DNA from: Symbiodinium sp. CCMP2592
Lineage: Eukaryota > Sar > Dinophyceae > Suessiales > Symbiodiniaceae
Direction: 5' to 3'
Assembly: GCA_905221615.1 (NCBI GenBank)
Contig: CAJNDT010000491.1
Coordinates: forward strand, 558,001-622,000
Length of the DNA: 64,000 nucleotides
The notes under the pieces are model-generated. The model made no database searches. It worked only from the letters and a program-made list of their open reading frames with translations, and was not told the DNA's origin. This document shows, one piece after another, positions 1 through 64,000 of this stretch; within the stretch, counting starts at the first letter, position 1; every line of letters begins with the position of its first letter. The translations under genes and the position numbers were made by a program.

Positions 1-1
1 T

Positions 2-1360
2 GCTGACTTCAAGAACCCCCCGAGCAAGCCAAGCATTGAGATGATTAATGCCCTGACGATAGACCAGATGAAGCAAATGATTTCGACGTTGAGGTCTAAG
101 GCAACGGTTGTTCTAAAGAACTCCTTTGCTACGAAATTCCATGAACAGTGGGACGGCATCATGGAGCACGGCATGACTGCTTCGGTTGCTTTCCAACAAG
201 GCATTCTGTCAAGGCAGAAGAAGAAGACGCTTATCTTCATCAAGGTTCGTGATGGCATTACTTCGCGCGACTTCGCCCCGATGATGGTGAATGCTGGGTC
301 TGTTCTCCAAGTTGAGGACATCCATGCCATGATGAACGCCACAATCCCCACACTCAAAAAGGACATGCTGATGACGATGAAGAAGGATGACTTGGTTGAT
401 TTGGTGTCGTGTCTGAACCGAAACGACATCATGACTTCCAGCAAAAAGGACGACCTCATCATCTACGTCTTGAACGTTTGGGGACATGACAACAATTTGA
501 AGATTGAAGGGTTCACCGACGAGATTGTCGCTTCTACTCCTGATGCAAAAGACTACATCACTGAGGATGAGGACGACGAAGCATCAAGCCAAGACAACGA
601 AAGCGAGACGGACAACAACGAAGCCACTGACGCCAACCAGATTATCCTTGAGGAGAAAGACGAGAAGGTTGCCGGCTTTGTAAATGTCATCTACTACCTT
701 GATGGACGACGCTACACCATGCAGACCATCTACTACCAGTCAGAAACCTTCGGCGACTTTGCTAAGAGGTTTCCCGCCAGTGTCCGCGACAAGATTGGCG
801 ACGACTTCAAGTTCATGGTGATGCAAAGCTACGTTGAGAACTATGACACTTTAAGCTCTGTCCTCACGCCCGAGTTTGACACGGTAACCATTGTCCCAGT
901 TCTTCGCGGGGGTGGCCTCGTTAAGAAGGATACCTTGAAGAAAAAGCACAACGTTGCCATTGAAGAGTCGGGCTTCAAAAAGTGCTATGACTTGATGTTG
1001 CAGTCGCGCAATGCTACCGCCCCCAAGCTGAAGGACATTTTGAACGCCATGAAACTCGCTGACCTCGAAGAATACCGCGACCAGCTGGAGCATCACAAGG
1101 CAAACAATCCGAAAAAAGTCATGGCTCTCGCTTCCTTTTCCGAGAACTACGCCTTGGTAGATGCGATGATTGAGGAGCTGACGGTGCTGAAAAAGAAGAT
1201 TGAGGAAAATGTGGTGCAGTCCGCCAACAACGATTGCACTGCCGAGAGTGGAGAGTTTCGCATGGTGGATTTCAAGAAGGCGCTTGACATCGCCATTGCC
1301 GTGAAGGAAGCGATGCCTTCCAGTGCATACCCCACTCCTGATGCGACCATGAATGCCTGA
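2..1360 (+). CDS. Dinoflagellate hypothetical protein with ubiquitin-like segment, 5' partial
   Basis: The frame is open from the left edge, so the ATG at 41 is probably internal and the gene begins outside the window. The protein is charged and soluble, with no membrane segment. Residues about 213-292 (counted from the ATG at 41) resemble a ubiquitin fold: an initial beta-hairpin-like stretch, a helix-like FGDFAKRF, and a terminal strand ending in VPVLRGGG, like the LRGG tail of ubiquitin. The tail is internal, so processing after GG would release a C-terminal piece. Before it lies an acidic Asp/Glu/Asn/Ser linker (about 177-205). Near residue 105 a Lys-rich helix (LKKDMLMTMKKDDLVDLV) looks SAP-like. 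The C-terminus is helical. Codon use and GC content differ sharply from the AT-rich island that begins near 1660, so this is host sequence. The fold is inferred from pattern alone. Confidence 0.6.
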   Translation, partial: ADFKNPPSKPSIEMINALTIDQMKQMISTLRSKATVVLKNSFATKFHEQWDGIMEHGMTASVAFQQGILSRQKKKTLIFIKVRDGITSRDFAPMMVNAGSVLQVEDIHAMMNATIPTLKKDMLMTMKKDDLVDLVSCLNRNDIMTSSKKDDLIIYVLNVWGHDNNLKIEGFTDEIVASTPDAKDYITEDEDDEASSQDNESETDNNEATDANQIILEEKDEKVAGFVNVIYYLDGRRYTMQTIYYQSETFGDFAKRFPASVRDKIGDDFKFMVMQSYVENYDTLSSVLTPEFDTVTIVPVLRGGGLVKKDTLKKKHNVAIEESGFKKCYDLMLQSRNATAPKLKDILNAMKLADLEEYRDQLEHHKANNPKKVMALASFSENYALVDAMIEELTVLKKKIEENVVQSANNDCTAESGEFRMVDFKKALDIAIAVKEAMPSSAYPTPDATMNA

Positions 1361-1420
1361 TAGATTGCTGACAAAGCACACGTGACCAATGCGTAACGCT
1401 GTTATGGGATGTCCAAATCC

Positions 1421-1527
1421 GCATAATGCATGTAGAAATCCACATTGATTATGCCCAAATCCGCATATTTATGCCCAAAACAGCATAATGCATGCAGAAA
1501 TCCACATTGATTATGCCCAAAACAGCA
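1421..1527. repeat. 62-bp tandem duplication
   Basis: The string GCATAATGCATG begins at 1421 and again at 1483, allowing one mismatch. Each copy continues through AGAAATCCACATTGATTATGCCC, so the period is 62 bp. Short derivatives (CCCAAATCCGCAT, CCCAAAACAGCAT) lie between and after the copies. It sits between the host gene and the viral island. Confidence 0.85.
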
Positions 1528-2028
1528 TCGCAAACTTGCCAAATACGCCTGTGACTGAGTGAGTGCGCAAAAGTCTTCAGTGTCCGAGTGGTGCACCAGC
1601 AGTGTCCAGACCAGTTTGTGCCAGTTTGTGCAGTTCTTTGCGCTTCCCCTTAGCCCTAAACCCCTAAACCAATAAATAAAAAATCAAAGCATGTAGTATT
1701 TAGAAAAATACGGGTTGCTATAAAACTATAGGTAAATCCCATACAAAATACAATAAAAATCACGAAAATATTCATATGATAGACCGCGAAAAAATAAAAT
1801 CAATAGTCCCCGACTTCGTCCGATGCACTTTTTAATAAATAAAGAAATTTTTCACTAAGAACATGACAGGTGGCCCTCTTCAACAACGGCTTTCACTTCA
1901 TCAACTACGAAGCACTGGTGCGTCCTCCCCCGCCGGGCTTTTTCGGTTTAGGCGTTCAGGGTTTTTCAGGGTTGTTGTGGTTTAGCGTTCAGGGTTGTTG
2001 TGGCTTGGTTTAGGTTAGGCGCGTTTGT

Positions 2029-2144
2029 AAAAAAGGAGCGCGCCCGATTATTTTTTATTGTTTTTTCTTTACGTCTTGTCGCGATTAGCATGCGAGCTCG
2101 TTCCTCGCTTCTTTTCCCTTCGTGTTAAAAAGCGCTCCTTTTTT
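2029..2144. repeat. 12-bp perfect inverted repeat in the left non-coding end
   Basis: AAAAAAGGAGCG at 2029-2040 is matched by its reverse complement CGCTCCTTTTTT at 2133-2144, leaving a 92-bp loop. It lies about 100 bp upstream of the polymerase start region. A role as origin, packaging signal or terminal remnant is possible but unproven. Confidence 0.6.
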
Positions 2145-2212
2145 CAATGATTTTATTTTTTGGGGCTGGTTTAGGTATTTGGTTCGCGCCCGCGCCCGCA
2201 CGCCCGCGCCCC

Positions 2213-2225
2213 TACTTAAGGAGAA
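2213..2225 (+). promoter_or_regulatory. Early-type promoter motif, variant copy before the first polymerase ATG
   Basis: TACTTAAGGAGAA matches 11 of 13 positions of the TACTTAAAGAAAA motif found before other viral genes. It begins 28 bp before the ATG at 2241. A better copy lies at 2277-2290, before the downstream ATG at 2307. Confidence 0.4.
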
Positions 2226-2276
2226 GCCACCTTAAAGGGTATGGAGAGCCCCAGCCCCGACACTGAGATAAAAAAC

Positions 2277-2290
2277 TACTTAAAAGAAAA
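2277..2290 (+). promoter_or_regulatory. Early-type promoter motif before the polymerase
   Basis: The sequence TACTTAAAAGAAAA is preceded by an A-run and followed at once by TCTA (2291-2294). It begins 30 bp before the ATG at 2307. The same motif lies at 18076-18088 and 19452-19464, in each case 36-38 bp before an ATG, and in weaker form at 6137-6148. It lies inside the open frame that starts at 2241, which argues that 2307 is the true start. Confidence 0.55.
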
Positions 2291-2306
2291 TCTACATTAT
2301 AATAAT

Positions 2307-5300
2307 ATGGATATTAATAGACAAAAATCTGTAATGAAATATGTTTTAAATAGTGATGTAGGTAAAATTAAAACAAATAAAGACGGTAAACAATTAAAAA
2401 AAGTTATTATAGATGATAAAGAATACCCATATAATCCATCAAAACCTTTTTCAGGAACACTTATAAATAAACTAGAACAAGTAGAAAAAACACCAGGTTA
2501 CAAACGTTTTAATATACTTGATAAAGCATCTAAGGGGATAGCAGTAAGAAAAGCTTTAAAACGATATTCTATATCAACATTCGGCACAAGAACTAACGTA
2601 TTTACAGCTTTAAAAGCTTATGCTAACACATATGCCATAACAAACATTCAAAAATTAGGCTATGCAGGATTAACTCACATATATTATCAAAAACCTAGGT
2701 TAAGAGAATATTTAAATAAAAACAAAAGTATGAAACTATTAGTTGATGTATCCGTTCAGTTTAAGCATTTAGAAGATGAAGATAAGGATTTTGTTGCTAG
2801 TATTCGTTCACGCCGTTATAATATATTAAACGAAGAAGACTTAAACAATGCAATAAATAATATGGCATCAGATATAGAAATAAGCGTAGAAAATGAAAAT
2901 TTTTATAGGTCTGATTTAAAGCTTCATAAAATAAACAAAATAACATTTCATTATGATAAATATGACCCGACAAGAGCGGGTAAATTTATTGAATTACCCA
3001 GATGGATTTCTTTAAAGAAGGCTTGTATTAACATTCAAAACAATGATGAACTTTGTTTCAAATATTGTGTTTTATGTAAATTTTTTGAAGTATATAAAAA
3101 AGACCATCCATGTAGAATATGTAAATACAAACCTTTTGAAAATGATAGTATAATTAAATGGGAAGGTGTTAATTTTCCAGCTTCAAATGAGGATATTGAT
3201 TATTTTGAACAAATTAATAATAGAAATATTTCAGTAAATGTTTATACAGTAGATAATCAGAAAATACGAGTAGATAGAGTTACCAAAATAACTCAACCTA
3301 TATGTCATGTTAACCTTCTTCGTCTTGATGATGATGAGGGAAGCCATTATGTTTTTATTAAAGACTATTCTAGACTTTTAGGAGGACAAACAAATAAAAA
3401 AACAAATAAACAATTTTATTGTCATTATTGTCAAAAAGGATTTACGAAAGAAAACTTATTGCATACTCATCTTACTAAGGGTTGTATGGCTAACGAGATT
3501 CAAAAAACAGAGATGCCCGAAAATAATGAAAAAATGTTCTTTAAAAACCATTATAAAAAGTTGAGATGTCCATATGTTATTTATGGTGATTTTGAGTGTT
3601 TAACAACCTTATCAAATGAAGGATTAAAGGGAACGTACGATTACGATAGTAATCCTATGCCCCTGAAAGGGGCGTACCAAAATCATAAACCATCAGGATT
3701 TATGATAAATGTTGTTAATTCTATCACAGATGAAGTTAAGCCTTATTTATACAGAGGTGAGGATTGTATGAATGTATTTTGTGATACAATGAATGAAATA
3801 AGGGATGATATTATGGAAAAAATGAATAACCCTTTACCCATGGAAGAATTAACAGATGAAGAAAAAAAGCAATTTAGAGAATGTAAAAAGTGTCATATTT
3901 GTGGAGGTTCATTTAACGATACGAAAGATAAAAAGAAGGTTCGCGACCACTGTCATTTTACTGGTAAATATAGAGGTTGTGCTCATAACAAATGTAATTT
4001 AGATTTTTCTTTCAGATACTTTAAAATACCCATATTCTTCCATAACCTTCAAAATTATGATGCTCATTTAATTATATCTAATCTTGATAAGTTGAATACT
4101 GAAAAAGACGATATAAATGTAATAGTGCAGAATAGTGAGAAATTTGTTACCTTTTCAATTAAACAAATTGAATTTAAAGATAGTTTTAGTTTCTTATCTT
4201 CATCGTTAGATAAGCTAGTTAAACTAACTAAATATGACGCCTCGCCAGAGGCTCGCGACGCACGCGAAAATAATGTAAAAAGAACTGACTGGACAAAGCA
4301 TTTTAAATATAGTAAGATGAGTGAATATGTGAAAGATGATTATGATTTAGGTTTACTAACGGATAAGGGTATTTACCCCTATGACTACATGAATGACTTT
4401 AACAAGTTCAATGAAACAGAACTACCAAGTAAAAAAGAATTTTATAGTCAGTTAGTTGAAGAAGATATTACAGATGAAGATTATACAAGGGCAACTCATA
4501 TATGGAAGCATTTTAACATTAAAAACTTAGGTGAATATCATGACTTGTATTTAAAAACTGATGTGCTGTTATTAACAGATGTTTTTGAAAATTTTAGAAC
4601 TCAATGTTTAAAAGATTATGATTTAGACCCTGCTCATTATTTTACATTACCTAATTTTGCTTGGGATGCTATGTTATTAAAAACTGGTATAACTTTAGAC
4701 TTAATATATAATGAGGATATGTATAAAATGGTTGAGAGAGGACTTCGTGGTGGTATGTGCCAAGTATCTAACAGAAAAGCAGAAGCCAATAATAAATATA
4801 TGAATGAATTATATGATGAAAGTAAGCCTAGCTCATATATAAATTATCTTGATGCTAATAACTTATATGGACTAGCGATGTGTCAAAAATTACCATATAA
4901 AGACCTTGAATTCATTGACTATAAAATGGAACTTAATGATATACTTGAATATGAAGACTTAGGAGTAGGTTATATTTTGGATGTTGATTTAGAATATCCT
5001 GATAACATACATGATTATCATAGTGACTACCCGCTAGCCCCTGAAATTATGAACGTAAGCGCTGATATGTTAAGTGCAACGCAGAAGAAAATATATAAAT
5101 CATATAACTATAATAAAGAACCAAAAGATGAGAAAACCAAAAAACTTATATTGAATGTTAATGATAAAGAGAACTATGTATTAAATATAAAGATATTAAA
5201 ATACTATTTACAACAAGGAATGAAACTAAAGAAGGTAAATAAAACAATTCGTTTTAAACAAAAAGCATGGTTGAAACCATGGATTGATTTTAACACTGAT

Positions 5301-6116
5301 AAAAGAAAACAAGCAACTAGCGACTTTGAGAAAGATATGTATAAATTAATGAATAATGCGGTATACGGAAAAACGATGGAAAATGTAAGGGAACACATTA
5401 ACTTTGAATTAGTTGATACGCCCGAACGTTTTCAAAAGGTAGTTAATGACCCTTGCTATAAATACAGACACATCATTCATGAAAACTTAGTAGGAGTTGA
5501 AAAGATAAAGCACACGGTAAAATTAAACAAACCTATATATGTAGGAGTTAGTATATTAGATTTAAGTAAGTTACATATGTATAAGTTTTATTATGATGTT
5601 TTAAAAGAGAAGTATAAAGATAACATTCGTTTAATATATACTGATACAGATAGTTTTGTAACACACATAAAAACTGATGATATATATGAAGATTTTAAGG
5701 ATATAAGTAAGCATATGGATTTTAGCGGTTATGATAAAGAACACAAATGTTATGACCCGATTAATAAAAAGGTTCTTGGTAAATTTAAGGATGAAGTAGA
5801 CGGAAAAATAATAACACACTTTATAGGATTAAAACCTAAAAGTTATTCATTCAAAGTTTATAAACAAGACAAAGAAGAAAAGAAATCAAAAGGTATTGTT
5901 AAACATAAAGTAAAGAAAGAATTAAATTTTGTTAAGTATTTAGAAACATTGAATAATAATGAATGTGATACTGTAACTTTTAACAGTATAAGAAGCAAAC
6001 AACATCAAATATATTCTATAAAACAGACTAAACAAGCTTTGTCTTCCTACGATAATAAGCGTTATTATTTAGATAGTGTAAGAAGTCTACCTTATGGACA
6101 TTATTCAATTAAATAA
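2307..6116 (+). CDS. polB: Protein-primed family B DNA polymerase (Polinton type)
   Basis: It would replicate the viral genome from a terminal protein. The N-terminal third has the Polinton-type block ending in LPRWISLKKACINIQN. A C2H2-like finger follows (nt about 3412-3486, CHYC...H...H). The exonuclease I motif DFE is at nt 3588-3596. Next comes a CxxC...DHCHFTGKYRG...HNKCN module like endonuclease VII zinc sites, then HNLQNYDAHLI (Exo II-like). Polymerase motif A is YLDANNLYG (nt about 4848), motif B KLMNNAVYGK (nt 5343-5372) and motif C YTDTDS (nt 5637-5654). All catalytic acidic residues are present and the frame is intact. The first ATG of the frame is 2241, giving 1291 residues. I prefer 2307 (1269 residues) because the promoter motif and TCTA lie between the two and the first 22 codons are partly GC-rich, unlike the gene. 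Length fits Polinton polymerases. Confidence 0.93.
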   Translation: MDINRQKSVMKYVLNSDVGKIKTNKDGKQLKKVIIDDKEYPYNPSKPFSGTLINKLEQVEKTPGYKRFNILDKASKGIAVRKALKRYSISTFGTRTNVFTALKAYANTYAITNIQKLGYAGLTHIYYQKPRLREYLNKNKSMKLLVDVSVQFKHLEDEDKDFVASIRSRRYNILNEEDLNNAINNMASDIEISVENENFYRSDLKLHKINKITFHYDKYDPTRAGKFIELPRWISLKKACINIQNNDELCFKYCVLCKFFEVYKKDHPCRICKYKPFENDSIIKWEGVNFPASNEDIDYFEQINNRNISVNVYTVDNQKIRVDRVTKITQPICHVNLLRLDDDEGSHYVFIKDYSRLLGGQTNKKTNKQFYCHYCQKGFTKENLLHTHLTKGCMANEIQKTEMPENNEKMFFKNHYKKLRCPYVIYGDFECLTTLSNEGLKGTYDYDSNPMPLKGAYQNHKPSGFMINVVNSITDEVKPYLYRGEDCMNVFCDTMNEIRDDIMEKMNNPLPMEELTDEEKKQFRECKKCHICGGSFNDTKDKKKVRDHCHFTGKYRGCAHNKCNLDFSFRYFKIPIFFHNLQNYDAHLIISNLDKLNTEKDDINVIVQNSEKFVTFSIKQIEFKDSFSFLSSSLDKLVKLTKYDASPEARDARENNVKRTDWTKHFKYSKMSEYVKDDYDLGLLTDKGIYPYDYMNDFNKFNETELPSKKEFYSQLVEEDITDEDYTRATHIWKHFNIKNLGEYHDLYLKTDVLLLTDVFENFRTQCLKDYDLDPAHYFTLPNFAWDAMLLKTGITLDLIYNEDMYKMVERGLRGGMCQVSNRKAEANNKYMNELYDESKPSSYINYLDANNLYGLAMCQKLPYKDLEFIDYKMELNDILEYEDLGVGYILDVDLEYPDNIHDYHSDYPLAPEIMNVSADMLSATQKKIYKSYNYNKEPKDEKTKKLILNVNDKENYVLNIKILKYYLQQGMKLKKVNKTIRFKQKAWLKPWIDFNTDKRKQATSDFEKDMYKLMNNAVYGKTMENVREHINFELVDTPERFQKVVNDPCYKYRHIIHENLVGVEKIKHTVKLNKPIYVGVSILDLSKLHMYKFYYDVLKEKYKDNIRLIYTDTDSFVTHIKTDDIYEDFKDISKHMDFSGYDKEHKCYDPINKKVLGKFKDEVDGKIITHFIGLKPKSYSFKVYKQDKEEKKSKGIVKHKVKKELNFVKYLETLNNNECDTVTFNSIRSKQHQIYSIKQTKQALSSYDNKRYYLDSVRSLPYGHYSIK

Positions 6117-6136
6117 TACACTTTAGAATAAAAAGA

Positions 6137-6148
6137 TATTTAAAGAAA
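6137..6148 (+). promoter_or_regulatory. Early-type promoter motif before the first GIY-YIG gene
   Basis: TATTTAAAGAAA starts 40 bp before the ATG at 6177 and shares the TTAAAGAAA core with the motifs at 2277, 18076 and 19452. The spacing agrees with those genes. Confidence 0.4.
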
Positions 6149-6176
6149 TATTATGTTTTATAGGGTATAAATAAGT

Positions 6177-6482
6177 ATGAATAGGTATGAAAATGCTAAA
6201 ATCTATGAAATAGTAGATGTTGGATATAACAAATGCTATATAGGTAGCACTTGTGAGTTGTTATGTAAAAGAATGGAAAGACATAGAAATGATTATTACA
6301 ATTATTTAAGGAACAATTTAAATACTTGTACAAAATCAGTTGAATTATTTAAAGAGTATGGTAAAGATAATTTGAAAATTAAGCTAATTGAATACTACCC
6401 ATGTAAAAGCAAGGAAGAATTATTACAAAGAGAAGGTTATTGGATTAAAAATTTGGATTGTATAAACAGATGTATGGATTAA
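6177..6482 (+). CDS. GIY-YIG family endonuclease, small
   Basis: This 101-residue protein is a single GIY-YIG domain. The two-tyrosine core appears as KIYEIVDVGYNKCYIGST (residues about 8-25), followed by a conserved arginine region (CKRMERHRND) and the catalytic Glu segment near EGYWIKNL. Such nucleases nick DNA and are common free-standing genes in PLVs, large DNA viruses and phages, often acting as homing enzymes or in recombination. It follows the polymerase by 60 bp in the same direction and may be expressed with it. A second GIY-YIG gene lies at 10819-11343. Confidence 0.85.
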   Translation: MNRYENAKIYEIVDVGYNKCYIGSTCELLCKRMERHRNDYYNYLRNNLNTCTKSVELFKEYGKDNLKIKLIEYYPCKSKEELLQREGYWIKNLDCINRCMD

Positions 6483-6509
6483 TTTTAATAGAAATACTAT
6501 TAAAATAAA

Positions 6510-6779
6510 TCAAAAATATTTGTCGTTTTCTTTCTTTATCTTATAATACTCAAGAGTGCTACTTTTAGGATATAAGATTTCATTATTGTTCAACTTAGCT
6601 AGATAAGTATTTCGTTTATTCTGATATGAAACATCTTTATCAGGTGATGGTTTATTATATACTTTTGTTTTTTCTATTAATCTGTCTTCTATCTCTCCTA
6701 ATTTATGAAAAATTTGTTGCATTCCTTCTACAAGTTCTTCTCTTAAACATACCATGTTCAAATCTACTTTTTGTTCCAT
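6510..6779 (-). CDS. Small coiled-coil hypothetical viral protein
   Basis: This 89-residue protein has a helical N-terminal half (REELVEGMQQIFHKLGEIEDRLIEK) that could form a short coiled coil, then a basic tail rich in Asn, Tyr and Lys. I do not recognise a family. It ends the minus-strand block 6510-7516 and converges on the GIY-YIG gene. TCTA reads on the minus strand at 6790-6793, 11-14 bp before the ATG. Base composition matches the viral island, and the frame is free of overlap with better candidates. Confidence 0.55.
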   Translation of the reverse strand: MEQKVDLNMVCLREELVEGMQQIFHKLGEIEDRLIEKTKVYNKPSPDKDVSYQNKRNTYLAKLNNNEILYPKSSTLEYYKIKKENDKYF

Positions 6780-6816
6780 ATAAAAGTTTTAGATTAAAAT
6801 TTTTATATTAAAATTT

Positions 6817-7125
6817 TTATATATTATTTTTAATTTTCAAATTTTTAAATCTTTTGTCAGTATCTCTTATGGATGCTTCTATCGTTGGTTTATTCCATAA
6901 TATATTTTTTGCCCACATACCAGCAGTTTCATAATCCTTCCAGTCTTGATTAACTTTATGTCTCGCTATGTATCTTTGTTTTCTTTCTTCATCCTTGTGC
7001 TTTGTAAAATCACTATAACTTTTAGCTCCAAATGAAACAGTTTTAGTCTTTCCTTCTTTATCAGTTATCACTGCATCATATTTTTTTCCTTTAGAACTAG
7101 ATTTTTGTATAACAACTTCAGTCAT
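6817..7125 (-). CDS. DUF5754-like conserved viral protein
   Basis: This 102-residue basic protein has the pattern I associate with DUF5754, a family known from phycodnaviruses and relatives. It shows VSFGAKSYSDFTKHKDEERK (about 31-50), a following RYIARHKVNQDW, a TAGMWAKNILWNKPT block, and a final Ile-Arg-Asp segment. Function is unknown; small size and positive charge suggest nucleic-acid or capsid association, which is inference. It lies one base from the upstream gene at 7127-7516 and probably shares its transcript. Minus-strand TCTA lies at 7138-7141, just before the ATG. Confidence 0.75.
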   Translation of the reverse strand: MTEVVIQKSSSKGKKYDAVITDKEGKTKTVSFGAKSYSDFTKHKDEERKQRYIARHKVNQDWKDYETAGMWAKNILWNKPTIEASIRDTDKRFKNLKIKNNI

Positions 7126-7126
7126 A

Positions 7127-7516
7127 TTAATCTACTTTAGATTTTAACATACTGATAATATCTATATCTTTCTTAATTTCATCAATATCTGTTTCTAACT
7201 TTTCAATTCTCTCTTCTAGTTCTTCAGGTGTTACTTTTGTTGAACCCCAACCGGTATCACAAATTTCAAGCGAACCTAATTGTTTGTTTTCTTCAGGTTT
7301 AAAAATGTCATCTGGTGATTGATGACGACCATTACCGCCAAACTTCATATTTTTCTTATCTATGATTGTGGTTGTTGTTGTTTTATCAGTTTCTTGTATA
7401 GTTTTTGTTTCCTTTCGGTATAACTGTTTTTTACATCTGCATGGAATGCATGATATGCCACGTGAATTTATTCTAAAACCCTTTTCTTTGTTACTGTCTT
7501 CTGTTGCATCACTCAT
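7127..7516 (-). CDS. Hypothetical viral protein with Cys-rich N-terminus and coiled coil
   Basis: The 129-residue product has a short cysteine cluster near residues 23-28 (CIPCRCKK), a Thr-rich stretch, and a C-terminal heptad-like helix (TPEELEERIEKLETDIDEIKKD, about residues 94-115). No family is recognised. The N-terminal cluster could bind metal but is incomplete for a classic finger. It is the first gene of the minus-strand trio and is divergent from the packaging ATPase across a 250-bp gap. No TCTA precedes it. Confidence 0.6.
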   Translation of the reverse strand: MSDATEDSNKEKGFRINSRGISCIPCRCKKQLYRKETKTIQETDKTTTTTIIDKKNMKFGGNGRHQSPDDIFKPEENKQLGSLEICDTGWGSTKVTPEELEERIEKLETDIDEIKKDIDIISMLKSKVD

Positions 7517-7706
7517 ATTATTAACAATTATATTAAAATGGTTAATAATATGTTTTTAAACTTGCTACTATAGGGGTTCTCTTCTCCATAACAAACGAAT
7601 TCTTTAATTCATGTTGTAATGTCTTACCCTGTTCTACACGTATGGTATTTGTAAGTTTTTACAACACTTTAGAATTATTAAGGGGACGCAGTAAGGGGAT
7701 TTTATG

Positions 7707-7756
7707 GATAATATTACTCGTAATATTATCAATAATTAAATAGAAATTAATTTCTA
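7707..7756. promoter_or_regulatory. Two perfect palindromes and TCTA motif before the packaging ATPase
   Basis: GATAATATTAC (7707-7717) and its reverse complement (7720-7730) are separated by two bases. A 16-bp palindrome TAGAAATTAATTTCTA occupies 7741-7756, and its last four bases are the TCTA that starts 14 bp before the ATG at 7767. The rest of the 7517-7766 gap shows nothing else recognisable. Confidence 0.55.
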
Positions 7757-7766
7757 AATATTATTA

Positions 7767-8558
7767 ATGAATACTCCATTAATAAAGCCTATTAATGCTA
7801 AAGAATATGAATTCAAACAATCTAAATATGAAGTAGCACCGAGACTACCTTTTAGTCAAATAATTGTAGGTCCTAGTGGTTCAGGAAAAGGTATATTATT
7901 ACAATCAATGATATTAGATATTTACCGTGATGTTTTTGTTAGAATATACATTTGGTCACCTTCAATTTCAGTTGATAGTAATTGGTCACCAGTTAAAAAA
8001 TATATTCAAGATAATTTAAAGGTTGATACAGAAAAGGAAAAATGCTTCTTTGATGATTACATACCAGAAGAACTAGAAGCTGTAATAAATAGACAACACA
8101 AGGTAATAGAATATCAGAAAAAGAATGACCATAATAAACTACATTCAATACTGATAATTGTTGATGATTTTGCAGACAGTAAAGCTTTTTCTAGAAACTC
8201 ACCATTATTAAATCAGTTGTATGTTAGAGGTAGACATAATGCAATAAATATTATAACATCAACACAGAAGTTTAATGCTTTATCTCCAATTATTCGTGTA
8301 AATAGCCGTCAGTTATTCTTTTTTAGATTGAGGAACTACAAGGAAATAGAGACAATGGTTGAAGAATTAAGCGCGGTATTGATTAAAAAATCAAGTGTGG
8401 CAGATACTAAAAATCTTGCAGAAGCAAAGAAATTATTATTAGAAGTCTATAATATAGCAACAGAAGAACCATACAGTTTTTTATTCATTAACTTAATGAA
8501 GGGTGATGTTAATGATATGTTTTATAAACGGTTTGATGCTAAATTAGTAATTGATTAA
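7767..8558 (+). CDS. DNA packaging ATPase (FtsK/HerA superfamily, A32-like)
   Basis: It would pump the viral genome into the capsid. The Walker A motif GPSGSGKG is at residues 35-42. Walker B (ILIIVDDFAD) is at about 128-137, and a conserved Gln follows in the sensor-like IITSTQKF (162-169). The total of 263 residues and the short N-terminus before the P-loop fit PLV and virophage ATPases. The start at 7767 is supported by TCTA at 7753-7756 in AT-rich DNA. The gene converges with the fibre gene, with only one base between the two stop codons. Confidence 0.92.
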   Translation: MNTPLIKPINAKEYEFKQSKYEVAPRLPFSQIIVGPSGSGKGILLQSMILDIYRDVFVRIYIWSPSISVDSNWSPVKKYIQDNLKVDTEKEKCFFDDYIPEELEAVINRQHKVIEYQKKNDHNKLHSILIIVDDFADSKAFSRNSPLLNQLYVRGRHNAINIITSTQKFNALSPIIRVNSRQLFFFRLRNYKEIETMVEELSAVLIKKSSVADTKNLAEAKKLLLEVYNIATEEPYSFLFINLMKGDVNDMFYKRFDAKLVID

Positions 8559-8559
8559 A

Positions 8560-10779
8560 TTAATTTTTACTTTTTGCTTTTGGTTTAGCTTTTGCTTTTG
8601 GTTTAGGTGAGTCGTCATTATTATCTTTTTTCAACTTTTTGATTTCTTTCTTTAAATCATCAACTTCTTTCATAAGTTCTTGGACGGACGACCATAATAC
8701 AACATTCATTTTAATATAATTTAATCTTAAATAGTCATCATCACTATCTTTCATTACCATTTTTGACCAGTGTTTAGGCATTTTTGAATTAGGCACATCC
8801 TGAGCTATAAATCCTATTTCTCGTTCTTCCTTACCTTTAAAATTAAATTCTTTTGGTTTAATGTATTTAACAATGTCATAACAAGTTTTACTACTTATTT
8901 CCTTTATGTTTTCTTTAAGTCTTTCGTCTGATGTTTCTGTAGCAGTTCCATTTACATGTAAGCCAGTGCTTGATACTTCACATATATTAGAACCATTTAT
9001 TGATAAAAATATTAATCCATCAGCATCTGGATTATCTATAATTACACGTTCACTCGTTGAAACTGTTTGATGTGTAAAATCTAAATGTCCTAATAGATTA
9101 ACATTAGCTTCATTTACTGATATTTCGGGAGTGCTTCCTACCGCTCCTACAATAAAATTAATTGCTCTTTGGGGGTCTCCATTTCTAATATCTAAATCAT
9201 AGTCACTACCGTTTAAAGTTTCTTTAATACCTGATGAATGTTGAAAAAACATTTCACCCCATACTCTTAAATTAGCTTCTGCTGTTATATCTCCGATACT
9301 GTTAAACGTTTGATTATTAACAACTGCTCTATTCATTGTAATACCTGCTGGATTATCATTTAATTGTAATGCTATTGTTCCTGTCGTCGGGTCACTGTCT
9401 CTATTACTTTGTAGTGAAAAATTAATTTCATTCGTGGATATAACATTCAATGAATTATTAGCGTCTGCTCTTTGAAATAATCTTCCTCTACTATTTATAT
9501 GAACGTTGTTATTAAATGTTGATGTATTTTGAAATGTTGCTGTTCCACCAAAGTTACTATTACCACCACCTACATTTAGTTTATTTCCTCCTGCTATAGC
9601 TCCAATACCCATACTTAAACAATAACATCCATTTCCGTTAGCTGTATTCAATAATAGTAATGATGCACTGTCGTTACTGGTATTATATGCATTTATATTA
9701 AAAGAATTAAATGTTATATATCCTTGTGCGTTCTTAACTGTTAAAACACCGCTAGCATCGGTTGTATCTTTGTATAATGTTAGTCCTGAAGCATTAGAAA
9801 TATTAGCAGTATCATTTTCATAATTTACTGTTTCTTTAAAATAAGTTGGTTTAAATAATGTTGTTCCTCCTGTTGAACTATTACATTCAATAAATGTATT
9901 AGTATCGGCGTCAGTTGAATTTCCTAACATTAACCTCATCGCTTGTTGGTCTGTTCTTAAATCCATTGATATATTAGATTTTGTAACGTTAGTATATCTT
10001 TCTACAGTTGTATTAGCATCAGTTAATTCAATATTACCTCCAATATTAATATTATTTGTTAAATTAATACTATCTACTGTTAAATTAGATACGGTTAAAT
10101 CATTAGTTATATTAACGTTTCCTGATGGATTTAAAACTAAATCTACAACACTATCATCTGATGTAGCATTTGATATAATTTTATTTCCTTGTAAAGTTAT
10201 ATAATTTGTAGCGTTTTTAAATACTGATACTATCTTATCGCCTCCACCAAATTGGTTGCTGAAAAGCAACCCAGTAGTCGGCGATATATTTATTGTCTCA
10301 TTGTTTAATGTTAGTCCTTGATGCAATATAGTAGGTCTTGATAAATCTATAACTGGAAAAAATGAAACATTATTAGTAAATAATGATAAATTTGCCTTTA
10401 ATGCAAGGAAATTATCAATTTCAGTATCAGTGTAACCACCGCCTCCGCCACCTCCCACACCTGCTATTAATGTATCAACCTCACCTTTATCATAAACATT
10501 TGTAGATAAGTTTGCATCTATTTCTGATTTATTGTAAAAATTGCTACTTAATTCACTGTTAGATTGATAATTATTTGTTAAATCAGTAGTTATAGCATTA
10601 ATATTATTAAAATTTTGTAAATTTTTTGTATTCAAGATTGCTATTTCGTCAGTGTTAGCTGTTATTTGTGCGTTGTTTCCTAATTCTGCTTTTGTAGCAT
10701 ATAACTTTGAAATTTCAGTTCCACCTACAACAATATTATCTGCTGTTAAAGTATTTGTATTATTTAATGTTAGTGTCAT
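8560..10779 (-). CDS. Fibre/spike protein with C-terminal peptidase S74 chaperone domain
   Basis: At 739 residues this is the second largest viral protein and probably forms a trimeric host-binding fibre. The long body is rich in Asn, Thr, Ser and Ile, with repeated short beta-type segments and a Gly run (about 109-115) before TDTEIDNFLALKANLS. The C-terminus carries the S74 intramolecular chaperone: SDERLKENI begins at Ser617, the expected self-cleavage site, followed by CYDIVKYIKPKEFNFKG and IGFIAQDVP. A coiled coil (VQELMKEVDDLKKEIKKL) and a basic Lys/Pro/Ala tail end the protein. In phages and large viruses this domain folds the trimer and is then cut off. TCTA reads on the minus strand at 10798-10801. 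An undersized or host-range-variable receptor end cannot be judged. Confidence 0.88.
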   Translation of the reverse strand: MTLTLNNTNTLTADNIVVGGTEISKLYATKAELGNNAQITANTDEIAILNTKNLQNFNNINAITTDLTNNYQSNSELSSNFYNKSEIDANLSTNVYDKGEVDTLIAGVGGGGGGGYTDTEIDNFLALKANLSLFTNNVSFFPVIDLSRPTILHQGLTLNNETINISPTTGLLFSNQFGGGDKIVSVFKNATNYITLQGNKIISNATSDDSVVDLVLNPSGNVNITNDLTVSNLTVDSINLTNNINIGGNIELTDANTTVERYTNVTKSNISMDLRTDQQAMRLMLGNSTDADTNTFIECNSSTGGTTLFKPTYFKETVNYENDTANISNASGLTLYKDTTDASGVLTVKNAQGYITFNSFNINAYNTSNDSASLLLLNTANGNGCYCLSMGIGAIAGGNKLNVGGGNSNFGGTATFQNTSTFNNNVHINSRGRLFQRADANNSLNVISTNEINFSLQSNRDSDPTTGTIALQLNDNPAGITMNRAVVNNQTFNSIGDITAEANLRVWGEMFFQHSSGIKETLNGSDYDLDIRNGDPQRAINFIVGAVGSTPEISVNEANVNLLGHLDFTHQTVSTSERVIIDNPDADGLIFLSINGSNICEVSSTGLHVNGTATETSDERLKENIKEISSKTCYDIVKYIKPKEFNFKGKEEREIGFIAQDVPNSKMPKHWSKMVMKDSDDDYLRLNYIKMNVVLWSSVQELMKEVDDLKKEIKKLKKDNNDDSPKPKAKAKPKAKSKN

Positions 10780-10782
10780 TAG

Positions 10783-10822
10783 TTAATATTAATAAAATAG
10801 AAATTTATTTTATTAATATTAA
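10783..10822 (-). terminator. 16-bp perfect hairpin at the end of the second GIY-YIG gene
   Basis: The arms 10783-10798 and 10807-10822 are exact reverse complements with an 8-base loop. The hairpin includes the TAA stop (10819-10821) of the GIY-YIG gene and ends just before the fibre start. Similar hairpins follow five other viral genes. Confidence 0.6.
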
Positions 10823-11343
10823 TTTTCTTGTTGTTGGTTTAAAAAATTTTGGTGTTTTTTACAATGTTGATGTCTTAACTTAGAACCATTGCTGATTTCA
10901 CTACCACATTCGCAAACAAATCTCATTCTTCTGAAAGTTAAGAAATCGTCTTTTATGTTGTTGTATCTAACTTTACGATATTCTTTCAACCACTCTTTGT
11001 TTTCATCTCTCCATTCCTCCATTGTTCTACCCTCTATTCTTCCGTTTAGTGATGCTTTCATTTCTCTTATATAATACCCCTCCCTTGCTCTTAACTGGTC
11101 ATTGTTTTCACACGGATATTCTTCCAACAACTCAATGTAAAATTGTTCTTTACCTAACTCACGCATTTTCATACAAAGCGGTTTAGTTTGTGATTGCTTG
11201 CTGTTCATCTCACGACGATGTTTTGATAATCTTTTACTCAAACTCTGACAAGTTGAACCAACATAAATTAAACTCGGGTCAATGTAATTGTAAATAGCGT
11301 ATATTTTACCATTTGCATAATCTTTTGTTCTCTTTTCTTCCAT
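10819..11343 (-). CDS. GIY-YIG endonuclease with C-terminal zinc finger
   Basis: This 174-residue protein has an N-terminal GIY-YIG domain (GKIYAIYNYIDPSLIYVGST, residues 12-31; RLSKHRRE; catalytic-type Glu in REGYYIREM). A linker follows (TMEEWRDENKEWLKEYRKVRYNN). The C-terminus carries a small zinc finger, CECGSEISNG...H..H...H. A similar finger occurs in the proteins at 18114-18473 and 14785-15375. It lies between the capsid and fibre genes on the same strand, which is unusual for a homing-type nuclease unless it is mobile. TTATAAAGAAA, a variant of the early motif, begins 30 bp before its ATG, within the 11352-11381 hairpin. Confidence 0.86.
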   Translation of the reverse strand: MEEKRTKDYANGKIYAIYNYIDPSLIYVGSTCQSLSKRLSKHRREMNSKQSQTKPLCMKMRELGKEQFYIELLEEYPCENNDQLRAREGYYIREMKASLNGRIEGRTMEEWRDENKEWLKEYRKVRYNNIKDDFLTFRRMRFVCECGSEISNGSKLRHQHCKKHQNFLNQQQEN

Positions 11344-11351
11344 ATATTACT

Positions 11352-11381
11352 ATAAAATGTTATTTCTTTATAACATTTTAT
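11352..11381 (-). terminator. 12-bp perfect hairpin after the capsid gene
   Basis: ATAAAATGTTAT (11352-11363) pairs exactly with 11370-11381 around a 6-base loop. It lies 19 bp past the capsid stop codon and 8 bp before the next start. Confidence 0.55.
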
Positions 11382-11399
11382 AATAAATTTTCAATGCAC

Positions 11400-11840
11400 T
11401 TAATCGAACACCTTAAGGCCAAGGTCTTTTATCTCAAGTATCTGTTCTGAAAGCATCGTTATATACATCGTATCAGGCATGTCATTAGCTGGAATTGTTG
11501 CTCCCGCTGGTTTAACTCTTAATAACATTTGTTGTCCGGCTCTTGTGTTAATTCCAGTATATGAACTGTCTGGAACTTTTTCAAATGAGAAAGCAAAGAT
11601 AAATTGACGGTCACGATATTTTTCAAAATTAATGTTCATACTGTGTTGATGAAACATAGGTAAATTAAGCGCTTTTCGTAAATGATAAAAGCATTGAGTA
11701 ATAGAATTACAAGGATATTCTGGATACAGTTTAGAACCTAATTGAATTTGAAACTCTAAATCTAGGTTTTTTTCATAAATACCACTGTCTAAAGGATTGT
11801 GGATGGTAAAATCTACAAAATTCTTTGTCAGCGTATTCAT
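11400..11840 (-). CDS. Major capsid protein, C-terminal part (shifted frame)
   Basis: This frame continues the capsid protein begun at 12828. It carries the segment LEFQIQLGSKLYPEYP followed by CFYHLRKALNLP, the pattern that leads into the second jelly roll of PLV capsid proteins, and ends with IKDLGLKVFD. The ATG at 11838-11840 is in frame, but the reading frame is also open some codons upstream, to a TAA near 11878, so independent initiation is not required. It overlaps the end of the preceding frame by about 100 bases, one base out of phase. See the N-terminal part for the break. Confidence 0.85.
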   Translation of the reverse strand: MNTLTKNFVDFTIHNPLDSGIYEKNLDLEFQIQLGSKLYPEYPCNSITQCFYHLRKALNLPMFHQHSMNINFEKYRDRQFIFAFSFEKVPDSSYTGINTRAGQQMLLRVKPAGATIPANDMPDTMYITMLSEQILEIKDLGLKVFD

Positions 11841-12828
11841 AACCAAAACTGGGGTCTCCTGACTTGTAAAAGGTTACAAATGAAGCTACAAGTTTAGAAA
11901 CGGAACGAATAACTGGAACACTAATATTATCAGTTGAACCCTTAATATTTTGTGATTGTGTAATATAAGTTGTGTAAGTAATTGGTAGTCCTTTACCTTC
12001 TAAAAGATGTTTAACATATTCATTATTTAAATTATTATCAAGAGTGCATACATCACATATTACTCTAGGATTAGATATTTCCCAATCAATAGATGTATTT
12101 GTAGCCTTACCTACATCGCCTGCCACTGCTACTGTAAAACGATTTCTAATGTCAGCACTAATACCCGCGTCGCTTTCATCAAAATCATTAGGATTAATAA
12201 TACAATCAGTTGCATTTGTCACGAGTTCTAGTTCAATTGTTAAATTACCCATGTATTTCAATGGTAAATACTTAAATTGTGAGAATATGCCCGCCAGTGG
12301 TTTGAAACAACAAGTCATTTCATTATAAAAACCTGGACAATTAGCACTATTAACTTCATAAATTAAAGCACTTCCTCCTTTTGTTACTAATGTTAATAAT
12401 TCATCATCATACCTATAACCAAAACCTTCATTAGCTTCATCTCGTCTTGCTCCTTGTGACATCATTTTAGAAAACATATGATGAACACGATTGTAATTAT
12501 CAAAATCTTCAACAACCTGACTACCGGCAATAATTCTCATTCTTCTAAAAAAGGAATATGGAGATGATAATGGACGAATTTTTCTAAAATTGGTTCCATC
12601 TTTATTATTTAGGGTAAAACATATTCTTACACTTTGGGGGTCTAGCCATGCATTATCTTCACCATTTAAAGAAAATTTTAATACTCTTGCCCCCGATGAC
12701 GGTTTATACACGTTAGAGGTTGAAGGGAAGAAGGATACGCTTCTTCTATCAGTAATATGAGAACTACCTTTATTCAATTTAAAGCTTAAGTTATCAATAA
12801 GAATATCTTCTGGGCTAAAAGTTTCCAT
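11773..12828 (-). CDS. Major capsid protein, N-terminal part (double jelly-roll type)
   Basis: It would form the hexon-like shell. The 351-residue frame has hallmark PLV capsid segments: LDPQSVRICFTLNN, SSPYSFFRRMRIIAGSQVVEDFDNYNRVHHMF (key residues about 89-119), a Gly/Cys-containing mid region, and SFVTFYKSGDP near the end. The frame then closes in a TGA at 11773-11775, while the expected continuation lies one base out of phase in 11400-11840. Together they give a length normal for PLV capsids (about 480 residues). Two TTTT runs lie in the overlap, so a one-base indel is the simplest cause. Programmed +1 shifting is an alternative, since TCC TTT occurs just before the shift would be needed. 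TCTA reads on the minus strand at 12846-12849. Confidence 0.9.
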   Translation of the reverse strand: METFSPEDILIDNLSFKLNKGSSHITDRRSVSFFPSTSNVYKPSSGARVLKFSLNGEDNAWLDPQSVRICFTLNNKDGTNFRKIRPLSSPYSFFRRMRIIAGSQVVEDFDNYNRVHHMFSKMMSQGARRDEANEGFGYRYDDELLTLVTKGGSALIYEVNSANCPGFYNEMTCCFKPLAGIFSQFKYLPLKYMGNLTIELELVTNATDCIINPNDFDESDAGISADIRNRFTVAVAGDVGKATNTSIDWEISNPRVICDVCTLDNNLNNEYVKHLLEGKGLPITYTTYITQSQNIKGSTDNISVPVIRSVSKLVASFVTFYKSGDPSFGYEYADKEFCRFYHPQSFRQWYL

Positions 12829-12876
12829 CTGTATATATTCAAGACTAGATAATTAATATTTTCATAATATATTTAA

Positions 12877-13068
12877 TCAAAAAATATTAAACTTAATTTT
12901 ATTTTCATTATTTTTCTTTCCTTTCTTTGTGTTTATAGTTTCTTTCAGTTTCATTTCACCGCCCTCATCAACTATTTTTAGTATCTCTTCATAACTGTTC
13001 TGCTTGAATTTTTTATCTGGCTTTGTTTTTTCCATTTTTTCATAATTACTAGATTTATTACCAAACAT
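12877..13068 (-). CDS. Small basic hypothetical viral protein
   Basis: The 63-residue lysine-rich product has no recognisable domain. A predicted amphipathic helix (YEEILKIVDEGGEMKLKETI) lies in the middle. Support as a gene comes from its upstream sequence: TTTTCTAAATAATATTAATT, nearly identical to the element before the integrase, precedes the ATG at 13066-13068. It fits the gap between lipase and capsid genes on the same strand. Confidence 0.5.
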   Translation of the reverse strand: MFGNKSSNYEKMEKTKPDKKFKQNSYEEILKIVDEGGEMKLKETINTKKGKKNNENKIKFNIF

Positions 13069-13098
13069 TATTAATTAATATTATTTAGAAAACTTTAA

Positions 13099-13211
13099 TT
13101 AAACTGTTAGTTAAATCAATGAAACTGATTTAATCAAGAGTTTTAACTTTCGGTTAAAACTGTTAATTACATTTCTAAAACTTTATCAAGAGTTTAACTT
13201 TCAGTTAAACT
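13099..13211 (-). terminator. Cluster of three hairpins and repeated TTAAACTGTT after the lipase gene
   Basis: The stems are 13111-13118/13126-13133 (8 bp), 13139-13147/13153-13161 (9 bp) and 13191-13198/13204-13211 (8 bp). The last loop contains the TGA stop (13201-13203) of the lipase gene. ATCAAGAGTTT(T)AAC...ACTGTT is repeated at a spacing of about 52 bp. Confidence 0.55.
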
Positions 13212-13842
13212 GTTCCATAAATTCATCTTTTGTTATTGGTAAATTACCTGGTTTATTATTAACGTTTCCTATATCTTGATATGAATGATTTTGTAAAGGG
13301 TTTAAAGTTCCTTTGTTTAATGTTATACTACCTTTATCAAACATACTAACAACGTCGCCGGCTTTTCTTATTCTTAAATTTGTGCCTGTATCTTCTGGTC
13401 TTTGACTTGAAATAAAAGGCGAGCCATAACTTCTACTTCTAAAAATATTTCCATAGTCATTATTTATTTGTTGTCCTACCGCTGAGCCTAGACTATGACT
13501 AATAATATCAGTAATTCCTGTTAGTTTTTTACCATCAACCTCTATAGTTCCATCTTTAATAAATTTATCAACATCTTTGTATCTTTTCGTTTGTTGTGTC
13601 TGATACAACGGTAGTTTTAAATCATCATATACATCTCTACCGCTTTTTGTTCCTGCTATGTATAAAATAGAACCATTTTGATAAATTCCTTCTGGATTTT
13701 CATAAGCTAGTCTTAAACCTTGAGTATCAGTTAAAAATGTTTCAGTTCCTGCTAATTCTTCTCTAATTCCATCAGTTATTTTATTCCTTGTATTTGGTGC
13801 TTCGTATAATATTCCCTCGTTTTTTCTTTTATGTTTATACAT
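13201..13842 (-). CDS. Class 3 lipase-like alpha/beta hydrolase
   Basis: The 213-residue protein has the nucleophile elbow SHSLGSA at residues 115-121 (Ser117), preceded by LYIAGTKSGRDVYDDLKLPL, which corresponds to the oxyanion and entry strands of fungal-type lipases. A later SYGSPFIS block, an Asp in KAGDVVSMFD (Asp163 or Asp169) and His186 in LQNHSYQD complete a plausible Ser-Asp-His triad. There is no signal peptide. PLVs often carry such a gene, presumably to open or remodel membranes during entry or exit; that role is inference. It is divergent from the penton gene across 39 bp. Confidence 0.82.
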   Translation of the reverse strand: MYKHKRKNEGILYEAPNTRNKITDGIREELAGTETFLTDTQGLRLAYENPEGIYQNGSILYIAGTKSGRDVYDDLKLPLYQTQQTKRYKDVDKFIKDGTIEVDGKKLTGITDIISHSLGSAVGQQINNDYGNIFRSRSYGSPFISSQRPEDTGTNLRIRKAGDVVSMFDKGSITLNKGTLNPLQNHSYQDIGNVNNKPGNLPITKDEFMEQFN

Positions 13843-13881
13843 ATAATAAACTTATAATTTAATTTTCTATGTTAATTAATA
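13843..13881. promoter_or_regulatory. Shared 39-bp promoter gap between lipase and penton genes
   Basis: The gap is almost entirely A/T. On the plus strand it has TCTA at 13866-13869, 16 bp before the penton ATG at 13882. No TCTA is seen on the minus strand toward the lipase. Confidence 0.4.
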
Positions 13882-14718
13882 ATGATGAAATTTAAAAAGG
13901 TATATATTGATAGCACTTATAAAGTTAATGGCACTTCATCTGATTTCATAATAGACTTACCTGAAACAGTGCAGTTAGAAGAAAATGTATTATGTCAAAT
14001 ACATGAAGTAAGTATTCCACATTCATGGTATTCAATAAACAACACGAATAACAATTTATATTTTAGACATCAAGTATTACCACCTGCTAATATCGCTGGC
14101 GTTTCTTATCGTAAAATACCAATTCCTGAAGGTAATTATACAGCATCTGAATTAACAACTGAATTAGAAACACAATTAAATAACTATTTTGATACAGTTG
14201 ATAGACCTAACACATATACAGTGAGATATAATGCAACAACTAATAAAATTAGAATTGCTGTTAATTATGCTACTGTTATTTTTATTGTTTTAACTGATGG
14301 AGAAGTAGCACCATTCGTTGAATCGTTTTTAGATGACGTTGATGTTAGTAATCTAAGTTCTGTTAATCGCGTAATGGGTAATTTAACACCTGCAAAAGAT
14401 GCGTATACTAATGTTGTTCCTTACATAACTAATTTTATTGATTTAGTCCCCTTCAAGAACTTATATTTACAATGTAATGAAATTAGTAACTTCAATCAAA
14501 TGACTATAGCGGGTAATTCAAGTATCATTAAAAAGATTAATGTAACAGTTCCTTATCTTGGTGTTATTAATGACAATGAGTTAAGTAGCGTTGATTATAT
14601 TGATGTGAGCGGTAAAATACTACGCCGTTTGAATTTTAGACTTACAAATAATTTAAATCAGGTAGTAAATTTAAACGGTGTTGATACCTCATTCACTTTA
14701 ACATTTTTTAGGGGTTAA
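13882..14718 (+). CDS. Minor capsid protein (penton-like, single jelly roll)
   Basis: It would occupy the fivefold vertices. The 278-residue protein begins with KKVYIDSTYKVNGTSSDFII and continues LPETVQLEENVLCQIHEVSIPHSWYSI (key residues 26-52), the signature N-terminus of PLV minor capsid proteins. A helix-strand unit (PEGNYTASELTTELETQLN) follows, also typical. The C-terminus is beta-rich and ends in TFFRG. An ATG pair (13882, 13885) offers two starts; the first fits TCTA at 13866. The frame is intact and next to the capsid block, in the opposite direction. Confidence 0.88.
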   Translation: MMKFKKVYIDSTYKVNGTSSDFIIDLPETVQLEENVLCQIHEVSIPHSWYSINNTNNNLYFRHQVLPPANIAGVSYRKIPIPEGNYTASELTTELETQLNNYFDTVDRPNTYTVRYNATTNKIRIAVNYATVIFIVLTDGEVAPFVESFLDDVDVSNLSSVNRVMGNLTPAKDAYTNVVPYITNFIDLVPFKNLYLQCNEISNFNQMTIAGNSSIIKKINVTVPYLGVINDNELSSVDYIDVSGKILRRLNFRLTNNLNQVVNLNGVDTSFTLTFFRG

Positions 14719-14741
14719 TTTTCTAAATTTTATCTATATTA

Positions 14742-14766
14742 TTTCTATTTACATAAAAAATAGAAA
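14742..14766 (+). terminator. 9-bp hairpin after the penton gene
   Basis: TTTCTATTT (14742-14750) pairs with AAATAGAAA (14758-14766) over a 7-base loop, 24 bp past the penton stop. The left arm also contains one of three TCTA copies (14722, 14733, 14744) before the next gene. Confidence 0.45.
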
Positions 14767-14784
14767 AAATATAGAATATATTAT

Positions 14785-15375
14785 ATGAGTGATATTAATG
14801 ATACAGTTAATGAAGAAATAAAAGAAGCTGAGCAAAGTAAGGGCGAAACCAAAACTGAAGAAATTAAAGAAACAGTTAAGGAAGAACTAAAGCAAGAAAC
14901 ACCAAAAGAAGAACCACCAAAAGAAGAAACACCAAAAGAAGAACCACCAAAGGAAGAAGAAGAGTTTAAAAACAAAACTGACAGAATGAAAAATAAAAAA
15001 GTCAAATGTGAAGGATGTCAAGCTGAGATGACACTGAAAACATTAAGATATTCTCACAAATGTAATGGAAAAACAGAAGATAAACCAATTAAACCAAAAC
15101 CTAAAACAAGAGCTGTAACTGTTAAACCTATTGAAAACAAAGTAATAAAAACTGTAGCACCTACAAGAGTTAAAGAAGTAGTTAGTCAATCAGAACACGA
15201 ACCTACTGAAGTTAAGACTAAAGAAAAACCCGTAAGAATGGAAGAACCCGAACAACCACCACCAAGGGCATTAACTACACGAGAATTATTAGAAGCTTCA
15301 TATAGGGAAATAAGAAGAGCAAAACAACAAGAACAAACAGAAAAAATAGCAAGATTTAAAACTAGCATGTTTTAA
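14785..15375 (+). CDS. Hypothetical viral protein with Glu/Pro/Lys repeats and mini zinc finger
   Basis: The 196-residue protein has an N-terminal tract of alternating KEE/PPKEE/TPKEE units (about residues 33-58). A short finger CEGCQAEMTLKTLRYSHKC follows (about 76-94), then a basic Pro/Thr/Lys linker and a helical C-terminus (TTRELLEASYREIRRAKQQEQ). The finger resembles those at 10819-11343 and 18114-18473. No family is known to me. Its position after the penton gene suggests a virion or assembly role, which is inference. The antisense Ser-rich frame over the repeat is an artefact. Confidence 0.65.
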   Translation: MSDINDTVNEEIKEAEQSKGETKTEEIKETVKEELKQETPKEEPPKEETPKEEPPKEEEEFKNKTDRMKNKKVKCEGCQAEMTLKTLRYSHKCNGKTEDKPIKPKPKTRAVTVKPIENKVIKTVAPTRVKEVVSQSEHEPTEVKTKEKPVRMEEPEQPPPRALTTRELLEASYREIRRAKQQEQTEKIARFKTSMF

Positions 15376-15412
15376 TTATGAATAATTATTTTTATCTAAT
15401 ATTATTAATAAT

Positions 15413-15732
15413 ATGAGTATGTTTAAGAGTAAACCAGAGTTCAAGCGTATGCCTATGGTAGAACAGACGTACGATTTAGAAGATACTATTGGAGTAGCTA
15501 GTCGTAAGAAAGCTATTGAAGATATGAAGTTAAGAATTGAAGAAGCAGAAACAGAGGTAAAAATATTAGACTACGTAACGAATGGTTACAACATCAGAAG
15601 AAATCATTATATCAGGGAGAATTAGATGAAATTAACAGACAGTTAGAGCGTCCTATGATGCCAGTAAGAACAAAAGAAGAGCTAGAGAAGAAACAAAAAG
15701 AATTAAAAGATATAATGGCAGAAATAAATTAA
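15413..15732 (+). pseudogene. Small coiled-coil viral protein with a frame break
   Basis: The first frame (15413-15625, 70 residues) encodes MFKSKPEFKRMPMVEQTYDLED and then a heptad-like helix (EDMKLRIEEAETEVKILDYV). Near 15580 the coding signal moves to another phase, which continues as a long charged helix with ELDEINRQLERP and EELEKKQKELKDIMAEIN, and ends at a TAA (15730-15732). The joint length would be about 105 residues. One indel explains it. TCTA at 15395-15398 precedes the ATG by 15 bp. The family is unknown; a structural scaffold is possible. Confidence 0.55.
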
Positions 15733-15753
15733 AATCTAATATAAAATATAAAA

Positions 15754-16134
15754 ATGATAAAAACATTAAAATCTGAGTTAAAATTACGTCCAACCTATGA
15801 TGAAATGATAGGAATGGTTGAAAGTCAAGGAGACCCCAACAGACCATCAATTGAACAAGTAATAGACAGGAAAGCAACATTATTTAGAAATAATCAGTTC
15901 GGTAGTCAATTTGATAATATTGATTTTCTAGGATTGAAGAAGCAAGAAGAAGATAGAGCGAAGGATAACTTAAGACAAGCACAGTTAAAAAACGCAGGAA
16001 TACAGCAAGGAACATCAACAGGATTAATGTCAATTAATACAAGTGGTTTTCAAACACCTGCTGAAGTTTATGAAGATGTAATGTTAAGACCAGAACCAAC
16101 ACAACAAGAATTAGATGAATTTAAAAAAATTTGA
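15754..16134 (+). CDS. Hypothetical viral structural-type protein, N-terminal part
   Basis: This 126-residue frame begins KTLKSELKLRPTYDEMIGMVESQG. The LxLRPTYDE motif recurs at the start of the protein at 17246-18067. The frame ends at a TGA straight after a run of seven A (16123-16129). With six A it would pass into the frame of 16115-17227, and the flanking residues (ELDEFKK / FEEFKQQ) run on naturally, so the two frames are probably one gene of about 490 residues. TCTA at 15735-15738 lies 16 bp before the ATG. Confidence 0.6.
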   Translation: MIKTLKSELKLRPTYDEMIGMVESQGDPNRPSIEQVIDRKATLFRNNQFGSQFDNIDFLGLKKQEEDRAKDNLRQAQLKNAGIQQGTSTGLMSINTSGFQTPAEVYEDVMLRPEPTQQELDEFKKI

Positions 16135-17227
16135 AGAGTTTAAACAACAAAAGCAAGAAGAAGAGAAACGAGCATTAGATATAATCAGGGCCTCAATGAT
16201 AGGTGATACTGAAAGATATAGAGAACAAGTTAGAAATCAACAGTTTGAAATTAGTCAAATGGCTAAAAATGATTTAAGTGATGTTCATAGTCAAGTTTTA
16301 CCGGCTGGTGTTCCAGTTCATTCAATGGATGTTCCAGTTAAAAGTAATCAAGGATACCCCCCATCATTACCGGCACCACCACAACAACAACCTATACAAG
16401 AAGAAGAAACTGACGATACACAACAAATAATGAAAATTTTTGATGATATGGAAATACAATCATCTGTCAAGGCAGGTATTAAATTTGATTTAAACAAAAT
16501 GAACTTAAATGATTGGTCTACAATTGACCCAAGTATTATGAAAAGAGATACATTAATGACTATGTTTAAACTAGCTGATAAAATTGGAAAATTAAATGAA
16601 AAACAACAAGAGCAGTTTAATAGAATAGAAGAAAAAAATAAATCATCTGATGCAGATACACCAGAACGTAAAAAAGCAATGGACGATGCAAGGGAGTTAT
16701 TCATAAACGCTTTTCATAATGAAAGTGTAGAAGAAGAAGACGAACTAACAGCATTAGAACAAAAAGTAGTATTTACAGATGGTTTTGACCCTGATGAAGT
16801 ATTCAATGATGATAGTATAAATTATAGAGGATTAATGTTTCAATTACATGTTAGAGATTTATTAACTACAGAAACTATAGAATTAGTAAGAAAATTTCCA
16901 TCAGACGAAAAAAGGAAACGGTATTTAGTAGCAATTATGGAGGCATATAAAAATGAGGATGAGTGGAATGCTGATTTTAACAGTGAAAAACTGAGCCGTA
17001 AAATTAAAGAGTTTAAAAAAATACGACAACGGCTAAAATCAAAAGTTGTTGAACCGTCGGCGGGTTCATCATCTTCATCAAGTGGAGTAGGACAATTACT
17101 ACCTTCACAACCATCATCATCATCAACACCTTTAAGAGACATAGCAGTAGCTGGAGCAAAAGCGGGAGTTGAAACTTTAGCAAAAGCTGGAGCAACGGCT
17201 TTAGCAAAATCATTTTTACCAGTATAA
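16115..17227 (+). CDS. Hypothetical viral protein, C-terminal part, with Gly/Ala-rich tail
   Basis: The 370-residue frame continues 15754-16134 past an A7 run. It is helical and charged (EEFKQQKQEEEKRALDII), with a Pro/Gln stretch (about 80-95), a long alpha-helical middle containing DPSIMKRDTLMTMFKLADKIG, a basic segment (REIKEFKK-like) and Ser/Pro-rich linker. The last 25 residues (GAKAGVETLAKAGATALAKSF) form an amphipathic Gly/Ala helix, as seen in small membrane-active or capsid-lining peptides. No homologue is recognised. Placed after penton and coiled-coil genes, it may be a minor virion or scaffold protein. Confidence 0.6.
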   Translation: MNLKKFEEFKQQKQEEEKRALDIIRASMIGDTERYREQVRNQQFEISQMAKNDLSDVHSQVLPAGVPVHSMDVPVKSNQGYPPSLPAPPQQQPIQEEETDDTQQIMKIFDDMEIQSSVKAGIKFDLNKMNLNDWSTIDPSIMKRDTLMTMFKLADKIGKLNEKQQEQFNRIEEKNKSSDADTPERKKAMDDARELFINAFHNESVEEEDELTALEQKVVFTDGFDPDEVFNDDSINYRGLMFQLHVRDLLTTETIELVRKFPSDEKRKRYLVAIMEAYKNEDEWNADFNSEKLSRKIKEFKKIRQRLKSKVVEPSAGSSSSSSGVGQLLPSQPSSSSTPLRDIAVAGAKAGVETLAKAGATALAKSFLPV

Positions 17228-17245
17228 AATATATATGTTTAATAT

Positions 17246-18067
17246 ATGCTACGCTTAAAGCCAACATTTGAACAAATTGAAAGGGAAGCAAGAACACGAA
17301 GATTAAAAGTATTACCGGAGAGGGAAAGAAGAACACAACAAGGAATATTATTAAATGATGTTAATTTTGATGATTTTGATTTAGATAAATATAATAAAAA
17401 GACAATAATACTTGATGATAATCCAGATAAAGGAACACAAACAGATAGATTTAATGAAACACCAAGTATAGCAGAAAGTATGAAAACACCAGAAGAAGAA
17501 GTTAAACAGATACAAACCGATGAAAGCGATGACACTATAAAAAGTAATGAGAAAGAACAAGAACGAGACAGAGAAAAAACTCAAAATAAATCAGTAATGA
17601 GGAGAGTTTATGATGCTATGTTTGGAGAAGATGAGTTTGAAGAAGAAAGAGAAGAAATGAGAAATAGGAGAGAGCAAATAGAAGAAGAAATAACAAGTGA
17701 ACCATCTATAGAGAAACAACAAAGTGAAGATAGCGATAATAGTTTACCTATGAATGTTAAGAAATCTTATGAGCCTTCATCATCTTCTTCAAGTTCTATA
17801 AGAAGTTCAAACAGAAGTGTTTTAATGCCACTTGAACAAGAAGCATTAAGTGATTATATTAATTCTTCGCCTGTTGAAACATTGCAAAGTTCCATTCCTA
17901 GTGATAGAACTATTGAATATGTAGATGACGCTTCGGAGAAGTCCTCGCGTGCTGAACGCGAAGCAACACCGCCTATTAGTGTTGTTAGTTCTCGCAGAAG
18001 TCAAGAAACAATAGAATACATTAGAAGCAGAAGTTCCAGAGGAAGCGCTAGGTCAATAAGAAGTTAA
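17246..18067 (+). CDS. Hypothetical viral protein, Ser/Arg-rich C-terminus
   Basis: The 273-residue protein starts MLRLKPTFEQIEREAR, echoing the N-terminus of the gene at 15754. The middle is very acidic with charged helices (EDEFEEEREEMRNRREQIEEE). A run of about seven Ser (near 180) and an SR-rich tail (RSRSSRGSARSIRS) follow, suggesting phosphorylation or nucleic-acid contact. No domain is recognised. It is 18 bp downstream of the previous gene and probably co-expressed; no clear TCTA is seen in the short gap. Confidence 0.6.
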   Translation: MLRLKPTFEQIEREARTRRLKVLPERERRTQQGILLNDVNFDDFDLDKYNKKTIILDDNPDKGTQTDRFNETPSIAESMKTPEEEVKQIQTDESDDTIKSNEKEQERDREKTQNKSVMRRVYDAMFGEDEFEEEREEMRNRREQIEEEITSEPSIEKQQSEDSDNSLPMNVKKSYEPSSSSSSSIRSSNRSVLMPLEQEALSDYINSSPVETLQSSIPSDRTIEYVDDASEKSSRAEREATPPISVVSSRRSQETIEYIRSRSSRGSARSIRS

Positions 18068-18075
18068 AAAAAACA

Positions 18076-18088
18076 TACTTAAAGAAAA
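18076..18088 (+). promoter_or_regulatory. Early-type promoter motif before the zinc-finger gene
   Basis: TACTTAAAGAAAA is identical to the copy at 19452-19464. It starts 38 bp before the ATG at 18114 and lies in non-coding DNA, which shows that the motif is conserved as DNA and not as peptide. Confidence 0.6.
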
Positions 18089-18113
18089 CCTAGCATTAAT
18101 ATATAAGATAGTT

Positions 18114-18473
18114 ATGACATGCTTAGTAATGGACAACGGAAAGAAAATAGACATTGATGATGACTTATTTGATGTATTATGGAACTCAATAGAAGAACCA
18201 GAAGAAGAAACCAACAAGGAAGAGAAAAGAAAGCGAAATAAAAAGTTATCAAATGATAAGCATAATAAGCTTAATAAAGAACGAGGATATTTTAAAGAAT
18301 ATTATAAAAGCAATGACAGATGTTATGAGTGTGAAAAATGTGGAAGAATGATAAGTAGCGGAACCAATAAATCAAAGCATCAAAAAACAAAGAGATGTAT
18401 AAGAAATTATGAAGATAAGTTAGAAAAAGAAATAACGGATAAAATAGTAAACAAAGTCTTATTATGGAATTGA
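18114..18473 (+). CDS. Zinc-finger protein, hypothetical
   Basis: The 119-residue charged protein has one finger, CYECEKCGRMISSGTNKSKHQKTKRC (cysteines within residues 64-89; key pattern CEKCG...IS.GT...KHQ...C). It is flanked by a Lys/Arg-rich segment and a C-terminal helix. The finger closely matches the C-terminal module of the GIY-YIG protein at 10819-11343, so the gene may be a shed regulatory or DNA-binding relative of it. No nuclease motif is present. Expression with the polymerase is suggested by the shared promoter motif. Function is not known. Confidence 0.7.
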   Translation: MTCLVMDNGKKIDIDDDLFDVLWNSIEEPEEETNKEEKRKRNKKLSNDKHNKLNKERGYFKEYYKSNDRCYECEKCGRMISSGTNKSKHQKTKRCIRNYEDKLEKEITDKIVNKVLLWN

Positions 18474-18497
18474 TATTATTTAATTTCTAAATAATAT
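18473..18497 (+). terminator. 10-bp hairpin between the zinc-finger gene and the integrase
   Basis: ATATTATTTA (18473-18482) pairs exactly with 18488-18497 around a 5-base loop. It begins at the last base of the stop codon. TCTA (18486-18489) used by the integrase lies inside loop and right arm, so end and start signals overlap. Confidence 0.55.
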
Positions 18498-18503
18498 TAA
18501 TTG

Positions 18504-19439
18504 ATGAGTAAAGAAGCAAAATTATCTGAGTTATATTTTGATATTGAGCGAGGCTTCGGTAGTGCTAAGAGTTTATATGATGATGCAATAAAAGCAGGTA
18601 TGGTAATCACACAAGAAGAAGTTAAAGAATGGTTAAAAAATCAATCAGTAAAACAAAGAAGCGGTTATAAACAATATAATAGTTTTTCTGCTCCTTTTGC
18701 TCGTGCCATTTATTCTGTTGATTTGATGAATATGATTAGTCTAATGAAAGATACAAACACATATAAAAAAGAATATCCATTATATGGTTTTGTTTGTATT
18801 GATAATTTTAGTAAAAAATGTCATGTTGTAGTTATGAAAGAGAAAGATGGACCAACTGTATTAAATGCCTTAAAGGAATGTTTCAAGGTAATGGGTTATC
18901 CTCAATCAGTTTATAGTGATGATGAAGGGGCACTTAATGATAAAATATTACAAACATATTTGAAAGATAACGGAATTATACATAATGTCACACTAACACA
19001 TGCTAACGTAGCCGAGAGAATGATAAGAACATTAAAGAAGATGATAAGTGATAGATTACAAGTTCATAAACAAGGAGCTTGGACAATAATGTTAAAACCT
19101 GTCTTAGATAAATATAATAAACAAATGGTTCACTCAACGACTGGTTTAGTTCCTAATGAAGCACATAAAGACGATAACCACATAACAGTAAAGTCTAACT
19201 CAGTATTGAAAGAAAAATATTTAAGAAATTATCCTAATATCAGTGAAGGCGATACTGTAAAAATCTATACAAAAAGCGGTGGTAATTATACAAGTAGAAA
19301 AGAAACAAGGAGCCGGTGGAGCGAACAAACTTATCAAGTTAAAAGTGTTGAATGCGGTATGCAACTTAATAAATATTATGTTCTTGAAGGATTACCTAAA
19401 CGGTATTTACGCCATGAATTATTGTTAATTAATAAATAA
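18504..19439 (+). CDS. Retroviral-type integrase (rve, Polinton class)
   Basis: It would insert the viral DNA into host chromosomes. The catalytic triad is visible: Asp73 in YSVDLMNM, Asp139 in VYSDDEGAL and Glu171 in THANVAERMIRTLKK, with 31 residues between the last two. After the core comes an HST.GLVPNEA segment typical of Polinton and Ty3-type integrases. The C-terminus has an SH3/chromo-like fold pattern (EGDTVKIYTKSGGNY... WSEQTYQVKSV...YYVLEGLPKRYLRHELL). No N-terminal HHCC finger is obvious. The start is ATG 18504; an in-frame TTG at 18501 is less likely. TCTA lies at 18486-18489. Confidence 0.92.
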   Translation: MSKEAKLSELYFDIERGFGSAKSLYDDAIKAGMVITQEEVKEWLKNQSVKQRSGYKQYNSFSAPFARAIYSVDLMNMISLMKDTNTYKKEYPLYGFVCIDNFSKKCHVVVMKEKDGPTVLNALKECFKVMGYPQSVYSDDEGALNDKILQTYLKDNGIIHNVTLTHANVAERMIRTLKKMISDRLQVHKQGAWTIMLKPVLDKYNKQMVHSTTGLVPNEAHKDDNHITVKSNSVLKEKYLRNYPNISEGDTVKIYTKSGGNYTSRKETRSRWSEQTYQVKSVECGMQLNKYYVLEGLPKRYLRHELLLINK

Positions 19440-19451
19440 ATGGTAAAAAAC

Positions 19452-19464
19452 TACTTAAAGAAAA
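19452..19464 (+). promoter_or_regulatory. Early-type promoter motif before the last viral gene
   Basis: TACTTAAAGAAAA, preceded by a run of A, starts 36 bp before ATG 19488. It lies within the open frame that could start at 19440, where it would encode NYLKKN; the same DNA encodes NYLKEN in the polymerase frame. Confidence 0.6.
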
Positions 19465-19487
19465 ATCGCCCTAGAATAGTAGGGAAA

Positions 19488-20087
19488 ATGGAAACATTCA
19501 ACTTCAATTTTAAGTGTAAATATTGTATCAGTTACAAGAGCAGAAGAAATGAAATATTAAATAATTTATTTGATGGTAATGTTACTAATAATATCTTGTC
19601 TTTTACAACTTGTAACTTTTGTCATAAAATGCATGAGTATGAGAAGGAATACTCAACTAAACCATTAGAAACAATAGAGCACAAACAAATACATTGTATA
19701 TTAAATCATTTTGACAATGGATACATGAAACTAACAAATTTGAAAGATAAAAAGAGTTATTTGAAAGACATAATAGATAAATCAAACTGTAGGTTCAAAC
19801 CATTATTTACCAAGTTCTTGAATGAAACAAAACATATTAAAATGATTGAAAAATATAAAGAATTTTGGTTATTAGACTATGACATTAAGCATCTTAGAGT
19901 ATCTTATGATTTTAAAAATAGTGTTTATAAATATAGAAACCAATATGAACAAACAATAAGCATTATTATTCTCATAATTTTCTATCAATATTTTGAAAAA
20001 CAAGTAGGTATTTATAGAAACTATTTTAATATTGATGCCTTATGGAGTTATTCATATAATATCTTTAAAGAAGAAGATGAAAGTTAA
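19488..20087 (+). CDS. Cysteine-rich hypothetical viral protein
   Basis: The product has two CxxC pairs near the N-terminus, FKCKYCISY and TTCNFCHKMH, spaced as in a zinc ribbon, then a helical Lys/Tyr/Phe-rich body without motifs. I do not recognise a family. An upstream in-frame ATG at 19440 would add 16 residues, but the promoter motif lies between the two, so 19488 is preferred (199 residues). It is the last viral gene, overlapping nothing, immediately after the integrase. Very AT-rich codon use matches the other viral genes. Confidence 0.65.
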   Translation: METFNFNFKCKYCISYKSRRNEILNNLFDGNVTNNILSFTTCNFCHKMHEYEKEYSTKPLETIEHKQIHCILNHFDNGYMKLTNLKDKKSYLKDIIDKSNCRFKPLFTKFLNETKHIKMIEKYKEFWLLDYDIKHLRVSYDFKNSVYKYRNQYEQTISIIILIIFYQYFEKQVGIYRNYFNIDALWSYSYNIFKEEDES

Positions 20088-20660
20088 AGCCATTCATAAT
20101 AATATTAATATAAAATATTAATATAAATGTAGACAAAAGCCACCACAGAAACCTAGACATAATATTATATAGAATATTATACATAATACCCCGACTTAAA
20201 CCGACTAAGGAAGGAAACTAATGCCTAAGATTATGATGTAAGATAGCATAAAATATTGGGATAGGGTAATAGATAAAACTTATACAAAACCTTATGATAA
20301 TAAACCTTCATAAGTTGTAGGTAATTAGAATAATTCAAAAGTTACCCCAAAACTACATAAAGATTTTCTATTAGGATACAACAAAAACGATAACGAATGA
20401 GATAGACAAGTTAAAAAACAGTATAGGGGCCTATATAGGGGGTATGGGGATAGCCCTAGAACCAACCTTTTACTAATTTTTCCCCCTCCCCCCCCCTTGA
20501 CCGCTTCCGCCACATCACGACATATAACGATGAATACGAGCAAACGCAAAACCAGCAACACCTAGACAAGAAGACTCGTTAACTATCATATAATGTACAT
20601 ATAAAAGACAACGAGCAAATCCAACAAACTCTAAACGCTGAAAGCACGGTATACCGAAAC
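20088..20660. other. Right non-coding end of the viral island
   Basis: No gene is visible. A 10-bp inverted repeat lies at 20102-20111/20115-20124, just past the last gene, and may terminate it. CCCCGACTT...CCGA at 20189-20204 repeats, in the same orientation, 1808-1823 in the left flank. A C-run (about 20482-20497) marks the transition, after which the sequence becomes less AT-rich. No terminal inverted repeat could be fixed. Confidence 0.5.
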
Positions 20661-20663
20661 GCA

Positions 20664-20696
20664 CTGTTTATAAACAAACCCTGTGTTTATAAACAG
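20664..20696. repeat. 13-bp perfect inverted repeat just outside the island
   Basis: CTGTTTATAAACA (20664-20676) and its reverse complement (20684-20696) flank a 7-base spacer. Each arm itself contains the palindrome TGTTTATAAACA. It lies between the viral island and the (TA) tract. Confidence 0.75.
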
Positions 20697-20872
20697 ACCG
20701 CCGGGTTTGAAGCAATTCAGAGCTGATGTTGTAGTTGGAAACAAAAACATGCACGCATGCGCACCAAACGAGCGACCAACTGGCACAGAAACCCACGCAC
20801 AACCATCCGAAACACACAAAATCACTAAAAATAGTGGGTTGCCAAAACGCAGGCCCCACAGCCTCCTCTTCT

Positions 20873-21495
20873 GTATATATATGTATATTATATATTATAT
20901 TATATATATATATATATATATATATTATATTATATTATATTATATCATATTATATTACATTATATTATATTATATTATATTATCTGATATTATATTATAT
21001 TATATTATGTATATATATATATATATATATATTATTACATATTATATATTATATTATATATATATATCTATATATATATAAGTATATGTTAGTAATTATC
21101 TTATATTTTATATTATATTATATTATATTATATATATATTATATTATATATTATTAATATATTATTATATATATAAATATTAATATTATCTTTCTATCTT
21201 AATCTATTAGATATTATATTTTTATTAATATTATATATTAGATATTATAGTATATTATATATACATATTATATTATATTATATACTATATATTATATATT
21301 ATATATATTATATCTATATATATATATATATATATATTATATTATATTATATTATATGATATGATATTATATTATATTATATTATATTATATTATTTTAT
21401 ATTATATTATATTATATTGTATTATATTATATTATATTATATTATATTATATTATATTATATATATATATAGTGTATATATATATGTACTATTAA
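20873..21495. repeat. Long TATAT/TATTA microsatellite
   Basis: About 620 bp consist of TA, TATAT and TATTA units with few interruptions. Apparent Ile/Tyr-rich open frames across it are artefacts. It separates the viral island from host sequence of normal GC. Confidence 0.95.
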
Positions 21496-21637
21496 TGCAT
21501 GAGTATATATGTATTTATTTACTCGTCCCGTGTTGGCTTCTGAATTCGGATCGCTTTGTTCGGGGCTCTCCGGGTTTAATTGGTTCGGGGCTGTTCGAAG
21601 CTGCGCGAAAGAGATCGGTTTTCCTCCCTCTGCGAAC

Positions 21638-22045
21638 TCAGCGGTGTGGGAGTGAGAACTGCAGCGACAACTTCAAAAGCACGTGTCTGCTCACGTGATT
21701 CGGGTGGCTGGCCACTGCCAGCTGCTTTACTCGCCTCACTGCATCCTCACCCATATAGTTCGCACTGTAGCGAGGGTTGCATCTGTACTCGCCAATAAAG
21801 TCAATCACCTCGTGCTCAAAAATATGTTGCTTGGGTCGCACCTTCCAGCGAGGGATTCCATTGGCCGGGGCCATTGAAGCCAATCGATCGTAAGAGGCCC
21901 GGTACAGATAGTAAGCAGACTCGCACAAGCGGCACTGATCTTCTGTGAAGTACCGGCCATTCTCCATCTGAGTCTGCTCCAAGTGCATGAGCCCAGTCAA
22001 TACACCGAGAACGAGCCTCGGATTTGTAGTTTGGATTTCGATCAA
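21638..22045 (-). pseudogene. Dinoflagellate gene family, last visible exon
   Basis: This minus-strand frame encodes CRLCESAYYLYRASYDRLAS, then a segment of the form WKVRPKQHIFEHEVIDFI, NPRYSANYMGEDAVRRVKQLA and a helical end. I recognise the order (RPK.H..H......NPR...MDED..GR) from multi-exon hypothetical proteins abundant in Symbiodinium genomes. Their function is unknown to me. It lies downstream, on the same strand, of the pieces at 22149-22541 and 23450-24464, which belong to the same family. The upstream pieces contain frame breaks, so it is labelled a probable pseudogene, but intron boundaries were not resolved. Confidence 0.55.
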
Positions 22046-22148
22046 GATATTTGAATATCAGGTGGAAAGAAAACTTAGGCCTGTGGGGGAGGGTATATGA
22101 GGATTAAATATTAGAACAACAAAAAAAGACAAGTTACCTATTTTAAGG

Positions 22149-22541
22149 TTATAATAACTCTGAAAAGCAACACGTTGCCAACTTAGTCTGCACTAGCTGG
22201 CTGGGGCACTTCAGATGTTCTGGCCGGTCAGGCTCGCTCATCGAGAGCAGAAGATCTTCCAGCAGATAATGTAGCCAAAACACCATATACTTGGCTGCAG
22301 CAGCTCGCAAGATCTTTTGGGATACTGTAGCGAAATCAGCTTTCAGGGCATCGTTCGTAAAAAGTCTCCTTTCGGCTCTGTCCTCGATACCCCATTTCTG
22401 ACAATAGCCCTTGTAACTTCGCCATCCTTGCTCAAGGCGACTATCCCGGGAAGAGCCCTTCCAGGGGAAATGGGTGTCCGAGAGGTCTAAAAGCATGGAT
22501 GTCACCACGTCAACCAAACAAGCCAAGTGGACGATGTGCAT
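22149..22541 (-). pseudogene. Dinoflagellate gene family, internal exon
   Basis: The frame encodes HIVHLACLVDVVTSMLLDLSDT, RDSRLEQGWRSYKGYCQKWG and AAAAKYMVFWLHYLLEDLL. It is a helical segment that precedes the RPK.H block in the same family. An intron of about 100 bp could separate it from 21638-22045. The short frame 22785-22991 (LLFTNFGRAARHRNTQLAIID) may be a further exon upstream. Confidence 0.5.
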
Positions 22542-23449
22542 GACGTCGGGAAGGATACCTTACAATACTGTGTATTATAAGTGTATATACATTATAATTA
22601 ATGGGATCACTTCTGGTTTACATGTTTTGAAGGCTTAAGCTTTGTTTAGACGTGTCGGGACAAAACAGGAAAACAGGCTTTGATCACGCTGGCAAGAATC
22701 GCCAGGGACAGTAGTTGCCCCTCATCCCAGCGAAGGGAGTCGACCCATGGATCCTGATGAGTTCATCATTTCCAGAACACAACCTCAGTCGACATGATTA
22801 TAGGCTCTATAGCTCAGAACAGCTAAATTCTGCGAATCGATGATGGCGAGCTGCGTGTTGCGATGGCGGGCTGCTCGACCAAAATTTGTGAACAACAGTT
22901 CAGCATCATTTGGTTCCGGGTCGTGGCTACGAGGATACTTCAGATTCCATTGCAATGCCTGCAGGAATGACGAACCGCAAACCTTGACCATTTAGCAACA
23001 TTTCATGGTGCTTACCAAACCCTAAACCCAAAAACCCGAAACCTTAAACCCTTCGGCTCACATCCTGCCTCACAGTAGTAGCATGTCATCTTGCGGGTGT
23101 AGTTTCCTTAGAATCTGAGCATGACCACTAATTGCAAGCGCAGAGTTCACCTCTTAAATCGCGAGCCGTTGGTTGCAAACGAGAAGCTCTGCAATCCAAA
23201 ACACTTGGTAATGAACTCTTGGTCCATCTGGAAACCATCCAAAACGATAGTGTATTCACCACAGATGCGGCGGCCACCTTTTGCTTTTGCGAGGCCTGTA
23301 ACGCTTGCCCGCCGTTCACATCTTCTGAAGGATAAATTCCCTGACCTAGGCTCGGTATGTCCCTTGGTTAGGGTGCCAACCTTTGAATGGGCCCGAAACA
23401 CCATCCCCGTTACACAAACATGAAACACAACCAAACTCGGTACCTGACA

Positions 23450-23820
23450 CTTCTCTCTATAAGGACTGGGCGGCTGAGAACCTCGGGCGACCAGGCGATT
23501 GTCTTCATAATCAGGTGTCTGGCTTCATTGGTACATTTGCCAGACATACAACTCAGCCTCAGAAGAATCTTGAGGCGAACCTTCGACAGAATACGAACTC
23601 AATTGTTTTAAGATCTCGAAGTTCTGAGTACCTAGAGCTGTTGTATCTTCAGTTTGCAAAACAATAGCTCTTTCCGGACAGTTGGATATATAGCGCAGCA
23701 AGTTTCGGTAGCTTTCAGCTCCGTCTCCGTACAGTCGTACAGGTACGAAGAAATCTTCTGCATCCGAAAGGGCCTGAGGGTAGAGTACGAACCTGGAAAC
23801 ACAGCATAAAATTAGAAAGC
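23450..23820 (-). pseudogene. Dinoflagellate gene family, two middle exons
   Basis: On the minus strand, after an AG at about 23812, a frame reads YPQALSDAEDFFVPVRLYGDGAESYRN. After a second possible junction near 23630 it reads TQNFEILKQLSSYS. The FVPVRLYGDGAE block is characteristic of the same dinoflagellate family. Neither piece starts with ATG, so both are missed by simple ORF calling. Splice sites are inferred from AG dinucleotides only. Confidence 0.5.
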
Positions 23821-23939
23821 CGAGCAGCCGGGTGATTGAACCACCAATGCGAAGCGAACATTCTCATATGTTGGCAGTATTCTCGGATGTCCTGTGATCG
23901 TTTCGAATTATCGCTGGAACACACATATTAAATCACGAA

Positions 23940-24464
23940 AGCATAGCATGCCCAAAGAATCTCTGCGCGCAGATGGGCTCTGGTTTCCCAAAGAACTTGT
24001 GAAACAGCTGACGGTTGAAATCGTAGATGGGGACCATCACTTCGTGAGGGAGGAACATGTAGTGCTCTTGCCAGCCAGATCCTGAATTGCCAGCTGCGTC
24101 CAAGTTAACCTCACTTGATGTTTATGTGCCCTAGAAAATCACAGGTAGGAAAGCCAAGGTCCACTCGTAGGGAACCCAAATCTTGTGGGGTGCTGGAAGA
24201 ACTTTGCCTCAAATGCGAAGCATATAAGCAGTAGTTAGTAGCTTCTAAGTTGCCAGGTTTAGTTGCAAACAAGTGTCGCCACGGTTGTTTCAGAGACCAT
24301 GCTTCCAGCACGGGGACATGTCCCCATTGTGTCTTCTTTGCATCCAGCTTCCTCGCTAGATCTAGCAGATCAGGCCTTAGTTGGAGTGGGGTGCCGGCGC
24401 CAACCTCTGAGTTGAACTTTAGGATGCAGTCCAAGATACGGCACCAGCATTTGTGGTAGTTCAA
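23940..24464 (-). pseudogene. Dinoflagellate gene family, upstream exon with a short insertion
   Basis: The frame 24464-24111 encodes LQLRPDLLDLARKLDAKKTQWGHV, LEAWSLKQPWRHLF and CDFLGHINIK, then meets a TGA. Four bases later the coding pattern resumes in another phase with VNLDAAGN and EHYMFLPHEVMVPIYDFNRQLFHKFFG. This is the expected continuation in the family, so a four-base insertion seems to break the gene. Confidence 0.5.
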
Positions 24465-24855
24465 GCAGGCGACCTCGATCGTACTATGTGAGACGACATA
24501 AATCTGAACTCATCCTCCGAGTAGCAAGCTGCAGCGCTTGACATGGCTAACTAACAGTGTTAGGCTGCGGGCTGCTAGAAGCGAGGAGGGTCTTCGTAGC
24601 GACCTGCAACAACCAAGCAACTTGCCGTACTCCTAATACACACTGATTCCAAACTGCATCCGAGGTACACCTCCAGTAGATATGAACTTCAAAATATCTT
24701 GAACGGTCTCCTGAATGTATCCTGTGATCCATCCATCGCTCGAGGCAGTGGGCATTGGCTATACAAGACTGATCGAAAATCTGAGTCTTGGCGAAAGACT
24801 TTTGGGATCTAGGGTTTCGGCCTTTGGAGCTTTGGGTCTCGTGTTTCGGGCTATC

Positions 24856-24889
<34 letters not shown>

Positions 24890-25459
24890 CATATATATAT
24901 AGGGTCTTATATATGGGTCACGGTTTGGCGCTCAAGGGTTTGTGTTGGTATGTGTGGGATTTAAGGGCTAGAGGCCTTCGGAGTTTAAGGACTAGGGCAT
25001 CGGCCAGGGTTTAAGCTCAATAGTGAATAATGTGTGTGGCTAGGGTTCCATAGGGGACTTGCAACATGGGGCTCATTGCAAGCTTGCTATCCCCAATCAC
25101 GGCAGCGTGAGGGTTGGGGTCTGCGATCAGCCACAACAGCATAAATCACAACCGATCTTAATGATTCGTGTGGATCATCTGCACTGTATAAAGCTCTCGA
25201 CAAGCCGGTCAGATCATTTTGCACCCCGAGTCGCTCTTGTAGACACATATGAATGCTACCGGCAATCCCTTTGAGACTGCATCTATAGCAGGTTGCTTGC
25301 AGGACACCCCGGGTATAGCTTAAGGAGTTTGTTCGAGTAAAAGGATTGTGTAACACGGTTAAACTCATTACACATGCAAAGCCCACTCCAGCAGTCCAGA
25401 TCGCCACCCCAGCCGAGGCACTTGTGCTCGCTGCACGATCGTGCCACGAAAACGTCTGC
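24465..25459. other. Non-coding host DNA with TA microsatellite and telomere-like words
   Basis: No convincing gene is seen. A (TA) tract runs from about 24858 to 24902. Around it are degenerate relatives of TTTAGGG (AGGGTTTCGG, GGGTTTGTG, AGGGTTTAAG). It may be intron between minus-strand exons on either side. Confidence 0.5.
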
Positions 25460-25699
25460 GTAGATCAGGCCCGGGCCCGCTTTTCCGGTGGCTCCTCAGC
25501 CCCTTCATCATCTTGTCCCTCAGCATCATCACCATCGTCAGCCCACTCTTCACCATCATGATGTTCTTCTGCCTCTTCTTCTTCTTCTTCCTCTGGCCAA
25601 TCCTCCTGTTCGGGCTGAGTCTCGAGGGTGGCATCGGTCTTCTGCTTCTTCAACTCTTTTTCTGCTTGTTTTTCCTGCTTTTGTTTCTCGGCAGCTTTG
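25460..25699 (-). CDS. Possible exon, Lys/Glu-rich acidic segment
   Basis: Reading leftward from an AG acceptor near 25700, the frame is KAAEKQKQEKQAEKELKKQK, then a block of Glu/Asp (WPEEEEEEEAEEHH) and EEPPEKRARA. It is low complexity, so coding status is uncertain, but it lies between other minus-strand exon-like frames and ends near a plausible donor. Confidence 0.35.
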
Positions 25700-26490
25700 C
25701 CTGATGAGAACAGTGGTTTGCGAGCCCACACAAGACTTTTGCAAACTACGGTTGCTAAGCGGAGACACATCGTTCATGGGTCAGGAACACACCATCGGCA
25801 TGGTTCACATCAGCTGCATATTCCTGGCGGGAGCAGCAGGTATTGTAGCTAGCTGGGGTTGTAGGATTTTGGGATTTAGGGTCTGGGGAGTCTGGGGTTT
25901 CGGGTTGGAATCCAGGCAGCAAGTTTATGGCGTCAGGTTTGATGCTACTACAGGAGAGACAAACAATCAAGTAATTATAACGAAACTCTACAAAACCGTT
26001 TGTAAACCAACTCGACACTTCCGGGATCCCAGAGTCTGACCTCTACGGAAGACCCCCCCCAAAAAGAAACCACTCTTTTGCAAACCCTGCTGTTTGCACC
26101 TGCAGCTGCTTGCAAAACAGTACACCCGACAGCCTCAAAACATCCTGCAAAACACTTTCCTTAGCATGCACGGGAGATCTGCTGTGCACCCTCGTATATG
26201 TTGTGGCGGGAAGCTCTTTCAGGATCTTGTAGCACTGCTCGTTGACCTCGCCCATAGGCTTGATATCGGCCTGAATAAGTTGGAGCGAAGAAAACTAAAC
26301 AGAGATGCTCAGCAACGACTGTACACATTCAAGTCGCCTCTTGTCGTTTCAACCCTGTGCTCTTCAGATTGGTAGCCGTCGTCATCGCTTTATCGGCAAG
26401 GGATGGCAGCCTGAATCAATTCCACTCGATGACACAAACACATGTGGCACAGTCACACCTAGTCAAGCGAGGATCTGCTGTAGGTCTTTC

Positions 26491-26745
<255 letters not shown>

Positions 26746-26970
26746 CCGAGCAACACAAGGGGTCCTTGGCGGCCTTTCCTTTATTTTTTCCTTTGCCTTT
26801 ACCTTTGAAGCCTTTCCCTTTGCCTCCACTCTCGGCTTCTCCAAAACCTTGGCTGCCGAATGCACCAGCCTTGCCCTGCAGAGCCTCAGCAAAGGAAGCA
26901 CGAGCAGCTTTGTTGGCTGGCAATTTGGCGACTGCCGAAGTCTTGCTGCCGATCTCCTTCTTGTTGGCAC
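26746..26970 (-). CDS. Possible exon, Gly/Lys-rich segment
   Basis: After an AG at 26971-26972 the minus strand reads GANKKEIGSKTSAVAKLPAN, KAARASFAEALQGKAG and then a GKGKGFKGKGKGKNKGK run that reaches the (GA) tract. Such KGKGK segments are common in dinoflagellate nucleic-acid-binding and unknown proteins. The downstream boundary is not clear because the microsatellite follows at once. Confidence 0.4.
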
Positions 26971-27272
26971 CTGGGCTTCATCAGGCTTTTCGGGCTTGTA
27001 GGATTCAGGGTTTAGGGTTCGGTTGCGGGATTTTGGGCGGTCTCACCGTTGTGGCTTGGCACAAACAAATGGGCTTTGTCGAGGTATGTGCTTGAGGGTT
27101 TGGGGTTCAGGGCTTCGGGCGATTAAATGTTTCTGACTTCAAACAATTCTCTATAGAGGAAATTGAGAGGCAGGGACTTCCATCACCTATGTATCGAAGC
27201 CAAGGGGCTGGAGTCCTTGATGTCGCGAAATACCGTGTAAATTCGCATCTCGGGATTTGTTTTGTCCTGACA

Positions 27273-27276
<4 letters not shown>

Positions 27277-27317
<41 letters not shown>

Positions 27318-27330
27318 GTACGTGTGTCTA
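27277..27330. repeat. (TG)n microsatellite
   Basis: About 40 bp of pure TG followed by GTGTACGTGTGT variants. Non-coding. Confidence 0.95.
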
Positions 27331-27349
27331 TATGAATGAGAAACATGAT

Positions 27350-27560
27350 GACGAAGGGCCGGCCTGTGGATGCGGGGTGCCTCGCTGTTTTGCCACCACT
27401 TGTTCTTCCAAGAATTTCTGCTGAACATCTGTCGTGTAAAGCTTGCGAAGCTCACAAAATGGAAGCGATATCCAGTTCTCCTTGTTCGTCACCGTGTCTT
27501 TCCTCAGTTTGAATATGTGCTGGTGACCATACATGCGAGGTACACAGGAGAAAACAAAGT
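27350..27560 (-). CDS. Possible exon of the minus-strand host gene
   Basis: The minus frame encodes MYGHQHIFKLRKDTVTNK, WISLPFCELRKLYTTDVQQK and FLEEQVVAKQRGTPHPQAG. It is a normal-composition amino-acid sequence without low complexity, in line with neighbouring exon-like frames. No family is recognised and splice sites were not assigned. Confidence 0.35.
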
Positions 27561-27804
27561 GCAGCTGGTTGTCTCTATGTAGAAGGCTTCAACTTGGATG
27601 TCATTCATGTCCTTGTGGACAATAAATGCCTTCAAAAAGCTGAATTTGAGTATCACGGTGAAGTGGCTACGGCATGGGAACGTGGATGGCATGGTGTGCA
27701 TCAGGCTCTATATATAAGGCATGCACTTCTCTACCGGATCCTTGGTCGCTTTCCATTTCTCGAGCAATCCGGGTTTGAGTCCTGCCATAGGGTCTCAGAA
27801 TACT

Positions 27805-27841
27805 TTTAGGGTTTAGGGTTTAGGGTTAGGGTTTAGGGTTT
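27805..27841. repeat. Interstitial telomere-type repeat (TTTAGGG)n
   Basis: Five units in a row, one of them TTAGGG. TTTAGGG is the telomere repeat reported for dinoflagellates. It directly follows (on the minus strand) the exon-like frame 27845-28142. Single degenerate units occur throughout 23000-32000 and 50700-55000. Confidence 0.9.
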
Positions 27842-27844
27842 GGA

Positions 27845-28142
27845 TGTGTAGTAGCGGTCCATCTCCACTCTCGAACCGCCGTCTCATGGATTCGTTGAGC
27901 CTCTTCCTCAAGCCCAAGTCCAATTCACCAGGTTCGGCCATACTCAGAATCTTCTCGATCTGTTCATGACTCAGCTTTGCTACCTCAGCGGTTGCATTGC
28001 TGCATTCAAGCACAAGACCAGGGATGTGCCACGATTTCCAAACATGCGGCTTCGTAGCAGCAGGCACGACATCTCCCGGCGACGGGGCCGTGCGTGGAGC
28101 AGGCCTTGAGATTTGGGCACCGGGTGACGGCATGGCTTGCAA
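27845..28142 (-). CDS. Possible exon of the minus-strand host gene
   Basis: The frame reads MPSPGAQISRPAPRTAPSPG, KPHVWKSWHIPGLVLECSN, LSHEQIEKILSMAEPGELDLG and RLNESMRRRFESGDGPLLHIQ, then enters the TTTAGGG repeat. Composition is that of a real exon with a Pro-rich linker and a helical part. No family is recognised. Confidence 0.45.
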
Positions 28143-28450
28143 AGCTCGGGATAAACTTTGTCTTTGGGACTCCTCATATATGCAACCCTAGTATAAAGCC
28201 AGAAACCCTAAACCCAAACACCCTCAACTGTCTTTAGGGTTTTAGCTTTTGGGGCTTAGGGCTCTTTAGGGTGTTGGGAGGGTTCGGGGTCTTTAAAGGC
28301 TTTTCATCCGGGTGCATATATAGATGGCTGCCCGGAAATGTTGTGAAACCTAACTCGCTTATAATGCATGCTGAGGCTCTTCTCTGCACTTTCTGGGCTC
28401 GTTGACACCGTTCTTGGATTTGAGTCAGCAAGACCTTGGATGCTGATCGG

Positions 28451-29173
28451 TCATCGCATCAATCGTGAGTATATCTGCTCATTGTTAACATGACCGTGTG
28501 CGGCTGTGTTGCTGGCGGCGGAGCACTTGTGGTCCGACCAAGTCAGCTGTCTTTTCAAGGCTGGGGTCCGGGGCTCGGCCTGTTCCTGATCACCTCCCTG
28601 CGACTCAGCTTCAACAAGCTTTCCTTCTGTGGCTTCGGTCTTTCCTGAACCTTTCGGGTGCGGCTCGTCCTCTTCTTTTCCCTTCGGCGGGGCGTCTGCG
28701 GCTTCGGTCTTTCCTGAACCTTTGGTCGGCGACTTCGTCTTTCCTTTTCCTTTGGCGGGGGCATGCCCAAAGGGAGCAAACGGCAGTCCACTGTGTCCTG
28801 CCGGTGCCGAACTCGGCGCAGGGGCGGACATTTCTTGCACTAAAGGTGGGCATCGGAGGCACGGCATCGTTGGTCGGCACTGGCCGAAGCGTTGTAGAGA
28901 TGGTAGCATTCGGCGCCAGGGTGTACGTGCCAGTTTCACTGTGGAGGATAGGAGCACCGACACCATCGCCGACGAAGCTAGATCGCCCGAGCATGGCATT
29001 GTACCATCTAGATGGGCCCTTGCCAGCTGGAACCGTATGTGTATCGTAAAAGATCTGGCAGGGAAACGTAGGGCTCGGCTTCGGTTCAGGAGCAAAGATT
29101 CGCACATCAGGAGCGGGCCGAGCCTCCGGACGAAGATCATTGTCCGTCGAGATCGGCCCAAAGCTCTGAGCAC
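28451..29173 (-). pseudogene. Minus-strand host gene, Gly/Lys/Pro-rich segment
   Basis: The end of this frame (from about 28840) encodes SAPAPSSAPAGHSGLPFAPFGHAPAKGKGKTK with two KGSGKTEA units and TPALKRQLTWSDHKCSAAS. It appears to continue, in a shifted phase, the frame 28611-29435. The upper part of this frame is therefore shadow. A one-base change near 28830 would join them. Confidence 0.4.
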
Positions 29174-29400
29174 ATCCCGATGTCACTCCAGCGGCATTTG
29201 CCCAAGGAACGGCGACATTCGGTGATCTTCCCGAAAAACATGCGGATGTTTGGCCAAAATTCTGTCGGATTGGCCCAGCAGGATTATTCTGCTCATGACT
29301 TTCGCTGAGTTGTCCGTCAGCGACTCGTTGCTGAGCTCGCCTCAAAATCTCCATCAAGATTCGGGCAACCCGTCTGAGAGTGCACTGTTGAAGCCTTTTC
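28830..29400 (-). pseudogene. Minus-strand host gene, middle segment
   Basis: Within the frame 28611-29435 the coding-like part runs from SESHEQNNPAGPIRQNFGQ through VTSGCAQSFGPISTDNDLR, GKGPSRWYNAMLGRSSFVGDG and ILHSETGTYTLAP. It links 29317-30609 upstream with 28451-29173 downstream, each in a different phase. This suggests either introns with unusual dinoflagellate boundaries or decay. Confidence 0.4.
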
Positions 29401-30609
29401 AGCAGGCGCTGCATTGCAACCAGGCGGAGAGCCATGATCGATCGGACCTAGCAGCAAAGATCGTGGAATGGCAGTACTATGTCCGCCAGGGAATAATGTG
29501 CCAGGAACTGGCGGCAAGTCCGCAGGACGTGGGATATCACCGTCATGATCGCTAAAATCAAAGAACTGGGTTCGTTCCTGTCGCGAAGGAGTCGATCTGT
29601 CAGAAACAGACCTGTGAGCGTGGGCGTTCTCAAGATGCAGGACTCGAGTAGCAAGATGATCCATGAGAACACGATTACTCTCCTTATGATCGTGAAGAGC
29701 TCGGCTCATCTCTGTCCTGATGACCTCGATACGGTTGGCGGCATTCTGCTCAACCGCAGCGATGCGCGCTTCAGCATTTGAGATATTGATCTGAATTTGC
29801 TGTAGCGCGTCAGGATACTCCTTGATGTGGCGGATCGTCTCAGCAAGCTGCATGGACAAGGATCCTGCACGCTTCTCGTTGAGTCGGTGAATCCGCTCAT
29901 CAAACTCAATGAATCGATCGTTTACCATCGAGTTGAGCCTCGCGAAGTGAGCCTCAAGTGACTCATGATCGGAAATCCGCTTTTCACGAATCGAGTCCTG
30001 GACGAGCGTGAGTCGATCCTGCTCATCTCCTAACTCAGCTGGAAGAAGCTCCCACATGTCTCGGGAATTATTGTCAAGCACTTCGGTGACATCCGAGACT
30101 CCGTTCCTCAAAATCTCGAGGTCGGCCTGAGTGTTGGTGACACCCTGCGCGATCGCCAGAATATCGGCGGCGATACGCGCGGATGCATCAGAGCCGATAG
30201 CCTCGTTCACCAGGGCCCCGTCGGGACAAGAGCCCATGAGCCTCCCGCCAACATCGTGTGCGGGGGCGGCACCACCACGACCCAGCGCGTTAATCGTTGC
30301 GCCGGAATCGTGGGGTGCATGTTGGTGCTCGCTCATTGGCACAGCGGGGAGCGAGGCTCCACCGCGGCCTGCCGCCGGCCCATAAGAATCGGACGCGGCG
30401 GGACGCGGCGGGCGGAAAGACGCCGGGTCCGAAATTGGTGGACCACGGTCGTCTGGCCCGGACCCGCAAAGAGTCCGAGCGCCCTCTGGATCCCCGTGAA
30501 GGGAAAGAGGACAAGAAGAAAGATCGGTCGGAAAGAGGGTGTGCGTGAACTGGTGTGCGTGGAAGCAGAAGTGGACGCAGAAAAAGCAGGCAACGGAGGC
30601 CGGAGGCAA
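29317..30609 (-). CDS. Coiled-coil host protein, 5' part of the minus-strand gene
   Basis: The 430-residue frame has a Pro/Gly/Ala-rich N-terminal part, then a long helical region (about 130-320) with heptads such as RFIEFDERIHRLNEKRAGSL and NRIEVIRTEMSRALHDHKES, and a disordered C-terminal end. An upstream frame starting at ATG 30794 (MATPIGSPHVPSTVGSS) may be the true 5' end, joined by an intron near 30400-30500. No catalytic domain is seen. With the exon-like pieces down to 21638 it may form one very long gene, which cannot be shown without transcripts. Confidence 0.5.
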   Translation of the reverse strand: MPPASVACFFCVHFCFHAHQFTHTLFPTDLSSCPLSLHGDPEGARTLCGSGPDDRGPPISDPASFRPPRPAASDSYGPAAGRGGASLPAVPMSEHQHAPHDSGATINALGRGGAAPAHDVGGRLMGSCPDGALVNEAIGSDASARIAADILAIAQGVTNTQADLEILRNGVSDVTEVLDNNSRDMWELLPAELGDEQDRLTLVQDSIREKRISDHESLEAHFARLNSMVNDRFIEFDERIHRLNEKRAGSLSMQLAETIRHIKEYPDALQQIQINISNAEARIAAVEQNAANRIEVIRTEMSRALHDHKESNRVLMDHLATRVLHLENAHAHRSVSDRSTPSRQERTQFFDFSDHDGDIPRPADLPPVPGTLFPGGHSTAIPRSLLLGPIDHGSPPGCNAAPAEKASTVHSQTGCPNLDGDFEASSATSR

Positions 30610-30799
30610 AGCACGAGCATCGGCAGGAGCAGCGAGCGTGCCGGCGTTGATCGTGCCAGGCGTTGCGAAGCGTGGGTGGTGCAGCGAGATGCGTGGGCAC
30701 TTTCATCGGGCTCCACGACATCCCGTGCGACCGGCGTCACTAGTGAAGAACCGACAGTCGAAGGGACATGAGGAGAACCGATCGGAGTCGCCATTCTCT

Positions 30800-33030
30800 C
30801 GGTGGCGCGGCCAACCACAAGTTCCGAACTTGGTCTGAGCCAGGAAGACGGTAGTGATCGGACGCTGATTGGATCAGGCGTTCCGAGTGCCTAAGCAGCA
30901 GCAGCGAAGCAGCAATCCACAATCGGATGCAGAGGTCCTATATACGGCTGATAACCTGTGAAAAGCAGAGGAATCCACTTAACTCTCGGTCACAAAGCTC
31001 AGGGCAACCAATCGTAGATCGTAGCAAAGCACAGCAAAGCAAGCAAGGCAAGAACGATCAGAGACTAATGCCGTTAGTTCGACACTCAGCGGAAAGGCAA
31101 CACTAGAATTCCCAAGCGCTAGCGGACCTTTTGCTGGTACTCGCGTAAGCGGTACTTGAGCAGTCAAGCTGCGTAAGTGAAACAAAGATGGTGTGAATCC
31201 TAACCAGGATACAGAAGCACATGTACACATGTACGTGACAAATCACACTTTGTACTGGGCCATTGCAGGGTGAGGATGGTTTAGGGGTTTAGGTTTCGGG
31301 GTGTTGCGGCTTTGGGGTTTGTTGGTTGAATTTTCAGGGTGTTACGCCTCAGTCGCTTGAGGCATGGCGTGGTGTCATGGCAAAAATACCCGACTCTAAA
31401 CTCTTCGTTAACACTTGCAGCAACCACCAGCTAACAATGAAACATTGCAGCAAAATCCTGCTTTAACTAAACAACCCTAAAACCCAAACCAAACCGTGTG
31501 GAGCTCAGGCTTTAAGACTCCCAAGCCCCGAACCACATTCTGCACCACAACCCTGAGCACTCCGGGCCGTTCAGGGATCAGTCGGGCAACGAAGCCCGGC
31601 AAACAATCTCTAAGCACGGGGCCTTCCGACAAATAGGTCCACCGACACTGTAGGCGCTACCCTCTGAGAGATCCTCGAGCCCTAAGCACCTTTTTGCGCC
31701 CTGAATCTTGAAACCTGATAGTGCGCGTAAAAGCCACACCAAGCGTGGTGGCGCCTCAACCCTAAGGGATCTGAGCCGTACAATCTGCGCAGGTTCATGC
31801 GGTGTATCCTAAACCATCAGCCCCCAAACCTTTCAAAACCATAAAAAACCCGAACTAAATCTCTGACCCTTGTTCGGGTTCATTTGGTTCCTTTCGTGTG
31901 GGTTCGGCATGAGGTCCGTGCCTCGTCCCAGAGCCGGAAGCCCAAATACTGGAGCTTCTGCGGAACCACTGGAGGAGTGACGGAATACCTGGGAGAGAAC
32001 ATGTAGGACAAACTTAGACCTGCAATTTGTGTGCTGCATTTTGGTGCGTTAGTAATTAAAACTTACATGCCATGTCGTGACGACCTGCATGCATGACATG
32101 TGGACTAGTTGTGCACGGTCCTTCGTGCTCCACGCGACTCGGACAAGCTTGATGGTTTCCGTGACCGAGAAGTATCATAACCCTGAATTCTCCAACAATC
32201 CAAACAATCGAGCTACACGAGTCATGTGATTCGAAATGAAATCAATAGACATACTAAACTACATACACACACCCATTTGTACATGATGCAGCGCTGCTCC
32301 CCCCCCCCCCGCCCTTTCACTTTCTCCCCGTGGTTGTGGTTGGCTGCCCCCCCTTCCATGACGATTCCTGGTTGGGCGTCCGGTTGCTAAAGGTTAGGGC
32401 CGTAGGATATGATACAAATCCTCTGAAGTCCGACCTGCCCTGAACTGCAAAGCCACTGATAGTGACAGTGATGACTATTACGGTGATGATGATGATGATG
32501 ATGATGACGAAGATGGTGATCATAATCCCCAGCAGCCGCACTCTCCCCTCCGGTACGTTGCCCAAAATTCCCGAATGAAAAACATTCAAAAACGTGCTCA
32601 AACGGAACTTGGTGTGGAATGACAACAAACGGTACAATCTTCGCAACAACATCACAAGCCAGGCACGATTTTCAACTAGATAAAGCAATGAAAATGCGGC
32701 AATGAAGCTCAAAGCAACATAAAAGCAGATGTACCGCCAGCAGCAACACTGGCAATACCAGCATGCAAGATGCACATCAGCGTCATTGTCCACGCTGTCA
32801 TCGCCATCAATTTAATTTGTGGGGGGAGGGGGAGGGCAAGGGGGAAGGGAGGGGAAGGGTTGCGAGATTCACGGCCGCAAAGTTGCGCAGATTGCGCGAG
32901 AGTCGACAGTTACGAGAAATATGATGCACACGAGCACCATCCCTGCCTGCGACTGTTTACTCGGATGAGGGGCCTGGCTTGGGCCTGGGGGTACGGGGTG
33001 GGCTGGGGGTGGGCATACCAGGGGGGGGGG
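30800..33030. other. Host non-coding DNA
   Basis: No convincing gene. It contains degenerate telomere-like words (GGTTTAGGGGTTTAGG near 31280, AACCCTAAAACCC near 31475), a C-run at 32299-32311, a GATGAT run near 32490, and G-runs at 32821-32850 and 33021-33030. The minus-strand 158-residue frame at 32317-32793 spans low-complexity Ile and is not credible. Confidence 0.6.
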
Positions 33031-33198
33031 TGAAACACTGAATGTTACACATTTATTCAGGTGCTTGTCTGATTCACGTATCACTTGCATGTATCCTTGC
33101 CTGTCGCTCACGGTTCTAGCAGAGTACGAGCTACAGCTGTGCGCGTGGAACAACTCCTGTGCGCCTAGCAAGGGGATACATGCCCAGGTTACATCTCA
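33031..33198 (+). repeat. Probable 5' LTR of element A
   Basis: It aligns with 49876-50015 over its whole length, sharing TGAAACAxTGAATGTTACAC, TTGCATGTATCC, TTGCCTGT and CCCAGGTTACATCTCA, with one insertion of about 25 bp. It starts TG and ends CA. The divergence indicates an old insertion. Confidence 0.75.
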
Positions 33199-33201
33199 AA
33201 G

Positions 33202-33213
33202 TGGTTGCGGAGC
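33202..33213 (+). promoter_or_regulatory. Candidate tRNA primer-binding site of element A
   Basis: TGGTTGCGGAGC lies three bases after the LTR end. It begins TGG as required for pairing with a tRNA 3' CCA and matches 9 of 12 positions of the common copia site TGGTATCAGAGC. The tRNA is not identified. Confidence 0.45.
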
Positions 33214-33557
33214 TACCGGAAACGGGAAACTTCACGCCGGTGAAGGTACCCGTTAGTGCTGGCCACACCGAGGCAACTGGATCCTCGGTGTGCTTCACAC
33301 AAGTCCAGGTGACAAGAGTCTCTGCGGCAAACTTCGCTCAGGTTTGTGCCGGGGCTCAATCCGTGGACAGCGCGATGGCTAGCCACTCTGCTGTGCCGTA
33401 TGAGCATGGCGAAGGAGATGATGACTACCTCCTTCATGGAAGTGAATCATATGCGACGAATCATCGTCATCTCAATGAATCACACCGTCTCCCAGCTTTC
33501 CAGCAGGTGACCACCAAAGTACCGCCGTCTTGAGACAGACGAGGAAGTTGGTTTGCC

Positions 33558-34800
33558 TATGATGATGCGATCGATGACTGGTGTGATATCACGGAGTTGG
33601 AAAATGATAAGAGAGAACCAGCTTTGCTAAACCGTTTGGAAGGTGAAGCTGCGATCCACAAGAGGCATTTGGACAGGGACCGCCTGAAGGATCCGAACAA
33701 CGGAGTGAAGTACTTCAAGAGTTTCCTCAGGCCACTCTTCGTGAAGGGCGCAATGAATGTGTTCCTCTAGCGGACTCTAGCGCTTCCAGCAGTTCATGAA
33801 CTTGCACCGCGGGAATGGAGACATGCTTCGTTGGATTACCAGGTTTCAGCTCTCTGTCCTTTGGATGCAGGAAGCCTTCAACGACACCTACCTTCCGATC
33901 ACGGACCCAAACAATGCAGAGGTCCGAGCGTTCATAGCAGGACTTCCCCCCGAAGAGCAGGGTGACATCACCCCTGAAGATGCGATGGAGCGAGCCAACA
34001 ATCGGCTCAGAAATCAGCATGCTCGGACGATTCCGATCACGGCCAACGGCCCGGCCAACTTGGTTGCCCTTATCTTTGCCTTCTTGTCCGACCTCACGCA
34101 GGATCAGCGGCAGGTTTTGACTTCATTGGTGTCCCATCGGAACCGCGTGCTGGCAGACTACCGCCTCAATGAGCTTTGCGAGGTTTACCTGGAGACATTT
34201 TGCACGACCAAGACTTCCGTCGACAACCCTCTCCTCGCACCTTCTGGTCATGGGGGCAGAAAGACACTCTTGGCGATTGAGGAAGGCTACCTAGACAATC
34301 ATGAAGGCTGTTGGGTCGAGGATGAAGAGGACGGCGCAGAAGGGTCATGGTCTCTGAAAGCTGACGAGGACGCCTTCTGGGTCTACGAGGAGGAGAACTA
34401 CAAATGGTTCCAGAGATGCCTCCAAGGTCGCAAGATGCGACGTGGATTCAAAGGAGGCCGCCGCAAATGCAAAGGAAAAGGTGGCAAACGATCCAGTGGA
34501 AGACGATTCTTCAAGAAGAGGAAAGGCAAGCCGAATCTTGCCGATGATCAGACAGATGCCTGGCAAGCAGACGGACAATGCCAGGACAGTCAATGGCAAG
34601 ACCAGTCTTCGGACGATTGGTCATGGTACGAGTCCGAGGAGTCCTATGCAGCCAAGGCCAAGGAAAGAAGGACAAAGGAAAGGGCAAGCGTGGAGAAGAT
34701 GGAAAGGACGGGAAGTCCGGCTTCAAGGACGGAACAGCGCAACTCGCCGATGCTGCCCAGAGCAGTGACATACAGTCACTGCCACAACGTTCTTCTTTAA
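33558..34800 (+). pseudogene. gag: Copia gag of element A, frameshifted
   Basis: It would encode the capsid of the retrotransposon particle. The first piece (33558-33770) reads AIDDWCDITELENDKREPALLN...GVKYFKSFLRPLFVKGAMNVFL and ends in TAG. The frame then shifts to 33796-34800, which starts NLHRGNGDMLRWITRFQLSV, includes NPLLAPSGHGGRKTLLAIEE and an acidic-Trp stretch, and ends in basic KGKGGKRSSGRRFFKKRKGK. I know this order from Symbiodinium copia elements. The tail then becomes out of frame, so the gene is dead or mis-assembled. Confidence 0.75.
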
Positions 34801-34813
34801 CCGCACGACCCCA

Positions 34814-36034
34814 GTGAACTTTTCATTCATGGGCACGCAGGAGGAAGAGGCTTTCATCTCTCAGCCCTTGATGCCGACCGCGATGGTGTTGGACTTGGGG
34901 GTGTGCGAGAATGGTTTCTCGAGTGATCGCGCAGGACCTGACATGAGAACCGGGATTGTGGCATATGGTACAACATTGCCGAGACCACGTCCCAGTTCAC
35001 CTTTGCCAAGTCCTAGGGCGACAAGAAAGAACGCAGACAAAAAAGCTGCTGGGGATAGATATTCTTAGGATCACACAGGCATGAATGGCAGAAAGATTAG
35101 TCTCAAGGCTCATGGCCTCAAGAACTGATGGGTCTCTGCCCGGCCCGAATCTGAAACATATAATTCGCAAAACATGTCTACTGTAGGCTATCCGGCTAAC
35201 AAAAATAGGTCACTACAATGTACTGTTTTGACGACTCCATCCTCCACGGGAATGCGCCAAATCCCTTTTTATTGGTTCATCACCCTGCTGGGCCCGGGAT
35301 TTCCCGCAGCTCGCACCCGTCCCAAAAAAAGTTTATGTGCCTGCATGCAAAATATGGCGTCCTTCAAGCGCAGGCAAAACCTGGGATATCCGAGATTTGG
35401 ATCGGGATGTCCCGCTGCCCAGGCAAGCAAATATCCGGATTCAAGCATTCCCACATCTGCAGGATACGCTAGAAGACTTGATCACGCAAAAAGGCCAAAC
35501 AAATTGTCAGGCTATGCCGCCAAAAAAGATGTCGACATGACTCCAGAAATACACCTATGCACGGCTGTACCCCCCCCACTATTTTTCTCCAAGCCGAAAT
35601 CGCCTGCCAGCCAACAGTCGGGAAACGTTGAATGCTTGCATGTAGCATCCGATACTGGTTGTTTATGTTTGGGTGCATTTGTTGGGCCTGAAGTCCGAGT
35701 CGACAAAGTGCAGTGCAACCAGAAGCTGGTTGTGCGCACGAACGACCGGGAGTACATGGTTCAGCCCACGGAGTTTGACATTGTTGAGCAGGGTCATGTT
35801 CCGGTTCTCATGTCCTTGCCGCAAATGCGCAACCTGAGGTTTCAATGCGAACTCCATCCAGACAAGGCGCTGCTTAGAAGTCCTGAACTGGGGATTACCA
35901 ATGTGGAGTTGAAGGTAGCACCTAGCTCATATCTCGTGCTTGACCTTCTCGACCTCAGTCGTCTGATGTGGAGCGTTCGTTTCGACAAGCACAAGCAGTC
36001 GAGTTTTCTCACTTACTTCTCGCGGTTTCATTAG
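34814..36034 (+). pseudogene. Copia protease region of element A with an internal insertion
   Basis: The part 34814-35060 carries PVNFSFMGTQEEEAF and AMVLDLGV, the position of the aspartic-protease D-x-G site, and in another phase TSQFTFAKS. The coding pattern stops near 35065 and resumes near 35585 with VECLHVASDTG, then YMVQPTEFDIVEQGHVPVLMSLPQMRNL and SSYLVLDLLDLS. The last block is the conserved end of the protease domain in this family. The interval 35065-35585 has no coding signal and looks like an inserted sequence. Confidence 0.7.
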
Positions 36035-36049
36035 AAGACCCGTTGAAGC

Positions 36050-37680
36050 TCTTCTCAGGAAGAGGTATCCAAAGACTTCGTCTTTGCGACTGATGATGAG
36101 TGGGTGATCAACGAGGCCAAGATGGAAATGACCCGTGTCCACAAGCAGATGAGGAAGGCGAAGTACAAACCCAAAGATGGTCCCGTTGGAGTTCCTCGAC
36201 AACAAGCGCAGGACCGCAAGACGATCATGGGATTCTCCCAGGGCAAGAGCGTGACTCAGGAAGACGATTGGCGTTCCAGCGAGCATCCTGCCGCAAAGAT
36301 TGCGGGGTCTTGGAAGGGTAGGTCAGTCTTTAGGCTTCTGCCTGGTGGTATCGAGAGTAAGACTTCGGTACCTGCTCAGACCCGTGATGACCGTGCAAAG
36401 GTAGGATCGCCCGAGGATATGGTCAGCAAATGTAAGCGTGAAGACATCTCAGAGGAACCAGGAGCAGCCGCAGGCTTTCCAGCAGGAAATGGACCGGTGA
36501 AACGGAGAGTCGGCATCAAGGGAAGCGGTTCGCAGGGACCGGCACCCAAGGCTGCGGCTCCTTCAGTGGCTCCTGAAAATGATCCGTACCTCCAAGAGCG
36601 CTCCCTCAGAGCCTTAAGCCCCTGCGGCGATTCCGCCAAGAGCACCAGAGAGCGAATCGCTCGAAACTACGAGGGTTGCGCTTCCGTTGCCCGTCCACGA
36701 GGTCTCAAGGGCCTCTCCGCGGTATCAGCGCATGTTGGAAAAGTTGAACAACGACGTTGAGCTTTACAAGTTGCATGTGAAGCATTACCGTGTGAGTTCA
36801 GCTTAGTTTCGACGAAGGACCAGCATGCTTGGGCTGCCAGGAGAGATCTACGACAAGTACGACCGCATTGTCAAAAGGCTGTCGTGTTTGTAGCACTTCC
36901 ACGCCAACGCCTCCGCGAGCCAGAATTGCAGGATTGCGAGCATCATCCAAGAAATCAAGTTTGGTAACAAGGCCTGGCCTTGGTATTCATCGATGGCGCC
37001 TCTAATCTCCCTTGGGCTACGGCTCTCACAAGCCTGGAACTGGAAGCGGCTGAGACTCTGGGAGCTTTTCCGGCAATGGACTGACGAGAACAACTGTGTT
37101 CCTACGGGAATCGTTGGACCATTGGACATTAAGCTTTCTTTACCAATCATGCCTACTAAAGTTTCATGGCGATACTCCATATCCATCTCGACCTCGTACT
37201 CCCTGGCCAACTCGCGCCGAGACTGCTGTGCATGAAGAAGCCGCATGGGCAAGGAGAGGAGTTGGCAGCTTACCGTGTCAGGCTATTCTCCTTTGGAGAT
37301 AGCGACCGGCAGGCGACCACCTGGTCTGTTTGACGCGGAGAACAGTACTCCTGAACTGCTCTCTGCTAACCCTCCCGAGGAGGATCGAGCCACTCTGAAT
37401 CTTCAGAGGATGTCACTTGATCTCCGCAATAATCTTGCGCGGCGTGTTACGCCGTCTGACGGTCATTATCGGAAGGGAGATCGTGTGTGTTGCTTGGCAC
37501 AAAGATGAGGCGAAGAAGAAATCTGAAGGCATCCGGTTCAAAGGAATTGTCGTGTCACAGGAGGGTGCCATGGTAGTGGTGGAGGTTCATCGCCCTGTGC
37601 TTCGAGTCAATCAATTGAAGGTGAGACGCGACGGAGATCCGTGGCATGACGCGGCCATTCCTCTGGAGTCTGATGATTCA
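36050..37680 (+). pseudogene. Copia integrase region of element A, decayed
   Basis: Pieces in several phases can be read: DEWVINEAKMEMTRVHKQMR (36095), a Pro/Lys-rich linker to 36760, LNNDVELYKLHVKHYRV with SMLGLPGEIYDKYDRIVKRLS (36740-36890), then APLISLGLRLSQAWNW and RQWTDENNCVPTGIVG (36990-37120), SGYSPLEIATGRRPPGLFD (37270-37340), and RVNQLKVRRDGDPWHDAAIPL (37600-37660). The H...H...C pre-integrase and the core residues are interrupted by stops. It is clearly non-functional. Confidence 0.7.
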
Positions 37681-37738
37681 CGAGGCTCTGTGGAATCAGA
37701 GGTACGTGAAGATGTCGGTCCGGGACGCTCATCAGGTT

Positions 37739-39473
37739 ATGAGTTCCCAAGCTCAGGGGACTTTGGAAGGCGAAACTGACGGACCATCGTATGGAGCACC
37801 AGGGCGAGATCAAGGACAGCCGCTGCTGAATGGTCCAGTTTCTTCGGGCTTGACTTCTGGGGGATACGGTTCCGCTTCTGCAGAGCCAAGAGTTGCGGCA
37901 GTGGTGTCTGAAAGAGAAGGAGCGTCGCAGAGTAATGCACATGACATACAGAGCGCGCACAATGCACCACAAGCAGACCAGCAGCCGCCCCAGCAGCAAC
38001 AGCCTGTGAGCCTTCCGAATTACTCTGAAGCTGTGAGCACTCCGCTATCCCTACCTCAACCTCAGCCTCTACGGGAACCGCCTTCCCTACCTCTGCCTGT
38101 TACCCTACCACAACAAGATCTCCACCGAGAACCCACTGGGCATCCCACGACTTCTCAGGTGCCACCGCAGTACGTTGAGAGCACTCAGAGTGTGACGGTG
38201 AGGATGACAACCTCACCTCCTGAAGAGTTACCGGGCCCAGAGGAGCCGAGGGGAAGCCAAGCAGTATGAATGCAGGCTAGGTGAATTCTTCCAGAGGCGA
38301 GTGAACCAAGCAGCGGCGGTTGTGGCACCTGTTTTGGAGCATCCATCCCGAGGCACTTTGGCGAGACCTTTTATGACCCCGCCTTCGAGCTGGACTATGC
38401 CCTCACCGAGAGCCCAGCAGGCGCCGCTGTTCAACCAGGAGGCTGAGAGGGTTATGCAGCAGTGGCCCCAGCAGGCGCCCCTTCTCCACGCGTCAGGAGG
38501 CGCAAGCGTGGGTCAGCGAGATACAGAGTCATCAACGGGCTCTCGCACTCAGGAACAAGTGCTAGCAGAAGTTCGAAGACAGGTGCAAAGCGCGATGTTG
38601 GCCCACACAAGGGAGATGGCGGGCTTGCGAGAAGAGAATGAGTACCTCCGGGCGATGGTGACCCGAGGTGATGGGGCGACAACGCGGCCCCCCACGATTC
38701 CGCTGCCCCTACAAGGGAGCAATCCTGCTGGACCCCCTGGAGAAGGAGATCGTCATAGCGATGCTCAAGGGCAAGGTTTGGTGGGACTTCCACAGGGCCC
38801 CCAACGACAAGGAGGTCAAGGTAGTGGAGTTCGTGAAGGTGGTGGTGGCGTTGCTCCACCTCCTGGTCTGGCTGATGTGAAGGCCGGCAGGGACAGAGGC
38901 AACCACGAGCCTTTGAATGATCGTGGGGGTGATCCGGTTCTACAGCAAAGGGGCCCTGGAGTTCCTGGAGGTGGCGATGGTGGAAGAGGACAAGGCCTTC
39001 TACCAGGACAAGCGACCCGGGAAGCTACGCGGGGGTCTGGAGCTGGATTGGACGTTCCTGCCAGCGGAAGAGCGGGAGCAGAGGGAAGTGAGGAAGTGGG
39101 AGCGGCAGTAAGGTCCGCTTGTGACGAGGTGAAGGAGACGGGCGTTGGAGGTGGAGGTCAGATTCCGGCTACGGCTACTACGGGCCCTACTTCTTCGTCT
39201 GCTCCAACGGCATCAACTGGGCAGCCGACGACTACACGAGCGGCGATGGACCCGTTCGATATGTTGGTAAAAGGGATGGCTCAGTTGCAAAGTGCCATGG
39301 CGGCTTCAATGACCAGTCGAACCTCGGAGCCGGAACAAGTGAAGCCGGGCATATCAGAGCTACCACGGCTACCTGAGTTGTCAGAGACCTCGTGCATTGA
39401 TGTGGGCGATTGGTTGCAACTCGTCTGCGACGTGGTGGCAGGAAGTACTTCTGTGTTTGGACCGGTTCTATGA
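37739..39473 (+). pseudogene. gag: Copia gag N-terminal region of element B
   Basis: From ATG 37739 the frame reads MSSQAQGTLEGETDGPSYG, a Pro/Gln-rich disordered region and PGPEEPRG up to a TGA at 38267-38269. The phase then changes and continues as CRLGEFFQRRVNQAAAVVAP, PSSWTMPSPRAQQAPLF, a coiled coil (EQVLAEVRRQVQSAML.HTREMAGLREEN), a long Gly/Pro/Arg-rich stretch, and DPFDMLVKGMAQLQ with SCIDVGDWLQL. It resembles the gag N-terminus of Symbiodinium copia elements. The frame change and a loss of several codons after WLQL break it. Confidence 0.65.
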
Positions 39474-39762
39474 GGCCTACCTGAAGAGCTCGAACCTCAC
39501 GAAGCTTTCTTTGCGACCAGAGAGCTATGCCAGCGCCGCGATCAAGGAGGACAAATGGTTGAGAGTGGACAAGAGGGCCACCGCAATGCTGCTGGCTAGT
39601 CTACCGGAGTCAGTGAGGACCGAGATCTTGGCTTCTCGTTTGACCGGGGCGCTTCAGGTTTTTGGGGAGAGTGATGGTGCTATATCGCCCAGGGAGCACG
39701 GCAGAGAGACAACAGATCCGCAAGGCCCTCGAGATGCCGACGGAAGCCACCAATGCAAGTGA
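39397..39762 (+). pseudogene. Copia gag core of element B
   Basis: The phase used here encodes SSATWWQEVLLCLDRFYEAYL, SLRPESYASAAIKEDKWLRVD, ATAMLLASLPESVRTEILASRLTGAL, the helical core of retrotransposon capsid protein. Upstream it joins the DVGDWLQL segment after what looks like a deletion. Downstream the phase changes in a TTTTTGGGG run near 39660. Confidence 0.65.
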
Positions 39763-41059
39763 GGCGGTTGATGCCTTGCGACGCTGGTCCAGGTGGTTGC
39801 GCCGTGCCGGTGATGTTGGCCTACAACGACCTGATCCAAGCATCCTACTACGTGGGCTCGACGGTATTGTGAGGCGAGTGATCAAGGAGCACAGCGAAAT
39901 CTTGCTTCGCGTCAACATGACCCGCTACACCTTGGAGGTGGACGTCAAGCCCTCTCAGCAATCTGTGGAGGACCTTCATCGTGCGCTTCTTTCGGAGTTT
40001 GAGCAAGTTGCGTTCCGGGGAAGGGCTACGCCTACAAGCACACCATCTTTGAGGGCAGCGACTACCACATCCCCTACGACTACAACTTCCCAAGGTGGTG
40101 GTGATGGAGCTGGAGGAGAAACCTCCCCCAACAAGGGCAAGGGAGCTCCATGCAAGTTCTTCTTGACAGACCAAGGATGCCGACGAGGTGCCGCTTGCAA
40201 GTACAACCATGATGTGGACAAGAAGCAGCGGCAGGGCAGATGTTGGACTTGTGGCAGCAAACAACACATGTCAAAGAGCTGCCCGACAAAGGAGAAAACT
40301 CCGGGAGGACGGAGCCCCAACCGAGGTGGAAAGGGCGAGCAGCCTGGATCAACGCCGACTATAGCTACCCTGGCCCCAGAAAGCGCACACCCAGCACCAC
40401 CAGCAGGATCTTCATCGACCACAACTTCTCCAACGGCGGGAGCGGCAGCTTCATCGTCCTCTACTACAACCGAGACTACCAATGCGGCGGCTCCGGCGCC
40501 ACCGGGAGAGAATGACCTGCGTCATCTAATCCGAGAGGCCAACACTATGTTGAAGGAGATGCGACAGCTGAGGATGTTGTCCATGGAAGACATCAATGCT
40601 CAAGCCCGCGCGCTGGGGATGGAGCCAGAATCGGGCAGGTCCGGCTTGCTCGACTCAGGAGCTTCCCACGCGTTCCGAACAGGATCACCAGATGAGATAG
40701 GGTCCGCTAGCCGAGTCCGGGTTCAATTGGCAACCGGCGACTACGTGACGTTGGCCCAGAACCGCGGAGGCACGCTCTTGGCCACGAAATCAACTGATCA
40801 AGATGTGACCTGTCCCATCGTTCCGTTGGGGTCCCTGGTTCAGGACTTGAACTGCGAGCTTACATGGGGCAGACGCCGGGGGTTGGAAATCGTACACCCA
40901 GTACACGGGGTCATCCGACCTAAGGTGGTGGGCCAGTGTCCGCTGGTAAAAAGAAGCTCAGGCTCTTCAGTTGATCAAGGAGCTGGAGGACAAGAGGGTG
41001 GAGGAGCTACAGCGGTCCAACGCGGTGATGCAAAGAACCCTATGGGCTTGGGATCGTGA
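39662..41059 (+). pseudogene. Copia gag C-terminus, zinc fingers and aspartic protease of element B
   Basis: The 465-residue frame starts with the end of the capsid helices (VMVLYRPGSTAERQQIRKAL). It then has a CCCH finger, CKFFLTDQGCRRGAACKYNH (C-x8-C-x5-C-x3-H), directly followed by a CCHC zinc knuckle, CWTCGSKQHMSKSC (C-x2-C-x4-H-x4-C). A Ser/Thr/Pro/Ala-rich linker leads to the protease site LLDSGASHAF (about residue 327). The pairing of CCCH with CCHC is unusual for a gag protein generally but I know it from dinoflagellate elements. Both likely bind RNA. The frame changes again near 41000. Confidence 0.75.
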
Positions 41060-41576
41060 TCTTACGTGGTCGAGCCACCTGGAGATGTTTGTTGAGGGCG
41101 GAGGTCGTATTCAACAGCTGAAGGCTTTGGAGGCGGAGGACTCACCTTTCTGCTCACTGCCGGCGTCTATGAAGGGAGCCATAGCGGAGGATGTGGTGTT
41201 GAATGACAAGGCAGGCTGGGGCTACCTGAAGGCGATGCCCGTTTCCAGAAGGGTGAGGAAAAGATTGATGACGACCCCATGGGTGGTGAATTTGTTTTCA
41301 GGTCCCGACGATGGTTCCATGCATTTCAAATCCATGGAAGATGGTGCTGTGTTCGTGGAGATGGACATCGTGAGGTCAAGGGCGTTTGATATGCGGAAAC
41401 CTGCGGGAGCTTACCGAGCTTTGCTGTGGGCGGCGGCTACCGGACGGGTGAAGGGCTTCATGGCTTCACCTCCTATGCGTTCAGGCACTGACGAGGAGTT
41501 GGTTGCGAAGGCTATGTGGTCCTCGATGGTGGCTAAGGCAGCGAGAGCGCACTACATGGACACCCCCCGTTCGTGA
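40971..41576 (+). pseudogene. Methyltransferase-like domain in the copia B polyprotein
   Basis: After a helical linker, this frame has WVVNLFSGPDDG (105-115), GAVFVEMDI (126-133) and GRVKGFMASPPMRSG (159-172). The order matches motif I (F.G.G), motif II (acidic residue after a strand) and motif IV (G.PPC) of cytosine-C5 DNA methyltransferases, but the catalytic Cys of PPC is Met here. So the fold may persist without activity. DNA methyltransferases captured by retrotransposons have been reported in Symbiodinium. Other readings, such as a generic Rossmann domain, are possible. The frame joins 41573-46732 by a four-base overlap (one phase change). Confidence 0.5.
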
Positions 41577-44500
41577 TGTTTGAAGGGGACAAGATGATGA
41601 ACTACATGAAGCAGCGACCTGAAGGCAAGAACCCCACAGGACTACAACGAGCGTGGCCGAAGTTCATGGAGATGATGTGTCTTGACTACCAGTACGGCAC
41701 TGTGGCAACCAATTTGGACTACCAGACCGGCGATATCACGACATCTACTACCACGGGAAAATGGACGGAGCCTTTCAAGAAGGAAACAATCCGAGTGGTG
41801 AACAAATGGTTTCGTGAGCCGGAGTCGAGGCAAGTGGCTAAGTGGATGGCGAAGATGGATGCTGGTTCCTTTTTGGGTTCGTTGTCGGATCGTGAACTGG
41901 AACAGTGGAGAATCCATGTTCGAAACAACCACCAGCCATACAACCGCAAATGCAGGACATGTGTGGAGTCCAGTGGCACGGGACGCAAACATGTGAGGAT
42001 CAAGACCCCTTCAAGTTACTGTCTCAGCCTGGATGTTTGTGGCCCTTTCAGGCAGCGAGGAGCGGACCCAGACCATGCGGACTACAGGTTTGCTCTTGTT
42101 GGGGCCTACGTGGTACCAAGGATGAAGGCTGAAGTACCAGAATGGGGTCCACACAGTCGTGAAGTACCAGAAGGGGGTCCACACAGTCGTGAAGTACCAG
42201 AAGGGGGTCCACACAGTCGTGAAGTACCAGAAGGGGGTCCACACAGTCGTGAAGTACCAGAAGGGGGTCCACACAATCGTGAAGTACCAGAAGGGGGTCC
42301 ACACAGTCGTGAAGTTCCAGAAGGGGGTTCTCCTAGCGCTCAAGATCAAGTGCAGGTTGTGGGTGGTGACTTTGAGCCAGAAGTGGAGCAGGATACGGGT
42401 GCTGGCGTTGGACCGCTTCGTGGATGGTCAGAAGGTGAGCTATTGGACGATCAGGAGGAGCCAGTGGTCACAGCAGAGGAGGCGCGCAGGCTACCTAAAG
42501 GGATGACCGATGAGGAGTTCAACAAGGTGTTTTCGGAGGTCGATGGCATCGTTGGTTACCAGGTCATGTATTTGTCGACCCCGTTGCGATCGCGAACTAC
42601 CAAAGATGTGCTGTCAGCAGTACAGGATATGTTCTTGAGACTAAGATCGTTGGGATATCCAGTGGTGCGAGTTCATGCAGATCGCGCACGTGAACTCAGG
42701 AGCGAGCCTTTGAAGAGATGGCTGTTGTCAAGGGGAACGTTCACTACGTACACGGAAGGCCAAGCCCCCCAATCTAACGGGCGGGCGGAGTCGGCAGTGC
42801 GATACTGCAAGAATCAGACCAAACGATTGTTGCGGGCTAGCGGTTTCTCACAGAGGATGTGGCCTATGGCTACGCGCTATGCAACTTGGGCACAGATGCA
42901 GAAGCAGATTGACCCCGACCAGGAGCTCATACCGTTTGGGGTTCGAGTACATGTGAAGAAGAAGGTCTATGGAGTTGGAAACCGCTACGATTTGGATTCA
43001 CGGTGGGGAACGGGTTACTACCTCGGCCCAAGCTCGGATGTGAATGGTGGAAGTGTCATCATGATGGAAAAGGGAAACTTCATTACTACGACCCATATGA
43101 GACCCGGTTTGATTGATGCGGACCGGGAGGTGGAGTTGGAGGATTATCATGCCATGATCGCAAACCCTTCGCGAAGGCTGAGGAGGAAGTCTACCTTGAA
43201 TCCAGACGACCATGAAGGCCTACCATCCCTACCACAACCTGAGAAAGGAATTGAGGAGGAGTATGATCCCAACGACCCTGTGGAGGAGTACGCCCGAGCG
43301 GTGCTGAAGGAGGGCAAGATTGAACGAGACTTTGTGGAGTCCTTGGCACGCCTACTACCTCAACACGGGACGAAGCCCAAGCGTTTTGGTGAGCGCGAGG
43401 AAGGTGAAGCAGTGTGGGCTTCTGGAGCGTATGTGCACGGTGGAGTTGTGGGGATATTGAATAACACCAAGAGGTACCCGAGGGCAACGAAGGTGTTCCT
43501 GGATTACCTGAAGCAGCAGTGTCCGGGCTTCAAATTCAACAGCCTGGCGGTCTTCAAGGACATTGTTGCAGAACCACATCGTGATGCACACAACGTTGGA
43601 CAAAATGTGGTGCTACCCCTATCGGATTTTGAAGGGTGTGACGTTGTGGTGAAAAGAGGTGATCAGGAAGTGGTGTTAAAGGTCAGTGAAGGTCCCCAAG
43701 TCTTTGATCCGCATGAAGAACACTATACTACGCCATGCACCGCGGGAACCAGTTGGATGTTGGTTGGATACTCAATTCGTGACAGTGCAAAGCTCAAGGT
43801 GGAGGCTGTTGCCTTGCTTGAGGAGTTGGGTTTTGAATGGGATCCACATCGTGCCCGAGGAGATGGAGCTCAACTGGACGGACCAAGAATTTCCATGATG
43901 AAGGCGGAGGTGAAGACGCGGAAGCACAAGGATCCAGTCAAGGGAGATCCGGATTCTTTGGACTACGTGAACCACGACCTGGATCTGGCCATTCAGGATA
44001 TGGAGGACCGGGCAGTACGCCTACGTGACCTTCTTGAGGAGGAGGAAATTATGGCGGAGCAAGCAAAGAGGCTGGGTCGCAATGTTCGGGATGAGCTCGA
44101 CGATACACGGGAGTGTGTGTGTCGATACTTGGATGAAGTTCACAAGCAGCTGATGCAGTTTCAACAACTTCATGAAGGTGTGTTCCTTAAGGCAGCTAGA
44201 GCAACAGAAGCAGGAGCCAATGTGGTTGACTACGAGAAGTTGCTTGACGAGCTGGAGGGTGACCTGGATGTTGTTCACACTGTTCCTTTGGATCAAGTGA
44301 AATGTGTTCTACAAAGGTGGACTGAAGCCATTGAGCGGGAGGTGACTTCTTTGTTTGGCTCTGGGACCTTGGTTAAGATTTCTCAGGAACAAGCAAGGGC
44401 CATGGAACAGCAGGGCACCATCAAGGTCGTCCCCGCCAAGTGCGTGTTCACCCTGAAACCTCCCAGTGTGAAGGGCGGCAGGTGCAAAAGAAAATGCAGA

Positions 44501-46732
44501 ATGGTCATTTGTGGAAACTACATCACGAAGGATGACGCTGCTGACCAGATGAGTTTATACGCTTCGGGAACGAGCTCTGACGTCCTACGCCTAGCATTAA
44601 CGGTCGCATCTTCACGAAGATGGTTGGCGGCAATTGCCGATGTCACATCGGCCTTTTTGTTGGCCGAATGGCCATCGGAGATGCCAAAGTATGCTTTGGC
44701 TCCCCCCAGAGTGATCCGAGACGCCATTGCGTGCAGTGCGGATTTCTGGCTAGTGCAGCGACCGTTGTATGGTTTGAGGGAGTCACCTGTGATTTGGTCT
44801 GAATTTCGCAACATGAAGCTCCGGGAGGTGAAGGTCATCTATAGGGGACGCAGATTGGGTTTGAGGCAGTTGCAGTCAGAGTCAGAGCCTTGGTTGCTAC
44901 GAGATGAACAGACTCAAGAGGTCTACGGCACCCTTGTCGTGTATGTGGACGACCTGATGTACCTTGCGGAAAGGGAGTTGGTGATTAAGCTGCACGATCA
45001 GATCAAGGCCTTGTGGCCAACTTCCGAGTTGGAATGGGTGGGTCCTGAGAAGGCCGTGCGGTACCTGGGGGTTGAGATCAAGCAAGACTCCGGCAGCAGA
45101 GCTTTCAGCATCAGCCAGCAAGCATACATAACAGAGTTGTTGCGCGCACACAACATGCAGCACACCACACCAACACAACTGCCGATTCCACGTGAGTGGA
45201 TTGATGCCCTGGAGACTGAAAGGGAGCTTGAGGCGCCCGAGTTTTCGGAAGATGATTTGAAACAAGGCCAACGGCTAGTTGGAGAAATGTTGTGGTTAGC
45301 GACGAAGACCAGACCGGACGTTCTTTTCACCGTGAATGCAATGGCCTCGCATGTTGCTCGGAACCCTGTTCCTGTTGCTCGCATTGGGAAGAGATTGCTG
45401 TCATATTTGGCTGGAACTTCTGACCTAGAGTTGGTGATGGAGCCACCGGAGTTCGGGACGAGGGGAGCAACGACTTGTTTCACAGATGCGAGTTATGCTC
45501 CGTACGGGGCTCGGAGCTACGGAGCCACAGTGATCACCTACGGACGGGCGCCAGTGCTTTGGAAGGCTGGAAGGCAATCCTTTGTCACTATGCCGGTCAT
45601 GGAAGCTGAGTTGTATGCAGCAGCTCAAGGCTACAACTTGCTGGAGTCCATTTCGTCTGTGCTGCAAGAGATAGAGCCGAATGCTTTCGACAGGATTTTG
45701 GCGGTCGATAATAGCAGTGCTGTATCGATGTGCTCAGGCGGACCCGGGAGCCAGAGAACAAGGCACCTTAAGGTGAGGGCTAGCTTCATCAGGGAGGCAG
45801 TGGCTTCGGGACGCCTGGTGGTGAAGCACACTCCGGGCGAGCTACAGCTAGCCGACCTGGTGACCAAGCTGGTTTCTAAGGAGCGCTTGTGGAAGTTGCT
45901 GGGGCTATGGGGTTTTATTGGTGGCAAGGTTGTGAAGATGATGGAAGCTGTAAAGTTGAAGATGATGGCTTTCGTGTTGACTTTGCTTTCCATGGCTACC
46001 CCTGCTGATGGCCGAGATCTCGAGAATCCAGACAAGAAGGCGATCGAAGTTTCGGGGTTAGATGAGCTGATGGTTGTGGGTGTTTTGGTTTGCATCGCTG
46101 CAATTGCTGTATGGGAGCTGTTCAAGTGCGCGACAAAGTTCGTATGGAGGCAGTACAAGGCTGCCAAGAAGGCGAGCAAGTTGGAGCGTGTGAAAAGGCT
46201 AGCAGCAGAAGCGGCAAGGCGAGAGGTGAATCAAGCGAGCACCACCACCATGCAGGATGATGGCACCTGTGATTTGATGAGCCCTTTGAGACTTCGAGCC
46301 TCAAGGGCAACGCCGGAGGACAGGGGCCCATCAAGGCCAGCAAGAGAAACCACGAGAGCACCTCCCGAGGAGGAGCCAGCTACGACTACCCCGACAAGAC
46401 GAACAAGTCAGGAGGAGCTTGGACCTACGACCAGCCCGATGACGCCGGGTTGGAGTCTCCGCGCCGAGACGGAGGTTCTGACCAATCTACCTCAAGAAAG
46501 GCCCCGGGTGATACGCGACACCTTGGAGCTGATGACGACAGAATCCCTAAAGGAAGCCCTACGGTGTGTGGGGTCTCCGGTTAGTGGACTCAAGAGGGAC
46601 CTCATTGAGCGGCTCTCTCCTTTCCTGGGAATTGAAGAACCGCGAGCTGGGGGTATGCAACCCACGACCAAGCAGCTCAAGTACATTCTCTACATATGGA
46701 GAGTTCGTTCGCCAGTGGACGATGCATTCTGA
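41573..46732 (+). CDS. pol: Copia polyprotein: integrase, 2OG-oxygenase-like domain, reverse transcriptase, RNase H, SAP
   Basis: This is an unbroken frame of 1719 residues. The pre-integrase finger is HVRNNH...CRTC. Integrase has Asp in SLDVCGPF, then Asp and Glu in VHADRARE and SNGRAESA, spaced D-35-E. Seven EVPEGGPHSR units (residues about 187-256) sit between the first and second Asp. A 2OG-Fe(II) oxygenase-like domain follows with H669-R-D671 and a distal His (714 or 717) before TSWMLVGYSIR. Reverse transcriptase has DVTSAFLLAEWP, LYGLRESPVIW and YVDD (1124-1127). RNase H has FTDASY, MEAELYAAAQ and AVDNSSAV. The end has a signal-like hydrophobic stretch (about 1463-1480), a transmembrane-type segment (about 1499-1518) and a SAP domain (about 1653-1690). 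Enzymatic residues of RT and RNase H look complete. Confidence 0.9.
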   Translation: MMFEGDKMMNYMKQRPEGKNPTGLQRAWPKFMEMMCLDYQYGTVATNLDYQTGDITTSTTTGKWTEPFKKETIRVVNKWFREPESRQVAKWMAKMDAGSFLGSLSDRELEQWRIHVRNNHQPYNRKCRTCVESSGTGRKHVRIKTPSSYCLSLDVCGPFRQRGADPDHADYRFALVGAYVVPRMKAEVPEWGPHSREVPEGGPHSREVPEGGPHSREVPEGGPHSREVPEGGPHNREVPEGGPHSREVPEGGSPSAQDQVQVVGGDFEPEVEQDTGAGVGPLRGWSEGELLDDQEEPVVTAEEARRLPKGMTDEEFNKVFSEVDGIVGYQVMYLSTPLRSRTTKDVLSAVQDMFLRLRSLGYPVVRVHADRARELRSEPLKRWLLSRGTFTTYTEGQAPQSNGRAESAVRYCKNQTKRLLRASGFSQRMWPMATRYATWAQMQKQIDPDQELIPFGVRVHVKKKVYGVGNRYDLDSRWGTGYYLGPSSDVNGGSVIMMEKGNFITTTHMRPGLIDADREVELEDYHAMIANPSRRLRRKSTLNPDDHEGLPSLPQPEKGIEEEYDPNDPVEEYARAVLKEGKIERDFVESLARLLPQHGTKPKRFGEREEGEAVWASGAYVHGGVVGILNNTKRYPRATKVFLDYLKQQCPGFKFNSLAVFKDIVAEPHRDAHNVGQNVVLPLSDFEGCDVVVKRGDQEVVLKVSEGPQVFDPHEEHYTTPCTAGTSWMLVGYSIRDSAKLKVEAVALLEELGFEWDPHRARGDGAQLDGPRISMMKAEVKTRKHKDPVKGDPDSLDYVNHDLDLAIQDMEDRAVRLRDLLEEEEIMAEQAKRLGRNVRDELDDTRECVCRYLDEVHKQLMQFQQLHEGVFLKAARATEAGANVVDYEKLLDELEGDLDVVHTVPLDQVKCVLQRWTEAIEREVTSLFGSGTLVKISQEQARAMEQQGTIKVVPAKCVFTLKPPSVKGGRCKRKCRMVICGNYITKDDAADQMSLYASGTSSDVLRLALTVASSRRWLAAIADVTSAFLLAEWPSEMPKYALAPPRVIRDAIACSADFWLVQRPLYGLRESPVIWSEFRNMKLREVKVIYRGRRLGLRQLQSESEPWLLRDEQTQEVYGTLVVYVDDLMYLAERELVIKLHDQIKALWPTSELEWVGPEKAVRYLGVEIKQDSGSRAFSISQQAYITELLRAHNMQHTTPTQLPIPREWIDALETERELEAPEFSEDDLKQGQRLVGEMLWLATKTRPDVLFTVNAMASHVARNPVPVARIGKRLLSYLAGTSDLELVMEPPEFGTRGATTCFTDASYAPYGARSYGATVITYGRAPVLWKAGRQSFVTMPVMEAELYAAAQGYNLLESISSVLQEIEPNAFDRILAVDNSSAVSMCSGGPGSQRTRHLKVRASFIREAVASGRLVVKHTPGELQLADLVTKLVSKERLWKLLGLWGFIGGKVVKMMEAVKLKMMAFVLTLLSMATPADGRDLENPDKKAIEVSGLDELMVVGVLVCIAAIAVWELFKCATKFVWRQYKAAKKASKLERVKRLAAEAARREVNQASTTTMQDDGTCDLMSPLRLRASRATPEDRGPSRPARETTRAPPEEEPATTTPTRRTSQEELGPTTSPMTPGWSLRAETEVLTNLPQERPRVIRDTLELMTTESLKEALRCVGSPVSGLKRDLIERLSPFLGIEEPRAGGMQPTTKQLKYILYIWRVRSPVDDAF
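42131..42330 (+). repeat. 30-bp minisatellite inside the integrase coding region
   Basis: Six nearly perfect 30-bp units and a diverged seventh, each GAAGTACCAGAAGGGGGTCC plus ACACAGTCGT, are arranged in frame. The first unit has AATGGGG for AAGGGGG, the fifth has CAATCGT, and the seventh is degraded. Near identity points to recent expansion. Confidence 0.95.
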
Positions 46733-46806
46733 CATGGCACCTCCTCGCGTCCAAGCAAGCAGTGTCGGAATGGATCAGTAGATGGAAGACTAATGACATG
46801 AGATGA
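46733..46806 (+). pseudogene. C-terminal tail of the copia B polyprotein in a shifted frame
   Basis: After the TGA that ends the long frame, another phase reads TWHLLASKQAVSEWISRWK and stops at 46804-46806. A Trp-rich ISxWISxWK-type tail is usual at the end of this polyprotein family, so one base near 46728 has probably changed the phase. Confidence 0.55.
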
Positions 46807-46856
46807 GCACAACCTTCGAAGGTGCTCTGGAGCCGCAGGCCCCGAGCAAGGAGGAG

Positions 46857-47012
46857 TGTAAAGATCCGTGCTCAGTGTGCTCATGTGTACGATGCATGTC
46901 TTGACGTTGTGCTGCAAACAAGATGGCTTAGTCGTGAAGACTTAGCAAAAGCAGTGGACAGCAGTCTAATGAAGTTGCAGGCATTGCGCAATAGCAGTAC
47001 CTTGCAAATGCA
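46857..47012 (+). repeat. Candidate 3' LTR of element B
   Basis: A purine-rich CAAGGAGGAG precedes TGTAAAGATCC, as a polypurine tract precedes an LTR. The segment ends TTGCAAATGCA. TGTAAAGATC occurs again at 47015-47024, just after it. No partner copy was found at the left of element B, so the call is tentative. Confidence 0.35.
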
Positions 47013-49875
47013 TGTGTAAAGATCGAACTGATAAGCTTGACACGTTGCTAGTGTGAAAAGGCCGTTGAAGACCTGTCGCGAATGGGCTTCGGTGCTGCAC
47101 TTGGAGCCTGATTATCTTCAGAATCCCTATCCAGTGGCCAAGGAAGGCAGCTCTTGCCTTCTGGTTCTCTTGTGCCCAGATCTGCCGCAGGCAGGATGAC
47201 ACAGGATGGAGGTACTTTGTTAATTACCATCATGTACCCTGCACATTCGGAGTTTTGTTGTCTCAGTGCAGTCGCTCTCTGAGGGGAAGTAGCATGACTG
47301 TTGCGACTTTCAGGAACAAGGGGGAACAGCAGCTTTGTGAAATTTCTTTTCGCGCGAACATGCCAGAAGGAACCTTGAATCGTCTGGAATCTCTCGATGC
47401 AGGCTATGACGGCTATGATTCCACGAAGACGTTGCATTCGCGGTTTGCTGCGTTGCTTTCCCAGTGTCTTGTTAGTATTGTCATTCGGACCTAAGTCAAG
47501 CTCACTTGTTCGAAAACATCTTCGAGGACTTCGATGATGGAGCTTTGCATGCATTGTGCTTGCGTTTGGAGAGAAGCTCAGAGGCTTTGCCGGTTCTTCC
47601 CTGGTCAGAAGAGTGTGCGAGGCTTTCTGACTCTGAGAGTCCGAAGGGGAAGCTAGCTTCCGGAACCTCTGTGCTTCGTTGACCCACAACGTTTTGTGAC
47701 GTCGTCTCTGTCCAGACCCTGTCGTACATTGACGATCTTCTTCTGGGCACTGAGTCAGCAACTCATCCGGCATCTTCTTCCGATGCGACTGCTCTGCGGC
47801 CGATGATTAAGTGAGTGAGTGAGTGTTGAAACTTCCGTACTTGGAATTTGAGTATTGTAATGTCTACAAGTGGACATCTGGAAAGACACTTCTTTCGGTT
47901 CATCGTGATCCTGATATGACAGCTATTTTGTGGAACAAGGGTGATCATGACCATGTCTTTTCTTGACGATGTCTCAGCTCCTTCCGTGTCTTCAAGACAT
48001 GTCAGCGAACATTTGGTCCATCAGCGTGTTTTGGAATGAATCGAAAGGCCGAACTTGTAGAGGGCCTGATGCTGGTTTGGATTTCGCGGACCAGCCAGCA
48101 CCAGCTCCCGCAGTGCCGCAACAGCCCGCTACGGACGATGGCGTGGACTCTCCGGGTTACGGCGATCCGCACGGCGATATGCCGGTGGATGATGAGGACA
48201 TGCCGCCTCGTACCAATTCACAGCCTGAGCCGGATCTAGATGATGATCCTATCGAGCTGGAAACCGGGCGATCCTCCTTCACAGCCTCCATCAAGATGGA
48301 GGCCCCGGTCGGGAGACTTTTCCAATCAGCAAACCCCACTCCCGGAACCCTCCCCGGAAGGGAAACAGATGTGTTTTTTTGAGGCAGCTATGACTCGCAC
48401 CCTTGAGCGAGCTGGCGCTGACAGGATCCGCGTGCGCACGCTCCACTTGAACAACACCATTGCTGCGACAAGAGTTGCACTCGCGCACGAGGCCCTCGCC
48501 ACCATGTTTGCCGACTGTGCTTGCGCTCTCAGGTCGATCTGATGAGCAGTGACCCTAACATGGCTCTGTATCGAGCCAAGAGTCGCAAGCACGAGAGCAT
48601 GGACATCAGAGGTGGCAAGTGCCAGAGCACCCTCGACTAATTCCTGGAGGCCTGGTCAGAGTCCTCGCTGTTCCCCGCATCTGTGCTACCCCAGATTGCA
48701 GCACGTCTCCGCCAACAATCTATGTCTCCTCAATTCAAACAGTACGAGGACCTGCGGCCAGATGGAGTACAGGAATGGCTCCTCAATTCGACGTACCTTC
48801 ACGGTGACCGCGATTTCGATGCCCACATTCCACTCCTGATCGAGGTTTACGCGAACCAATACACCGGTGGCAGGATGAGGGCACTCAATCGGAATCCCGA
48901 TACAGTCAAAGAGGCAGCGGACAGGAGGAAGCCGATACAGAAGGCGAACAAGGCCCGCGGAACTTCTGATCCGGCGCCAGCACCGACTGAGGCAGGCTTT
49001 CCACAGGGTGCAGTCTCAGGTGCACCTTCGTCTGGTTCTCAACGTCCTCCGAACCCTCACGAGCACCTGGTGGAAAGGCAAAGGCGGCGGCAAAGGAGGC
49101 AAATCCTCCAAAGGCAAGGAAACTGCCAAGGGCAAGAACAAAGGCGAGGGCAAAGGAAAGACTTGACTATATTCTGACCCCGAGATGGAACTGCCTACGT
49201 AGGACCGGTTGTACGAGTCATGTGGCGTGAGCTTCTGCGGGATCCATATTCTGCTCCGAGAGCCGCGCGGCAGTTTCGTGGCAGGTTTGATCCAGTCCGG
49301 CATCATCCTACCGTCGTGAGCTTGTGGCATGACAATTACCAGCGGGACGGTGTACACCGGGATCGAACTTGAGACCGTGACATCGAGGCAGTTGATTAAG
49401 TTCTTTCACGGACTGCTTCTCACAGGAGAAGGTATCCTTCTGGAGTGCTTTGCCATTTCATCGGGAGATGCTTTTCTTAGGACAAAGGACTTCCTCAGTG
49501 TTGCCCAAGGACAAAAGAGGTACTTATCACAGGATAAGATACTCATCAACCATTCGTGAGTTTCCGCAAGCCGCAATCTGCCATCGCTGCAACAATTGGA
49601 GCTAAGCTCTACATGTTTGTGCAGTATGCTTTCCATCTGGAGAAGAAGCTGAACATGTGGGCATTTTCAAGCAAAGAGTTTGTCCGAAGATCCGTTTGCG
49701 TTTCGTGTGCCAGTTCTGCTCTTTTTTGATATGCTCTCCAGGCTGAGATGTATGGATTCGCGCAAGCTACCGTAGCGCAATCACTCCGCCATTAAGTCAC
49801 TGGGGCAATAACGGGCTAGTAGAGTGCCGACTTCACGGCCATGCAGCTCCACGTGTTTTGACACTTGTGCCTGGT
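47013..49875 (+). other. Remnant DNA between element B and the right LTR of element A
   Basis: Only short coding-like pieces are visible. At about 47515-47690 a frame reads FENIFEDFDDGALHALCLRL and SSEALPVLPWSEECARLSDS. At 48050-48340 a frame reads DFADQPAPAPAVPQQPATDD and PVDDEDMPPRTNSQPEPDLD, like the acidic Pro-rich linkers of copia polyproteins. At 48683-49000 there is MSPQFKQYEDLRPDGVQEWL and ending KARGTSDPAPAP. I could not place reverse transcriptase motifs. The region may be decayed pol or an unrelated insertion. Confidence 0.45.
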
Positions 49876-50015
49876 TGAAACATTGAATGTTACACAGCCA
49901 GTGCCTGTCCGTTTCACGAGCCTTTTGCATGTATCCATGCCTGTTGCTCGAGGTCCTAGCAGAGCCGGTGTTCCTCTACGCCTTGCGAGGGGACACACGC
50001 CCAGGTTACATCTCA
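49876..50015 (+). repeat. Probable 3' LTR of element A
   Basis: It aligns end to end with 33031-33198 in the same orientation and shares both termini. It is about 28 bp shorter because of an internal gap. A G-rich run follows. Confidence 0.75.
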
Positions 50016-51570
50016 GGTGGGGGGAGGTTTGGGGGGGCCACTGACGCGGCGACGCCGGACCATATATACACCCACATGTAAAGACCTACTTTGCATGCAA
50101 GCAATCAACACCTCTAAACATGACATAGACGTCTCAACTGGAGCTTCCTTGCCCTTATTACATATACTGTTGGAATTCCATGATATCACCACGACTAACA
50201 GATAAAACCTAACCGTTGGTACGATTTAACCAACCATGTAGCTATGCCTTGTTGTACCTGAGAGACGGATGCAAAAGGGTTGAGGCCAGCAGCGTAGACT
50301 ATGTTTCTCTGATCACGTGCCTCCGTCCGATAAAATCCTCATAGGAATAGATCCGAAAAAATCATCAAAATAATTCGTTGAACTATAACACCGTCCGGAG
50401 ACTGCTTGCTACAAGCGGCGACTTGCATTGAGGCTACTTCAAAGTCTTTCTTTACATGTACATACATATACACACACGCGCACGCACACATAATATGTGT
50501 ACATATATGGCTGAATGCAGGGTTTATGGAGTGCCTGCCTCTGTTGAGCCTAAACGCATGCCACCAACTGCAATGCCGCAGTCACTTGGAGCAGGGGGGA
50601 TGTAGATGCCTCCCACCAAGATGCAAAGATGGCTTTCGTTCGGGTGTGTATTGCAACTTCGGGTTTGGGGTTGAGCTTTCGGGGATTTATTGAGGATAAT
50701 CACACGGGTTAGGGGGTGGCAGTTTGAGGATTTACAATTTAGGGTTTGGCCAGGATTGTGGCCTTAGGGCTTGGGCCTCGCGGGGAGTTTAAGATCTACG
50801 CCACAAGTTGGCTTGTTTGACGTGTTTGTCAAGGTGAAGCATTTGTGAATGTGATTCCGCAATAGTTAGCAGGATCCTAAGTCGTTACAAACAGCCTTTG
50901 CATCAGGATCCCAAAATAGGTGGCATTAATCTTCTGATACCCCCAGTTGCCGGGATTGGTCATACCATTTGTAATTTCTAACCAAACGATATGCGGCCAT
51001 CAACCTTTAGAATCGTGCGACCCAGCGGGTGTAGATGTACGCCATAAGATGCAAGCCAGACCTAGGGCAGCAAGGGTGCTTACAACCCAAGATGTTAAGT
51101 CCTTCTTCTTCCGTGAGCAACGGGTAAGCACAAGGGTAATAGAGTTTTGTTGCGCGCACCACATGTACTAAACCCAGAACCAGCAGACACCCCGACACCT
51201 GATCCTTGAACCCTAAAACTGCGATCGAATCCCCCAGCCTCTAAACACCAGATGCAGATCTCGCATTCGCGATGTGAAAATCAAGAATCATTACAGAAGG
51301 GTATAATGTAGAATTCTAGGGTTTGGGATTCAACTTAGTCCAAGCCCAAAGTTCTAAACCGGGCCTACATCTTTGTACTCGGTTGTATTTTCCAGCCAGT
51401 CGTGGATGTACTGGTTGGCCTCACCGGTATCTAAGTGTGAGCTTGAACAGGGTGCGGTCGGGTCTGGTTGAGCAAAGATAGCTCTCCTGTTCCAAAAGTT
51501 TCCAAGCAAAGGCAGGGACAAGAATTGAACACCTGTGTTCAACTTCACATTCCTCTATACTATAGTAGTT
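50016..51570. other. Host non-coding DNA
   Basis: No gene recognised. It has a short (AC)/(GC) dinucleotide patch near 50465-50490 and degenerate telomere-like words (GGGTTAGGGGG, TTTAGGGTTTGG at about 50705-50750). Confidence 0.6.
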
Positions 51571-51589
51571 CTCCATTCCTTAATCATCG

Positions 51590-52095
51590 ACTAGTGCTAG
51601 TACTAGTGCTAGTACAAGTACCAGTACTACTACTAGCACTACCACTACCACACTACCAACTACTACCACTACCACTACTACAACCACAACCACAACCACA
51701 CCCACTGCCACTGCGCCTGCTCCGGCTCCGGCTCCCGCTCCCGCTGCTGCCCTTCTGCTGCATGCTCCTGCTCTTGCTCCTCCTGCTGCTGCTGCTGCTC
51801 CTCCTCCTGCTGCTGCTGCTGCTCCTGGTCCTGCTGCTCCTGCTCTTGCTGGTCCTGCTCCTGCTGCTCCTGCTGCTCCTCCTGCTCCTCCTGGTCCTGC
51901 TGCTCCTGGTCCTGCTGCTCCTGCTCTTGCCTGCTCCTGCTACTGCACTCCTGCTCCTGCGGCTGCTGCTGCGGCTGCTGCTGCTGCTGCTGCTGCTGCT
52001 GCAGCTACTGCTACTGCTACTCCTATTCCCTACTCCTACTCCTACTCCTACTACTACTGCTGCTGCTGCTACTACTACTACTAGTACTACGACGA
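51590..52095. repeat. Triplet-rich CTN tract (CTA, CTG, CTC)
   Basis: About 500 bp are built from CTx or ACx triplets, changing along the tract from ACTAGTACTAG and CTACCAC units through CCGCTCC to CTGCTGCTCCTG and back to CTACTACTACT. The Leu-rich and Ser/Arg-rich frames across it are artefacts. Confidence 0.93.
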
Positions 52096-52570
52096 CACGT
52101 AGAAGGCCTGGTGTTTTCATGTGTTGCGGACCGAACTCAATCTTCAGACTTGAGCACCCCTACAGTTTTTTCGGCTGCTAGGAAAAAGGGAATGCGCAAA
52201 ACATGATGCGCTTAGCGACGTGAAGTGGTGTCGAAAGTGCTGGCAGGCCCGAGAAACTGGAGCATAGTTCATGTCAAGGTCAGGGTGTCACAAATCACAA
52301 AGTAGTTATTGAACCTTTGGGTCTTTGTGATACTTAAAGTCTGCTACGGGGGTGCATCCTTCCCTGTCTTACGCAAACAGATCACATAGGAAACCAGCAT
52401 ATAACAACATAGCTCGGTCAAACATGAGATCAAACGTGATGGAAAGGCAAACTACACCCCTGAAATCACTGAAATGGCAATCTGAGAAAGCTGATCCGAA
52501 ATCGCTGTTGAAGAAAGAAGCGTTTAGCGACATGAAGTGCCTGCAAGGCCGAACAATTCGTGTCACGTCG

Positions 52571-52830
52571 AGGACGAAACAAGAACGTCATTAGCCTCCC
52601 CTCACCCCGGAAGAAGACAAGAACTCACAAAGCAGGAAACAAAGAAAAACGTCATGACGAGGAAGCACGAAACAAGAACGTGATTCGCCTCCCCCGCACC
52701 CCTCCTCCGCCCTGAAGAAGACAAGAACACACAAAGCGGGAAACGTTAAAAACAAGGTCACGACGAGAAGATGCACGAAACAAGAAGAACAACAACGTCA
52801 TTGGCCTCCCCCCGCCCCCGCCTTCCCCCC
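52571..52830. repeat. About 100-bp tandem repeat, two and a half copies
   Basis: ACGAAACAAGAACGT starts near 52571 and 52666, and a longer variant near 52775. Each copy continues with GCCTCCCC, GAAGAAGACAAGAAC, CACAAAGC and GGAAAC. The period is about 96-109 bp. Non-coding. Confidence 0.75.
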
Positions 52831-52896
52831 CGCAGAGCAGGCAAAGTAAAGCAAACTTGCCTGAAACCTCCGGGCCTCCTGTGGGCGCATGTGGTA

Positions 52897-52915
52897 CTAC
52901 TACTGCTAACAATAA

Positions 52916-52946
<31 letters not shown>

Positions 52947-52947
52947 G

Positions 52948-52982
<35 letters not shown>

Positions 52983-52983
52983 G
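52897..52983. repeat. (ACT)n triplet microsatellite
   Basis: ACT repeats with one GCT and a few changes at the start. Non-coding. Confidence 0.95.
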
Positions 52984-53189
52984 CCGCCTTGAAGCGGGTC
53001 TGGCAAACGCTTCCAACAAGCTTCAAGGCCGGAACCAAACACAATCGTGCAATTAAAACACGCAGAGCAATCCTAAACACCCTGGCGTTAAGAAATTCGT
53101 TGAGCCAATCCTTGGGTGCCTGGCGAAAGATAAGGCCTGTGACAAACATGTTACAACAACGAACAAACACTATGAGCAACATGTGAGAA

Positions 53190-55200
53190 ATATGAACGAA
53201 ATGGAAAAGGATGACCCAAGTGTGAACAAACTATGACTAGAATTTATGGGTTCGCCCGGGGAATATGAAAATAATGTGAATGAAAATATGAACAATTTAC
53301 GAATATAAGTTGAACATATTCGTGCTTTTGACACCCTCTTTATGCTGTTTCGGCTGCTTCATACTTTCCTTTACTTTGTATTTGTTACTTTATGTCTTCT
53401 TATGTTTTTTGTCTTTAAGTCTTTTCCCTAACGACCGAGCCTTTTTCCACCTCCCTGCTGGCCCCCGTCCCCGTCCCCAGGCCTCTCGATCCGGAGATAT
53501 TGACAAGTAAGAAAAAGTATAAAACTATGAACAACTATGACAAACCTGGCGCAACATATGAAGAATAGCACGATGTACGAAAAACCAAGAAAACTATGAA
53601 CAACGTGTGAACGCTTGAAAAATCGCATGAAAGTAGGAACACCATTTCATAAACATATCACATACATGTCACGCTCTGATTCATAATCAGTTCATAGTTT
53701 GCACAGTCTTCCATATTCCCTGTCAGCCGATCCATTCTTAATAGATATTTTGCATGTTGTGTCACGTCAACGTTCATAAATGAGTCTTCAACCTATCTTT
53801 TCATTGATTTCTACAGATCAGCTGAGAAAGATTGTTCCCATCCTGGGGGGGCAAACGGCCAACCTTAAACCAAAATATACGCAGCCCAGAGACCTGCACG
53901 TTGAGAGCGCAGCCGCCCATCAACACGACCCCTTCCACCTGCTGTAAGACTCTCATCCCTTGTTGGGACCCTCTACAACATGAACAGAAGCGTGGACGCT
54001 TGCATGCCCTGGACCCCACGACCATAAACCCTTCACCTGAAGCAACTAGCGCTGTTCCGAATGCGGCGATTCACGCACCTCCCTGTTTTGCTGGGAGACT
54101 TGACTAAACTTCAAGTTTTGCTGTGTCCGAAAACGCTGCTTTGGATCACCTGCAGGGGTCCCAGCATGTTTCCAGAGTGTCCGGATCGAGCTTAAACTGG
54201 CCGGTTCCTCGTGGCACACTACCATCTATCCATCAGGGCACCTCCCGGCTTCACGCTCGACTCACGCCAGCATGACGCCCTCGGTTGCCCTCAGAAACCT
54301 TGCGCATACAGCCGAAAAACACCTTTCAAGGAGCCGTTTTCATGGCTTAAAGCCTCTTGTGTTTTGTATCTTTTGACCATGAGGCAGTCAATGTGGTGCA
54401 AGACGGGGCCGTTGGTATCTAAACTAAGCAGCTAGTTTCCGCAACAAACCGACTCTGAACCCAAACCGAATGCAACAAGAATGGTCTCTCAGCCGCATGT
54501 CTTCTCCAGATGTCTGGAAGCCAATGCCAACAGCAGTTTCCTGTGTGACAGATCCGCCACAAATCGCCCAACATCTACAAGCGTTTAGGTGAGCGTAGTT
54601 CCGCTTTGTTGGAATCCCTGCATGTGTAAATCAATGACTCGAAATCCAGCCGGACTGTACAGTACAACCCTTCTACAGTACTACATGTACATCAGAATCA
54701 GAAACCCCCCATCATCGGACTGACAGTATAGCCACAAACTCGCAAAACTCTTCACAAAATCGAAGTCCCAAGGCCTAATCACACTTTCACGGTTAAACGT
54801 CATGGCAGTGGGCCTTCAATACTGAGAATCATTGCACTATCAGATCACAATCTAGGGACAGAGAAGGGAAACGGTTGCGATGTGTCCAGGCACAAAAAGT
54901 CCAAACCTTAACCCAGAGCCCTAAGCTTCAATCCGTGAGCACTGACCCCTGCGACTTTACGTTCCTAATGGACCATTAACCTAACAAGGAAGCCCCGAAC
55001 CCTAAACACGACAAGGCACCTTGTGATGAGGAGTCAGACGTTCCAGGAGGTTTTGGATCTCAGTCTCTCAGATTTTTCAAAGGCGTGAACATGAGATGGT
55101 CAAGATACAGAGACCGCTTCCGAACCGAAAACCCTCTCACGTAACTCCTTTCACAAAGGTGTTCATGTTAAAGGTATCTGTCAGCAGTGGATCATGGGAG
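53190..55200. other. Host non-coding DNA
   Basis: No gene recognised. Short recurring words such as CTATGAACAA and ATATGAA are frequent at 53200-53640. Telomere-like words (CCCTAAAC) appear near 54995. Confidence 0.55.
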
Positions 55201-55204
55201 GTGA

Positions 55205-55690
55205 GCAGCCTCGGATGCGAAAACATCGACAAGGATCGAAGTTCCTCAAATTTCCTGAAGCCTAAAATGCGAAAACTTCGGCACGGGTTCGAATTTCCCA
55301 CAACTTCCTCCCAAACTCTGAGCAACTATGACCCCGCACTCCCCATAGATGCCGGGACTTTAGGGTTGTTTGGGAAATTCTATCCCTGCCAGTGTTTTCG
55401 CATTTCAGGCTTCAGGAATTTTCGTGAAATTCGAGCTTAACAGCGTTTTGGCAACTTCGGATGCCAAAACATCACCAGGCTAGAATTTCCGCAACTTTGT
55501 GAAGCTGGAGTGCTAAAACATCGGCAGGCTCGAAAGAGAAAGTCGAGCCTGACGATGTTTTGGCAATTCCAGCTTCAAAACAATTGGCGAAAATCGAGCT
55601 TGGCGATGTTTTGGGAAGCTCGGATGCGAAAACACGGCCAAACTCGCATTTCCGAAGATTTCTGAAACCTTGAAATGCAAAAGTAGCAGA
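55205..55690. repeat. Cluster of degenerate repeats in alternating orientation
   Basis: A unit close to GATGCGAAAACATCGGCAAG followed by CTCGAATTTCC occurs at about 55213, 55267, 55458, 55507 and 55622. Its reverse complement (GGCGATGTTTTGGCA type, with TTCGAGCTT) occurs at about 55395-55450 and 55545-55615. The alternation makes the block self-complementary over several hundred bases. Confidence 0.7.
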
Positions 55691-55699
55691 AGAACAGCT

Positions 55700-57170
55700 G
55701 TACCGTGTGCTCACACGTGAACCTTGAATTCCTGCAGTTCCCGGCTGTGCTCTCGCGTCTTTCATCGAACAAAGTCATAGCTGTTGTTAAGATCAGCTTT
55801 GCCCAACAATAGAAATAGACGAACAACTGTACTTTGTAATATTGAAACCTGTCTGTGTTTGTGGACGTTCTAGACCGTTTTATGCGGATGCACTTGTTCG
55901 TTGAACTTTACATCCTATTTAAATACTGTCGAGTTCTTGTTTCTGAATCGAAGAAAGATCTTGCTAACAGTTGTGCCCGTTGCTTGAACAAAGATAACGG
56001 ACTTCTTGTATTATATATTCACAAACTGAAGAGGTTGATAAGCTCCGATATTTCATATCATTACATATACAATGAATTCCCAGTAGCACCATCTTGCCTT
56101 AGTGAATAACAGGCAAAAAGTATCGTTCAGGCGACACTGGGCAACAAGGTAAATGAGGTTTCAATTGCCGCAATTGTTGGCGGTACTAATTACTTCTTCT
56201 CTCATCGAACAAAATCATAAGCGGGTCACGGTCTGCCTTGTTCAAGAAGATGGTTCCTTACAGCATAATGAGAAAAGATGTACTTCCGCCATTTGCCCGG
56301 AGGCTATGAGGACAGGTTTGGAGCTGTTTCATGCTGCATTCTTGGATGGTAGGAGCTTTATCACGTGTGCGAGTAGCACGGTGCAACGGAGCTCGATTAT
56401 GTTCTGAGCCAGGATCGTCTTTCATCTTTAACAAGAAAAATGGCGAATGTGTTGACAGGAACAACGAATGCTTTCCAAATACATGCTTGTCTTACTTCCC
56501 ACGAAGTATAAGAAGTACGAAGCTCGACAGACGTACTTATGACCGAATGTATTTTGAGTTTGATGGAGGGAGGCCACTTCTTTCCCTAAACACTCAGATT
56601 TAACTGTAGTATTGGTGGATTGGAAGAGCTCGTTGAGTTCCAGCTGCTGAGTTCCAGCCACCGATACGGGGAAAGGTGGCTTATTGTGTTTCTTTGTGAT
56701 GAAACAGGATCTAATGAAAAACAACACCACCTGAGAAAAAACAACTGAATTTTCCTTGTCTTGTCTGATTTTGAAAGTATGAAGCTGTCCTAGGTTTCCT
56801 TGAAGCATGAAGATACATAAAGGTTACTTTCCATGTATGCTAAGGAGCGCAAGCTTCATTTTTTGTTTTATGGTGGGCAATACCTCTGTTTAGTGTTGTT
56901 GCTAACATATAAGCCAAACATACCACTGTTCTGTCAGTTTTCACTGAAGGAACTGTTTTACCCCTTATGGTGTTCGACAAACTCAGAATCCAGAACCAGA
57001 ACCTAGTTTCGGTTTCGGCGTGTTTATATACCTATGATATGAAGGAATCAACAGTCAGGCAGACATGTACATGACATGCAAAACACACCGTAGATAGCGA
57101 TACATCCGGTTTCTAGGACTAAGCTTTTTGGGACAGAATACTGCACTGGGGGGGGGGGGCACATAACAAT
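55700..57170. other. Host non-coding DNA
   Basis: Nothing supports a gene. Several frames of 80-126 residues exist on both strands, but none shows a recognisable domain. A G-run of ten lies at 57150-57159. Confidence 0.5.
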
Positions 57171-57184
57171 CTATACATACATAT

Positions 57185-57196
57185 ACACATACAGAG

Positions 57197-57227
<31 letters not shown>

Positions 57228-57825
57228 CGTACACATATATATATTTGTATTTGTATATGTATACATGCGTCTCTACATGTGTAGTATATATAAACATCTC
57301 TATATATCCATGTAGCGTAGTGTGCATATATATATATATATATGTGATATTCTTGTTTGTACGTATAGATGAAATTAATCATACACATATACATGTATGA
57401 CTGTGTACATACATATACATGTAAACATATACATATATATATATATGCATATGCATATGTATATGTCTATAGGTTTTTATGTATTTGTGTATTTATGTAT
57501 ATATGTATATATGTACGTATGCACATATGTATATGTGTACATATGTATCTACGTATGTATGTGTGTAAATATGTATATATGTATATATGTATACATGTAT
57601 ATATATGTATATATACGTATATGCGTATATGCGTATATGCGTATATATGTATACATGTATATATGTATATATGTATATATGTATACATGTATATATGTAT
57701 ATATGTATATATGTATATATGTATATATGTATATATGTATATATGCATATATGTATATATGTATATATGTATGTATGTATGTATGTATGTGTATACGTAT
57801 ATACGTATATATGTATATGTAAGAG
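57185..57825. repeat. (GTATATAT)-type tetranucleotide/dinucleotide satellite
   Basis: About 640 bp of AC, TATG and GTATATAT units. The Tyr/Ile/Cys-rich frames across it on both strands are artefacts. Confidence 0.95.
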
Positions 57826-57859
57826 AACCCTTCATGTATCATTTGACCCGTGGCCTTGT

Positions 57860-57935
57860 GTCGTTTCTTCTTCCTTATTCCTTACTCCCTATTCCTTATT
57901 TCCTTATCCCTTATTCCTTATTCCAGATTCCTTAT
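57860..57935. repeat. (CCTTATT)n pyrimidine-rich repeat
   Basis: About ten degenerate units of TTCCTTATTCC lie between the TATG satellite and the A-tract array. Confidence 0.8.
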
Positions 57936-57954
57936 GTCCCTTACTTTTTCAAGG

Positions 57955-58540
57955 TTTTAACAGTTTTAAAGCTTGTAAAAGTGTTGAAAATTTTCAATTT
58001 TTTAAAACTTCCAAAATCTGGAAAGCTTTTAAAACTTTTGAACTTTTAAAACTTTTAAAGCTTTCAAAACTATTAAAATTTAAACTTTCCAGACTTTCAA
58101 AACTTGTAAAACTTTTGAAACATTTAAACTTTCAAAACTTTCCAATCTTTTCAGACTTTTAAAACAATTAAAACTCTGAAACTTATGAAACTTTTACACC
58201 TTTTAAAACTTTCAAGACTTTCAAAATTTTTTAAAACTATTAAAACTTTGAAAACTTTCACAACTTTCACGACTTTTAAAACTTGTCGAACTTTTAAAAC
58301 TTTAAAACTTTCAATACTTTCAATACTTTTACAACTCTTAAAACTTTCAAAACTTTTGATAAACTGAAAACTTTTAAACTTTCAAAACTTTCAAGACTTT
58401 CAAAACTTTTAAAACTTTTAAAACTTTCAAAACTTTTTAAACTTTTTAAACTTTTAAAACTTCTGAAACTTTTAAAGCTTGTGAAACTATTAAAACTTTC
58501 AACACTTTCAAAACTGTTAAAGCTTTTGAAACTTTCAATG
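57955..58540. repeat. Phased A-tract array (AAAACTTT-type units)
   Basis: Nearly 600 bp of units such as AAAACTTTC and AAAACTTTTA, each 9-10 bp long, so runs of A and T recur about once per helical turn. Such DNA is expected to be intrinsically bent. No coding sequence is credible here. Confidence 0.9.
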
Positions 58541-59259
58541 CGTGGGGATTTGATCTTGATGATGCCCTTGTCGCTCACCCCACAGAGCTATGTTGGATAA
58601 TGGCGTGGTTGCCCTCTACGAACTCAGCCACTCTCTCTTTCCCTTTCTCACACGTAAGCCTCTCTCCCCGTGCAGGCAGATCCAGAGCTCGCTTGTTTTG
58701 CTCCCTCGCGGCCAGCGATGGATCGTCTGTGCTCGGGATGGCTCTGTCCCTCGGAAGGTCACAGAAGACGATAGCTTTTGGCTATGGGCAATGCTTTCTT
58801 GAGCATGTGCTCACACTTGAGCCAAAGTTGCGTAGGCGGAAAGCATACAGAAAGGTTCGGCATTGCGGCGTGCGTAGCACTTCCACAAGCCTAAACCTAG
58901 AGACGAAGGACGCGTAGCGTGCCTTCTCTCTTGACCTATACATGGCCATGCTCACAGCTCTTATCGTGACACCATCGAACTTGACTAGGCATCGCAGTCC
59001 GTTCGCACCCCCCATGAGTTGCGTCTCCGACGCTGCTCACCCGGAAGATGGCGCGATAGGAACACTAGGGATTAGTCCGCCGCAACTTTGAAATGTGGAA
59101 TCAGAGCCTTGCATCCCAATTAGAAACTGTGTGACACTCAGCTACGTCAGTAACGATCCCCTGAAATGACAAACGAATCAGGCGTCACCAAAGAAAGAGG
59201 CATTCGCAATGAAGTTCATGAGCGAAGCGCAGAGGTCACATGCATAAAGGCATAGCCGA
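58541..59259. other. Host DNA with a weak coding-like frame
   Basis: A plus-strand frame at 58590-58802 (VALYELSHSLFPFLTRKPL, RQIQSSLVLLPRGQRWIVCA) has normal composition but no recognised family. The rest shows nothing. Confidence 0.3.
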
Positions 59260-60969
59260 TCATACGTTGTCCCGATACCACTGACGGGTAGCCGCGGGAT
59301 CAGAGGGAGGATCACGTTCCCAGGGCCTGAGATTTTCTTCTGGATATGGAGATCTGCCCTTCCCTTTGGCTTTTCCCTTGTTTCTGCTCTTGCCCTCGAT
59401 GTAGTCGTGGTACATGTTGGAATTCCATCCTCCATGTCTTCCACCTCCTTTTGGGCGAGATTTCGGTGCAGCAGTGGATGCGGAAGCGCTCGAGGTTTCT
59501 TCTGCCGTGACAGGTGTGTCCATGATGGAGGTCTGTCCATGCGGAAGATACTCATCGGCTGAAATGTGATGTAGTGCCTCAGGACGACGTGCGTTTGGAT
59601 GCAATTGTCGTTCTACCCTACTGGCGCGCAGCTTGTCCAAGAGATGGGACGGCATCTGTACGTTGTGATCCACGAGCAACCCGATGGTCTGCACGGAATG
59701 GTCCGTGTGCATCAAGAGGATCCCGACTGGGTCGATGTACAGAAAGTCCACTGGTCCAGTTGGCGTAGGCCGAAGAACAGAGAATTGCGAGTGTCCTGTC
59801 ACCATGGGAATAACTTCGCATAGGACGTTCAAGCAACAGAAGTGCATCACCTTCACGTCGTTCTCGTCCTTCAGATAGGTGCTAGGGTTGAAGTTTTCCC
59901 TGCCAATTCCCATCACGTTGGCTCCTCGGATCAACGTCGAGATCAGCTGGTTCGTTCGGAAGCGCTTGAGGGTGTACGTCCCGTTGGGATCATACGATTT
60001 GACATTTTCCCTTTCTTTGGCAAAACGAAGGATTTCTTCATCAGTCACCTCCCTGCTCACACCAGTGTCGGAGTCCAATTCTGCCAAAACACCCCATTTT
60101 CCAAGCACATCGTAGCGTTGGCCATTGGCAAAACTCTCCTTGAGTTGGAATAATGGCACAGTCGCCCACTTTGCAAAACCTGACCACGACTTGTAAATGC
60201 ATCTGCAGACCACATACGCCATGTAGGAGAGAGCAGCCATGTTAGCATCGATGCAATGCGCATTTCGCTTGTTGTGGTAGTAGGGTGGTTGCATAGCAGT
60301 GCGGGCGATCTGCAGTTCAGGGTCGATGTTCAAGGATTGACCGGCAATCAAGACAGGACGACGTTCAAGTGCCACAGCTTCAGGTACCTCGTCGTCGAAG
60401 TCCGCCGCTGGATCTGTGTCCATCTCCTCGTCAGGTTCCTGCTCTGCATCTTCATCTCCGACGATGGAAGGTTCGGGAATGCCTTCAGGTTCTGCCACAG
60501 TTTCGACCTCCATGGCTTCTTGTTCCTCAGCAGTTGTCTCAGGTACCGCTGCAGCAGCAGCCTCCATTGTCTGGGCAATGAATTCACTTGGGATCTCCGT
60601 AGGAGTCTCCCGTTGTGAGGTGCCACATGAGATGAACTGCGACCAGCACGACGTACAGCGGCAGAAGCATGCTGGTACAATGTTGTAGCACGCGGGGCAC
60701 ACCCTCATTCTCCTGCCATCTCCTTCTCTTCGTAGATCTTCGGATCGCCAGTTCTTGATGATGAACTTGATGGCTTTGTCCATGTAGTGATGGCGAACGG
60801 TGTTCTCCCTGTGGGCTTCGAGCACGGTAGTAAGGTCGCGAATCATCTGTTCCTTACTGGCATCGTGAGGACCTGATGGCATGTCACAGAGCAGCTCCAT
60901 GATCTTGGCCGGCGTCCTGTACCTCTCGAACTCCGGGAGCAATGGAGATCCATTGTAGTCCAGCACCAC
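59260..60969 (-). pseudogene. Large dinoflagellate protein, C-terminal part
   Basis: The frame begins within LEK/VVLDYNGSPLLPEF and encodes RYRTPAKIMELLCDM, a zinc-ribbon-like CPACYNIVPACFCRCTSC, an acidic Glu/Asp region (about 150-200), and the folded block RPVLIAGQSLNIDPELQIARTAMQ with WSGFAKWATVPLFQL and SVLRPTPTGPVDFLYIDPVG. A basic KGKAKGKG tail ends it. I know the CPAC...C..C continuation from large Symbiodinium proteins. It is one base out of phase with the upstream piece (60970-61253), so the gene is broken near 60965. Function unknown. Confidence 0.6.
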
Positions 60970-61253
60970 TTCTCCAAACGTTCATCGTAGATCTTTTCGA
61001 TCAGTGCGAAAGAATGTGTGTCTCGAGGATTCGGCACGCAAAACCATACCTCCTTGACGAATGCGAACGGTATCGTGCGTCCAACAATGATGACACCACT
61101 GTCAGTGATACGTCCACCTTCTCGGGCAAGGTCCGTTGAAGCAACGTGGAGGACGACAAGTGGCATGTGCTTGGCCTCCGGTCCGTGCACCCGAGCTTTC
61201 GTCGTAGCATTCCTTGTGTCAAACGGTGCGAATACCCCCCAGTAGCTGTGGAG
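60970..61253 (-). pseudogene. Large dinoflagellate protein, segment after an in-frame TGA
   Basis: It is in the same phase as 61254-63041 and continues it after TGA (61254-61256). It reads LHSYWGVFAPFDTRNATTKAR, AKHMPLVVLHVASTDLAREGG and IVVGRTIPFAFVKEVWF-like sequence. The segment is well conserved in the family as I know it, where the stop position appears to be Arg; CGA to TGA would be a single transition. Confidence 0.6.
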
Positions 61254-63041
61254 TCAGCCTCCCCTGTCATCTCTGTTCTGGCGGCGCTGGTCGAAGTCCC
61301 CGTCGGGGTCCTCCGAACCAGGCATGATCCCTTGCAGAACAATGGAATCAAGATTGCGGCATGCCGTCGCGTGGAATGCGCCTCCCACACGCCCCAAAAG
61401 GGTCATCGACGGAGATATTGCGAACCTGTCCTTGTCCAACTGAAGCAAGTTGTTCTGGGGATCGGAGTGCGTAGAGTGGCCACTGGTAGCCCGAACTGCC
61501 CATGGTTTGACCCAGCCATTGCACTGTGACAAGTATTGCTGATTGGGTCGGCAATGGTCATTGTTCTGGTTCTCGGTGATCTGATCCTGCACTGAAACCA
61601 GTCTGTTCGACTCTGCTGGTCCAAGAGGTCCACCGCCAGGGTCTTTCACTCTCACACCCAGGAACTGGAGCCGGATTTTGGCTTTGAACCGTTTCGTGGC
61701 TGCCAGCATGTTTCCCTGGAACAGTAGCTGCAGTCTCTCATTGTACACTCTCTTCCTGTGATCGTTGTCGCGTCCAAGAGCTCCTTCGGTTATGCGCCTG
61801 CTGCCGTGGGTCCAAAGCTCTTCTTGTCTGACCAGGTCCTCGATCAACACCCATCCTCCTTCATCACATCGAAGTACGCCCATGAATGCAACTAGACAGC
61901 GTCCATCCAGCCATTCTGACCCTGGACGTCTTGCGATCCTGCGGCGTAAGTCAGACTGAATGCATGACAAAGCCCAGTCGGCGTTCCTTCTGCGGTGGGC
62001 GTTGATGTTACGAACCACAACTTCGTCCACAATGTCCCATCTGGAATTGATGAAACGTGCACCTTTGGTTGGGATCAGATCAAGAATTCCACATCTGATC
62101 GGCCTTCCGCCTCCAATGGATTCATAGCCTTGGTTTGCCCACTGCCGAGTATTCTCATCAAACTCGTAACTCGCACGATCTCCTCGTTGAGGTAGTCGGC
62201 GGTCACGATGGTCTGACAACTGTTCAATGAGATCCACCACGCGCTGACTGTTTTCTGGTCCCATTTCCTGCAGTGGTATGCCACAAGCATCATGTAGACC
62301 TCGACGGTTCTCCACGTCGGCACATAGGTTGTGAGGGTTCTCGTAGCGGATTAGGACAATGTCACTCCGAACGGCCTCACCTCCACGTCGTGGTCGGGCT
62401 TTGGCCTTGGGTCGTCGGTCCGATGATGCTACGCTCACGTGGTCTGTGGAGTCAACGTCCATGCTTTCAGCTTGTTGTGCAGGTGGTCGACGAGGATAAC
62501 GAAGAAGACTGTCCCTGATGATCTGAAGACCACGTTGGACCAAATCTCGTGTAGCAGCATTTTCAGTGCAATCGGACAAGTGGTGCTCATCACTGCCACA
62601 GGCAACGCAGAAAGTGAAGTCGTTGATTCCCAACGTCGATTCACCTTGAGAAAGCACTTCCACATAGTCGCGAAGCTGTGCCGCAAGTCCTTCACGAATC
62701 CTTTGGCGTTGATCAGGTTCTTCGACACCCTGTTCTTCTTCAGGTTGTGCATCCAAGTCCATTTCTTGATTCGGCATTGGCGGTGCAACGGAAACTCCTG
62801 CTTCGTCCGTGACGTGGTCAGCGGCCTGCGTTTCGTTGGTCCGGCCAATCTCCACAGGGTAGACGTCGCCGTCAACGATGACCGTGAAGTCGATCACGAG
62901 GTCTGCAGACATGCCTGTCACGATCTCGGCGATCGTTTCATTCTTCTTGGGCGGTGTCCTCTTGCGCGGGGAGTCGACCGTGATAAGCTCGATGGCCTCA
63001 GCCGATGCATAGCGGAAGAACGATCTTTCGATGCCCCTCAC
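61254..63041 (-). pseudogene. Large dinoflagellate protein, middle part (possible RNA 2'-phosphotransferase-like end)
   Basis: The 595-residue frame has an N-terminal segment (RSFFRYASAEAIELITVDSP), acidic and Pro-rich stretches, and a perfect zinc knuckle CVACGSDEHHLSDC (C-x2-C-x4-H-x4-C). A disordered RRPKAKARPRRGG linker follows, then a folded part with GCWVLIED-type sequence (GGWVLIEDLVRQEELW), ATKRFKAKIRLQFLG, and LGRVGGAFHATACRNLDSIVLQGIMPG. The last resembles the HATxxxNxxxIxxxGI element of KptA/Tpt1 RNA 2'-phosphotransferases, which is tentative. It ends at TGA 61254, but the coding pattern runs on. Upstream it connects to 63058-63999 over a run of five C. Confidence 0.6.
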
Positions 63042-63057
63042 GCATGCGTTTGCCCCT

Positions 63058-63999
63058 TCAAGTCCACCCCCAATTCGGAAAATGCGCTGGATACCTCATT
63101 GCAATCGTAAGAATGCCAAGCGCCAGCTCCAAGGTGTCTCCCAACAGCTCTTCTTTCGGCGAAACGGAGCCTCGGTAGCATTCTCGGCTTTCATCTGGAG
63201 TCAAAAGCATCCTCATGAAACCAGCATATGCACAGTTACCAGTGTCATAGTAGCAGATGTAGCAAGTCCTCCCTTCAGCATCATATCCTCTGTCCCATGA
63301 CAACTGCTTGGCCTTTCCCCATGCGGCGTACTCGATGGCCTGGCTGGCTGTAATGCGGAGACCACCGTAGTGAGAAATCGTTTTGCCAACATCTTCATAA
63401 GCCATTTCCGCGCATTTCTTGATGAACTCCTTGATATCCACACGAGGGTCCACAAACTGCAGACTCAAGTCATAGATATGCTTGGCGCAGGCCAGAGTGT
63501 ACTTCTGGGACTGGACTAGGTCGGGAAACGAGGAGACACCATGTTGCATCTTCACAGCTGCGGTATGCGCACATCCAATGCAATGTCCAGGGTACCCATT
63601 TCCTGTTGGCAAGAAGAAGGCCTGTGCGTAGCACTCGACCGACTTCATCACGTCACATCCAGGGCAATAGAACGTTCTCCCCCTGACATAGCCAGAGTTG
63701 CTTGTGGAGTAGGTGTCGATTCTGAACCAGTAGTGCCTGTTGTCGTAGTAGGCTTCCGGGACAGTCATGGCGATGTCGAAGTCTTGCCAGGTAACTGAAG
63801 TCGACTCGGCGACTGTGTCACCTTGGGCTCCAGACCAGATCTGTTGCTTCTGTTCTCCCGTAAACCATGTCTGGGAAATCTTCGTGGACGTGGTGACTTC
63901 ACTCTTGTCCTCCCAGATCTCCACCAACGACGGGTGAGCGACAGTATCGACTTGGACGCTTTCGTCCCACTGACGTATCCTCGAGCTCTCAACAAAGCA
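63058..63999 (-). pseudogene. Large dinoflagellate protein, N-terminal part, runs off the right edge
   Basis: The frame is open to the edge (…FVESSRIRQWDESVQVDTV), so the start is outside. It contains WQDFDIAMTVPEAYYDNRHYW, a zinc-ribbon-like FYCPGCDVM...CIGCAH, GGLRITASQAIEYAAWGKAKQLSWDRG and CYICYYDTGNC. It ends in a TGA after a five-C run (63067-63071; GGGGG on the coding strand). With four bases the frame would pass into 61254-63041, so a homopolymer indel separates the two. Function is not known; several CxxC pairs suggest zinc binding. Confidence 0.6.
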
Positions 64000-64000
64000 C

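Follow-up and report, generated by a model that had tools for sequence, protein, structure and literature searches.

Introduction

Dinoflagellate polinton capsids and a pPolB have been published together with a representative S. kawagutii element (Bellas 2023, PMC10120064; Haro 2025, PMC12721341), and polinton-like viruses (PLVs) of strain CCMP2592 are already in a published set. PLVs commonly lack a protease and some carry lipases. For Maverick/Polinton elements, duplications of 5-6 bp have been reported, and Mavericks are reported to be enriched at dinoTAD borders in Breviolum. Since PLVs of dinoflagellates and of CCMP2592 are in print, the element described here is not itself new, although a preliminary description of this DNA had implied novelty. 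Within the accessible portions of the PLV literature, duplications are mentioned and no target rule is given; among the titles listed in searches of open-licence papers (the first 10 or 20 of long lists), none concerned insertion of polintons into G-runs or such targeting in dinoflagellates. In this study, we describe a virus of a known kind whose integration rule is apparently undescribed.

Extent of the provirus

We analysed a window of 64,000 nucleotides, the whole stretch of DNA under study, from Symbiodinium sp. CCMP2592. The kilobases from 2 to 21 kb had 24-34% GC and long ORFs, in agreement with the AT-rich island described earlier, and later kilobases were mostly at 46-61% GC, with exceptions at 53-59 kb. 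The spliced-leader motif was absent from the window. The edges had been placed at 1660 and 20640. Inverted repeats between these supposed ends were rejected, the longest minus-strand match spanning 35 columns, and no long inverted repeat joining them was found among the 25 of 87 inverted pairs listed; we therefore sought the partner to the left of the window. The results showed an inverted repeat pair at C491:557352-557692(-) and 578130-578481(+), whose left member occupies window coordinates -648 to -308. This gives a provirus of 21,130 bp from -648 to 20481, replacing both earlier edges. Because the left repeat lies further left, the ORF at 41-1360, previously taken for a flanking host gene, is part of the element.

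1..20481, no strand: provirus body within the window, starting at window -648 (C491:557352), with its inverted repeat pair
20130..20481, + strand: right terminal inverted repeat, terminus CTAATTTTT
20482..20486, no strand: right-hand CCCCC of the 5-bp target duplication, within a C-run

An integrated PLV in a dinoflagellate had been proposed; the core genes, the inverted repeats and the target duplications support this, and the strain name gives the host as Symbiodinium sp. CCMP2592. Judged from its sequence, it is very probably one copy of a multi-copy PLV, a 21.1-kb linear provirus with inverted repeats of ~350 bp, 5-bp duplications and a strong preference for G/C runs.

Replication, packaging and integration genes

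The element contains 21 ORFs of at least 100 aa. The Pfam scan covered 19 of them, leaving out the antisense ORFs at 16348-16704 and 16840-17142.

2241..6116, + strand: family B DNA polymerase of 1291 aa, showing exonuclease and polymerase motifs (PF03175, DNA_pol_B_2, 2.3e-10)
6177..6482, + strand: GIY-YIG nuclease (PF01541, 1.7e-06)
6817..7125, - strand: DUF5754 protein (PF19058, 1.2e-19)
7127..7516, - strand: 129-aa protein, no assigned role
7767..8558, + strand: A32-type DNA packaging ATPase with P-loop (PF04665, Pox_A32, 2.7e-10)
8560..10779, - strand: fibre-like protein with C-terminal S74 chaperone domain (PF13884, Peptidase_S74, 7.4e-12)
10819..11343, - strand: second GIY-YIG-like protein, sharing 37% identity with the first across 93 columns
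11400..11840, - strand: major capsid gene, C-terminal part, in a different frame, broken in this copy
11773..12828, - strand: major capsid gene, N-terminal part, 385 database relatives
13201..13842, - strand: lipase-like protein, 486 relatives, SHSLG...D...H conserved
13882..14718, + strand: possible penton or minor capsid protein (DUF5901, 2.9e-05, below cut-off)
14785..18473, + strand: five ORFs without assigned role (196, 126, 370, 273 and 119 aa)
18504..19439, + strand: retroviral-type (rve) integrase, 311 aa (PF00665, 3e-09)
19440..20087, + strand: 215-aa protein with CxxC motifs, no assigned role

The profile matches bear out the polymerase, integrase, ATPase and S74 fibre named in the preliminary description. 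With PF03175 above the cut-off and exonuclease and polymerase motifs present, the polymerase is of the organellar/viral type found in Mavericks/Polintons, and the rve integrase, inverted repeats and target duplications are likewise those of that group. The ATPase, with PF04665 above the cut-off, is the A32-type packaging enzyme of the PLV/Maverick supergroup. GIY-YIG nucleases had been claimed: the first is backed by its profile, the second by its identity to the first, with no GIY-YIG match in the Pfam scan. The DUF5754 protein is named Tlr6f in PMC12220804.

Capsid, lipase and protease

The capsid gene of this copy is divided over two frames (11773-12828 and 11400-11840), so this copy is not as complete as it had seemed; as assembled, it cannot encode a capsid protein of full length. 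The capsid assignment itself held, through the 385 relatives and the structure matches of an intact relative, P0001. The model of P0001 was weak (mean pLDDT 50.6, TM 0.2-0.3), and the best 50 of its 55 structure matches (E<=0.001) were virus capsid or capsid-scaffold entries only, including vaccinia D13, the Orf virus scaffold, PBCV-1, Melbournevirus, grouper iridovirus and, at rank 43, the virophage (Maveriviricetes) Sputnik. We take these entries to be double-jelly-roll proteins, and the weak model thus points to the double-jelly-roll major capsid of the PLV/Maverick supergroup. By sequence, the capsid piece had no match among solved structures, and the possible penton had no relative in the PDB.

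The SHSLG...D...H pattern, presumably a lipase motif and triad, was kept in the window protein and in the 120 relatives listed out of 486, but the Pfam profile search returned no match for this lipase-like protein. As described before, no protease was recognisable: there was no Pfam match in the 19 of 21 ORFs scanned, and a divergent or shorter protease is possible. The element is filed as a PLV and not as a canonical Polinton (class Polintoviricetes) because no capsid maturation protease was found.

Copies across the genome

The terminus motif occurred 57 times in the 1.1-Gb genome, compared with 0 times for a reversed control pattern, indicating that it is not due to chance. Inverted repeats lay 19-21 kb apart in many contigs, with one pair 27 kb apart, and the rve integrase had 128 matches across the genome. 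A further divergent family has integrase identity of 36-41%.

We considered whether the copies are dead fossils spread by genome duplication. The broken capsid frame of the window copy, four flanks shared between ends and the presence of fragments among the copies would fit such a history. However, 54 distinct flanks were counted among 59 ends, the repeat pairs were 96-100% identical in the nine of 22 elements compared, and the pooled dN/dS of the integrase in eight copies was 0.091, a sequence-based value that shows purifying selection on the integrase across copies. We regard the fossil explanation as quite improbable.

A Maverick-type transposon that spreads within the genome and never forms virions would also produce many copies in one genome, and searches of the viral collection with one capsid piece, the capsid alignment or PolB found no related contig. 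Against this, 108 of 116 scored matches to the N-terminal capsid piece had no internal stop (the window copy is counted among the 108, its break sitting at the piece end), and a fibre and a packaging ATPase are present. This possibility appears unlikely; in an active virus lineage, capsid, ATPase and fibre would form virions, and PolB, judging from its family and the inverted repeats, would copy the genome by protein priming.

Target duplications and flanking G/C runs

Exact 5-bp target duplications were found in 17 of 22 inverted-repeat pairs, and the match extended over 6 bp in only two. Four of the remaining five pairs matched over 4 bp; the fifth, C1543, had no match and inverted runs. Pure C5/G5 accounted for 10 of the 17 duplications, which can match by chance between neighbouring runs; the re-pairing shuffle allows for that, and none of its 10,000 rounds reached 17 duplications (mean 3.79, max 10). 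The other seven were not pure.

G4/C4 was present in the first five flanking bases at 46 of 54 distinct junctions; the next two 5-base steps outward had 20 and 13 of 54, and the steps after these 2-8. As background, such runs made up 1.22% of the window's host 5-mers, and at a distance of 30-50 nt from the junctions the count was 10 of 236. Across the 17 sites, G occupied positions -3, 2 and 3 in every case, of which -3 is the independent one since the G strand was chosen by the duplication, and position 0 had no preference. The target pattern is GGGN|RGGGG on the G-rich strand, with the element inserted in either orientation (G strand 8 to 9 across the 17 sites). In a subfamily whose integrase is 72-74% identical, two right ends adjoin AGGGG and C11; the right end of its third copy, C900, was not found.

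The runs could instead be element ends or an assembly artefact: they sit at the exact element ends, long G/C runs are liable to assembly error, and those of C1543 are inverted. But flanking runs were direct, not inverted, in 21 of 22 pairs, and non-homopolymer duplications (AGGTG, CACCT, AGGGG, CCCCT and ACCCC) agreed on both sides. In addition, the C2735 copy is nested inside another copy's repeat, which reveals the empty, pre-insertion site: its flanks, joined minus one AGGGG, align with the uninterrupted repeat and show no gap where they meet. This already disfavoured explanation is hardly credible, and the runs are better read as targets.

Left-end cargo

41..1360, + strand: left-end cargo ORF, which starts at window -85 and has a full length of 481 aa
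1409..1528, no strand: 62-bp tandem repeat downstream of the cargo ORF, common to L010, L011, L012 and L020
1640..1672, no strand: telomere-like junction (CCTAAACCCCTAAACC from 1655), with the differing left segments on one side and the conserved core on the other

The cargo ORF has a GC of 0.49 and a GC3 of 0.67, and it matched at five genome places, all on the PolB side of a PLV copy. Its protein is modular, with one stretch ending LRGGG; it had two database relatives, no Pfam family above the cut-off and an uninformative model (mean pLDDT 36.4). A ubiquitin-like domain ending LRGG had been read from the letters and was set aside, as no tool backs it. In many copies, matches to the window begin at 1654-1656, and the left-end segments vary among copies and are mostly GC-rich and domain-shuffled. 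Such exchangeable, mostly GC-rich left-end segments appear to be undescribed.

Discussion

The element's own rve integrase would perform the insertion, and it would either read G-tract DNA or be tethered to it. We lean towards the view that, in one PLV lineage, a retroviral-type integrase complex has evolved to home in on G:C homopolymer tracts (GGGN|RGGGG, with a 5-bp cut), which may be a safe harbour in dinoflagellate chromosomes, and that one end of the provirus holds an interchangeable cassette of cargo, host-like in composition, which families have exchanged at the telomere-like junction. The cargo may serve the provirus or the infected cell.

Alternatively, the G/C preference may not be read by the integrase and may reflect chromatin access (structured G-tract DNA in the chromosomes of dinoflagellates is one example) or a host-protein tether. 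The preference does reach beyond the 5-bp duplication on both sides, and for endogenous mavirus-like virophages no sequence-specific integration is reported in the accessible text of PMC8547959. Yet the bases are sharply defined at set distances from the cut (17 of 17 G at -3, 2 and 3, and no base preferred at 0), which suits direct contact, although a tether plus a weak integrase preference could yield the same sharpness. We consider this alternative possible but somewhat doubtful.

If true across dozens of junctions, the G/C-run rule, which is apparently undescribed, would yield an assayable integrase, help to explain where such elements lie in dinoflagellate genomes and ease the calling of insertions from reads. 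The G/C-run sites and the differing host-like end genes make the rule directly testable, and the left-end cargo is a place to seek genes important to the provirus within its host.

Compared by description, and within the accessible parts of the reports, the endogenous 'Dino' PLVs/polintons (PMC10120064, PMC12721341) share with this element the host group, the double-jelly-roll capsid and pPolB, and the S. kawagutii representative has a similar span of ~21 kb; neither target-site preference nor exchangeable left-end cargo is described there. Elements in the whole PLV survey of the same sources measure 15-30 kb and have inverted repeats; they encode either pPolB or a primase-helicase, and either an rve enzyme or a tyrosine recombinase. 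The dinoflagellate Oxyrrhis marina also harbours an endogenous PLV, OmPLV (PMC12721341), which resembles the present element in its low GC and in its ATPase, capsid and GIY-YIG, but it has a tyrosine recombinase and a helicase-PolB fusion, and lacks target duplications and an rve integrase. The endogenous mavirus-like virophages, as far as the accessible text of PMC8547959 goes, are similar as low-GC proviruses with inverted repeats in a protist host, and differ in that no sequence-specific integration is reported for them and in duplications of mostly 3-5 bp. Mavericks/Polintons share PolB, the rve integrase, ATPase, capsid and inverted repeats; the element described here differs from them in that no protease was found and in its strong targeting of G/C runs.

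Extent and copies of the provirus

We searched the window's own assembly (G000, in which the window is C491:558001-622000) for the inverted partner of the repeat at window 20130-20481. The results showed a 96% identical partner at C491:557352-557692, to the left of the window, the pair differing by one mismatch and two gap openings. Because the partner of the right repeat lies there, the element, a polinton-like virus (PLV) provirus, extends from -648 to 20481 (negative coordinates lie left of the window), 21,130 bp in all, and its sequence is that of a linear provirus with inverted repeats. The preliminary description had placed a 19-kb AT-rich PLV island at 1660-20640; the AT-rich island (24-34% GC per kb, 2 to 21 kb) and most of the core genes were borne out, the edges were not. 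No long inverted repeat joins 1660 and 20640, and position 1655, where many copies start matching, is an internal junction and not an element edge. The ORF at 41-1360, taken for host sequence on the left, lies inside the element as part of a 481-aa ORF. An AT-rich microsatellite (20870-21480) directly adjoins the right end, so the AT-rich island seems longer than the element.

Many similar copies are present in G000. The integrase had 128 matches, 29 of them near full length at at least 90% identity, and 28 of these 29 contained no inner stop. The capsid piece gave 116 scored matches out of 465 candidates, with an inner stop in 8 of the 116; the scoring is biased towards good matches, and the 108 stop-free ones include the window copy, whose break falls where the piece ends. 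Inverted-repeat pairs were 96-100% identical within an element (nine of the 22 pairs compared). The pooled dN/dS of the integrase was 0.091 over 8 loci, which are the eight best matches and hence the closest copies, showing an integrase under selection. Judged from their sequences, the copies seem to have arisen recently from a lineage that was functional, whose active members may form virions.

Several copies had unusual structures. In the C502 copy (L030, C502:1068900-1071500), the integrase 3' half and the right repeat are duplicated in inverted orientation at the left end, making its inverted repeats longer than those of C491. Same-orientation repeat fragments with ~2.7-kb spacing occur at C4667:594032-599724 and C1559:327-3367, an arrangement that resembles tandem duplication of a truncated end. 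The inverted-repeat pair at C5052:339183-366253 is 27.1 kb apart versus 19-21 kb elsewhere, which suggests an extra insertion. The C1835 copy directly adjoins a CCCTAAA telomere-like repeat at its right flank (L046). The database proteins P0001 (capsid), P0121 (cargo) and P0123 (lipase) are 98, 90 and 95% identical to the window proteins and probably all lie on one contig; they may come from another Symbiodinium genome, since the cargo search of G000 gave no P0121-like match.

Integration at G/C runs

To define the insertion sites, 59 element ends were read (56 of 57 terminus-motif matches and three near-matches), 54 with distinct flanks; ends lacking the motif, such as C5007, C5165 and C4745, were excluded. 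The results showed C4 or G4 in the first five flanking bases in 46 of the 54 distinct flanks, pure C5 or G5 in 28, and G4/C4 frequencies of 20/54, 13/54 and then 2-8 of 54 in successive 5-base steps outward. As controls, 1.22% of the window's host 5-mers qualified as G4/C4, as did 10/236 in the same flanks at 30-50 nt out.

An exact 5-bp target duplication was found in 17/22 inverted-repeat pairs, and a 6-bp match in 2; random re-pairing of flanks (10,000 trials) gave a mean of 3.79 exact duplications and a maximum of 10. Ten of the 17 were pure C5/G5, the other seven being AGGGG (three times), AGGTG, CACCT, CCCCT and ACCCC. Flanks agreed over 4 bp only in C1835, C3480, C483 and C5049. C1543 had no flank match, with its runs inverted; because its left flank equals the C1530 right flank, recombination or misassembly is likely. 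C1530/C1543 and C1013/C5049 each have one flank in common though on different contigs, pointing to inter-copy recombination or misassembly.

When oriented by their G-rich strand, the 17 sites share the pattern GGGN|RGGGG, with G in 17/17 at -3, 2 and 3 and no preference at position 0; since the strand was picked from the duplication, positions 1-5 are partly G by construction, and -3 is independent. Element orientation relative to this strand was 8 versus 9. The element's own integrase would perform the insertion, presumably by reading G-tracts directly. A tether could direct insertion instead, a possible but less favoured explanation. The C2735 copy is nested in another copy's inverted repeat, which provides a natural empty site: the joined flanks of C2735 minus one AGGGG aligned with the window repeat over 353 columns at 85% identity, with one gap away from the junction. 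Two right ends from a subfamily whose integrase is 72-74% identical likewise adjoin AGGGG and a C-run; no right end turned up for a third copy of this subfamily (C900).

Exchangeable cargo at the left end

The 481-aa cargo ORF matched 5 places in G000, each on the PolB side of a PLV copy, with the inverted repeat itself not seen at two of them (C668 and C539). Its relative P0122 (383 residues) is the ORF at L022:7877-9028 (contig C4973). In C491, C4973, C668 and C539, the last ~150 residues are common and the N-terminal parts differ; further copies carry other left-end ORFs with patchwork DNA identity, and the segment from left repeat to junction 1655 varies among copies. Different upstream sequence precedes the junction CCTAAACCCC elsewhere, including next to integrases just 37-39% identical. 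A second, divergent integrase family (36-41% identity) has several dozen matches in G000, some adjoining a 1655-type junction.

Left-segment GC was 0.42-0.51 in 11/13 (0.34 in C202; 0.59 in C3268, which may not be a PLV copy), most segments being covered only in part, against 0.25-0.33 in the core genes measured. GC3 was 0.67 in the cargo, 0.14-0.30 in the core and 0.57 in a Copia-like ORF of the window. That ORF, read by eye as a long Copia-type polyprotein, spans 41537-46732 and includes a 30-bp tandem repeat (42130-42328). Profile search found no family for the cargo protein, which has two database relatives and a predicted model that was not usable. Because its composition is host-like, we infer that the cargo may be a provirus-stage gene; a role against giant viruses or superinfection is speculation.

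Element genes

Pfam searches matched element ORFs to DNA_pol_B_2, Pox_A32, Peptidase_S74, rve and GIY-YIG, in agreement with the PolB, ATPase, fibre, integrase and nuclease named earlier, and one ORF to DUF5754. The polymerase carries what we take to be the motifs of an exonuclease and a polymerase; in the integrase, candidate D, D and E residues occur in that order, and the ATPase has a presumed P-loop. PolB would replicate the element by protein priming. At E <= 0.001 the capsid piece had 385 relatives. Modelling the intact relative P0001 from 23 aligned sequences gave a poor structure (mean pLDDT 50.6), yet the best 50 of its 55 structure matches (E <= 0.001) are all entries for the scaffold of vaccinia or Orf virus or for PBCV-1, Melbournevirus, grouper iridovirus or Sputnik, with TM-scores of just 0.2-0.3. 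The window capsid gene is split across two frames, so this copy is not intact as assembled.

The proposed penton had a sub-threshold profile match behind its name. For the proposed lipase (486 relatives), no supporting profile was found; over the window protein and its best 120 relatives, conservation was 99.2% for S117, 99.2% for D163 and 100% for H186. The reported lack of a protease held, with no match in the 19 of 21 element ORFs of at least 100 aa that were scanned.

Comparison with known elements

In the parts of the sources available, mavirus and Mavericks are reported to make 5-6 bp duplications, with no sequence-specific integration described for endogenous mavirus-like elements (PMC8547959), rve PLVs are reported to make 6-bp duplications, and a single GAGGG case in tyrosine-recombinase clusters was dismissed as spurious (PMC12220804). 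The main text of PMC10120064 lacks the terms target site, integration site and insertion site, and among open-licence papers we found no report of G-run targeting.

The preliminary description, which took PLV integrations in protists to be known in general, had held that this gene combination in a dinoflagellate deserved description. Dinoflagellate PLVs are already published, as far as the accessible portions of these papers show: PMC10120064 describes capsids of the Dino group and counts 2,535 capsid genes in Polarella, PMC12721341 has a representative element from S. kawagutii and a P. glacialis pPolB, Symbiodinium capsids appear in PMC7805220, and PLVs of strain CCMP2592 itself in PMC12220804, where the DUF5754 protein is named Tlr6f. 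Protease absence is known from published PLVs too, and lipases, in the same partial sources, are present in some PLV groups but absent from cryptophyte PLVs. The element therefore looks like an ordinary PLV member by gene content, and what it adds to existing knowledge is the rule for its target sites together with the exchangeable cargo.
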